64,000 nt of DNA. Source: Hexactinellida sp. DTS-2022 (taxonomy: Eukaryota; Porifera; Hexactinellida). Location: positions 496,001-560,000 of the forward strand of contig JAPNXP010000005.1 in assembly GCA_028753945.1 (NCBI GenBank), written 5' to 3'. The notes beneath the pieces were generated by a model. The model searched no databases, had not been told where the DNA came from, and saw nothing but the letters and a program-made list of their open reading frames with translations. Below, in pieces: positions 1-64,000 of the stretch; within the stretch, counting starts at the first letter, position 1, and every line of letters begins with the position of its first letter. The position numbers and the translations under genes are program-made.

Positions 1-558
1 TTTTATTGTCTTTAATCATTTGCTTGCAAGCTCAATTTCCTTAGAAGACTGAATTACGTCCTAACATGCTCACCCAATATATTTCGATCTCTATTCTACT
101 TCTGTTGCATACATTTCTTATCTTAGCGATAGTACAAGTACTTTAGAATTCCCAATATTAATATTAGAAAAAGCGCCCTAATTTAATTTTTAATGAGAAT
201 ATATGCAATCTTTGATAAAACTTTCTAACAGACCACTTTTTGGTATTAAAGAATATTTCCAACCCTAAATTTCTTATTATTACTAGTATACTTAATATTG
301 GATTTATAAGAATACCATTTATAAAGAACAAAAAATATCATATAAGATTACCATTTATTTATAAAGAAAAAATTTAAGTACCATTATTACCGTATAGAGC
401 ATACAGTAAACTCACATTATAACAAGTCAGTAAATAATCAATGACTTTGCGGCTATGAAATCAAGAACGGCTATTTAAACAAATGTTTAAATTTATTAAA
501 CAGTAGCTTAATGGTACGCCACTGTAAGCAAAAACCCGCTTATAACGAGTTATATGTA

Positions 559-671
559 CAGTCAACTTGTAACAAACTCTTTTAAGAACGAACTTCGGTT
601 ATAACAAACTCCGGTTATAACGAAATGAAACTACGGTCCCGAGCACTTCGTTATAACGGGAGTTCACAATA
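559..671. mobile_element. W1 MITE (GTTATAACGAA word), decayed right end
   Basis: Starts CAGTCAACTTGTAAC after TA at 557-558 and ends CTTCGTTATAACGGGAGTTC. Same subfamily as 23424-23670 (shared CTACGGTCCCGAGCACTTCG). Confidence 0.7.
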
Positions 672-978
672 ATTCTTTTTCCCTCTGTCTCTACCATTTT
701 TTGGTATTTAAATTATTCAAAACAAGTTACAATACTAAATTACAATATCCTTGTTTCCATATTTAACTGAATTAATATATTTATTGAAATATGATAAAAA
801 CATTATTTGGTTGAAATTATTTATTAGCACATGTTACCACTTTCCAGTTAACCTTTTTATCTTAACACTTTACAAATAATTATATTAGTTTATACTTTAT
901 AGGTTGACCTATAAAGTATGTGTTATTTGACTGCATTATTTTATTATGTGGGGAAAAATATTATTTTATGATTAAATA

Positions 979-1050
979 CAGTGAATATTATCCGTTTATA
1001 ACGAAGGAATTTACAGGTCCCAATCACTTCGTTATAACGAGAGTTCATTG
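979..1050. mobile_element. W1 MITE, 72-bp short form, TA flanks
   Basis: CAGTGAATATTATCCG ... GAGAGTTCATTG, flanked by TA on both sides. Internal words GTTATAACGA and TTTATAACGAA. Confidence 0.8.
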
Positions 1051-1852
1051 TATGTTAGAAATCTGTTGACTATTGTTATAAAAACTCTGTTAATACGAAA
1101 TTCAAAGCCTTTTGATTTATAGTGACACTTAATACAAGTGTCGGATGAGGAAAACATTTTTCGAATATCCCCTGTTCCCTAGCAACGAAAGGGGACAATA
1201 TGAATGTAAAACTAGTGAAAATACTTAATTTCTAATAAAATTATTTTTTAGCTAACTTCATGGATTTATTTGACGTATTTTGATAATTAAATATTTTCAA
1301 ATTACCTGTAGATTATTATAGTTATAATTATTACAGATAATCTCCTTAATTATTGACAACTGTGCATAATAAAACTGAGAGCATACTACTCGATAATTAT
1401 ACGTATCGTGATTTCTAAATTTTTTGCTAAATTGTTGAACTTTTCACCTGTTTTTTTGGATTGAAATTTGCGCTAATTTTATTCCATATGGAGTCTGAAT
1501 TACGTTATATAAAAAATTAATTAATTTCAAACTGTCCAAACACATTATGCACCATGACTGATAGAATAATTTAGTTTAATTAATTTAAGACTTGAATTAT
1601 TTTTCTTCAAACTCGATTGCACGGATGATTATGCTAATATTTTATAAGATTATACAGTGGAATCTGTTTTTATTTTGGACAACTAAAATACAGTTGACTC
1701 CTTTTTGTAATACTTAAGTCTTTGGGAAAATTTTTAAATTTATGCTCGTCTGGAAAATTATAAATAACAAGTCTAAATAAATTTACGCCCCTGGATAAAA
1801 ACCCAATTCCATTATTATTATTTACTTACATTTTTAACAAAATACCCGAGTA

Positions 1853-2004
1853 CAGTGCCCGTTATAACCAAGTCGGATATAACGAAATGAACATTTTTCC
1901 CCAGAGCACTAAATGCATTAATTATTATCCGCTTATAACGAATATCCGGATATAACGAAGGAATTTACAGGTCCCAAGCACTTCGTTATAACCAGAGTTG
2001 ACTG
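1853..2004. mobile_element. W1 MITE, 152 bp, TA flanks
   Basis: Starts CAGTGCCCGTTATAACC and ends CAGAGTTGACTG between TA dinucleotides (1851-1852, 2005-2006). The word TTATAACGAA recurs at both ends and inside. Confidence 0.88.
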
Positions 2005-2482
2005 TAATAGAATTGAGTGACGCGTGATGGTTATTATTTATTAATTAAAATGCTAATTTAACAAATTTCCACTAATTTCAACAATGTTTGCCTAGAGACT
2101 CTTTAATTACCAGAAATATGTGTGTTCATGTTTGATCACGAATTAATTATGAAAGTACAAAGTATCACAGGCTTGAAAATTAGAATTTATATGTTATTTA
2201 TTTTCTGTCTAGTTAAAGCTCGCATGTTCGTAGATTTAACAGGATTTCCGTATGTCCGTTAGAAAATTTATTCTGAAACAATTTTACTTCAGGTGTCCGT
2301 GAATCTCCGTTATTAAGTGTTAAAGATAACAATTTAATTAACTTTATTATCAAATGCTAAAATTAGAGTAGTTAGAAATCCGATGTTTAATTGTCTGCAA
2401 TGTGATTTGAGTTGTGCAGTGATCATCCATTTTTTTAATAATTTAAATTGTAAACTTTTTGTTTAATTTATTATTGTTAATA

Positions 2483-2638
2483 CAGTAGAACCTCGTTAGT
2501 ATGAACACCAGGGGGCCGTCAAAATGCATTCGCCTTATCCGGAATTCGTATTATCCAATATCAATGTATTGAGAAGGCTTTGAAGGGGACTGAAATAATA
2601 TTCGTATTAACCGTGTTCGTACTAACGAAGTTCTACTG
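2483..2638. mobile_element. W2 MITE (TTAGTACGAAC word), 156 bp, TA flanks
   Basis: CAGTAGAACCTCGTTAGTA ... CTAACGAAGTTCTACTG with TA at 2481-2482 and 2639-2640. Inner motifs GGGGGCCGTC and CTTTGAAGGGGACTGAAATA are shared with the other W2 copies. Confidence 0.88.
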
Positions 2639-2807
2639 TAGTTTTCCGAGGTTTAATCTAGTATTATAAACTTAGAATTGAGCCCACATAAAGACCTTTT
2701 TTAACTAAAAATAAATTCCAATTTTGCTCGCCTAAACACGATTAATAAAACTTACACATTACTCTACAAAATTTAAATTCAGTTCACTTTTTATAAAAGA
2801 GCTTGCT

Positions 2808-2965
2808 TATATGTAGACGGTATATAAAAGCCCATACAAACTAAGTTAATAATTTGTAAACCGTCTATAAATTCTGTAGACCAAAAGTCCCTGCCGTCTA
2901 TGGGTAATACTATTTAAACCAAGAAAACCTTGTCTAGAAATAGACGGTCTACATATAAGTTATTT
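2808..2965. mobile_element. L-family hairpin element (GTAGACGGT ends)
   Basis: Inverted repeats TATATGTAGACGGT / ACCGTCTACATATAA-type with inner AAGCCCATACAAACTAAG. Other copies at 19490-19640 and 37566-37665. Confidence 0.7.
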
Positions 2966-3710
2966 CTTCATAAAAGGGCTTACTTTTATACCAACCAACA
3001 TATTTTCATTATAAAAACTCGCCTTCGCAAAAGTTAATTTTTGAGGTTTTAAAGGTAACTTTGCTAGTGCCTGAAATTTAATTGGAAATTTTTATTTCTA
3101 ATATTTCTTGATCTCATTATTACTCTAATTGACAAACAAATGATTTTATGGATAAACCAGTTGCATTATTTCTAAGAGATTTACAGTTTGAATATATTAG
3201 CCTAATGATCCTGTGTTGTGTGTTTCTACAATTTTCAACTAACATGAACAAAAATTAAAAGGCAAATATTAATGCGTTATCTTATACAATCTAGCCTAGA
3301 CAATGATTGTCATTGTAAACAATGAATGTATATCTACCTCTAATATTTCTAATCATGTATGTATATTTAATCTGTTAACTAGTCATCAAATAATTTGATG
3401 ATTACCCACATTCCATTGTACCAAAAGGGTCACTTTGCTACTTCAAAGGGACCGCTATATTTTCCTAATTGCTTACACTTTTCTGACCATTTAACGACTT
3501 TTGGAGCAAATTTCGACTGTCCCCTGGTGTTCCTATTAACGAGAGTCTATTGTACGTATATACTTACAACAATGATAAATACATTTGTTCGTATAATACA
3601 GAAATTACCTCTAGTTAATTCTCAATAATTAATCTACAAATAATTATTTACTATTTTCCTGATTAAAATACTACATAGCAGATTTGAATAACCAGAAAAT
3701 ATTATTAATA

Positions 3711-3855
3711 CAGTAAACTCTCAGGATTTGTTTGTATTATCCAGAATTCGTATTAACCGGAGTAACTTGCATGCATTTGTATAGGCTAGGGGATTAAACC
3801 TTGTACTCCTTAACCGATATTCCCTTATTCGTGTCCTATTAACGAGAGTCTACTG
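3711..3855. mobile_element. W3 MITE (AGACTCT ends), TA flanks
   Basis: CAGTAAACTCTCAGG ... CGAGAGTCTACTG, TA on both sides. Contains the W3 core CTTGCATGCATTTGTATAGG. Confidence 0.85.
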
Positions 3856-4243
3856 TACGTATATAATATATATTTTTCCCATTACAAGAATAAGATTGGG
3901 AAAGGAATGACTCTAGCTATATTACCTTCGGAAATATCGCACTTTATTAGCTAATTTCCCTTCTATACTAAATATGAAATGCTTTAGCAATTATCACAGG
4001 ATATAAGTATCCACTTTATACTATCGGTGATAAATCCATCATTGTTTTTCGATAATATTTCACACTTCAATTCCTTTGCAATCAATTTGTCTCCAAGATT
4101 TCCAGAATAATGCTTGTAGTATATTATATTTAGATTGATTGCTAATCTAATGGTCTTTCCATACAGCTGTCTGATGCTTAATACAGCTACGTTTTTGGCT
4201 AAATATATTTCTCCGCGGTTATTTTATACTTTCAACTTACTAA

Positions 4244-4416
4244 CAGTAGATTATCGTTAATAGGAACACGGATAAGTCGAAATATCGGTTAAGGAGTACA
4301 AGGTTAATTCCCCTAGCCTATACAAATGCATGCAAGTGACTCCGGTTAATACAAATTACGGATAATACGAACATATTTCGACGGTCCCTTGGTGTTCCTA
4401 TTAACAAAGTCTACTG
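4244..4416. mobile_element. W3 MITE, 173 bp
   Basis: CAGTAGATTATCGTTAATAGG ends and core CCTAGCCTATACAAATGCAT; right end AAAGTCTACTG. Opposite orientation to 3711-3855. Confidence 0.82.
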
Positions 4417-4519
4417 AATTGCTATTATTAAATAATTGGCATACTTATTAATATCTATCTCGTAAACAATTTATATTCCCGTTTTTCTAAATTTTTGTAA
4501 TTTTTGAAATATATACGTA

Positions 4520-4690
4520 CAGTAGAACTTAGTTATAATGTACCTGGGTTAGTACGTACACATTATTTAACCAAGTTTATAAAGCAGTATGTATTTCTAT
4601 GTAGGGTAATCTCGATTAGTACGTACACTCGGATAATATGTACTTATTCCATTCCCGAGGGGGTACGTTATAAGTTATAACCAAGTTATA
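4520..4690. mobile_element. W10 MITE (TTAGTACGTAC word)
   Basis: CAGTAGAACTTAGTTATAA start; words TTAGTACGTAC repeat inside along with CCCGAGGGGGTACG. The right end is decayed. Other copies at 35423-35507 and 39351-39521. Confidence 0.7.
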
Positions 4691-4747
4691 CTATATCCCT
4701 TATAAGTTAAATTGAAATACACTGTATTTATATCTGTGTTTATTTAG

Positions 4748-6552
4748 ATTATTGATGTTATATTTAATCAAATGTCTTTGTGCCAATTCGGACAACCCGT
4801 GTTTCATATTAAGAAGTGTGATACGGACACAACAACAGAATTTGACAACAAACCTGTTAGAGTAAATAAATGCACTTTTGAGAATATGAGTAACTCGAAA
4901 GCTTGTACGATTGAAGGGAATTTAATTCAGAAGATATCTCGTGGAGATGGATTCGTGTTTATTAATTACAAATTAAGTCATCAAATATATTCATGGAAAG
5001 TGAGTTATATTTGTGTTGTCACTTGTCAGCAGTTAAACGTTATGTAATGCAAAATTCCAGAAAATTAGACACCCCATACTTATGTCATGTTTTTTTGCAA
5101 TTTTGCCATTTGTAATTTGTAAAATTGGTTTACGTTACGTAACATTTGAATGGCATTGTTTATCACGCCTTTGAGATAAACAATTGTTTGTTTGTTGGGC
5201 TTACTTATATATGTATATCAGCCAACATATTTCAATACAAACCCAGGTTATTAAAGGTGATTTTTGATATCAAAAAATACCTTTAGAGTGTCTGAAAATT
5301 ACATTAGAAATGTGTCTGAAAATTACATTAGAAAAGTGTTGGCCGATATAGTATACGTAATTCCATTGTTTATTTGTTTACTTTTCTAGATAAAACTTGT
5401 TAACTCTGACAATGCAATTAACTCAGTTTTCATTGGAGTAGTCTCAATGCCATTTCAGGACACGGCTATTAAATCGACACAATGTTGTTGGACTGTAGAC
5501 ACATTTTCTGGGAATTTATTTCACAACGGACAATTACCCGAATTATTCACTTCGTGTGTAACAGGTGATACAATACAGTGCGTCTATAATGGTGTTACTA
5601 AAAAGTTATCTTTCGCTAAAAATACAGAGGTTTGTTTACATTTTGTTTACATTTATATTTACATTTATGTTTACATTTATATTTACATTTATATTTACAT
5701 TTATGTTTACATTTATATTTACATTTATATTTACATTTATGTTTACATTTATATTTACATTTGTGTTTACATTTATATTTACATTTATGTTTGCATTTGT
5801 GTTTACATTTATGTTTACATTTATATTTACATTTATGTTTACATTGTGTTTACATTTATGTTTAGATTTGTGTTTAGATTTATGTTTACATTTATATTTA
5901 CATTTATATTTACATTTATGTTTACATTTATATTTACATTTATGTTTACATTTTGTTTACGTTGAGGTGTGAATTTATTTGTGTTTATTTGTAGCCTCCA
6001 GTCGAAGTATTTGAGAATATAAAAGCTACGGAAATATATCCTTTCATTGCTTTCAATTCTAAGAGCAATACAGCGACTGTTAGTTAATTGTTGTTGTTGT
6101 TGTTGTTGTTTGTATTTATTGCATGTTTTAGGGCTTAATTATATATCAGCCAATACCTTTGAATATAAAAACCCGGTTTTGCAAAGTGAATTTGATGGAA
6201 AAATACTTTGTCACTAAATTACATTAGAAAAGGTGTTGGCCCAGCAAAAAGTATGCCTTATTTTATTTACTTGTATTAGGTTGAATTCAATGGACTGGAC
6301 CTAAACACATATACCCCAACAAATCGAGACACATTAGAACAAATTACATCAGAGCTCTCACATGGTTTTACCCCGAAACCACTTGTAAATCAACAAATTT
6401 GTATTGGAGAGGGATTTACAAGACTTTTGAGACAACTATTACAATCTGAAAGGTGGCAAAACCCAATTCAATATTGTTGCAATGAGAGATTCAGTTTAAT
6501 GGATTCTATTGTGCAGTCGCTTGTCAATAGGACTCTAACGGGACATGTAGAG
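4748..6552 (+). CDS. HERC1: HERC1 exons encoding the SPRY (B30.2) domain and following segment
   Basis: Four exons (4748-4999, 5390-5629, 5995-6078, 6280-6552), all in phase 0. Residues such as [29 protein letters not shown] and KLSFAKN are typical SPRY beta-sandwich strands, as in the single SPRY domain of HERC1. The fourth exon is helical and contains a conserved-looking [12 protein letters not shown] stretch. The donor at 5630 opens directly into a long ATTTAC-type microsatellite. The SPRY fold normally binds peptides; its partner here cannot be read from sequence. Confidence 0.9.
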
Positions 6553-9500
6553 GTTAGTGGTTATATAGCATTCCATATGTCAAGATATGTTGTCATGTAG
6601 TTATTCTAAATATTGTAGGATCGTTTGAAATATTTTCATCAAAGATCTGCATCATTTTAGCCCCTTTTTAAATTTATTTCTAAAATATTCGCGCTTATTA
6701 TAAATGTGTCAATTTATAACATAAATGTTTAGTTACTTTTAGAATATTAAAATTATATAAAGTAGACTCTGTTAATAGGAACACCAGGGGACCATCGAAA
6801 TTTGTTCGTATTATCCGGAATTCGTGTTAACCGGAGTCACTTACATGTATTTTGTATAGGCTAGGGGAATTAAACCTTGTACGTATTTCTAAATCGATAT
6901 TTCGCCTTATCCGTGTTCCTATTAACGAGAATCTACTGTATTAGATAAGCACAAATAAATTACCTGCCAGATATAAACCTTCGTTAGAATTTGCTTTTTC
7001 TAATTTACTAACATAAGATTAACAAAAACACAACTCAGTTTTTTCTAATACTAATTTAGGCACTGTCACGGATGACTTATATTTTACATTATAATTAGCA
7101 ATTCTTAAAATCGTTTCAGAATGTGTCATTATGTGTTGCAGATGTTATGGGGACAAATTAAATTCACACTCTCAATATAACTTTGAATTAACGCTAAATA
7201 AATTAGCGTTTAACGGTTATCATATGGACGGTACATACTGGTCTTATAGCTAACTTGTCTCTATCAAATAGTAAGCTTTTACTTATCATTAATTAACCTT
7301 ATATGCTATTCAAGCTGTTAGACTGACCCAGCGTTATATACTACAGTAGACTCTGTTAATAGGAACACGGATAAGGGGAAATATCGGTTAAGGAATACAA
7401 GGTTAATTCCCCTAGCCTATACAAATGCATGCAAGTGACTCCGGTTAATACGAATTCCGGATAATACGAACATATTTCGACGGTCCCTTGGTGTTCTTTT
7501 TATCGAGATTCTATGTAGCTGATATTATTTTTGCCAAAAGGCTATCTACAAAATTTGTGCCAAAATAAATACTCAATATTTTAATGTAATAACAATTAAA
7601 TTAATATTCTTACTTTCAAAATATGTATACTTTTCATTTTATGCCATCTATACATTTTGTGCTATATGCTATTATTATTTTTGAATAATTATTTTATTTT
7701 TATAGACGTTATACAATTGACTCCGCTTAATAGGGTCAGTTTTGTTCCAGGGTAGCTTGACCCAATTAAGCGGAGAAATCTAATAACCGAAAATATTTTA
7801 AGCCAAACTGTAATTCCGTCCTATAAATCCTGTGAAATTTTAACCCAATTAATTAAACGGATAAATCTATTAACCGGTGGCTCTATTAAGCGGAGAAATC
7901 TATTAACTGGTGGATATATTAAGCGAAATCAACTAGCAATTGTATTTTTATTTCCTATTTATAGGTGCATCGTCTGTGTTTCCAAATATGGCCTGTGCTC
8001 TCTTTCCTGGCGAATCGAAATGCAGTCTTGAGTGTAGGCGGTGGTGTGTATTATGAAGATGAGAATTTGTATGGAATTATCAGCCTTAACTACCAAAGAC
8101 AACCTTCGGTATTCTTTGAGACGAAAGGAACCAAAATACAATCTCCTATGTTATTGTAAGTTCTATAGGATTTGTATGTATTAAGCCAGTAAACTAGTTT
8201 TTGATATATAAAAAATTTTTCACATTAAATGACCTCCCAATTTAATAATTCCCATAAGATTTCTATTAATTACAACTTACAATTAAACAAGTCTACAGTA
8301 TTTAATTGTTTAAAAATACAGTCAGGTCCGCTTATTGTGAAATTTTTCGTCTGCTTAATATGAAATAAACAAGTTCTATGGTCCAAATTTAACAACTTAC
8401 ATAGGGTTTGTATTAAGTTGAGTTCGCTTATTATGAAGTCTCTCTATTATGAGCACAATTTTTGGCCCCTTGAATGTTCATAATTAAAGAACCTGACTGT
8501 AATTCCATTTTTAATACGTATAAAATATGTTTCGTTAAATTAAATTAATAAATTTACTAAGAAATATCTGCTATACAATTTCTATGAACAATAGACATTA
8601 GTAAAACAAATATCTATCTTTTAAAAATGCTGAGAGTTAATAATATTATTTTTAATTATATAATTTAATTTCCTATCAAGTTATTTCCGCTATCAGCAAT
8701 TTTGGATGGGGAAATCCATTAATTGTATTTAATTAATAAAAGAAAGTTCTATGTTAAGCGGTATGTTTTCAAACGGGTTTGCATATTTTGCTAATTTTTT
8801 AGAATTATTTGAAATCAAAATTAACTATCATAAATACGTACAATGGATATATAATATACAGTAGACTCTCGTTAATACCACCACAGATAAGGCGAAATAT
8901 CTGTTAAGGAATACAGTGGATGCCAGTTATAATAACATCGTCGGGAACTGCATATTATGTCTTATAACCGGCATAAATTATATAGGGGTATATGGCAACC
9001 GTTTTCCAGTAGAATGTTCTTATATCCGGTGTTCTTATAACCGGTGTTCTTATATCCGGCATGTTCTTATAACCAGTGTTCTTATATCCGGCATCTACTG
9101 TATATGGTTTAATGCAAGTGATTTCCAGTTAATACGAATTTCAGATAATACGAACAAATTTCGACGGTCCTCTGGTGTTCCTATTAACAGTGTCGAGTAT
9201 CTATTCTATACAAAAGGGACATTATCCTACGTATTAGTATAACTGTTTATACAGTAGACTCTAGTTATAACGAATATCCGCATATAACGAAGAAGTTTAC
9301 AGGTCCAAAGCACTTCGTTATAACGAGAGTTAACTGTACAGTTGAAACCGGTTTTTCCAGGTTTTTCTAAATAACTATTTATTCTAATTGTGTCATAAAT
9401 TCTAATTTTGTTTTGTTTACAATCGGTTTATTCTAACTACAGTAGATACCGGATATAAGAACATTATATTCAAAAACGGTTTCCATCTACCCTTATATAA

Positions 9501-12500
9501 TTTATGCCGGTTATAAGAACATTATATGCAGTTCCCGACGATGTTCTTATATCTGGCATCCACTGTATCGGATTTGCTTTACTTTTTTCCATGCAAAGAA
9601 TTGGTTAACAAAAGGATTGGTAACCAGTTTCGACTGTAATAGCCCTCCCATAAAAATGTCTCAAAAGGCATTTGTTTGAATGGTTACAAATGTATAAACA
9701 GGATTTTTCCTGGAAATGAAATATTACAAAACCAATATAAAAAGGTACAGTGAAATTAAATAACTAAATTACTATTTGGAACTGAAACTAAGCATAACTA
9801 GTTACAGATATTGTTGCTATGGAGAGATAATGGAATGTGGTTATGCGTAGCATAGTAGCCATATGGTTGCCAGGCTGTGTAGCGAGCAGAGAGCTCTGGG
9901 ATTGCCTGATAGAGTTGTGTGGTTAGTGGTGTAACGGGATAGCTAGCAGAGAAGTGGCGTGTTGCGTGGTGCGAGCTGTGTGAGTATAAGAAGAGCAGCC
10001 AGCAGAGATAGGACAATGCAACTGTGTTAAAGGAACTGAAACCAATCGAGAGTAGAATGGCAACTGAGTTTGTAGCGGACATGCGAGAAGAGACAGCCAG
10101 AGACCTGGAACGAATTCGAGGGGAAGTGGTGATAGCGAAAGAGGAGTTACGAGTCCGATTCGAGGGTTATTTCCAAGTGCTACGTGGCAGACACCTCGAA
10201 CTGGTGGCACAGCTGGATGAAGTGGTCCGTGTGGCAGAGACACAAGTGGAGGACAGACAGGTGAAGCTGAATCAGCTGAAAGTGACCAAAGCTGATGTGA
10301 CACACAATCTCCAACACAATGAGCTCAACGAGATTCTAGTAAATGTGTCCCGAGAGTTGGACGAGAAGATACGGGGACTAGAGGCGACTGTGGATCGGAT
10401 TCCATCTGTGTGGCTCGAGTGGCATGACGGGTGGTTGGAAGGTGGCATGGCTGGATTGTGTCGCTTGTGTGAGGGTGTATCCTACGTGAACAGACACAAC
10501 CCAGTGTGGTCTGGTGTCAATAAAGGAGAGGGACAGATTGAAATATATTCTCCTCGTGGTTTGTCAATAGACAGAGACAATGGAGATATTTATGTGTGCG
10601 ATTATTTGGTTGCTAATAGGATTCAGGTGTTTAGCAAAGGAGGCAATTATTCTAGAACAATTAGGCCACAAGGAATGAATTATCCTGATTACATAACTGT
10701 CTCACTCCATCACCTGTTTGTCAGCTGTGATAATCCATTTAAAATTTTTTCATTTTACCAAAAAATATTACCATCATCATTAAATGGCGCCTAAATAGCT
10801 TAACCACAAATCTGAGATTCTCAAAAGTGGTTCCATTGGACTCACAATGGTTGATTACCCCATATACAATCCAAATAACCACAATAGAAGGCATGGTTTA
10901 GCTTTGAATAAAATTTAAAACTGGCCTTCTTGTTTGAAGGCCAAGTCGGGAACATACACAGCCGTATATATAGTAAGCCATGATTACGTCTATGCGAGTA
11001 TCTCTCGATTTTAGCGCCTAGACAAGTTTCCTATAAAATTACGCGCCTGGATGAAACCATGATTGTACAGTGGTGTTTAGTGTATTATACAGCCATTTGT
11101 AAATACGCTCCTAATCTGGTATGATTCAGTTTCATACGCCTAAATTACAAATTAATGTTACGGTATAGGAGAGGATTCCAAATTTTCTCGCTCCTAAATT
11201 CAAAATTTCCAAAATCATGCTCCTAGAGGAGCGTCTCGCGCTCCTGGATAATTCCTTGAATATAAGGTACAGTTGAAACCAGTTTTTTCTAAATAGCACC
11301 GGGTTTTCTAACTTATCAAATATTTTTAAAACTTTTTCCAACTAACTATTTATTCTAAATGTGTAATAAATTCAAATTTTGTTTTATTTTCAATCGGGTT
11401 ATTCTAACTATCGGATTTTTCTGACTTTATTTCCATACAAAGAAATTGTTAGAAAAACCGGTTTCGACTGTAATAGATCCTCCCATAAAAATGGCTTAAA
11501 AGGCATTTACAAACAGGATTTTTCCTGTGGAAATGGAATAATAGTACAGAACAAAAATCAAATTTTTTGAATAATTAAATTACTATTTGGAAATGAAACT
11601 AAGCATAACTAGTTACAGATGTTGTTGCTATGGAGAGATTATGGAATGTGGTTATGCGTAGCATAGTAGCCATATGGTTGCCAGGCTGTGTAGCGAGCAG
11701 AGAGCTCTGGGATTGCCTGATAGAGTTGTGTGGTTAGTGGTGTAACGGGATAGCTAGCAGAGAAGTGGCGTGTTGCGTGGTGCGAGCTGTGTGAGTATAA
11801 GAAGAGCAGCCAGCAGAGATAGGACAATGCAACTGTGTTAAAGGAACTGAAACTAATCGAGAGTAGAATGGCAACTGAGTTTGTAGCGGACATGCGAGAA
11901 GAGACAGCCAGAGAGCTGGAACGAATTCGAGGGGAAGTGGTGATAGCGAAAGAGGAGCTACGTGTCCGATTCGAGTATTGTTTCCAAGTGCTACGTGGCA
12001 GACACCTCGAACTGGTGGCACAGCTGGATGAAGTGGTCCGTGTGGCAGAGACACAAGTGGAGGACAGACAGGTGAAGCTGAATCAGTTGAAAGTGGCCAA
12101 AGCTGAAATGTCACACAATCTCCAACACAATGAGCTCAATGAGACTCTAGTAAATGTGTCCCGAGAGTTGGACGAGAAGATACGGGGACTAGAGGCGACT
12201 GTGGATCGGATTCCATCTGTGTGGCTCGAGTGGCATGACGGGTGGTTGGAAGGTGGCATGGCTGGATTGTGTCGCTTGTGTGAGGGTGTATCCTACGTGA
12301 ACAGACACAACCCAGTGTGGTCTGGTGTCAATAAAGGAAAGGGACAGATGGAAATATATGCTCCTTTTGGTCTGTCAATAGACAGAGACAATGGGGATAT
12401 ATTTGTGAGTGATTATTGGCCTGCTAGTAGGATTCAGGTGTTTGGCAAAGAAGGAAATTATTCTAGAACAATTAGGCCACAAGGAATTACTTTTCCTAAT

Positions 12501-15500
12501 TGCGTAACTGTCTCACTCCATCACCTGTTTGTCAGCTGTGATGATCCACTTAGTATCTACAAGCTAGATAAAGTGTCTGGGGACATTCTGTGTTGTGTTA
12601 AAACAGAGTATATCATGTGTGGTCTGTCAGTTGACACAGACACACTGTATGTAGGAATGTGTCTAACTAATAGCATATCTCATTTCAGTGTTGAGGATTT
12701 CCGCTCTGTCGATAGGACTCCACTTAACTCTCCACACATAACAAAGGACACTATGCTACGCGACCTGAAATTAGCTCCCTCTCTATTTATAGTCCTGTTT
12801 GATGTCTGTCCCTATTCCATCCAATCATTTACCAGAGATGGGAACCTAATGCATTCGATTGTGTTACAGGAACAGCTGATTGGAGCTAGCTATTTCTGTC
12901 TGGACAGACACATGAATATCATAATTAGTGACTGGAGTGCTCATAGTGTTAAAGTGTTCGACAGAGAGGGACAGCTTGTCGGTACCATGGGACACAATGG
13001 GACAGGACCTGGAGAGTTCCTATCTCCTAGCGGCATAGATATCAACAAGGAGGGACTTGTTGTTGTTGTTGATAAGAAGTCCTCTCATATGCTACAATTC
13101 TTCTAATTCCTATTTGTTTGCGTTTGTTTATCATGAAAATAATATAATAACTGTTGACTAACTTTAATAATATTCTTCTTATTTAAATTTGTTACACCAG
13201 TTCTAATTTATAATCACTATAAGCAAATAAACAAACAAACAAACAAACAAACAAACAAACAAACAAACAAACAAACAAACAAACAAACAAACAAACATAC
13301 AAACATACAAACAAACAAACAGTACAAAGTTAACTACAAACAAACATACAAACAAACATACAAACATACATACAAACATACATACAAACAAACACATATA
13401 CAAACATACAAACAAACAAACAAACAAACACACATACAAACAAACAAACAAACAAGCAAGTATCCTTATGACTGTTTGTATTATTTATTAGACTAACCTA
13501 TTAACCTATTATACTGTTTATATTATTTATTAGACCTACGGATAAAGTAGCGGTAATATTGTATACTATATTAGCTCGAGCTTTATAAGTAAATTCTTAA
13601 CCGTATTTACTGCATATACTGTATACTATTTATACTATTTATTAGACCGACGGATAAAGTAGACCCTGTGTCGCTACCAAAGCTGGATGGGTTTAACTGG
13701 GGACAGATCGGTCCGATTACTCTCCTAAACCTGGCGCATCTCTCCGGGCTATGGGACGACGAGGAAATGAATGTGCTCACTGCTGGCGCCCCGTTTCTTA
13801 GCAGGGGATACGCTAAGTTAGTATAGGCAGTGGTTATAAATAAACCATCTGCATATACGTACGTATAGTACAGTAGTGACAACTTATAATGCATATAATG
13901 TAGTGGTTATAAATACACCAAACGTAGAATGCTTTAGGGGATCCACGGTTGGGAATTGCTGTTATACATAAATATAATTGTACGTATATTACAGTGGTGT
14001 TCGCCTTAGCATGGCAATTGCTCTATATTGCTATATAGCATATAATAATATTGTGTGTTGTATGGTAATTTATTCCCGGATATTTCTAGTTAGTTAGGTG
14101 CTACCGTGTACGTATACCAAGTATTTATTCGCGATTATAAAATTCTTCCCTTTAAAAGGGGGATTATTCGAGTAAATACTGTAAACAAATTTGTTTACTT
14201 GTTTACTTACGATTTGTTGTCAGACACCTGCTGACTGGTCAGGACGCTATGGAAGTGACACATTCCAGCTCTGCTGTCCCTATCAACGTAACTGGGTCTC
14301 TGGAATGGAGACAGATTCTTATGTGGGAAGTACAGGCAATGGCTTTAAGGACTCTACAGGTAATGTGTGTGTAGTTTGTATTAGCTATTGTAATATTGTA
14401 ATGGTGAAATGTAGTGAATTTGTTGAGAATATTTTGACCTTTGTTTATTTGTTTGTTTGTTTGGTTGTTTGTTTGTTGTTGTTTGTTTGTTTGTTGTTTG
14501 TTTGTTAGTTAGTTTGTTTGTTTATTTGTTTTTTAATTTGTTCATATAGTTATTTATTCGTTCATTTGTTCATTTGTTTATTTATTTGTTTGTTTATTTG
14601 TTTGTTTGTTCATTTGTTTATTTGTCTATTATTTGTTCATTTATTTATTTTTGTTTTTATTTGTTTATTTGTTTACTTGTTAATTATTATTTTTTATCTC
14701 TTTGCTATTCTACTATTGTTTACTTTCTGTTTGTTGTTGTTTACAGACCGTGCTCACACAAGATCGCTTTCTCCAGCTTCTAACCTACCACCCCATCTCG
14801 ATAAGCGACCAGACCCTAACAGAGGACAAGGCAGATCTCTCCCAGGCTGTTCAACAAATAATGCGACACATCGTAACACGCTCCACCTCCCCCAGCCCGC
14901 TTGTACCGGCTGTCTCTCTCGCGTGTCTCGAGACAGCTCACGGACTCCTTATTAGGAACTCTATTCTTAAGCTATACACAGATTGTGCAGGTACATAATA
15001 TACAGTATACGTAATCTATATTTAAAACCCGGTTTCTAAAACATGAATTTTGATGCTATTCTGATCCCGAATAAAGTACAGTAGATGTCGGATATAAGAG
15101 TTGGAAAACGGTTGCCATATACCCTATATGTTTTATGTTGGTTATAAGAACATGCCGGTTATAAGTACATTATATGCAGTTCCCGACGATGTGTTTATAA
15201 CCGGCATCCACTGTATTCTATTATTTTATACTATTATTTTATTCTATTATTTTATTCTATTATTTATTCTATTATATTATTATATTATTTATTCTATTAT
15301 ATTATTATATTATTTATTCTATTATATTATTCTTACTAATTAGACGCAATCCTGGGTGGCGACAAGCTTGACGAAAAGGAGTTATCCATAGTCCATATCC
15401 CCACCCCCCCACCCGACCTACCTAAGATATATCATCCCACGAATGTGCCTCCCCCGATCCCGCCTAAAACGAGACATGTGTCCCCTGCCCCCCTGTCCCC

Positions 15501-18500
15501 TGTGGCGACGCCCACTTATGTCACTCAGCTGCTGGAAATGGGATTCTCAGAACAGCAAGTTAATAGAGCGAGGAGGAAGCTTAAACTTAATTCAAATGAG
15601 TCGATTGCTAATCAGAGTAAGTTAACAGTAAATACTAGTATACATACACAGTCAGGTTCTTGTATTATGAACATTCAAGGGACCAATAATTGTGTACAAA
15701 TTGAGATACCTAATAATAAGCGAACTCCGCTTAATACAAAACCCAAATTATATAAAATTCACATCATATACGTAGGGTAGAACCTCGTTAATACGAACAC
15801 CAGGGGACCGTCAAAATGTGTTCGCCTTATCCAGAATTCGTATTAACCAATATCATTTGTATTGAAAAGGCTTTGAAGGGGACTGAAATAGTGTTCGTAT
15901 CAACCGTGTTCCTACTAACGAGGTTCTACTGTATTGTTATTACTATCCACTGTATTGCTACTATACTATGTGCTATATATACTATTCCTGTCCATAGCCA
16001 GTTCGCTTGTGATGTGGCTGCTGGAGCACGCTAACGAGGATGACAGCGGGGGAGAGACAGCCGAGCCTCCTCCCCCGCTCCCCCCCAGAGAGGAGCCCGT
16101 ATTCCCTCTGACGCTGGAGCAGTCGCTAGCCAGAGAGGAGTACCCGCCCCAGGCCCCCCTGACCCCCCCTGCCGACCCCTCCCTCCTCACGGCAGAGAGG
16201 CAACCCAGGTCGGATACGGACAGGTTCCTAGAAGGACTCTTCCCAGATGTAAGTGTATTGTTGTAGCTTTACATAAGCTAGTTAAGTATACTACTGATGT
16301 TAATTGTACTGTACTTCATTAGCTATATTACTGTACAGTCGAAACCGGTTTGTACTAACCAATTCTTTGCACGTAAATAAAATAAGAAAAATCAGATAGT
16401 TAGAATAAATCGATTGAGAATAAAACAAATTGGAATTTCCTATACGTTAAGAATAAATAGTTACGTAGTTAGAAAAAACCGGTTTCGACTGTATGTTAAT
16501 TGCAACATGATTCCTTTGGGTTTTAACTTAACTTAACTATATTAATTAATTAAGTAGATACTTAGACTCTCGTTAATAGGAGCACCAGGGGACCGTCTAA
16601 AATTGTTGGTATAGTCCAGAAAGCATTATGTGGCACAGTGGTTCCCAACCTTGGGTCCACAAGAAATTTTAGAGATTTGTATTACAGGCAATGGTCGGGG
16701 GTCCACATAATGTTTGGTATTTACTATATGGGGTCCACGGTTGAATTACTATGTATAATATTTATACTTTCTTATTTCTGTAGTTTAACAGAACTGATTT
16801 TTCAGTTGCTAAGAATCTCGGGAAGAGGAATGGAAACGTTTGTAAGGATTTGTTAGAAGGCCCCGATCCGACAGCGTTTGGTGAGTTATTATTTGTTTTC
16901 TATTTATGTATATACATATTTGAGATTAAAAATAGGAAATACAGTCGACTCTGCTTAATAGAGTCACCTCGGGACCAGGTTACTTTGACCCGATTAAGCG
17001 GAGAAATCTATTAACCGAAAATATTTTAAGCAAAAATGTAATTCAAATCCTATGATATTTTGACCCGATTGAGCAGTGAAATCTACTAACCGGTGGCTCT
17101 ATTAACCGGAGTCGACTGTATTTGAGATTTCTAGAATATTTATCAATTTGGGGCTTACTTATATATCGGCCAACAAATTTTCAATATATAAACCCGGCTT
17201 CGAAAAGGTTAATTTGATGTTTAAAATGACCTTACCAGTGGCTGAAAATTACGTTTGAAAAGGTATTACCCGATATAGAAAAATTCTTCTAAAATTTAAA
17301 ATCTAGAATCTAGTTTATAAGGAACAATTCTATAGGTTTCATTTTAAACTTTTTGTGTCTGGTTTAGTACGCGATGTGTATAGAAATATCCCAGAAGTAT
17401 CTGGGGAAATGAAAGACAACTGTAAACTATTGTTTTTTAAGAAAAACGAAGGATTTCTATCTTCAAAATCAGAGCTTAAGCAGAGCCCTAGCTCTGATGA
17501 CCCTCTCGGATCTCAAACCGTAAAATCTAACAAACTCTCTCCTGAAAAGGTATTATTGTACAGTGGAACCCCACTTAACGGTCATCCTGGAATATCGGTT
17601 ACTTTTTAAAGTCCCGTTTGATTTAATTTTGTAGATATTAAAATTAAGAATTTACTTATCCACCGATCATCGGTGTTTGTATTAAATAACCTGGCTAGTT
17701 TCTACCGATGGTGTTTTTTATAAACATAAAAATTTTCACAATTACGGCCATATTTGGTAAACAACAACGATGAAGATTCTTATTAAAATTATAAATACAA
17801 TAGAATCTCGTTATATACGAAGTGATTGGGACAGTTAAATTCCTTCGTTATATCCGGATATTCGTTATAAACGGGTATTTCGTTATATCGGATATTCGTT
17901 ATAACCCGAGTTCACTGTATATGAATTTGTGTTGGAATATTAATTAATTAACCCTTAAAATAATATTTAGGAAGACGTTTTTTCCCGGGCGGACACACAA
18001 CTCCTTAACCAATGCAATCAGGTTAATACACTAGATGACTACGTTAACTCTATGGAGAGAATTACAAACGCAATCAAAACACAAATATCGAGACAGCTTT
18101 TACTACTGGCATGTTCCTCTCTATCGCTTAAACCTGATGACTTTATATACGGACTAACTAACATAGGTAGGTTCTTATTGGTTCTTATTCTTATTAGTTC
18201 TTATAGACAAATTCTTATTAGTTCTTATACACAAATTCATATTAGCTCTTATATACAGTCGAAACCGGTTTATTCTAACTATTAGTGATACAATCTTTTG
18301 TAAGAAATTCCAACTTTACTAGTGTTTTTAATCGTTCTTTTCTTACTATTTTTATCTGAAAATAAATAGCTAGAAAAAACCGGTTTCAACTGTACTATAT
18401 GTGTACAGTTAAGGTTCTTATTAAGAACGCTTTGACTTTATATTCGGACTAACATAGGTAGGTTCTTATACACGTATTAGTTGTATTTGTGTACAGTAAA

Positions 18501-21500
18501 GGTTCTTATTCTTATCTAGTTCTTATTAGTTCTTATGCACAAATTAGCTACGTTGACTATATTGTTTACAGTGTATTTTGCTCATAGGAATTGTATAGCA
18601 GAGATTTCTTAGTAAATTTATTAATTTAATTGAATAAATGTTATTTATTTGTATACTATAAATTGAATTACAGTCAAGTTTTTTATTATGAATATTCAAG
18701 GGGCAAAAATTGTGTTCATAATAGAGAGACTTAATAATAAGCGAACTCAACTTAATACAAACCTTATGTAAATTGTTAAATTGGGACCATAGGGCTTGTT
18801 CATAATAAAAAGTTTCCATATTAAGCAGACGAATAATTGACTGTATTTTCAAAAAAAATTGTCTTTTAGGAATCCAGGAATTAACTTTGCTGCTACGCTT
18901 ATTGAGACTTTCTGCAACAAATCGATTTGGTTATTTCAGTTCAGATTTGGACAACAGTATCTGCATTATATCAGCCATCAAACAAGTGTTGAGTAAGGAC
19001 AGTGTGTCCCTAGGGAGAATGCTGCAAATATGCACTAGGGATATTCTAGCTGCGGCTGCCACTGGTAAGACTGGTAAAATAAATAAATATAGTAAACTCC
19101 CGTTATAACCAAGTCGGATTGAAAGGAACTTTGCACTTTTTAATCATTTTTGTTAGGAGAATATTTATCCACCGATCATCGGCGTTTGTATTAAAAAACT
19201 CGCTACTTTCTACCGATTGTTTTTTATGTTTACAAAAAATATCATCGGTACAAAGTAGCGAGCTTTTTTAATACAAACGCCGATGATGATCGCTGTATAA
19301 GTATACTCTTTTGTTATTAAATATTATAGTGAACTCTCGTTATAACGAAATAACCGCTTATAACGAAGTGAGATTTCCCCCAGAGCACTAAACGCATTAA
19401 TTATTATTCGCTTTTAACGAATATCCGGATATAACGAAGGAATTTACAGGTCCCAAGCACTTCGTTATAACGAGAGTTGAATGTAACTTATATGTAGACC
19501 GTCTATTTCTAGACCAGAATTTCTTAACTTAAATAGTATTACCCATATATGGCAGTTGCATTTGATCTACAAAATTTATAGACGGTCTACAAATTTTGAG
19601 CTTAGTTTGTAAGGGCTTTTATAGACCGTCTACATATAAAGTCTACATATGAATTTTTAGCTTAGTATGCTCATATTAATTCTTTTCTGGCAATTTTGAG
19701 AGAATACTTAATTGCTTTTTTTCAACTTACTATTTTGCTTGTATTTCAAGTTATTTTTCCATAGCAACCGTTTCGCCTGAGAGTTATTTCCTGAGTGCTC
19801 ACAGCAATATTAGCGACAGCACTGTGTTCGCTACGATTAATTTCCAAGTTACACAAATGCTTGTTGAGGTTGTTATTGACGTCATAAACTCTCCGGAATA
19901 CAAACATAGGAAATATGGTATGTTTTCCGGATAATACGAACATATTACGACAGTCCCCTGGTGTTCCTATTATGAAAATTGGATCATACCAGGATTAGGA
20001 GCGTACCGTATTTATTCGATTAGTAGCCTAGGCGATTATTGTTTTTAGGCCATTTTCTGACCAATAATTTTTGTGACTTTTCGAGAATATCACATGTTGA
20101 TACAATTTATTTAGTAAGTCGGTTGATAATCGTATTGTGACTTATATTAGATATAGAAATTTACTCAGGGTACCCGTAGTAAATTTGTATTTACTAATTT
20201 GGGGGCTATTATTGGAGGTAGGCAATTATTCGAATAGGGGCTACTATTAGAGCATATACGGTATTTACAAATGGCTGTATAATACACTGATATTACAACA
20301 TATTACGACAGTCCCCTGGTGTTCCTATTAACATAATTACTGTACCTATAGACCAATCTGAAGTGTGTGTATACGGAGTGATTAGCCTAGCGGACGCTTT
20401 GTGTGCCTGTGAATTCTCGGAGCGACTAACTAGCGATAACAAGCAGTGGGTAACCGAGCAGATTGTAAGGATACTAATTGTGCCAAAGGAATGTACTGCA
20501 CACTCTACAGTTAAACCAGGTACCTTATATGTACAGTTATATAAAAGGGCGTAATAGAGGTACTTAATAGAGATTAGTTATAAGAACTTTATATGCAGTT
20601 CCCGACGATGTTCTTATAACCGGTATACACTGTACTTTATATAACAGTTTTATAAAAGAGCTTATTTGTATATCGAGTGTAGTTAGACACATTATACGTG
20701 TTGATATATACAGTCGAAACAGGTTTTTTCTAACCAATTATTTGCATAGAAATAAGGTAAGAAAATACGATAGTTAGAATAAACGGATTTAAAATAAAAC
20801 AAATTTTGAATTTCTTGCACATTTACAATATATAGTTAGTTAGAAAAAACCGGTATACACTATACCTTATATAACACAGTTTTATAAAAGGGCTTATACT
20901 ATATCGGCTAGAATCTTTCAATATAAAACCCGGTTTCGCAAAGGTGTATTTTTGATGTTATAAAGACGAAGTTTAATAAGTGAAATAATATATACACGTA
21001 CAGGAAAAAAAAAAATTACTCGACAAGTGAATATTTACAGTAAGATTAATTACATCTACTTCTAATAAAATTGTTTGCTAAAGGGTATAGTGTTTTATTC
21101 TACTGTATTTATTTATTTTTCTAAATTTAGAACTGACTTTGGTGGAGGCTTTATTAGAACTACAAGGGCATTCTAAACAGGTACAATGAACAGTTATATT
21201 TCAATGCGTTATAAATAGGTAGACTATAATTTGATTATATCCGATAGGTTATGGCAACTGTTTGGTCTGAAAAGACAACTCAACTATTTTCAATGTAAGT
21301 TGCAGTAGAACTTCGTTAGTACGAACACGGTTAATACGAAATTCCGGTTACGTAATACGAACACTATTCAGTCCCCTTCAAAGCTTTTAATACAAATGTT
21401 ATTAGTTAATACGAATTTCGGATAATACGAACAAGTTTCTACGGTCCCCTGTTGTTCCTATTAGCGAGAGTCTACTGTATATTATAATGTTTAAGAGAAT

Positions 21501-24500
21501 TAACTAATCATTAAGATTCTATATTTAGATCTAAAGATAATACAATACGAATTTGGAAGTCTAGAAAATCTGTGGATAACAAGCTGTTAATTAACACTTC
21601 TACTCTCGATTTCTCTTCCGAGACACAAACACCTACTGACCAACAGGAATCCCCACCCAAACTAATCAACCCAACAGTTCTGCCGTATATAGCTGTTGAT
21701 GTAAGAATTAATATTAAGTTTTCCAATTAATTACTTTGTACTTGTATACAGTGGACTCCACTTAATAGAGTTACCTCGGGACCAGGTTACTTTGACCCGA
21801 TTAAGCGGAGAAATCTATTAACCGAAAATATTTAAGCGAAATATTTGTTCCATAAACCCTGTGAAATATATTAACTGGTGTCTACTGTGTACATTTATAT
21901 TTATTGTTATTTATTTTTTTAGTATTCAGGAGAGTATATTGCTGCTAGCAGACAACATACTATCAATGTGTGGTATACAGAATATATAAACAACAACAAC
22001 AACAACAACAACAAACAAACATTGAGATGTATACAGAAGTTAAACAAACTTGTTACATTTTCTTGTTTCAAGACTCCTTGTACAAACTCCCCAACTACCA
22101 AAGAACCGCTAGAATACATTCCTTCTCTCCTATCTGGTTGTATAGACGGATCTGTTTACTCAGCTGCTGTTAAATTGGATTCTGGGGAGGGAAAGTTGAG
22201 TTTGGAATTCATAGAGTTAGAAGATATGAGACTGTATGACAACGGTTAGTTATGTTTGGTTGCTTAATGCGACTTGCGGTTAATACAGACTCCTTTCCGG
22301 TTACTTTTAAAGCCTTTTATTACTTGGATCAGACCTTAATTGGATCAGACCAGGATTAGGAGTGTATTTACAAATGGCTGTATAATGTATAATACTCGGT
22401 AACAAATGATAATATTAATTTTGGAAGGGGACAAAATTTCAACTGTCCCCTTGTGTTCCTCTAACGAGAGTCCAAACTCTTGACAATAATAAAATATTTG
22501 TTTATCCATAGGCAGAATAAGCTCTATATACAGTCAGGTCTGCTTATTGTTAACAATATTTCGTCTGCTTATTATATGAACATTTTATTATGAACAAGCC
22601 CTATGGACCCAAATTTAACAACTTACATAGGGTTTGTATTTTGTTGAGTTCGCTTATTATGAAGTCTCTCTATTATGAGCACAATTTTTGATCCCTTTAA
22701 TGTTCATAATACAAGAACCTGACTGTATACAATATTCACACATTCCTTTATCTAGGTGCCGTTGTTAAGATGGTATGGGATGAATCAGGGCACACGCTAG
22801 CTATAGGCTCTTCCAAGGGATCTGTCACGATATTCTCACAAGAGAATAACAGCGGTAGAATCTGCAGAGATAAAACACTAGTATTACACGAGGTAATTTA
22901 CAGTCGACTCTGATTAATAGAGTCACCTCGGGACCAGGTTGTTTTGACACGATTAAGCGGAGAAACCGATTAACCGAAATATTGTAAGCCAAACTGTAAT
23001 TCTGTACAATAAATCCTGTGAAATTTTGACCCCGTTAAGCGGAGAAACCGATTAACCGGTGGCTCTATTAAGCGGAGTTGACTGTATATATTTTATAGTC
23101 ATTATGACGTAAATTCGAAAATAAGTTAGGATAAAGGATAAATTTCTAGAAATGGGTTCGTATTAGTACTTTACATGTTCTGTCAAATATCTGCCCTGGG
23201 TTTATTCTAATGTCTTTAATCGATTCTGGAAATACTCTCGTTCATGAGAACACGGATAAGGGAAATAGCAGTTAAGGAGTACAATGTTCTTCCCCTAGCC
23301 TATACAAATGCATGCAAGTGACTCCGGTTAATACGAATTCCGGTTAATACGAACAAATTTAGACGGTCACCTGGTGTTCCTATTAACGAGAGTTTACTGT
23401 ATACTGTACATACTTTTTTTGTACAGTCAACTCCCGTTATAACCAAGTCGGATATAACGAAGTACCTTCTTATAACGAAGTCATTAAATGGTCCGAAATC
23501 CTTCTTATTACATGATTAAAATGGATATAACGAACGAAATGGATATAACGAAATTCCGCTTATAACGAAGTCATTTATTTCCCATATATCCTATAAGCTA
23601 TTGATTGTACTCCGGTTATAACGAAATGAACTACGGTCCCGAGCACTTCGTTATACACGGGAGTTGACTGTACGTATATACAAATTAATTGCGATATAAT
23701 AGCATAAACGGTTTTTTTTTTAATAGAAAAAACGGGGAGGTTTCACTATAAATATTTGTATACCGTATATACTCTAATAGTAGCCCCTATTCGAATGATC
23801 GCTACCTCCAATAATAGCCCCCCCAAATTAGAAAATACAAATTTACTACCGGTACCCTGAGTAAATTTCTTTATCTAATATTAGTCGCAATACGATTATC
23901 AACCGACTATACTAAATATATTGTATCAACATGTGATATTCCCGAAAAGTACAAAAATTATTGGTCTACTATTCGAATAAATACGGTATTTTCTACATGT
24001 TTCCTGTTACATTTCTTAGAACGTTGTACACAGTCTCCAGTTTAACAGCTCTGGTACTCTGCTAGCTACTCTAGCTGATGGAGAAGCTATTAAGGTTTGT
24101 AATATTATAATATTATAATTTTTTAATTTTTTTAATTTTTGTTTTATAATCAAACAATACAGAATATTATTAATAAATACTACAAGCATTAAGGAGAATT
24201 AAGCAAATATTTGTAGACGATAGTTTTTGTTTTGTGACACACAAACTAATCTCCCGTTTGTATCTATAGCTATTCCTTGGGGCTGATAGAACATTCCTTG
24301 TTCGTGTCCCTCTCTTCCTATGGTGTGTAGGAGGTTGCCTGCTGGGGAGAATACACGAATGGAGTGTGAGCCGTAATCGCTAATGACAATGTTGTTATTT
24401 GTGTCCAAACAGAAGAACATTGGGTATAACACATCCTTTCCATGTCCACAGCTAATGAGAGTGTGTAGCATGTCTCCCTCTAGTGACAGTACCAGCATAC

Positions 24501-27500
24501 ACTGATCCTTGTATGGACACAGTACGTATACGCGGTCATGTGATAGCTTGACGTCATATGGTTGTGATATTGCCTGATGTTTGATGTTCCTCACATGGTT
24601 TAGGTATGTGTCGAATACACAGATTCTGTTGTTATAGCTATCTGCTATGAACACCTGTCCGTTGGGATCTGTTGTTAGTTGTTTGGGAAATAGGAATTCT
24701 CCGTTATTCGATCCCTTCTTACCAATCTGCTTAACGAGGCTAAAATCAGTTAGCGAATATTTGCTTATACTGTGTTCCCTGTCGCTACTAACATACAAAC
24801 TATTCTCATGAATAGCTATGCCATATGGTGTATACAGCTGTCCGTCACTTAACCGATTGAGATACTCTCCTGTTTCGGAGAATATCTCTACTCTGTTGTT
24901 GCCACTATTTGCTACGAATATTTGGTTTGTAGCTTCGTTAATGGCGACACTAGATGGACAATTCAACTTGCCAGGCCCTGAACCTTGTTTCCCAGTAGCG
25001 ACAGTGGGCAAATGGAATGTGGCGTAGTTAGGCCCTACTGGTACCTGTGTAATCTCTCCGAGACGGGAAATGCTCACTTCGAGGTCTCGTGTGTCGCACC
25101 GCCACCTGAATTCTGTCTCAGCTGGTATGTTCGTTCTCAGTTCCCTCATTTTCTGGTCCAGTTCTGAGACCATTCTCTCCTGCATGGACTGAAGGGGGTT
25201 CTCCTTCAAAAGTGTCTGTAGAGCTGTCCGGGCGGTGGTTAGTTGTGTTTCCATTTCGTTTCGAGCCACCTCTGCGGCTCTCTTCTCCTCGCGTGCGTCG
25301 CGGACCTGAGTCAGCAGCTGAGCTCTGCGGAGATTCAGTAGAGCTATGAGGCCGTCTATGGATCTGTTTATTCGTGTCTCTACGGGTTCTGCTGCTGGAG
25401 GGGGAATGGGATAGCGAGCTGCCATTTGATTGTTGTAGAATAATAGTTGTATAGTTTAGGTATGAATTGGTTGCTTTGAATAATCTGTGTATTTATAGCT
25501 GTGTTATGATTTGTTTGTTGCAACAAACAACAATGATGATGTGAGTATAATGTGGTAGTACACAACAACACGAGTTATACACGTGTATGTAGTTATGTCT
25601 CGTTACTAGGATGCTGTAAGGAATGTGGTTAAGAGTTCTTTAATTTTGTGTAGTTGCAATATTCAGTATAATAACATATCATATTCTACTGTAAATTTAA
25701 TTTTGATAGTTGCAATATTCGTTATAGAATAACAAGAGATTATATTTCTACTGTAGATTTCTGGAAGGTTGAATGGAGAATGGGATAACATTGGTTTTAT
25801 TGCTCTTCCAAATCAAACTTGTTTCTCTTGGTTGCATTCACAGATTCCTCAAAGCAAAGACTTTATAGCTTGGTATGTGTTTGTTTGTTTGTTTGTTTGT
25901 TTGTTTGTTTGTTTGTTTGTTTGTTTGTTTGTTTGTTTGTTTGTTTGTTGTTGTTTGTTTTTTTGTTTTTTTGTTTGTTTGTTTGTTGTTTGTTTGTTTG
26001 TTTGTTTATTTATTTATTTGTTTTTTTGTTTGTTTGTTTGTTTGTTTGTTTGTTTGTTTGTTTGTCTGTTTGTATCTCATTTATTTACTTTTCATTTGTT
26101 TGGATTTCATTTTCACTTACTTATTGGAATTTCTTATATATCAGCCAACAACTTTCCTAATATAATTTTCAGGCACCGGCAAGGTCATTTGTAACATCAA
26201 AAGTTCACCTTTTCGAATCCGGAATTTATACTGAAAGTGTTGACCGATATATAAGTAAGCCCTTGTTTACCTAACATTTATTTACTTGTTGTTATTTACC
26301 TTAGCGGAGGTGACAGAGGGTTTGTTTACGTGTGGTCTTTGCCTAACTGGCCATATGACATACAGGTCGCCTCGCAATTAGATGCTACATCTCTGTTAGA
26401 CAAACAGTTAGAGCAAATAGTGACATGCTACTCAATTAGCAGTGGTGTTACTTGTCTGACATTCTCTATAGATGGAATGTTTGTGTTAGCCGGACATAAG
26501 GATGGCACTGTTTCTATGTGGCTAGCAAGTGTTAGTTCTTTATACGTATAGTACAGTATAACCTCTTTAGTACGAACTAGTGTAGTAAAATTTCCAAAAA
26601 AATTGTTTTCCATGGAAATTTCTGGAAAGATTACATATTTCAAATTATGCTTAGGAACTTTATTTGAAATTGCCAAAATTTTATGCTACTTAAGTTAATT
26701 AATTCCGAGGAAAAATAACAAGCGCACAGTAACAATTATAGATATGGTTTATCAAAATTTCAAAACTAGGTGTATATAATAGTTTTTCCATGTAAAATTT
26801 CCGGAAATTTGGGAATTTTTTGGAAATTTCCTAGGAAATTACCCGAGCTTACAACACTAGTAAGAACACGGTTAATACGAATGTCCGGATAAAACGAACA
26901 AACAGTTCCACAAATCAGGTCCCTACAATGGCTATTCAATAGGTATTACTCCGATTAATACGAACTCCGGATAAAGCGAACAAACAGTTCCACAAAATCA
27001 GGTCCCAATAATGGCTATTCAATAGGTATTACTCCGGTTAATACGAACTTCGGATAAAGCGAACAATTTTACCATCCGTTGGTATTCATATTAACGAGGT
27101 TCTATTGTACATTGTCATTGTCTATTAAACTCAATTGTTTATTGTTTGTTTACTCAGTCTGGTGAAGAGCTTGTTTACACTCAAACTAATAATCCAGTTG
27201 TATCAATAACGCCAAGTTCTGATAGAATAATTACTTGTCATCTTAACTCCTCAAATCTACACTATCTACCACTAACACCGGATATAATATTCAAAACTCG
27301 TACGCTCTACTATTGCAATGCCAAACTAAGATCCTATGGACTTGAGAAAAATCCATTTCTTCAAGCATTCTTATCTCAGTTGGGAAATATACTGTATAGG
27401 AGGCACATATCAGAACAGGTTAGTTATATACAGTCAGGTCTGCTTATTGTGAACGATCTTTTATCTGCTTATTGTGAACTACAATCGACTCCGCTTAATA

Positions 27501-30500
27501 GAGTCACCTCGGGACCAGGTTACTTTGACACGATTAAGCGGAGAAATCTCTTAACCGAAAATATTTAAAGCCAAACTGTAATTCTGTCCTATAAATCCTG
27601 TGAAATTTTGACCCCGTTAAGCAGTGAAATCTATTAACCAGTGGCTCTATTAAGCTGAGTACAGTGGATACCGGTTATAAGAACATCGTCGGGAACTGCA
27701 TATAATGTTCTTAAAACCGGCATAAATTATATAGGGTATATGGCAACTGTTTCCAGTATAATGTTCTTATACCCAGTGTTCTTATATCCGGTATCTACTG
27801 TATAATTACTGTATATATTTGTAGGAAGATATAAGCAATCAGAAACAGCTGGTACACAGTCGCATGCACCAATCCCTGTCCGCTTTAGCCATAGGATTAG
27901 GCCTAGATATTGTGTGGACACAGGTGTACCTATCTAGGCTATTCCCACAGGCCAAACTTAATGGGGAGTATGATAGCGAGAACTGGAGTTGGATTAGCAG
28001 ATTCAGACAGGTACATTTATACATTCCAATTGCCTATTGTGTAACTAGGGATATATACAGTAGAGTCTCTTTACATTATAGGAATACCAGGGGACCGTAG
28101 AAATATGTTTTGTATTATAGATAAATTTGTATTAACCGGATGTATTTGTATAGACTAGGGGAATTATACTTTGTACTCCTTAACAGATATTCCCCTTATC
28201 CATGTAACTATTAAACAGAGTCTACTGTGTATTTATATCCCTAGTTACCCAATAGTATATAATCAGCTAGTTTATGTAGGAATTTATATTTACGATCTCT
28301 CCAAGCGAAACAAAAGTCATGTTGTTGTCCAAAAGTAGTCAACGAATATCCGTTTCAATTCTAATATTTGTCCAAACGAATATTCGTTCAATCATTTCTA
28401 ACGAATATTCGAATATTCGGTATATTCGTTTCAACCCTAGTATATTTACACACAGTGTATTATACAGCCATTTGCAAATACGCTCCTAATCCTGGTCTGA
28501 TCCAATTTCATACGCCTAAATCACAAATTAATGTTACGGTATAGGAGAGGATTCTAAATTTTCGCGCTCCTAAATTAAAATTCTCCAAAAATCATACTCA
28601 AAAGGAGCGTCTCGCGCTCTTGGATAATTCCTTGATTATGTGGACCTCCTATAGCAAACATTATACATTTTGTGGACCCGGACCTCTTCCCATTAACCGT
28701 AATACAAATTTTAAGATATTGTGGACCCCAGGTTGGATTATTCCTTGTTTACACAGCATGTATAATTACACTATACTATATACACACACACTATACGTTA
28801 TACACACTATACTACACTATATTACACAGCATGTATAATCCCTAGGCGTTATTAGCCGTTGAGTGTATGGGGAGACGCTCCGCTCTGCCATCAGATTTCC
28901 CAGGAATGCCTACCGAAGCTAGCGAGAGAGAAGAGCAGCTGTCTGAAAACTGGTCGGTGGAGATGGACAGTCAGCTCATGCAGTGGTCCAATCAGAATCC
29001 AGAGGACTGGATATTAGGCGGGGATTTAAATTTATGATTTATAGTCGACTCCGCTTAATAGAGTCACCTCGGGACCAGGTTACTTTGACCCTATTAAGCG
29101 AGAAATCTCTTAACCGAAAATATTTTAAGCCAAACTGTAATTCCGTCCTATAAATCCTGTGAAATTTTGACCCGATTAAGCGAGAAATCTATTAACCGGT
29201 GGCTCTATTAAGCGGAGTCGACTGTATTTGAGTTTTTTGGGAAGTTTATTCATTGATTTGAATGAACACACATAACTCAAATTATATAAATTATTTTCAA
29301 TTGCGAATGCGCAGTAAATATACTTTGCAATATTACTTCGAAATAACACGATTATAATAGGTTCGCCCTTTTCAAATATAGTAAGTAAAAATCAACTTTA
29401 AATCAATTGATTTTGATTTGATTTTTTAAAATACCATTGTTTTTACCATTCCATTATATTACCCCTGTGACTATTAGGCGGAAGAGCTAAGGTGTACTTC
29501 TGGGGAGCTGGGAGCTCTGGACAGCTGGCTAACGATTGCAAGTCTACTTGCAGACCCGAGTTGTGTAGTGTCATGGAGTGCTCACAGCGGGTAAGTAATA
29601 AGTATATACTGTATAACCTCGTTAGTAGGAACACGAGTAATACGAACACTATACAGTCCCCTTCAAAGCCTTTCCAATACAAATGATATTGGTCAATACG
29701 AATTCCGGATAAGACGAACGCATTTTGACGGTCCCCTGGTGTTCCTACTAACGTAGAACCTCGTTAGTACGAACACCAGGGGACCGTTCAAATGTGTTCA
29801 TCTTATCCGGAATTCGTAATAACCGATATCAAATGTATAGAAAAGGCTTTGAAGAGGACTGAATAATGTTCGTATTAACCATATCCGTACAACGAGGTTC
29901 TACAGTAATTTCATTATTGTTCCCGGTATATATTTATAGGTATTATTATTGTAATATTGTTATTATTATATTTAAGGTATCATTATTATTGTTATTATAT
30001 TTATAGGTATCATTATTACTGTGCCGACTATACTATAGTATAGTGGCCCAGTATTAGAATCACTGCCTTTATTATTATTACTGTGCCGACTATACTATAG
30101 TATAGTGGCCCAGTATTGGAATCACTGCCTTTATTATTATTACTGTGCCGACTATACTATAGTATAGTGGCCCAGTATTGGAATCACTGCCTTTATTTTT
30201 ATTTTTATTATTTTTTCTCCGTAGCAGGTGCCCTGGCAACGCCTGTATACATTGAGGGCTAAAACTTGGCATGTAGATGCGGAGTGCCCTTCTAATTTGC
30301 ACCTGGGGTTACGATTTTTGATTAACCAATTTTAGACACATTTTTGACACCTTTCAAAATTTGTCTGGTCCATAACTAAAAAGATGTTTTACTAAACCCC
30401 CAAATTTTATTTCATATTTGGATTCACCATAAAATACTGCATCTGATGGGAGAAGAGATTTTGCAGTAAAGGGGTCAATTTCTGCCATAAATGGGGGTTG

Positions 30501-33500
30501 AAATTTCTTTGTTTCCTCACACTTCAGATTCAGTAAAACTGTTAATCTAATTATATTGTTTCAACTTGTAATAATTAAATTGATTTAACTTGTGAATTCG
30601 AGCTGGCTTCTATTTAATTGTAGTACATATTACTATTTAGAAATTACTTATATAGAGCTGAGCTTTGTAGAGTTCAGTTTTTCACTATGTGTATTCATGC
30701 ACTGAGAAAGGTCAGTTTTTTTTCAGAGTTTGAAATTGACCTTTAGAAAGTAGCCTGGGCTTTTAGTATGGGAAAAAATCTGAACTCTACAAAGCTCAGC
30801 TCTATATAAGGATTCCCTACTATTTAATGGATTAAAGGAAATTTAATTAAATAAGGAATTTGTTGACTCAACACAACTCACCGTGGATAACATTGCTAAT
30901 ATAATTAACTAATAATATAATTTATTATTTATACATAATGAATGAATGGCATTAAACTCAAGATGGTTTATGATAGAAACAAACTTCAAATTTATCTACC
31001 GTTCCTTGTGACTCGGACCAATTAACAAATGGTTCTTGACACCTTGAGGCGTTGATGACTTGGCGGAAAAAAAATCCAAAATTGCAGACTGTGCCGACTG
31101 CATGTTCCTTTGGAGGCACTATCAATAAACCACCAACAAAATATAGTGCCACCGAAGGAAGATGCGTCGCCACAGCTGCAATTTTGGATTTTATTCGTTA
31201 AATTGGATTTCTTGTTCGTGAAATTGGATTTCTTGTTCGTGAAATTGGATTTCTTGTTCGTGAAATTGGATTTCTTGTTCGTGAAATTGGATTTCTTGTT
31301 CGTGAAATTGGATTTCTTGTTCGAGAAATTGCATTTCTTGTTCGAGAAATTGGATTTCTTGTTCGAGAAATTGGATTTCTTGTTCGAGAAATTGGATTTC
31401 TTGTTCGAGAAATTGGATTTCTTGTTCGAGAAATTGGATTTCTTGTTCGAGAAATTGGATTTCTTGTTTGTGAAATTGAATTTCTTGTTCGAGAAATTGG
31501 ATTTCTTGTTCGAGAAATTGGATTTCTTGTTCGAGAAATTGGATTTCTTGTTCGAGAAATTGGATTTCTTGTTCGAGAAATTGGATTTCTTGTTCGAGAA
31601 ATTGGATTTCTTGTTCGAGAAATTGGATTTCTTGTTTGTGAAATTGGATTTCTTGTTCGAGAAATTGGATTTCTTGTTCGAGAAATTGGATTTCTTGTTC
31701 GAGAAATTGGATTTCTTGTTCGAGAAATTGGATTTCTTGTTCGAGAAATTGGATTTCTTGTTCGAGAATTGGATTTCTTGTTCGAGAAATTGGATTTCTT
31801 GTTCGAGAAATTGGATTTCTTGTTCGAGAAATTGGATTTCTTGTTCGAGAAATTGGATTTCTTGTTCGAGAAATTGGATTTCTTGTTCGAGAAATTGGAT
31901 TTCTTGTTCGAGAATTGGATTTCTTGTTCGAGAAATTGGATTTCTTGTTCGAGAAATTGGATTTCTTGTTCGAGAAATTGGATTTCTTGTTCGAGAAATT
32001 GGATTTCTTGTTCGAGAAATTGGATTTCTTGTTCGAGAAATTGGATTTCTTGTTCGAGAAATTGGATTTTTTGTTCGAGAAATTGGATTTCTTGTTCGAG
32101 AAATTGGATTTCTTGTTCGAGAAATTGGATTTCTTGTTCGTGAAATTGGATTTCCTGTTCGTGAAATTGGATTTCTTGTTCGAGAAATTGGATTTCTTGT
32201 TCGAGAAATTGGATTTCTTGTTCGAGAAATTGGATTTCTTGTTCGTGAAATTGGATTTCTTGTTCGTGAAATTGGATTTCTTGTTCGTGAAATTGGATTT
32301 CTTGTTCGAGAAATTGGATTTCTTGTTCGAGAAATTGGATTTCTTGTTCGAGAAATTGGATTTCTTGTTCGAGAAATTGGATTTCTTGTTCGAGAAATTG
32401 GATTTCTTGTTCGAGAAATTGGTTTTCTTGTTCGAGAAATTGGTATTCTTGTTCGTGAAATTGGATTTCTTGTTCGTGAAATTGGATTTCTTGTTCGAGA
32501 AATTGGATTTCTTGTTCTTGAAATTGAATTTCTTGGTCTTGCATCGGATTCTTTGTCCTTCTAATATGTTTGCCCTGTATGCATAAAATTGCAGAGCGGA
32601 GTAGTGCAAAAGGGAGGTCTGTGCGCAGCCAACAAACTGTCCGGCTGTCTAGACAATTGTTGAAAATGTTTGCTGTATGTCCCATTCCGCCACAAGCAGA
32701 GAATACTAAAGGTGTGAAAGATGACTTTTCAACTTCAAGCACCGTTGTTGATATTTTCTACGCTTCTCTAGCTTTTGAGATTTAGAAACCTTGGATAGTC
32801 GGCGGGATCCTTATATCCTTATATGTTATATCATAGATTGCTTTTTCAAATCGACCCCCCAAAAACCCACGAGAAGATAATATATCAAGTCTTGCAGTAT
32901 CATCATCATGATACTATATCAAGTATACTATATCTATAACTATATCTATATCAATATCAAGATATATCAAGTCTTGCGGTATCATCTACTACATCGTAAC
33001 TTACTTTACTGAGCAATTCATTCACTGAGCAATTCATTAGTAATAAATACTCAATTCTGACACATAGTAAAAAAGAATAATCATAAAAATCCAAAATTGC
33101 AGCCTGTGCCGACGCATGTTCCTTTGGTGGCACTATATTTTGTTGGTTGGTTTATTGATAGTGCCTCCAATGGAACATGCTGTCGGCACAGGCTGCAATT
33201 TTGGATTTTATTTTTATTATTTTTTCTCCGTAGACGGTGCCCTGGCCTGAGCTTTATAGTTGATGGGCTTAAACTTTGCATGTAGGTGCGATGGGACCGT
33301 CTAATTTGCACCTGGGGTAACGATTTTTGATTAAGAAATTTTTGACACATCTTTAACACCTTTCAAAATTTGTCTGGTCCATAACACAAAATATGTTTTA
33401 CTAAACCCCCAAATTTTATTTCACATTTGGATTCACCATAAAATTCCGCGTCTGATGGGAGAAGAAAACTTTCAATAAAGAGTTTTATTTCTGCCATAAA

Positions 33501-36500
33501 TGGGGGTTGAAATTTCTTTGTTTACTCACACTTCAGTTTCAGTATAACTGTTAAATCTAATTCCATTGTTTCAACTTGTAATAATTATATTGATTTAACT
33601 TGTTAAATCTTACTCTATTGATTCAACTTGCGATAATTAAATTGATTTAACTTATAAATTGCAGCTGGCTTCTATTTAATTTACCATACAATGGATTAAA
33701 TAAAATAATATAATATAAGGAATTTGTTGACTTAATTCAACTCAACCGTGGATAACAATGCTAATATAAATAACTAATAATATAATTTATTATCAATACA
33801 TAATGAATGAATGGCATCAAACTCAAGATGGTTTATGATAGAAACAAACTTCAAATTTATCTACCGTTCCTTGTGACTCGGACCAATTAACAAATGCTTC
33901 TTCACACCTTGAGGCGTTGATGACTTGGCGGAAAAAAAATCCAAAATTGCAGCCTCCGCCGACAGCATGTTCCTTTGGAGGCACTATCAATAAACAACCA
34001 ACAAAATATAGTGCCACCAAAGGAACATGCGTCGGCACAGGGTGCAATTTTGGATTTTTTATTGTTATTATATTTATAGGTATTATTATTCTTATTATTA
34101 TATTTATAGATATTATCATTCTTATTATATTTATAGGTATTATTATTATATCTATAGGTTATAGCTAGCGTTAACTGTACGTACGCGATTAACCATGACG
34201 GTTCTGTTTATTCCTTCGGAGACGGAGCCTACGGGAAGCTCGGTCACAATAGCACAGAGGCTTTCTCCCTGCCCCAGTGCATCGAGGCGCTGCAAGGTTA
34301 GAATAGGGATGTTGTACTACATACAGTGTTAGTCTAATAGCAATTGTATTGTGTTCAATTCTCACTCAATAATGATAATAATACAGTACATAATGCATAT
34401 AAGTGTTATCATAACTTATCTAACTATATAATGGTGGGGACATGGGATTTTTGGCCAAATTATCACTATATCCATAATATGCTGTTACCGTCAATACCCG
34501 AAATCAGTCAGTACCCGTAATGACTAGTCAGTACAGTTTTTCTGAAGACAAGTCAGCAGTTTTTACTAATCATATAGTAAACAACGAAGTCAGATATAAC
34601 GAAATAACCGCTTACGTGTATAATGAAATGGAGATGCCCCAGAACACTAGAACTCTAAACGCATTAATTATTATCCGCTGAAATAGTGTTCGTATTGACC
34701 GGAGTTCCTATTACCCGTATTGTACTAACGGGTTATACTTATGCCATACCCTGTAGGCTACGTAGTGTTCGTATAATCGTATTACTAACGAGTTATACCA
34801 TAGTGTTGTACTAACGGGTTATACTTATACGTTACACACCCAAGTAGGCTACATAATAGTGTTCGTATTACTAACGAGTTATACCATAGTGTTGTACTAA
34901 CGGGTTATACTTATACGTTACACACCCAAGTAGGCTACATAATAGTGTTCGTATTACTAACGAGTTATACCATAGTGTTGTACTAACGGGTTATACTTAT
35001 ACCATACACACCCTGTAGGCTACATAGTGGTGCAGCTGTGCGCCTCGCGCGGCGGTAACGCGCACTGCCTGGCTCTCTCGCAGAGCGGAGAGGTGTTCAG
35101 CTGGGGGGATGGGGAGTACGGGAGACTCGGACACGGGGACACCACAAAGCAGCGGAAGCCGAAGCGAATAGAGGCCCTTATAGGGAAGAGAATAGTCATG
35201 GTTTGTTAGTATTTGTATGCTTTAATTGCTATTAGATTAAGTTAAAACTCTTAGTTAGCAATTGAAAGTTATAGTTAAAGTTTAATTTAATGGAAATTTC
35301 AATTTAAAGGAAATTTCAATTTAAAGTGAAAACGAAAGTGGGTTTTTTCCTATTTATACTTTGGACCCCAGGGCATTCGCGTGTTTTAATTAATAGAGGG
35401 TAGAACATATAAATATAACAATATAGTAATATAGTATAACTCGGTTATAACGTACCCCCTCGGGAATGGAATAAGTACGTATTATCCGAGTGTACTTACA
35501 TATAAATACAATCAACTCCGCTTAATAGAGCCACTGGTTAATAGATTTCTCCGCTTAATTGGGTTAAAGTAACCTGGTCCCGAGGTGACTCTATTAAGCG
35601 GAGTCGACTGTACATCGATTAATCGAGGTTGCATTATAGTGACTAATGACAAAATTGAGCTCGCCTGTATATATAGCGTTATATAGTCAGGTTCTTTTAT
35701 TATGAACATTCAAGGGAGCAAAAATTGTGTTCATAATAGAGAGACTTCATCATAAGCGAACTCAACTTAATACAAACCCTATGTAAGTTGTTAAATTGGG
35801 ACCATAGGGCTTGTTCATTTCATATTAAGCAGACGAAATCTTGTTCACAATATGACTGTATATTGTATAAACTAGGTTTCTGTTGGAGAAAAGTATTCTG
35901 CTGTCGTTACCGACGAGGGACATTTGTATACTTTTGGAAATGGATCTGATGGCAAAATGGGACTGGGAAATACCGATTCGAAACGTGTGCCAAAGCAAGT
36001 TACTAAGTTCTTAAAGGAAGGAGAGGAAATTAGTGTTAAAATCGGACAAGTGAGTTTATTTGTTTGTATTTATAATTGACTCTTGTTAGTAGAACTTCTA
36101 TACACAATATCGACCATTTTTGCTATTTAGGAATTACTGTATTATACATCGGCTAACACCTTTTCTAATGTAATTTCAGACACTAATAAGGTCATTTTAA
36201 AATAAAAAAATCACCTTTTCGAAGCCGGGTTTTATATTTAAAGGTGTTGGCTGATATATAAGTAGGTACAACATTTTAATACTTAGTTTTAATACCTGTT
36301 AATATGAATTTCCGGATATTACGAAATTTTGTACGCCACTGGAGTTCCTATTAACGAGAGTCGTTTTAGATTTCATAAGTTTATACTACACAGTTGAAAA
36401 CGGTTTTTTCTAACTAACTATTTATTCAAATTGTGTAAGAAATTATAATTTTGTGTTATTCTCAATCGGTTTTTCTAACTATTGGATTTGTCTTACTTTA

Positions 36501-39500
36501 TTTCCATGCAAATAATAGGTTAGAAAAACCGGTTTCGACTGTACAACATTTTAATACTTAAAGATATCTATTAATACGAATTTCCTGATAATATAAATAA
36601 TTTTGTACGTCCCCTGGTGTTCCTATCGTTTTAGATTTCATAAGTGTATACAGTGGATGCCGGTTATAAGCACATCGTCGGGAACTGCATGTAATGTTCT
36701 TATAACCGACATAAATAAAATAGGGTATATGGCAACCGTTTTCCAACATAGTGTTCTTATATCCGATATGTTCTTATAACCGGTGTGCTTATATCCGACA
36801 TCCACTGTACTACATTCCATTCTCCCTATCTCGTAGGTAAGCTGTAGCTCCGGCCACACCCTAGCAGTTACCAGCGACGGAAAAGAAGTATTTTCCTTCG
36901 GAGAGGGACTGTACTACAAGCTGGGACATGGAAGTATAACTAATGTGCTGACCCCCCAGGCTATTCCTTTGCTGTCAGGACTGGGTATTAAGAAGGTCGC
37001 GTGTGGAAACCAGTTCTCGCTAGCTCTAACTAACAACGGTATGGAATGGGTATACTGTACTATTAGCAATTGCTATAATAAATTCAATGTATTATACCAG
37101 GATTTTTTTTAAGGTTGAGACCTTGGTGTAACTCAACACTGCAGAGGCCGCTGCCGACTTGAATCGTGGTGTCTGGTGTAATTCCCAAAAGTCTTGGTGC
37201 GCATTTTACACCAAGATCGGCCTTAAAAAAATACCTGTATTATACAGAAATTTGTAAATACGCTCCTAATCCTGGTCTGATCCAAATTTCATACGCCTAA
37301 AACACAAATTAATGTTACGATATAGGAGAGGATTCCAAATTTTCGCGCTCCTAAATTCAAATTTTCCCAAAATAATGCACCAAAAGTAGCGTCTCGCGCT
37401 CCTGGATAATTCCTTGACTAAATTGCTCTAATAGCAAGTTACTTTCAGTCCCCAAGCAAGCATTTAATAATAATTTTGTTTCCTTAATAGTAAGTTAGAA
37501 AGTAAATTTCGTACAAAATGCGACTTGCTATTACGCGAACACCACTGTATATGAATAGAGCATCCTTATATGTAGACAGTCTATTTCTAGACGGTCTATA
37601 AAAGCCCTTACAAATAAGCCAAAAAATTGTAGACCGTCTATAAATTATGTAGACCAAATCGATTCAAAATTCCCAAAAACCAGTGGCGTATCCAGGATTA
37701 TCGTGAGGGGGGTGCTTTGGTAAGGGGTAAGGGGGGCTCTTGGGGGGCAAGCTCCCCAGAATTTTTTTTGAATCTTAGACGCTCAAACATCGATGTACAG
37801 CTATTCTTGTCACATAGTAGGAGGAGTGTAATATTGTGCAGTTGTACAAAATTATAAATAACAACATATCCATTTTGGAAACCAGTTATGAGGGGGGTGT
37901 TTGAACACCCAAATCCCCCCCCTGGATACGCCACTGAAAACCCTGCTCCAAAAGGAGCGTATCGGCTCCTGTATAATCCCTTCAATATAATAAATAAATA
38001 AAATGTAAAATAATAATAATAATATAAAATAATAATAATAAATAATAATCTAAAAAATCTCTCTGTAGGTAAAATAAAAAATAAAAATAATAAAAAATTA
38101 TGTAAAATAATAATAATAATAATAAAATAAAAAAAATCTAAAAAATCTAAAAAATCTCTCTCTATAGGCAAGCTATTCGCGTGGGGTCACCACGCAGAGT
38201 GCTGCTCCGCTACAAACGTGCACACCCCCCAGCTGCTGGCCTCTAGCTCAACAGAGGGATTAGCCAGCAAGATTATACTGGACATGCAGGCCGGCCCTGA
38301 TTACGCTATTGCACTGACGAGCTGTGGAGAGGTGTGGGCGTGGGGCAGTAATAAGGAAGGACAGGTTGGGATATTAAATATTATCAATATCATATATAGA
38401 CTGTATCTTTATACTAATACAGTGGATGTCGGTTATAAGAACATCGTCGGGAACTGCACTTAATGTGCTTATAACCGACATAAATTATATAGGGTATATG
38501 GCAACCGTTTTCCAACATAGTGTTCTTATATTCGATATGTTCTTATAACCGGTGTGCTTATATCCGACATCTACTGTATATATATATATTATGACAATAA
38601 AACCTCGTTAGTACGAACACTATTTCAGTCCCTTTAAAGCTTTTTCAATGTAAATTATACCGATTAGTACGAATTCCGGATAAGGCGAACGCATTTTGAC
38701 TTTCCCTTGATGGATGTACTAACGAGGTTCTAATGTACATTCCTTATAGAGAGGTGTTTATTAACTCTAGTTATTTATTTTAAAAACTGAGTTCTATATA
38801 AGTCAGGTCTGCTTATTGTTAACGATTTTTATCTTGTTATGTGGAACTTTTTATTATGAACAATGGTCCCAATTTAACAACTTACATAGGGTTTGTATTA
38901 AGTTGAGTTCGCTTATTATGAAGTCTCTCTATTATGAACACAATTTAATCCCTTGAATGTTTATAATAAGAACCTGACTGTATATTCTTATTATTTACAT
39001 TTTCTATAGCTGGGGTTAGGAGATAAGGATCCTAGAATTCAGCCTTGCTTGATTAAAGATCTCAGCGGAAAGAATATACGACAGGTTTGTTAGTTAGTTT
39101 ATAATATTTAGACTCTGTTAATAGGAACACGGATAAGGGAAATATTGGTTAAGGAGTACAAGGTTAATTCCCCTAGCCTATACAAATGCATGTAAGTGAC
39201 TCCGGTTAATACGAATTCCGGATAATACGAACAAAAACTATTCCCATAAATGATACGACTACATTATATTGATATCATTTATTTAAATTAGTTTCCATTC
39301 CAATAATAATAATTATAATAATAATTAGAAAAATAATAATAATAATAATACAGTAGAACTCGGTTAGTACGTACCCCCTCGGGATAGAAAGATAGTACGT
39401 ATTTTCCAAGTGTACGTACTAACCAGTTGACACTACACATAGAGATACATTTAAATCAACAAACTTTGTTTATATAAGTTAGTACGTACTAATCCGAAGT

Positions 39501-42500
39501 ACCTACTAACAGGGTCTACTGTAGTTACAATTAGTCCATAGTATAACAGTTCGTTAGTGTAATTATGTAATTGAGTAATTATACATTTTCTACACATACA
39601 TTAGTATAGACACAATATCATCTTTGCTTACCTGTTATCCGTATTGTTTTTGTTTTAGCCATTTTCACCGTCAAAATATACTTAAATATCGTTGTAAAAT
39701 GACTTTGCATGTTTTGATAGTATTGTTTTGAATATCAGTTACACTGTTATTGAAATGGTTTTATTTGAAGGATCGCCTACAATAATATTATAATTAAATT
39801 TAGCATATTCATAATTGAAGTCGTTTTTAGGTTATTATTATATTGATTTTTGAACGGAAAATTACATACATTCCTTCCGAATTGATAGATGGCTATTGTA
39901 GGTACCATGGATATTTAATGATCACAATTCAATTTTCCATTTCCCTAAAATTCCAAATCATAATACATACAGTGGTGTTCGCGTAATAGCAAGTCGCTTT
40001 TTGCACGAAATTTTCTTGTTAATAAGCGAACTTGCTATTAGAGGAACAGAAATAAACATTAAATGCTCGCTTGGGACTGAAAATAACTTAGATAACATAA
40101 TTATATTATTATTGATAATTTGATAATAAGTTAGTTTGTTTGTTAAGAATTTAATATAATATACTCCAGATGGTTCGCTTTTAAGATTGTAATCTAACAA
40201 CATTAACGTTACTAAGGTATGCTCTTGCAAGTAAGGGCACCATCTGATTTGCTTTATCATGTAAATACAGTAGAACCTCGTTAGTTTGAACACGGTTAAT
40301 ATGAAATTTCGCTAAATATTTCAGTCCTCTTCAAAGCCTTTTCAATACAAATAATAATGGTTAATACGAATTCCAGATAAGGCAAAGGTATTTTGACGGT
40401 CCCCTGGTGTTCCTACTAACGAGGTTCTACTGAAGATTTTAATTTGTAGTTATCATCATTTTCAATAAACACCTGAACTTATGCTCCCATCTTGCAAAAT
40501 TTACTTTCCATTGTATTTAAAAACAGTCCGTTATAAGTACATTGTTACATCTTTGTGGGTTAAATTGAGTCTAAGTGTAGTCTTGTAGATATACAAGTTA
40601 TATGAGATATATCATTATTGATTATCCCTACAAAAAGAGATTTCACCAGGATTAGCTATCAATACAGTCGACTCCGCTTAATAGAGTCACCTCGGGACCA
40701 GGTTGCTTTGACCCGATTAAGCGGAGAAATATATTAACCGAAAATATTTTAAGCCAAAATGTAATTCCGTCCTATAAATCCTGTGAAATTTTGACCCGAT
40801 TATTACAGTGAAATCTATTAACCGGTGGCTCTATTAAGCGGAGTCGACTGTAGTTATGTATTTTAATGTGAATTCCTTATATGGAAATAATCAAGGGCAT
40901 ATTATTATTCAATAGGAATCTCTATACCTTTTTTTCTCGTTCAATAACCGTGTTATTTTTATCAATGGATAATAATTGGATTTAAATACACCTTTTTATT
41001 GTGGTTATAACCATATAATATTCAGATATTCGATTTAATTTATGTTGGCATCATTTTATGCTAAGTGATTAGCAAAATAACCATACTATAATCTTGTCTA
41101 TAGATACCAATTTAATTAATAATTGGAACCGTCGAAATTTGTCCGTATTATACTGAATTCGTACCGGATAAGACGAACAAACAGTTCCACAAAATCAGGT
41201 CCCTACAATGGCTATTCAATGGGTATTACTCCGGTTAATACGAACTCTGGATAAAGCGAATAAATGTTTACCATCCGTTGGTGTTCCTATTATGAAGTTT
41301 CACTCTATTACGTAATAGGAACTATAATAAAAGTACAGTGGAGTTGCTTTATTAGCAACTCGGGTTTGCCAGTAAATCTGGTTGTTAATAGGCGAAGTTG
41401 CTAATAGGGGAATTAAATTAGCAGTATTATCACGCTTGGGACCCGAAAAGCGGTTGCTAATACAGTAGATGTCGGATATAAGCACACTATGTTGGAAAAC
41501 GGTTGCCATATATCCTGTATAATTTATGTCGGTTATAAGAACATTATATGCAGTTCCCTACGATGTGCTTATAACCGGCATCCACTGTAAAACAATTGCT
41601 AATAGGGGAGTTGCTAATATAGCAACTCCCCTATACTGGTTCCTATTAACAGAGTCGACTGTGTAATATTCATATTATTTATTTTCTCAGATCTCAGCTG
41701 GGAAATGTCACGCGGCGGCTTCAACAGCTCCTCCTCTTTCATTTCTGAATTTATTAGAAGAGTTAGGAGAACCTTCTTGTGTTCCTAGCAAATATACAGC
41801 TTTGTCAAACATAAAGATTAGCTTACTTCGTTCGAGACTCAAATTACTAACTCACTTCAGCTCTACTGTATATTCCCAATGGACTCTATTCAGTAGTAAT
41901 CCTTTCGAAGTAAGTTTCAATTCGTTTCTTGTTTTATATAATTAATCTGTTCACATCTGTGGATTTGATAAGCAAATTAAAAAAAACTGTGTTTACTAAT
42001 TTATTTTGGAATCCGCTATGTAATACTATACTTTAATTGTACGTAATTATATTTACAATTTACTTATACAGCGATCATCGGCGTTTGTATTAAAAAACCT
42101 GGCTAGTTTCTAGCGATGGTGTTTTTTATAAACATAAAAAAACAATCGGTAGAAAACTAAGCCAGGTTTTTTAATACAAACGCCGGTGATCGCTGTAAAA
42201 GTAAACTCTTATATTTATTCATTCGTTTTAACTCCTGTAGTTTAGTTCTATTGATGTGCTACAAACTTGTTTGTTAAACAAAGCGAATATTCGACCGATT
42301 CTTTCTCAAAATCGGTTTCGTTCTAAGATGCTCCAAACGCTTACACACACCATGATTGCTTCCAAGTCCTACGGCCCTATTATCACAGTCAGGCGAATCC
42401 CATCTGAGTTAGTTATTAGAACAGCGATTCCTAACCTTTTAAACCGTGGACCCCTTATAGCAAATATTACAAATTCTGTGGACCCCCTATAGCAAATATT

Positions 42501-45500
42501 ATATATTATGTGGACCCCTTATAGCAAATACAGTAGATGTCGGATATAAGCACACCGGTTATAAGAACATATCGGATATAAGAACACTATGTTGGAAAAC
42601 GGTTGCCATATACCCTATTTTATTTATGCCGGTTATAAGAACATTATATGCAGTTCCCGACGATGTGCTTATAACCGGCATCCACTGTATTATACATTAT
42701 GTGTACCCCCTATAGCAAATATAATACATTCTGTGGACCCCCTCCCATTAACCGTAATACAATTTTTATGATATTGTGGACCCCAGGTTGGGAACCACTG
42801 TATTAGACTAATTCAACAGTTCCATATAGAAATTGAGTCCATGAGGGGATTATATAGGGGGCCGTTCAAACGTTACGTAACGCAAATTTCTAGGGAAATT
42901 AGACCCCCCCCCTATGTCACGCTTTTGGACCAGTTTGTAGTACAAAAAGGATGGTCTGTCACACATTGGTTGACCCCCCTTGGAAGCGTTACGTAACGTT
43001 TGACAGCCCCTAGCTATATTAAATTAAAATATTATTTGTCATCTTAGTCTCATGCCCAATTTCATTTGATAATTGTGGTCAATTTTTTTTCAGTTTTACT
43101 TTTCGAATTACGTGATTCTTTATTTTAAGTTTTCGAATTGCATTATTCATTAATTTTAGTTTTGGAATTTATTTTAGAGGACATAAACACAAACCACTTT
43201 TCTACCAAATTTCGCCTCAAATCTTGTCGAAAACCAAAGAGCTTCTATTACCACAAAGGGCATGGAAGGTAAATTCAATTCAATAATAAATTAATTAATT
43301 ATCTTTTCATTACCAATAAACCTTTCAAAAGTGTTATTTGTTGAGAATAATTCGTTTCCATGCATTGTCACGCCTCACTTCCTCGTGTGATTATGTAATC
43401 TTTCATAAACCATTCCATTGTTCCAAACCATAGAATGAGTTTCCCGAATTCTTTACATTCAGTTTCAATACCGAAATAGCGCTTTTGTTGTGAAATATTC
43501 ATTAGCGAAACCGCACACGAATTCTGTTTGGTTTGGCAACTAATCACTCAGCCATTCCTCACTGAATTCCAATTGGCCAATCAGACTTGCGATTCCTACG
43601 CGCTTTATTCAACTGAGAAGTATAAAAGCAATTTGCAGTGTATGAATATATCAATTGTGTTTCATTTTGCAACTTTTTTGTTTTCTTTTTTTCACATTTT
43701 CTATAAATACGTGACTCTAGCTCCAAAACACAGAATTATATAAAGCAACTTCTCGCTCCAAATAACAATTTGAATTTCTACAAAACTCATTATTTGATTT
43801 TATTTACAAATCCATAATGCTTCAACATTTCGATCTCCCACAATTATTCAACCCCCTCTCAAACCAATCCTACTCCCTCGCCCCCGAATTCACTTCATCT
43901 CTTTCCCCCCAAGCCGAGAAATACACACCAATCGCACAATGCGACCAACAAACGTCAGAAATAACGTCTCTCCTCAAATACCTGAATTTCGAAGACACCC
44001 ATTCCGTCCTTACTCGCGGCACTGAAAACCCGCTTCCGACACATTTCCCGGAAATAACCCCGACTCATTTCCCGGAAATAACCGCGAGTCCCGAGTTCGA
44101 CCACGACAGCGACACCTCCAGCAGCAGCTCTTCTTCCCCGCGTCTCTCCGACTCTCTAAGCGATCTCAACAGCTCCGGCTCAAGCAGCACCGGCGGTTCT
44201 TTCATGTCCTCCTTCGACGCAACCTGGGGCAGCAAATCTCTCGTTCCAATCGTGTCAAATTCCGCAGGCAGCCCCCCCGGCTCCATCTTCTCCAGCTCCA
44301 TTCACAGCAGCTTCGAGAAAGTCTGGAAACTCAACCTCCCGTCGCCCCAATCCGTCCTGTCCTCTGTCCCTGATCAGGAGTCCGCTCTCTCTCACAGGCC
44401 CTGTCAATACGACCGCAAGGACGACGGTCACTACCCCATAGTATGCACCTGGAGCGGAGTTCTCCCGTCTCGTCGCTACCGGAATCCAGTCTACTCATCA
44501 AAGGTATTTCTCGGAGGTGTACCCTGGGATATAACCGAAGAAGCGCTACTCAGCACCTTCAAACAATTCGGTCCGCTTTGCGTTGAATGGCCAGGCAAGG
44601 AAACTAAGCATCATCGCCACCCCCCCAAAGGGTACGTGTACCTCCTATTCGAGCACGAGAAATCTGTCCGTCTGCTGCTGCAGGTGTGTACGTCCGAGGG
44701 GCCTGAGAGCGGAGAGTTCTACTTCAAGGTCTCGAGTCGTCGCATGCGCAACAAGGAGGTTCAGGTTATTCCGTGGGTGCAATCCGATTCTAATTGTGTG
44801 TATCGTTCCGCTCCGAGACTCGACTTCAATACTACGATATTCGTAGGAGGCCTGCATGGACTGTTGACGGCTGAAGCGCTCGCCTCTGTTATGGACGATC
44901 TTTTCGGTGGAGTTGTGTACGCGGGAATCGATACTGACAGACATAAGTACCCTATCGGGTCAGGGCGCGTTACATTCGTTTCTACTAAGAATTATATGAA
45001 AGCAGTGCAAGCTGGGTATGTCGAGATAAAGACTGGAAAGTTCACAAAGCGTGTTCAGGTGGATCCATATCTCGAGGATACTCCGTGTAACTCTTGTTGT
45101 CGTATGATGGGCCCTTTCTTCTGTCGCGACGTGAACTGCTTCAAGTACTACTGTAGACTCTGTTGGGAATGGCAACACGCAGTGCAAGGTTTCCGCCATC
45201 ATAAACCGTTGACCCGTAACACCAAATCTTCTTTAGCTCAATGCGATATCTAATTATGTCGGCCTCTGTACATTTCGATGATTTAGCTCTTGTAATCATT
45301 CAGCCTTCATTCTACTATAGATCTTGATTTTTACTGTTCTATTGAGATGTATAATTAGTTAGCTAAGTAATTCTACGCTTAATTTTTAGGTCTGCCTTAA
45401 TATATCTTATTTTCTATGTTGTTATTGTACCGTCTTGCTTATAGCACTTATTTTGTTTCTATTTTGTTTCAGTTTTTATATTTCATTTCATTATGCTCAC

Positions 45501-48500
45501 TTGGTATACATGATAGTTATATTCACTTATTATTGTATTATCTACATTTTTAATCATTAAATTGCTTCTAAAACAAACGTTTTTCTTATAACTTAAGGGG
45601 GGCAAACTGTATCTTATAGATAACAGTAAAATAATCAGATTATACTAATATTTAGCATTAATTAATCTACAAATTAACCTATAGAGTATTTATCCAATAA
45701 CAAAGTAAATTACTCTCATTATAACTGTTGTAAACAAACGTTTACATCAACATTGAACTAATTATTATTATATATTTACAGTGTGACCTTTTATGATTAC
45801 TAGTTTTAATTTTAACCTTGAATCATTTAGAATATTTGTTATTTCAATTAAATTCTAAATTAATTAATTATTTTACCCAAAAATACCAAAATCATGGAAA
45901 TTCTGAAATTATTATTCGAATTCCTTTTGTCGAGTAAATTAGGAAAATATTATTTGCGGTAAATGCCTAACAACAGTAAGTACTTGAAATATGTATTTAG
46001 ACTTATAAGTTTGCTAAAATGGTTTCATCGAAATCTTAACGGTACTGATTATGAATCTAAGAATTCACGGAAACCAACAACAAGAACTAACCACATTATA
46101 ATCAAATTCCTAATTACATGGCAACTTCCGATTAGCTATTGTCACCCTAGCGTAGAATCTATAAATCTGCATTCCTATCTACATTTACTGTTGTGGAATT
46201 ATGATTTGATTTCCCATCAATATAATTGATTTTAAAATTAATCCCAAATTATTGCCAAATTATTCTGAAATATATTATTACATGGTGAAATAATATATAT
46301 TGCTATATTAGGAAGTTATTTCTGTCTCATAACGATAATTTAATTAATGTTAATTTTGTTCCTTATAATAGCAGGTTTTAGCAATCAAATTTTGTGCAAA
46401 CTGCGACTTGCTATTACGCAAACACTATTGTTGTTTTCGAATAAATCTTTAAATAATCAACAGGTGATATGACTGACAAATTCCTTCGAGTCATTTGTAT
46501 TTCTTGGCACCAATTACTCAAAACAAGTATTATTACATTTTTAGATACTACAAACGTTTACATTTTGGTGTCATTAGACAGTCATTACTCATGTTTATAT
46601 TTAGTAGAATATCTATTTATATATTGGCGCTTACATTATAAGATTGTGTACAATGTACATTGTACTGACATTTTGTACATTAAACAAAACAGTGGTATAT
46701 TAGCTAATTAGCACTTATAAAACGAGACTTAATAACAACAAAATTTAACAAACAGCTGCTCTCAATTGAAAATGCTCTCTTATAATGTATTATTCTGCTA
46801 TAATTATATCACCTACATAATAATAAACAGAAAACAATGTGTTAGTAGATAGGGCAAATAATAATAGCGCTGATTATGCCCGTATAATATTCTTATGTAT
46901 TATTCGGTGAGAACTTCATTATAAACCACTACTTGATTTGCAAATACATTTTAATCTCGGTAGAAATATATGATTTCAATTCGTTGTATTCACAATTATG
47001 TTCTACAGTAGAACCTCGTTATTAGGAACACGGTTAATACGAATTTCCGGATAAGACGAACAAACAGTTCCACAAATCAGGTCCCTACAATGGCTATTCA
47101 ATGGGTATTTGTCCGGATAATACGAACTCCGGATAAAGCGAACAAATTTTACCGTTCGTTTGTGTTCGTATTAACGAGGTTCTACAGTATTTTCAATTTG
47201 TGATATCTACATATTACAAATTATATTTGTTATAATTTACTAATATAATTGATAAATGTAACTAGCTTAGTGAGTACAATTTTCAGTTCCCCATGTTCGT
47301 ACTAATTTATATAACTTTCTGTTATAATATATAGTATACTCTGTACTCTGTTAATACGGGCACTAATTTATTCGTATTAACCGGAGTCACTTGCATGCAT
47401 TTGTATAGGCTAGGGGAATTAACCCTTGTACTCCTTAACCGATATTCGTATACGGTAGAACCTTGTTAGTACGAACACGGGTAAATTCCGATTAATACGA
47501 ACTCTATTTCAGTCCCCTTCAAAGCCTTTTCAATACAAATGATATTGATTAATACGAATTCCAGATAAGGCGCGGCGAACGCATTTTGACGGTCCCCTGG
47601 TGTTCTTACTAACGAGGTTCTACTGTATACTATTCATACTAATCCTATATGTATATCATTCCCTAATACATATACTATATATGTTGCACACTGTTTACAT
47701 ACGTGAATAGGTTACGCTTATCGGAGAGGGTGCTGACGACGCCGGGGGTGTGTTTGACGAGACGATAGCGCTGATGTGCATAGAGCTGCAGGACGGGACC
47801 CTCCCCTTCCTGATACCCACTCCCAATGCCAGGAACAAGTGTGGATACAACACGGATAGGTATACAGTCTGTTGTTGTTGTTGTTGTTGTTGTTATATAC
47901 AAATTCTGATTTCAGAATTGAATATCACATGGTTGAGTTAGCCTAGGTACTTGATTTCTAATCATTACGATTATTTTCCACTGAGATAAGGCCGCATTCC
48001 CATTTGTACCACAAGTGGCCCATGGCAAGGACACTAATGCCACTTCATTGAAATTGGATAAGAATGACTTAAAATCGAAAGTTTATGAAATTTATAATTA
48101 TAGCAAGATATTTAAAGTGTTTCAGAGTAGGTTAAACAGCCGTTAATTAAATTATTATTATTATATTGTGTCTGGAATAAAATTCCTTTTGTTCAATGCT
48201 TTTGGTCGGTTGGTGTAGTCTGTATAGTGCAATGGTTAAAATATATTTGTATACTTACTAACCCAGTACGTTATAACGAGTTCTACTGTAGTTGTTGTTG
48301 TTTATATTTATGTATCTATGTAATTGTAATAATAGTTGTTGTTGTTTATATTTATGTTGTCCCAATTTAGATTTGTTTTCAACCCGGCCTGTTGCAGTAG
48401 GAACGACACGGATTATTACAAATTCATCGGAATAATGTTTGGCGTCGCTATCCGAACAAAGAAGCCCCTAGCACTGCATTTGGCTCCTCTCGTTTGGAAA

Positions 48501-51500
48501 CTAATGGCAGGAATAGAAATAACCATGGATGATCTAGAAGAAGTAGATTCTGCGTTTATGCAGGCCATGCGGGGAATACGACAGCTGAGCGAAGATGTGA
48601 CTCCGGAAACGTTTTCAGAGGTAAGTTTTTTATTTCACCTTTCCTACTTTCATATCACTGATATAGTACAGTCAGGTCTGCTTATTGTTAATATTTCTTT
48701 ATTATGAACAAGCCCTATGGTCCCAATTTAACAACTTACATAGGGTTTATATTAAATTGAGTCCGCTTATTATGAACATAATTTTTGATCCCTTTAATGT
48801 TCATAATGGCCCATGAACATTTGCCGAAATATTGGATTGCGATAATAATTGACCTTTATCAAGGAAGCCTTGACTTTTTTACTGTTAGAACAAATACCAA
48901 ACATTATATGGACCCCCTCCCATTTCCCGTAATATAAATTTAGAGACACATATTTTGGACCCCCTACTTCGGTCCAGGTTGGGACCACTTCCTCAAGGTT
49001 CTACTGTATACAGTCAGGTTCTTATTATGAACATTCAAGGGACCTAAAATTGTGTTCATAATAGAGAGACTTCATAATAAGCAAACTCAACTTAATACAA
49101 ACCCAATGTAAGTTGTTAAATTGGGACCATAGGGCTTGTTCATAATAAAAAGTTTCATATTAAGCAGACGAAATCTTGTTCATAATAAGCAGACCTGACT
49201 GTATGTATAAACACAATATGTATAAACACAATATGTATAAACATATACAGGTAAACCTCCCAAAGCGGCACCCATCGGGAGAATGTTTTTGTGCCGCTTC
49301 TCGGAGGTTGCCGCTACTCGGAGGTGCCGCTTTGGGAGGTTTACCTGTAATATAAATATAATTACATTATCTACTGTGTGTGTGTCTCTAGATGATCCCT
49401 ATCTCTTGCTACGAGGCGTATAACATGGCAGGTCTGCTGTTCCCGATACTAACGGGCGGCTCCAGTATTCCTCTCACCTACGCTAACAGAAAGGAGTATG
49501 TGGATAAGTCCATCCAGTTCAGACTGCACGAACTGGATAGACAGGTAACTGGAACTGGAACTTAATACGGAACTATCTTACCAATGTGGAACTATCTTAT
49601 GTATATGGAACTATCTTATCAATGTGGAACTATCTTATGTATACAGTAGACTCCGCTTAATAGAGCCACCGGTTAATAGATTTCACTGCTTAATCGGGTC
49701 AAATTTCACAGGATTTATAGGACGGAATTACATTTTGGCTTAAAATATTTTCGGTTATTAGATTTCTCCGCTTAATCGGGTCAAAGTAACCTGGAGTCGA
49801 CTGTATTAATTAAACACTACAATGAACTCTCGTTATAACGAAGTCGGATATAACAAATAAACGCTTATAACGAAATGGAGATTTCCCCAGAGCACAAAAT
49901 GCATTAATTATTATCTGCTTATAACGAATATCCGGATATAACGAAGTCAACTCTCGTTATAACGAAGTGCTTGGGACCTGTAAATTACTTCGTTATATCC
50001 GGTATTCGTTATAAGCGGATAATAATTAATGCAGTTAGTGCTCTAGGGGGAAATCTCCATTTCGTTATATGCGGTTAATTCGTTATACTTCGTTATAACG
50101 GGGTTCTACTGTAGTAGCATATTACCCGGTTTATTCCCTATACAAAATAGGCGCTAGCAGTGAGGGAAGGAATGTCGTTAATAGTTCCAGTTCCGCTTCT
50201 CTCCCTGACAACGGCAGGAATGCTAGAAATAGCGGTATGTGGAGAGAAGGAGCTAGACATACAGGTCCTGAAGAGAGTCGCTAAATATAGGGACTGCTCT
50301 GCCAATGACACCCTCATACAATGGCTATGGGACAGTCTTGAGAACTTTACGAACGAAGATAAAATACTTTTCCTGAGGTTTACATCTGGGAGAAGTAGAT
50401 TGCCAGCTCGAGTGCAAGATGTTACACAGAGACTGCTCGTCATAAAGACTGTAAAGGTATTGTATAGTACACACAGGGATATTATACAGTGGTGGTCTCC
50501 TTATAGGAATTGATGTAATTGCAATATTATTGCTCTATTAGGAAGTTATTTTCAGTCCCAAAGCGAGCATTAATATTAATTCTGTTCATCTAAGTCTAAT
50601 AGCAAGTTTGTCTATTAGTAAGCAAATTTCATGCAAAAAGCGACTAAATAAAATTGTCTAATATACTAAATTTAATTTGTTTAATATACTAAATTTAATT
50701 TGTTTAATATACTACGTAAATATAAATAGCTGTTACAATAACACAATAACACAAGTATTAGATACGACATTGCATAGGACACTAATTCTGTTCTGCCTGT
50801 CTCCTAATCCAGTTCCCAGCTCTTCTCAGAGCTCTGCTTACGCCGGTGGCTCTACTCTCGCAACAAGGGGGGACTGTTGTGTCAACTCTCTTCTGTAACA
50901 CGAATTCCTGAATTAACCTAGAGTACAATCAGGGTTGTTTGATTTAATCAAAAATCCGATTTAAATAAGCAAATTAGATTAAAATAAAAGAAATAATGAT
51001 TTTAATCAACCCTGAGTACAATGAACTCCTGTTATATGGAACCTTGGCTTAATTTGTTAAAAGCGGAGTAAAATCAATGCTTTATCCGTCTGGGGAATTT
51101 ATCTAACTTCGTTATATAAAGCGGCTATTTCGTTATAACGGGATTTTACTGTAAATATACATACAATTTGTTTGTCTTGTAGCAAGATTGTCTAATAACA
51201 AGTTATATGCAATATACAGTTATTACAGTAGACTCTGTTAATATAAACACCAGGGGACCGTCGAAATTCGTTCGTATTATCTGTAAATTCGTATTAAGCG
51301 GAGTTACTTGCATGCATTTGTATAGACCATGGGAATTACCTTGTACTCCTTATCACATATTCCCTGTGTTCCTACTAACAGAGCTACTAATATAATGTAT
51401 AATTACCTATCAAAAGCTAAGCAAGTGCCCTCCCCGGTTCTAGCAGAACATTCAGAATAGCTTGCGCCTATATTTCTAGCTAACAGCTGGGCTGTTGACC

Positions 51501-53585: not shown

Positions 53586-54557
53586 CTATTCTATAATTTA
53601 TATTGTAGATGTACGTATTATATGAGATTGTGTGTGATTGATTGTCTATCGAAGTTCTATTGAATTGAATAGTTTGCAAAATAATTGAATACATATTGTT
53701 AAGACAAAATAATGTTTCTATTAAATTGTTATTTTTATTCACTCAAGTTATAAAAGGCATTGAACTTATAAGGAATACATTATATGACCCATTGGATTAA
53801 AAACATAGTATTTATTGTGATGGGGGAACCTCCCAATAATATTCAGGGTTTCATCCAGGCGCGTAAATTTGAAGAAAACTTTTCTAGGCGCGCTAAAATC
53901 GAGATACTTCATAGACGTAATATAAAATGAGTAATTTAGGCGCGTGTGAGCTAAATCTAACTAAATATAGGCGCGCAGAAAATTTTGCCCGGGCATATTA
54001 TTAATCACGAGAATTGTCCAAAAATGTCATGAATTGTAGGTTAATGGTGAAGTTTCCAGAAAACATTTGTGTCTTATTTCAAGCAAAGATATGTCCAGCT
54101 AATTGCCTTATTTGATAAGCGATCTTTGGTTCTAATTGTAACTATATTTAGACTATAAATCTAACGAAATCTACTCCTATAGTATTTATAAGAAATATGG
54201 AAATTATTATACAGTAGAACCTCGTTAATACAAACACTATTTCAGTCCCCTTCAAAGCCTTTTCAATACAAATGATATTGGTTAATACGAATTCCAGATA
54301 AGGCGAACACATTTTAACGGTCCCCTGGTGTTCGTACTAACGAGATTACCATAATTACAAATAATAACTTTAGCTTTAGGTATTAACTAACCAAGTTTTA
54401 AATATCAAATTAACTTAAAAAATACAATAAATCGCCAAACAAATAACCAAGACATGTATAATATAAATTCAAAACAAACAAACAAATACCATAACTAGTT
54501 GATCATAGAGTTAGTATACTAATCAACACACAGTAGTTAAAAGTTAAAACATACAAA
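53586..54557. other. Convergent intergenic gap between HERC1 and SLC44
   Basis: Holds the two 3' UTRs, a dispersed repeat at 53845-54000 (TTTCATCCAGGCGCGTAA), and a W2 element at 54212-54350. No gene is seen. Confidence 0.7.
54212..54350. mobile_element. W2 MITE, decayed right end
   Basis: CAGTAGAACCTCGTTAATAC ... GGTGTTCGTACTAACGAG after TA. Confidence 0.8.
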
Positions 54558-56918
54558 CTATTCTTTTTTCGGTGACACCTGAATTTCTTCAACTTGGTCT
54601 TTTTTCTTCTTTTTCTTTCCATCACCAATGTACGCTCCTTTTAGGTTCTTGTCAAACCTATTTTCCCTTCCCTTCGACCCATCATTTCTCTCCAAATCTT
54701 CCAAAACGCAAATAAACAGAGTATCAATTGCCATACCGTAGGTATCAAGAAATCCAGACGCGATTAAATAAGTCGCGAATACCAAAATCATAACAGGAAC
54801 CAAATAAAAATTCAGGGGCCTGCCCCATAGACTTTCCCCCAGAGTGCCATTATACTCTCCAAAGAACAAATAACTCACAACAGCTACAATTCCCACACAA
54901 GCTAATTTCCCAAGAAATAAAATAAAATGCGCTACTCTATCTTTAACTGCTGCTCTAACTACGTTCCTTAGCAACAAAGAAACTGCATGGTATGCACCTC
55001 GACAGAACCCATAACCGTAAATAGCAATCTCGATATATGCCATCCTATTAATGTACCTCAGTACTTTCTCTAGGATAAAGAATAGACAGCCTAAAGCACA
55101 TAGGATATACTGAATTATTTTCAGCTCTTTATGTTTCTTCAACTGTCTTTGTGTATAAGCGAGTATGGCTCGTATTAACTGTATAATCGCTATAATTAGC
55201 GCACCAAATGCGAGTGAACCTGAATGGTAAACAAATGCTACCAAAGATGATTTCTGAACAGGGAACCATGGGGTACGTCTATTCCCATTAACAACTGGTG
55301 ACCAATACCAAACAGCGAATCCACCGGCTAAAGCACATTCTCCTAAAGCCACAATATAGTTAGCCGTCCAGAAGAGACCGAATAAATGATAGAATTGAGC
55401 GAAAATAAGACTGTTGCTTGTAAAGAATTGTAGGAATGTGCATGAGATGGTGGCAGTCACAGTTTGGTTCAAATCATTCTGGTAAGTGACTAGGCGAATA
55501 TCGCTCGTATTCGTATTACCGTTTAACTCTATGAATTCATCAATATCACAAAGGGAACCATTCTCATAAGTAAAAGATTGTCCGGCCAAATTAATAAATG
55601 TTCTAGCAACTATAGGGATGGAATCATTAGTAACAATACTAAACTGTTTTTCAGTTGCGGTCACTAGAAATACGGCTACTACGATATAATAGGTAGCAAT
55701 AAACCCGAGTAATATCCAGGTTATAAACGGGTAGAACAGAGATGACCAAAGGCTACTAACAGCACGAGATGCTTGCACTATAATCTTAATAGCAAGGATT
55801 ATCCTTGGGATTAGGAATATTAATAGCAGAGTTAATACCAGAAGAATAATTGCGAATGTAATTCCTAAAACAAGCCATGTTTCCCTTTGATATCTCCACC
55901 AAGGGAGCAACTGTTGAAAAGCGGCACTAAACGCGTTCGAAACTACATTAGTGGAATTGGCACTAGTTTCAAACCTCCAAAATTGGTACCACGAAAACCC
56001 AGTTACTCCTACTAACACGACATAGGTTGTAATAATACCGGTTATAACAATTACCCAAGCAAACCAACGCATTAGGAATATATACAGAAACGGTACCAAA
56101 GCAGATAGAATAAGTCCACCGATTAAATACGGCCATACTATAGTTAGATCCCTGTATATGTCAATTAGTAATTGTCGGAAATTAACTATCAAAGCGATTG
56201 CAAGCGAGCCATCTTGTATATCTTGTATGGAAATAGTATTATCAAGGACATAATCCATTACTGTTGAGTTAAAATCTAGGAATGTGCCAGCGGCAGTATC
56301 TACGGATACGAATGTAGGGATACATCTGTCAGCAATAGGTGTACTTAGGACGTAATAAGGGGCGCAGCGACCGTCAATAATCTCCCCTAGAAGGTTAACT
56401 GCCGCGGGAATAGCTGTTATATCCGGGATTCCATTTGTGAGATCTATGCTAGAGAATTGAGCTGTGTCAACACCGTCTACACAAATCGGATTATTTGTTA
56501 TTCCGGTTATTGTCTCGTTGGGACAAACAGACACACATACTTGAGGCGTGGCACAGGAAAACAAGTTTGAGGTGTCAAGCGATAGATTAGTTAATCCTGA
56601 TTCAATAAATGTCCGGTATATATTAGCGCATGCGGTTAAATCGAAGAAGAATAGAAAAGGTTTATCGACAAGACCACTGTCTACGCCACAGAGTCTCCCT
56701 CGGGAATCAACTGGATGCAATAACCGATTCGGATTGCCTTCTGCGACCGAGTAGAAACCGATTACAAGCATCCCGACCCAGAAAAAGCAGAAAATTAGGA
56801 TACAATATACATCGGTTGGAACACGCTTCGACCAACGTATTGGACCGGTGAAGTTTGAATCGTATTGGAGCTTTTTTCCGAGGTTCTCCTTACCTTCTTT
56901 TCCGCAGCAAGTTGCCAT
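54558..56918 (-). CDS. SLC44A: Choline transporter-like protein (SLC44 family), intronless
   Basis: 786 residues starting MATCCGKEGKENLGKKLQYDSNF at 56918; an in-frame ATG 37 codons upstream is AT-rich and unlikely. A first membrane helix (VYCILIFCFFWVGMLVIGFYSVAEGNP) is followed by a large Cys- and Asn-rich outer loop, and then about nine further membrane helices. The C-terminal half has the SLC44 signature: GSLAFGALIIAIIQLIRAIL, IEIAIYGYGFCRGAYHAVSLLLRNVVRAAV. The family carries choline or related substrates across plasma and mitochondrial membranes. The tail is Lys-rich. Length (about 650-750 in animals) is normal to slightly long. The gene converges on HERC1 with a 1 kb gap. Human SLC44 genes have many introns; none is seen here. 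Confidence 0.92.
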   Translation of the reverse strand: MATCCGKEGKENLGKKLQYDSNFTGPIRWSKRVPTDVYCILIFCFFWVGMLVIGFYSVAEGNPNRLLHPVDSRGRLCGVDSGLVDKPFLFFFDLTACANIYRTFIESGLTNLSLDTSNLFSCATPQVCVSVCPNETITGITNNPICVDGVDTAQFSSIDLTNGIPDITAIPAAVNLLGEIIDGRCAPYYVLSTPIADRCIPTFVSVDTAAGTFLDFNSTVMDYVLDNTISIQDIQDGSLAIALIVNFRQLLIDIYRDLTIVWPYLIGGLILSALVPFLYIFLMRWFAWVIVITGIITTYVVLVGVTGFSWYQFWRFETSANSTNVVSNAFSAAFQQLLPWWRYQRETWLVLGITFAIILLVLTLLLIFLIPRIILAIKIIVQASRAVSSLWSSLFYPFITWILLGFIATYYIVVAVFLVTATEKQFSIVTNDSIPIVARTFINLAGQSFTYENGSLCDIDEFIELNGNTNTSDIRLVTYQNDLNQTVTATISCTFLQFFTSNSLIFAQFYHLFGLFWTANYIVALGECALAGGFAVWYWSPVVNGNRRTPWFPVQKSSLVAFVYHSGSLAFGALIIAIIQLIRAILAYTQRQLKKHKELKIIQYILCALGCLFFILEKVLRYINRMAYIEIAIYGYGFCRGAYHAVSLLLRNVVRAAVKDRVAHFILFLGKLACVGIVAVVSYLFFGEYNGTLGESLWGRPLNFYLVPVMILVFATYLIASGFLDTYGMAIDTLFICVLEDLERNDGSKGRENRFDKNLKGAYIGDGKKKKKKDQVEEIQVSPKKE

Positions 56919-58108
56919 TATATAACAGAAATAATATAATTCAAGAAGATTAATTACTTTATAATTATAATTTCCAATATTTATATACACTTGTTTAAGC
57001 CTAATATTTGTCCCGCTAACATAATACAATTCTCCTTTAGCCGTTTTACGACAACAATTGCAAGCAAATTTTTTAAATTTTATTACGGCATATTGAGTAA
57101 TGATATTAATTGATTATCTGTTAGTTTGTAATTTGATAAATGTCGTGTGGGTATTGCGTAATGAGACTCGTATGCTAATTATTATAATTATAATATATTC
57201 TTATTTATGGAAATTGGGTGGAGCTTAATTGCACAACGTAATTAATACATTAAAATCTAAGTGCATATTTTATAAGGTCACTGATAAGAATATCTTTAGC
57301 TTAAAATCTATTTAAAAGTTCAATAGTTGCAAAGTTTAGTATTACATGAGACCTTTATAATAGTTTTATCATCGTGTTAATATGAACACGGATAAGGCGA
57401 ACACGATTAAATTTCCTTATACAAATGCATAGATGACTTAAGTTAATATGAAAATATTTCAACGGTCCCCTGATGTTCGTATTAATGAGAGTCTACTGTA
57501 TTTATGTACAAAATTATACGTTTGGGTGAATAAGCTATTTTATTGAACCTGTAAAATCGCCAAGAAATAATATTCAAAGTACGACAAGCAAATTAGATCT
57601 TTTGGGGTTATGAAATTAGGATTTACAGTAGAACCTCGTTAATAGCAATTTCCGGTTAATAAGTACACTATTTCAGTCCTTCAAAGCCTTTTCAATACAA
57701 ATGACATTGGATAAGTACACATTTTGACGGTCCCCTGGTGTTCGTACTAACGAAGTTCTACTTTACTCACATATTGGTAAACACCTTTTATAATGAAATT
57801 TACAGTCACAGGCAAGGTCATTATTTTACACAAGAATAAAGAATCAATTTTCTATTTGCATTTGGATTTGTTCACTTGTTACTTAATATATTTTACACAA
57901 ATAATTCAATCCATGTAATTATTATTAATTACCTCAACAAGTATACAAATAATAATAATAATACAAACAATTTGTAGTAACTTATTAAAGACATATGTAC
58001 TTGTACATTAGAGAGAAAGTGACTGTGTAAGATATTAATGAGTAAATGTGGGGAATAAAAATAGATATTTTTATCTTGTAAAATAGCAGTAAAATTAGCT
58101 GAGATGTG
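56919..58108. other. Intergenic gap between SLC44 and LLGL
   Basis: AT-rich. It should hold the SLC44 promoter (none recognised) and the LLGL 3' UTR. Contains a W3 element (57372-57498) and a W2 element (57627-57763). I looked for an R-SNARE coil or further LLGL exons and found none. Confidence 0.65.
57627..57763. mobile_element. W2 MITE
   Basis: CAGTAGAACCTCGTTAATAG ... CTAACGAAGTTCTACTTT. Confidence 0.8.
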
Positions 58109-61100
58109 TTAAAGGAGTTTTTGTGAATGAATTGATTGGTTGCTACGAGAATCAGGTCTAGAAAAAATGGAAATAAAAATAAGGTAAAAACTTAATACAG
58201 TGGTGTTCGCGTAATAGCAAGTCGCATTTTGAATGATATTTGCTTGCTAATAGGCGAACTTGCTATTAGAGGAACAGAATTAACATTAAATGCTCGCTTT
58301 GGGACTGAAAATAAGTTGCTAATAGAGCAATTGCTAATTTGCTATTAGGCGAATACCACTGTATTATGAACAAGTCCTATGGTCCCAATTTAACAACTTA
58401 ATAGGGTTTGTGTTAAGTAGAGTTCGCTTATTATGAAGTCTCTCTATTATGAACACAATTTTGGTCCCTTGAACGTTCAAAATAAAAGAACCTGACTGTT
58501 TAATTTGTTATAATAGGAAAGTTCACTAACCCAATAAGTTCACTAATCATTTGTTAATACGTAGTACAATCTAGCTATTAAGAAATGGCTAAAATTGGTA
58601 GTAATACTAGCTCTTGTATTGTATAATTGGAATTGAAACCCCAAAGTGTTTAATAACTATTCCAAAGTTCAATTCAAATACACTCGACTTTCCTTATAAT
58701 GCAGCTAAAAACGAAGTATTCTACCAACAAACACTCTAGTTTCATAAATCAATTCTTAGAATTTGAAAACATTGAATTCTCAAATAAGATTTGAAGAATT
58801 CTCAAGTAAGATTTGAAGACATTGAATTCACGAATAAGTTTTCTACACTAATTAAACTCTTACAAGCTACTAATTAGCACACTACGGTTATAAGAGTTTG
58901 GAAGTTATATAATTACTACCTTGGTGTTAAGATTCTCTCTCCAATAGTAGCGATGCGTTGAAATCTACAAAGAGTAAACTTATAAGATTATAGTCTGAAT
59001 ATTTTAACACTTATTGTATTGCTATAGGATTACAGTAGAACCTCGTTAGTACGAACACCAGGGGACCGTCAAATGTGTACTCCTTATCCGGAATTCGTAT
59101 TAACCGGTGTCGTTTGTATTGAAAAGGCTTTGAAGGGGACTGAAATAGTGTTCGTATTAACCGGAATTTCGTATTAACCGTATTCCTACTAACGAGGTTA
59201 TACTGTATGTACTTGATCAATTACAAAGTTACTTTAAAAAATGAAAGGATAAAATTATTACGGTAAAATATAAGGAATACAGTAGAACCTCGTAACACAG
59301 TTAATACGAATTCCGGATAAGGCGAACGCATTTTGACGGTCCCCTGGTGTTCCTACTAACGAGGTTCTACTGTAGTTGTACATAACAAACCTTGATAGTT
59401 CGATAAGAGAATACTTTTGGAATTGCAGCTGACTGCATTGTGCTATAATTAGACCAGAAGGAGTCATACACAAACTCTTCTGAGCTCTAAACAATAATAA
59501 TAAACAAATAATAAGTGTTGTTGTTTGTTTAAGAATGTTTTAATATACAATCGACTATTTTCCAAAACAAATGAACTATATCGGTCAACACATTTTAATC
59601 AAATACAGTCAGGTCTGCTTTTTGTGAACAATTTTTCGTCGCTTAGCTTAATATGAACTTTATATTATGAACAAGCCCTATGGTCCCAATTTACAACTTA
59701 CATAGGGTTTGTATTATGAACACAATATTGGTTCTTTGAATGTTCATATTAAAAGAACCCAACTCTATAAAACCCGGTTCGCAAAGGTGAACTTTGATGT
59801 AACAAAGTAACCTTACCAAAAATCACATTAGAAAAGGTGTTGTGTTATCCGATATACTACTACATTTAAGTAATACCTTAGAGTGTATACTAGCTACAAG
59901 AGATTACTTTACACTAACTAACTAAAGAGATTACTTTACACTAGCTAGCTACAAGACTAATTACCTGACATCGGTAGGATCTACTATAGGGATCCTATGC
60001 AGCAGTCTCATGTCCGGGAGGCTGTACACACTCAGCTGTCCCTCGTTATCGAGTGTAGTCAGACACATCATGCCTGTTAGCACATGTTAGTAGTATATAC
60101 AGTAGATACTGGTTTGATACAAATACAGTGGAGTTGCTTTATTAGCAACTCCCCTATTAGCAATATTGTTTTATTAGCAATCGCTTTTCAGATCCCAAGC
60201 GTGATAATACTGTTAATTTCATTCCCCTATTAGCAACCAGATTTAGTGGCAAACACGGGGTTGCTATTAAGCGAACTCCACTGTAGGTAAATGTCAATAC
60301 AGTAAACTCCCGTTATAACCAAGTCGGATATAACGAAATAACTGCTTATAACGAAATGGTAATTTTCCCCCAGAGCACTAGATGCATTAATTATTATCCG
60401 CTTATAACGAATATCCGGTATAACGAAGGGATTTACAGGTCCCAAGCACTTCGTTATAACGAGAGTGCACTGTACAGTAGACTCCCGTTATAACGAAGTG
60501 TGAGGCCCCTATACTAGTTTACTTCGTTCTAGAAAGTGGAAATTGGCTTTGGCTCTACACACAATGGAGCTTTACAAATTTAGGGATAAATATTTGTAAA
60601 TGTATATTTCTAATTCTAACCGTTAACATTTAGAAGTTCAGTCTTTATAAGTCGAATGGAGTCATTTTCATCGATTCTTAATCTTTCTTTACTTTTCTTC
60701 TTCATTCCAGGTAGATTCACGATCTACATAGTATTAATGCGTAGTTACAAGTTTGGGTATATGGAATGCAGTGTCTATTTACCTTAATATAATCCTCGGA
60801 ACACATGAGTAGTGTATGTGGGCCCTTTAAACCTAAATAATAAATAATAATAAATAATACAAATACAGTCAGGTTCTTATATTATGAACATTCAAGGAAC
60901 GAATTGTGTTCATAATAGAGAGACTTCATAATAAGCGAACTCAACTTAATACAAACTCTATGTAAGTTGTTAAATTGGGACCATAGGGCTTGTTCATAAT
61001 AATAAAAGTTCATATTAAGCAGACGAAATTTATTCACAAAAAGAGACCTGACTGTAACAACAACAACAATAAATGTCTAATACAGTAGAACCTCGTTAGT

Positions 61101-62323
61101 AGGAACACCAGGGGACCGTCAAAAAGTGTTCGCCTTATCCGGAATTCATAACCAATATAATTTGTATTGAAAAGGTTTTGAAGGGGACTGAAATAATGTT
61201 CGCATTAACCGTGTTATCACTACCTAGGTTATACTGCATACTATTCTCTATAACTGACCCATATAACTTATAACATAACTAATAGCTTATAACTGACCCA
61301 TATAACTTATAACATAACTAATAGCTATAACCTACCCTTAGCCCCGACGGGGGGCTGCACTTGGTTGGCAGAGTCGAGTACGGTTATTCTCGTGAGCGGA
61401 GAGGCCCGTCTCAGATAGAGAGGCTTCCCGACCATGTGCACCTCTGTTTGTCTGTTCTTCCTGTTTCCCTTCGAGGGAAGCGATATGGACATTCTGAGCA
61501 CGCTCCCGTCGCTAGTGCCGGCCCATAGGCACAGCTGGGCATTGCTGCCTATGTGGACCACGGATATTATAGGATATGTATTGTGTTTGTTCGTATTAAC
61601 CATAGTCACTTGCATGCATTTGTAATTTTGTATAGGTTTAGTACGTACAGTAGCTAGTAGATGCCGGATATAAGAATATTATACTGGAAAACGGTTGGAA
61701 TTTACCCATATATTATTTATGTTGGTTAGAAGAACATTATATGCAGTTCCCGACGATGTTCTTATAACCGGTTACGACTGTATTGTATTCGCCTAATAGC
61801 AGCAATATCGCTCTATTTGCAAGTTATTTTCAGTCACCAAGCGAGCATTTAATGTTGTACAGTATACTACATGGTATTCATGGTCTTTCAGTGTATTAGG
61901 TTGAAGTAACTAACTTACTATACAATCACTGTAAATTATACCAGGAATGTATACTAAATAGTTAGGTTGTACTATACCATGGATAATATAAATCACTATT
62001 CATATGTGAATACAGTCTGAATACAAACTGGTTTTGACTGTATTAAATTACAAATACATACCTGATATGAATGTAGTTGTGAATGTGAGACACTTGATTA
62101 CGGTTTGACAGTTCCCGAGTGGCGTTTGTCGCACAGCTGTTAGCAGGGGTGCGGCGCCCCTGACAGCTGAGCCTGTACCCCCCCTCATGGAGGAGCGACC
62201 TCGGATTGAGGAGTGGAAAGTGCGGGACCGGCGGCCCGAGCCGGCGCGACGCAGATTCCGGAAACTCTGTCGGAAGGACTGACGCATCGAGTTTCTTCTC
62301 GTGAGACTCGAGTCATCTGCTAT
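58109..62323 (-). CDS. LLGL: Lethal giant larvae homologue, C-terminal eight exons
   Basis: Exons on the minus strand: 62323-62062, 61548-61336, 60832-60783, 60723-60621, 60073-59965, 59486-59391, 58964-58920 and 58157-58109, a continuous frame of 308 residues plus stop. LLGL is a cortical WD40 scaffold for cell polarity and exocytosis. Visible landmarks are a basic Ser-rich stretch RRNSMRQSFRQSFRNLRR that matches the aPKC-phosphorylated loop of LLGL, then TVIKCLTFTTTF, CLWAGTSDGSVLRMSISLP, HTLLMCSEDYIKIVNLPG and MMCLTTLDNEGQLSVYSLPDMR. The acceptor of the first exon could also be at 62328. The last exon (16 residues) is least certain. No R-SNARE coil follows, which argues against tomosyn. 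The N-terminal half is not in the window. Confidence 0.8.
58198..58361. mobile_element. W8 MITE, 164 bp, complete
   Basis: CAGTGGTGTTCGCGTAATAG ... AGGCGAATACCACTG with TA flanks; the reference copy of this family. A W5 right half follows (58364-58499). Confidence 0.9.
59033..59205. mobile_element. W2 MITE, 173 bp, TA flanks
   Basis: CAGTAGAACCTCGTTAGTACG ... CGAGGTTATACTG. Confidence 0.88.
59280..59372. mobile_element. W2 MITE, 93-bp deletion form
   Basis: CAGTAGAACCTCGTAACACAG ... CGAGGTTCTACTG, TA flanks; 18 bases from an LLGL exon. Confidence 0.87.
59577..59860. mobile_element. K-family MITE split by a W5 element
   Basis: TATATCGGTCAACACATTTT before and AAAACCCGGTTCGCAAAGG after; W5 at 59606-59768 (CAGTCAGGTCTGCTTTTTG ... 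AACCCAACTC). Confidence 0.8.
60126..60283. mobile_element. W9 MITE, 158 bp, TA flanks
   Basis: CAGTGGAGTTGCTTTATTAG ... AAGCGAACTCCACTG. Confidence 0.9.
60300..60472. mobile_element. W1 MITE, 173 bp, sharing a TA with a second W1 end
   Basis: CAGTAAACTCCCGTTATAAC ... CGAGAGTGCACTG; at 60475 a further CAGTAGACTCCCGTTATAAC end follows the same TA. Confidence 0.9.
60866..61054. mobile_element. W5 MITE, 189 bp, TA flanks
   Basis: CAGTCAGGTTCTTATATTATG ... AAAGAGACCTGACTG. Confidence 0.9.
61083..61236. mobile_element. W2 MITE, 154 bp
   Basis: CAGTAGAACCTCGTTAGTAGG ... CCTAGGTTATACTG. Confidence 0.86.
61647..61780. mobile_element. W6 MITE followed by a W8 fragment
   Basis: AGTAGATGCCGGATATAAG ... 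CCGGTTACGACTG; TATTCGCCTAATAGCAGCAA of W8 begins at 61783. Confidence 0.78.
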
Positions 62324-62451
62324 CTGACCTACATTGTGATATGTAGGAGTAATTATACAGTGAATAGCCATTGTAGGGACCTGATTTTGTGGAACTGTTT
62401 GTTCGTCTTATCCGGAAATTCGTATTAACCGTTCGTACTAACAGTAATATG

Positions 62452-62715
62452 GCCGTACAAACGTTACTTAGACACCCCCTCCCTATGTCATGTTTTTTGG
62501 ACCTGTTTGTAATATAAATGAATGAATGAATAAGACTTTATTTTTGGAGGAATGCCCATTCACAATATGTGAATAATACACAAATACAGCAAGCAAAAAT
62601 ATACAAAGACGAACACATAAACTAAACAACCAAAGAAAATGATAAGTTACAGATGATTGATTATTTGATAATTTTTTCCTGTTTTTTTTAGTTACGTAAC
62701 GTTTGAACGGCCCCT
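62452..62715. mobile_element. GTTACGTAAC-ended MITE split by a retroposon 3' end
   Basis: GGCCGTACAAACGTTACTTAG left and AGTTACGTAACGTTTGAACGG right. Between 62518 and 62690 lies minus-strand sequence ending AATAAAGTCTTATTCATTCA, a polyA-signal-plus-microsatellite tail typical of LINE/SINE insertions. Confidence 0.65.
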
Positions 62716-63114
62716 TAGTAGGGACACCAGGTGACTGTCGAAATATGTTCCCCTTATCCGAAATTAATTCAAAGAGTGTCAGGGTGTGTATCTATTATTT
62801 AATTATTTAACAAGTCTTATTATATTTGGTTTATTGTTATTGTTTGTATTTTATTTTCTGTTTACTAATCACTATTATATCTATATGTCAGTAAATTGTT
62901 TAGAATTGTTTGATTCCTTTATCTCATTGTAATTCATTAGGCTTTATTGAGTTTCCATATTTATGATAACAATTAATTATTTTCACATAATTATTGGTTC
63001 TATAATCAGTTATCTTAGTTACACTATGACCTTATAGGTATATTCCATTGGACTAGAAGGCCATTTTATGAGCCCAGCACATTCATAAGTAATACAGAAT
63101 TATAATTGTAGGTG

Positions 63115-63272
63115 TGAGAGTTCAAACTTGAAACGTTACGTAATTAAAAATTCCCGAAAATTAGACGACGCCCCTCCCTATGGCCCATTTTATAATTACC
63201 ACAAAAGGATGGTCTGTCACACATTGGTTACCCCCCCCCTTTGAAATACTCACGTAACGTTTGAACGGTCCC
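63115..63272. mobile_element. GTTACGTAAC-ended MITE
   Basis: GTTCAAACTTGAAACGTTACG left, CTCACGTAACGTTTGAACGG right, inside GGATGGTCTGTCACACATTG. Confidence 0.8.
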
Positions 63273-63332
63273 TGTAATACTGAGTGTACAATATTCGGAT
63301 ACTAAATATTGCCTATGAAATCTTTCCATTTT

Positions 63333-63650
63333 CTGGAAATACGTCGAATCATAAAATGCATCGTCGAATACTCTACTTTTCTAAATATTATAAATATTGT
63401 CTGGAGTATTTTTTGTATTTTCAATTCCTGGAAAATACGTTGAATCATAAAATGCATCGTCGAATACTCTACTTTTCTAAATATTATAAATATTGTGTGG
63501 AGTATTTTTTGTATTTTCAATTCCTGGAAAATACGTTGAATCATAAATGCATCGTCGAATACTCTACTTTTCTAAATATTATAAATATTGTCTGGAGTAT
63601 TTTTTGTATTTTCAATTCCTGGAAAGTACGTCGATTCATAAATGCATGGT
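63333..63650. repeat. 95-bp tandem repeat, 3.3 copies
   Basis: Units start CTGGAAA at 63333, 63428, 63524 and 63619 (spacing 95, 96, 95). Each holds CATCGTCGAATACTCTACTT and TATTATAAATATTGT. It ends about 140 bases before the SAR1 start codon. Confidence 0.93.
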
Positions 63651-63786
63651 TGAATGACTATTATACTCCACTTATCTAATCCATGGTTCGGATACACAAC
63701 ATAGTCTACTGCTCTGACGTAAGATCACCAACGTTGCTCTAACATAGCTTATATTAGCTAAGTTGCTATAGAAATTATAACTGAAT

Positions 63787-64000
63787 ATGTCTTGGATTCT
63801 AAGCTCAATTTCTGGCTGGTTTTCCAGCGTTCTAACCTCGCTAGGGCTTTGGGGGCGAAGCGGAAAACTTGTATTTCTCGGTTTAGATAACGCCGGTAAA
63901 ACAACCCTCCTACATATGCTACGGGATGGCAAACTAGGCCAACATATTCCTACTACACACCCAACCAAAGAAGAACTGTCACTAGGAGGGATAACATTTA
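63787..64000 (+). CDS. SAR1: SAR1 small GTPase, N-terminal part, runs off the window
   Basis: The first 71 codons read [20 protein letters not shown], then [45 protein letters not shown]. The amphipathic N-terminal helix, the P-loop GLDNAGKT (32-39) and the THPTKEEL switch I threonine are diagnostic of SAR1. It is the GTPase that inserts its helix in the ER membrane and recruits the COPII coat. No intron is seen in the visible part. It is divergent from LLGL, whose upstream exons must lie beyond it. Confidence 0.93.

Follow-up and report, generated by a model that had tools for sequence, protein, structure and literature searches.

What mobilised the short repeats that crowd a stretch of the genome of Hexactinellida sp. 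DTS-2022 (GCA_028753945.1, contig JAPNXP010000005.1, positions 496,001-560,000 of the forward strand), and do they belong to one transposition system, as a first, sequence-only reading had suggested? Our analysis of this stretch of 64,000 nt, hereafter the window, shows that it is packed with copies of short mobile elements from at least ten families, and makes it very probable that these are non-autonomous pogo/Tigger MITEs of diverged CENP-B-like transposase lineages, which have a common end layout and their own MITE pools.

Ten families of short elements in the window

Scanning the window with one 24-base end model per family and up to 6 mismatches, we found 136 end-like sites from ten families (A 25, B 9, W1 18, D 15, E 19, F 19, G 12, H 7, I 9 and J 3), compared with 1, 0 and 0 in three shuffles, and a TA adjoins 111 of them. 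The CAGT-ended, TA-flanked word families described in the sequence-only reading are thus real. In line with this, sites of TACAGT and ACTGTA together number 181 where 41 are expected, and TACAGT...ACTGTA pairs with at least 15 of 20 matching arm bases occur 32 times, compared with none in 50 shuffles. Automatic pairing gave 42 pairs with 39 distinct right ends, three of the pairs overlapping others; TA flanks both sides in 33 and one side in 8, and 39 have a length of 85-201 bp, leaving no room for a transposase gene. With five further pairs from families B, J and I made by eye, the window holds about 44 two-ended elements, so that the proposed figure of more than 70 copies holds when single ends and fragments are included and fails for two-ended elements. 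The families have the properties that mark MITEs: they are short and noncoding, with terminal inverted repeats and a high copy number.

Genome-wide, eight end patterns representing nine families (J left out) yield 1,016 to 5,766 ends each, while the reversed-pattern controls yield 0 each. From these counts 11.3 ends would be expected in the window and 99 are found, which bears out the impression of a very dense region. The density of the eight patterns is 7-12 times the genome-wide value, and we regard the window as a hotspot, with the ratio possibly somewhat too high, as the genome-wide repeat counts may be lower bounds; for the patterns checked, the exact C14 matches listed in the window equal those of a separate window scan. 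A TA duplication is directly seen once, where a family F element (41463..41587, plus strand) is inserted in a family I element (41336..41629, minus strand, paired by eye): the filled site reads CTAATA[F]TAAAACAA, and the empty site, CTAATAAAACAA, is preserved in the I copy at 60126..60283.

Internal words and the shared asymmetric layout

The internal repeats on which the sequence-only reading was built are far commoner than in shuffled sequence, with 78 words (75 in window elements and 3 in an H copy at locus L021) where shuffles give 2.0, by a word model that had been widened with internal sites. Models made from terminal words only find 86 internal sites in 39 window elements (shuffles 5.6), of which 66 fall in four narrow position slots (shuffles 1.2), the slots having been defined once the word positions were known and then scored on a mostly identical set of elements. 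At a strict threshold, 15 of the 39 MITEs have both a direct-word and an inverted-word module, 16 the inverted module only, 1 the direct module only and 7 neither.

The layout is best followed family by family, with word positions given in bases from the TA and marked + for direct and - for inverted words. Family D (word TTAATAGAGTC) has five minus-strand MITEs, at 16942..17118 and 22901..23084 (both left 11+,47-,64- and right 11+,27+,44+), 27482..27666, 29042..29224 and 40665..40850 (arm bases matching 20/20), and a plus-strand short element of 102 bp at 35509..35610 (left 11+,27+,44+). Family W1 (word TTATAACGAA) is represented on the plus strand at 19327..19483 (5' end 11+,29+; 3' end 11+,46-,63-) and 60300..60472 (11+,26+,44+ and 11+,46-,62-), on the minus strand at 49944..50111, within a longer composite (49820-50111), by the element at 51019..51151, in which no module was scored with strict slots, and by a short plus-strand element of 85 bp at 9252..9336. 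Family F (word TTATAAGAAC) includes the minus-strand MITEs at 36651..36807 and 38420..38576 (left 11+,46-; right 11+,26+,43+), one in the opposite orientation at 42531..42687 (plus strand), two more on the minus strand at 27662..27800 and 8914..9100 (the latter having, from its right end, five direct words) and, besides the nested copy, plus-strand copies at 9440..9565, 15079..15213 and 61655..61780. Family G (word TTTTTTCTAAC) occurs at 11270..11470 (plus strand, right end 11+,47-,64-), 20711..20862 (minus strand, left 11+,47-,64-), 16336..16491 (minus), 36391..36541 (plus) and 18256..18392 (no module scored), and family E (word TTATTATGAAC) on the plus strand at 8319..8499, 22531..22725 and 52417..52600.

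The smaller sets are H (word CTAATAGCAAG), at 58198..58361 (minus strand, left 11+,47-,63-); I (word TTATTAGCAAC), with the source of the empty site (60126..60283, plus strand, 11+,26+,43+ and 11+,48-) and the element holding the nested F (left 11+,47-,63-); J (word TTAGTACGTAC), paired by eye at 39351..39520 (minus strand, left 11+,46-,63-) and 4520..4692 (plus strand, 11+,27+ and 17+,51-,68-); and B (word TTAATAGGAAC), likewise paired by eye, at 4245..4416 (plus strand, right end 10+,46-,62-) and 6761..6935 (minus strand, left end 9+,45-,61-). In family A (word TTAGTACGAAC), the minus-strand element at 59033..59205 has one direct word, inverted words and a GGGGACC box in its left end and direct words in its right end; the inverted-word module alone was scored at 51885..52026 (minus strand, left end, TA on both sides), 47006..47187 and 40268..40432 (both plus strand, right end), and no module at 47453..47625 and 2483..2638 (strict slots), 38595..38735, 57626..57763 (TA on both sides) or 61083..61236. 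No strand is assigned to the elements in which no module was scored.

The same genome contains 114 matches to DDE_1, of which we examined 51 for ends (38 as whole loci and 13 by a short end probe). Ends were recognised at 23 of these places (18 whole loci and 5 probes); the remaining 20 whole loci and 8 probes yielded no usable end. Both ends could be read in 17 elements, representing 10 lineages by word, about 2-3 kb long and with TA-CAGT or near-CAGT ends followed by word arrays with a spacing of 15-18 bp. In the 14 of these elements that are listed, models widened with internal sites find 4-8 internal words per element (0.09-0.44 in shuffles). For the 17 elements, models made from terminal words only give 63 internal sites, and 56 of them fall in the layout slots, where shuffles place 4.05.

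These elements and the window MITEs have a common asymmetric end layout. Counted in bases from the TA, the 5' end carries direct words at about 11, 28 and 45, and the 3' end one direct word (at 11), then a spacer that in most cases includes a GGGA box, and two inverted words at about 46 and 63. It follows that the 3' end, read on one strand, repeats the inner 5' block in direct order and adds a terminal word in inverted order; the 5' block recurs directly in the 3' end in 12 of 12 cases, a count that depends on the word positions. GGGA is present in 17 of 24 3' spacers, some of them closely related, and in 0 of 20 5' ends (shuffle mean 1.3, maximum 6). By strict scoring, 14 of the 17 elements with both ends read have one direct and one inverted end. 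Exceptions to the layout are L057, whose modules are swapped relative to the gene, L043, where 5' words 2 and 3 are missing, and L039, whose 5' end scores as inverted and yet has direct words in the widened-model scan. The ends also differ from the symmetric IR/DR type, with two direct-repeat sites per end, as one end is direct-only and the other has inverted internal sites. This asymmetric, position-fixed layout, often with a GGGA box, had been missed by the sequence-only reading, whose assignment to the pogo/Tigger type is strengthened by its presence in DDE_1 elements of the same genome. Most autonomous 5' ends have a second word cluster near 107-150, and the MITEs keep about six sites.

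The layout is kept while the word changes, terminal-word identity between lineages falling to 0.33. Only three of the ten listed words fit the proposed consensus TTA-W-TA-N-S-AA-C exactly, and three have a length other than 11 bases. That each family repeats its own word is true of the majority, a lineage's own terminal word being the best match among 20 lineages for 89 of 139 internal slots, and breaks down in family A, whose internal words match the B terminal word best in 10 of 12 cases and their own in 0 of 12; the own word is likewise best in 0 of 8 slots of lineage a2 and 0 of 4 of a9, where another lineage's word fits better. One could read the fixed layout as shared ancestry only, with one old element whose positions have not yet drifted and a spacing without function: A and B seem, by eye, homologous along their whole length, and some lineages have more than 80% of the terminal word in common. 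We consider this rather unlikely, since site positions stay within a few bases even between the most different words, sites in slots exceed those in shuffles (56 against 4), and internal words so often follow the terminal word of their own lineage.

Transposase lineages and their words

All ten proteins scanned, chosen for DDE_1 and several of them fragments, match that domain; HTH_Tnp_Tc5 is above cut-off in seven, and CENP-B_N is matched in five and above cut-off in only two. The catalytic aspartates D172, D279 and D309 are invariant in seven aligned transposases, whose profile matches the CENP-B DNA-binding domain (1hlv) with an E-value of 2e-25 over 124 aligned positions and includes two proteins without a CENP-B_N match (L024 and L046). 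Complete transposases thus have a CENP-B-like DNA-binding domain. Its N-terminal HTH is more diverged than the catalytic domain, mean identity in six proteins being 24% for HTH1, 35% for HTH2 and 41% for DDE_1, with HTH1 of L024 placed by hand without a Pfam match and L054 cut at its N-terminus. Protein identity between lineages is 28-53%, and it is these parallel lineages with a common end layout, not 'one transposition system', that form the proper unit.

Transposase similarity correlates with word similarity (Mantel r=0.43, 73 of 5000 permutations, for 10 lineages with proteins that are in part fragments), with some pairs, such as a8-a9 (protein 0.30, word 0.87), breaking the correlation. 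Such a correlation argues against internal words being cis-regulatory or host-protein sites, for instance of a host CENP-B-like protein. Although pogo-derived proteins of this kind are described in passages of a survey (PMC7386202), a single host protein would keep the words constant, and they vary by transposase lineage; we find this explanation highly improbable.

In one lineage, L025, a single end word is common to copies of the transposase and to 22 pairs of MITE size. This word occurs at 101 ends genome-wide; the 100 ends listed include those 22 pairs (mostly 154-185 bp, two with a common right end), and five ends lie no more than 1.5 kb from a DDE_1 place, compared with a random mean of 0.24 and a maximum of 3. 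Six of the eight long pairs with this word enclose no DDE_1 match. Tc1 elements also have TA targets, often with ends of CAGT type, and internal direct repeats (IR/DR), and the genome contains 56 matches to the Tc1/mariner domain DDE_3, about 20 of them covering most of the profile. Mobilisation by Tc1/mariner transposases is nevertheless very unlikely: the MITEs agree with DDE_1 elements of this genome in their asymmetric layout, word arrays, GGGA box and terminal frame, the L025 word is linked to DDE_1 directly, and no unrelated superfamily was found to carry these ends in an end reading that covered DDE_1 places.

Among the DDE_1 places with recognised ends, we found no transposase carrying the identical end word of any window family. 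By alignment of ends, with 28 comparisons per MITE, the best partners are L062 for D (z 8.0 for the 3' end at 16942..17118 with the end beside this DDE_1 place, z 7.9 for 22901..23084), L024 for G (3' end at 11270..11470, z 7.5), L025 for W1 (5' end at 60300..60472 with the transposon 5' end, z 7.3) and L039 for J (3' end at 39351..39520, z 7.2). For families H and I no convincing partner emerged (highest z 3.0 and 3.2), and partner assignments remain weak for A, B, E and F because the layout is common and many other lineages also reach z 4-6. The proposal that related transposases diverged in word recognition while the architecture was kept agrees with the constant layout, the lineage-specific words and the protein-word correlation, and that of one transposase lineage per word is supported in outline, through L025 and the same correlation; for the ten window words themselves, neither extends to an exact match.

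Under the pogo/Tigger origin that we favour, each MITE would be a longer element pared down almost to its two end modules, and a CENP-B-like transposase, with two HTH domains and DDE_1, would read a word of about 15-17 bp. As protein and word diverge with the layout unchanged, each lineage would mobilise its own MITE pool. The layout may be selected for assembling both ends, and the transposases that mobilised the window families are presumably either still unread or already lost. Whether this amounts to a general principle we hold to be evenly balanced: the pogo/Tigger layout would be conserved and word-independent, and lineages would escape cross-mobilisation by changing word and CENP-B-like domain together, producing in one genome a dozen or more mutually insulated systems, each with MITEs of its own, and some would be concentrated in different chromosomal regions.

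Relation to known systems

In Drosophila pogo, Wang, Hartswood and Finnegan reportedly found in 1999 a 12 bp sequence, within the terminal repeats, that the transposase binds; the likeness is that there, too, a pogo transposase DNA-binding domain reads a short end site. Feschotte and Mouches are said to have described in 2000 MITEs from a pogo-like element in Arabidopsis, similar in origin, whereas the sponge genome has many families with different words together. In Sleeping Beauty-type Tc1 elements, each of the IR/DR ends has two direct repeats, in a broadly symmetric arrangement; these ends resemble the sponge ends in having several sites per end and a TA target, and differ in site number and orientation. 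The CENP-B box has a length of 17 bp, which the word spacing in the sponge elements resembles, and the profile match to 1hlv is a further likeness; CENP-B itself is a host centromere protein, unlike the sponge transposases.

Closest are the pogo/Tigger elements (CENP-B_N, HTH_Tnp_Tc5 and DDE_1), which are like the sponge elements in TA target, short terminal repeats, length of about 2-3 kb and CENP-B-like domain. Passages of the surveys report Tigger in Porifera (PMC7386202, PMC9219625) and deduce that the CENPB, JRK, POGZ and TIGD genes derive from pogo transposons (PMC7386202). The passages concerned mention terminal repeats only, and the term 'subterminal' is absent from the main text of three surveys (PMC7325037, PMC7386202, PMC9219625); in the literature searched, we found no account of a layout with three direct words at one end and one direct plus two inverted words at the other, or of many parallel words per genome.

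At least ten transposase lineages with readable ends, mostly one layout and different words would provide DNA-binding domains already paired with their sites, with which the change of specificity in CENP-B-like domains becomes directly testable. From the layout comes a suggestion for a simple rule by which orphan MITEs could be assigned to pogo/Tigger and one of their ends distinguished from the other, and the sites retained by the MITEs hint at which sites suffice for mobility.

Families of the window and their distribution

The ten MITE families of the window (A, B, W1, D, E, F, G, H, I and J), each with its own terminal word, had been described from the sequence alone as real families with TA-CAGT-type ends at very high density, and both statements held. 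At up to 6 mismatches in 24 positions, the window contains 136 ends of the ten families, against 0–1 in three shuffles, and TA adjoins 111 of them. Automatic pairing yielded 42 pairs with 39 distinct right ends, 33 of the pairs having TA on both sides, and 5 further elements were paired by eye. In the one case open to test, where an F element has inserted into an I element, the TA was genuinely duplicated: it is present on both sides of the insertion, versus a single TA in another I copy. An end at 17561, CAGTGGAACCCCACTTAACGGTCATCC, resembles that of the lineage of L039 (L-numbers denote loci matching the transposase domain DDE_1, or their element ends), so that the window probably has families beyond the ten listed. 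The consensus TTA-W-TA-N-S-AA-C, which most words had been said to fit, was rejected as a family definition, as only 3 of the 10 words fit it exactly.

In the assembly (112.4 Mb, 18 contigs), eight end patterns representing nine families (J was left out) were each found at 1,016 to 5,766 places, counts that can be lower bounds, while the reversed pattern gave 0 matches for each; exact matches on C14, the contig of the window, agree with a separate window scan where checked. The window holds 99 ends of these eight patterns against 11.3 expected (with the size of contig C16 obtained by subtraction here and in the contig-end figures for B and W1), an approximately ninefold enrichment shared by every pattern (7- to 12-fold), and the high density thus belongs to the region, not to the genome. 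The window's genes, among them those for a CPEB protein, a choline transporter-like protein, an Arf-family GTPase and NHL-repeat proteins, point to an animal, probably a sponge.

The MITE families are zoned along contigs. Within 1 Mb of a contig end, where a fraction of 0.32 is expected, lie 75 of 77 exact copies of B ends, zoned at one end only on 15 of 17 contigs, and 24 of 29 of W1 ends, and the window itself is within such a zone. The L062-type word, which is close to that of D, shows the reverse tendency, with 14 of 95 exact copies in this range; L025-type ends are near expectation (40 of the 100 listed), and 19 of 114 DDE_1 places fall there.

Other repeats are also present. At 31200-32535, a 21 bp unit is repeated about 64 times (97% match), which leaves several reading frames open over ~1.5 kb, though the array is not a gene. 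A dispersed repeat of a different kind, with TGCAATTTTGGATTTT inverted ends and GTGCCGACTATACTATAGTATAGTGGC, occurs at 33086-33209, 33934-34060 and 30008-30203, as well as at L014, L024, L030 and L044, where it adjoins several transposons. The motif TAGACGGT, part of another dispersed repeat, has 13 window copies on both strands (e.g., 2810-2950 and 37550-37600).

Layout of the element ends

DDE_1 has 114 matches in the genome, of which we examined 51: 38 loci were covered whole, and at the other 13 a short probe was placed at the expected element end. A gap-free TIR search, which missed some ends, preceded an inverted-repeat BLAST. Recognisable ends were present at 18 whole loci, the other 20 having no accepted end pair, and at 5 of the 13 probed places, with 3 further probes cut at their edge (L060, L067, L071) and 5 without an end. 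A distant candidate pair at L036 (span ~5 kb) and single or repeated end-like stretches at L023, L052 and L058 were left out of use, and the counts exclude L044 (like L045) and the single end L063, both of which were read. The resulting layout set comprises 17 two-ended elements in ten lineages by word. Among 10 scanned proteins, several of them fragments, HTH_Tnp_Tc5 is over cut-off in 7 and CENP-B_N matches 5, over cut-off in 2; a profile built from seven transposases aligns with the CENP-B DNA-binding domain (1hlv) at an E-value of 2e-25.

Fourteen elements were scanned with word models widened with internal sites. At the end next to the transposase N-terminus, 12 of them have only direct internal words. 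In L039 a single inverted word, at 123, stands among direct ones, and L057 is unique in carrying its direct and inverted end modules the other way round with respect to the transposase gene. Excluding L057, direct words lie near both 28 and 45 nucleotides from the TA (26-31 and 43-48) in 11 of 13 elements, two elements of lineage a3 lacking this, and in most 5' ends a second cluster of direct words follows near 107-150. At the opposite end, internal words are all inverted in 13 of 14 elements, near 43-49 and 60-67, with L022 having the first position only and L048 one extra at 171. When the models are built from terminal copies alone, these position ranges (slots) contain 56 of the 63 internal sites in the 17 elements, against 4 in shuffles, and 14 elements have one direct and one inverted end (exceptions: L043, L039 and L057); because slot limits were set after inspecting word positions in elements and MITEs, this and the MITE slot counts describe the pattern and are not a blind test. 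Read on the top strand, the 3' end repeats the inner 5' block in direct orientation, which partly restates the word positions: direct alignment of the two beats every shuffle in 12 of 12 elements, inverted alignment in 0 of 12. The spacer carries a GGGA box in 17 of 24 3'-type ends versus 0 of 20 5'-type ends (shuffle mean 1.3, maximum 6).

The MITEs share this layout. The comparison covers 39 window elements: 34 of the 42 automatic pairs, those 130–210 bp long, and the 5 paired by hand. The remaining 8 pairs, of other lengths, and the F and H copies from beyond the window do not enter it. Of the 86 internal sites in the 39 elements, 66 are inside slots, against 1.2 in shuffles. At a strict threshold, 15 elements have both modules, 16 the inverted only, 1 the direct only and 7 neither. 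The layout is clearest in D, F, W1, H, I, J and B, and weaker in A, since the internal words of A are unlike its terminal word and fit that of B best (10 of 12 slots, against 0 for its own). With the end layout in common, MITEs of ~130-190 bp are close to two end modules of ~80 bp, without the second 5' cluster, and such a two-module MITE may represent the minimal mobile unit.

Two tandem arrays, at 34777-35026 (86 bp x 2.9) and 26872-27066 (83 bp x 2.4, also with GGTCCC), have units carrying pogo-type words and are apparently end modules turning into small satellites.

Words and transposases

Across 20 lineages (10 transposase, 10 MITE), the lineage's own terminal word is the best match for 89 of 139 internal slots; in a2, a9 and A it is never the best. 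Between the ten transposase lineages, each represented by one element (L025 by a stop-free piece), protein identity correlates with terminal-word identity (Spearman 0.43, a value reached in 73 of 5000 permutations), though some pairs, for example a8-a9, depart from the trend. In six proteins, HTH1 is the most diverged region (mean identity 24%, against 35% for HTH2 and 41% for DDE_1), the HTH1 of L024 having been placed by hand without a Pfam match.

We compared the ends of one element per family (two for D) with 12 autonomous elements and 4 single ends, 28 comparisons each. The best partners are L062 for D (z 8.0; L062 is known from an end and a DDE_1 place alone), L024 for G (7.5), L025 for W1 (7.3) and L039 for J (7.2), while H and I have no good partner end (best z 3.0 and 3.2); z values of 4-6 are frequent with other lineages too, since the layout is shared.

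The L025 word, found at 101 places genome-wide, follows the pattern predicted by one transposase lineage, one word and one MITE pool. Among the 100 listed places, 5 ends, at four loci, are no more than 1.5 kb from a DDE_1 place (random mean 0.24, maximum 3). Two of the eight long pairs have a DDE_1 match between their ends and the other six do not. A further 22 pairs have the size of MITEs, mostly 154-185 bp, with one right end common to two of them. The expectation of one transposase clade per word is thus backed in outline by L025, with its ends at DDE_1 loci and its MITE pool, and by the protein-word correlation, but not by the window's own ten words, for which the 51 of 114 DDE_1 places examined yielded no transposase with the exact word.

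Prior descriptions and parallel lineages

Human Tigger1 ends may have the same tandem pattern, and a 1999 study by Wang et al. reportedly deals with the binding sites of pogo. A search of viral contigs returned one distant relative, L072 (19% identity), which has no recognisable TA-CAGT ends, and a search of genome contigs found no relatives outside this genome. Surveys of pogo/Tigger elements report TA targets and terminal repeats that are short, and list Porifera among the hosts of Tigger (PMC7386202, PMC9219625); the term 'subterminal' is absent from the main text of three such surveys (PMC7325037, PMC7386202, PMC9219625). No description of the layout was found in the accessible text of the literature searched, which includes these three, PMC9976928, PMC2170065 and PMC10280926, most subscription papers lying outside the search.

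The proposal of a 'lexicon' of one transposition system was right in that the families are real and mostly as guessed, but they represent many parallel pogo/Tigger lineages and not a single system. What is new is that an asymmetric end layout stays fixed and the word placed in it can change.
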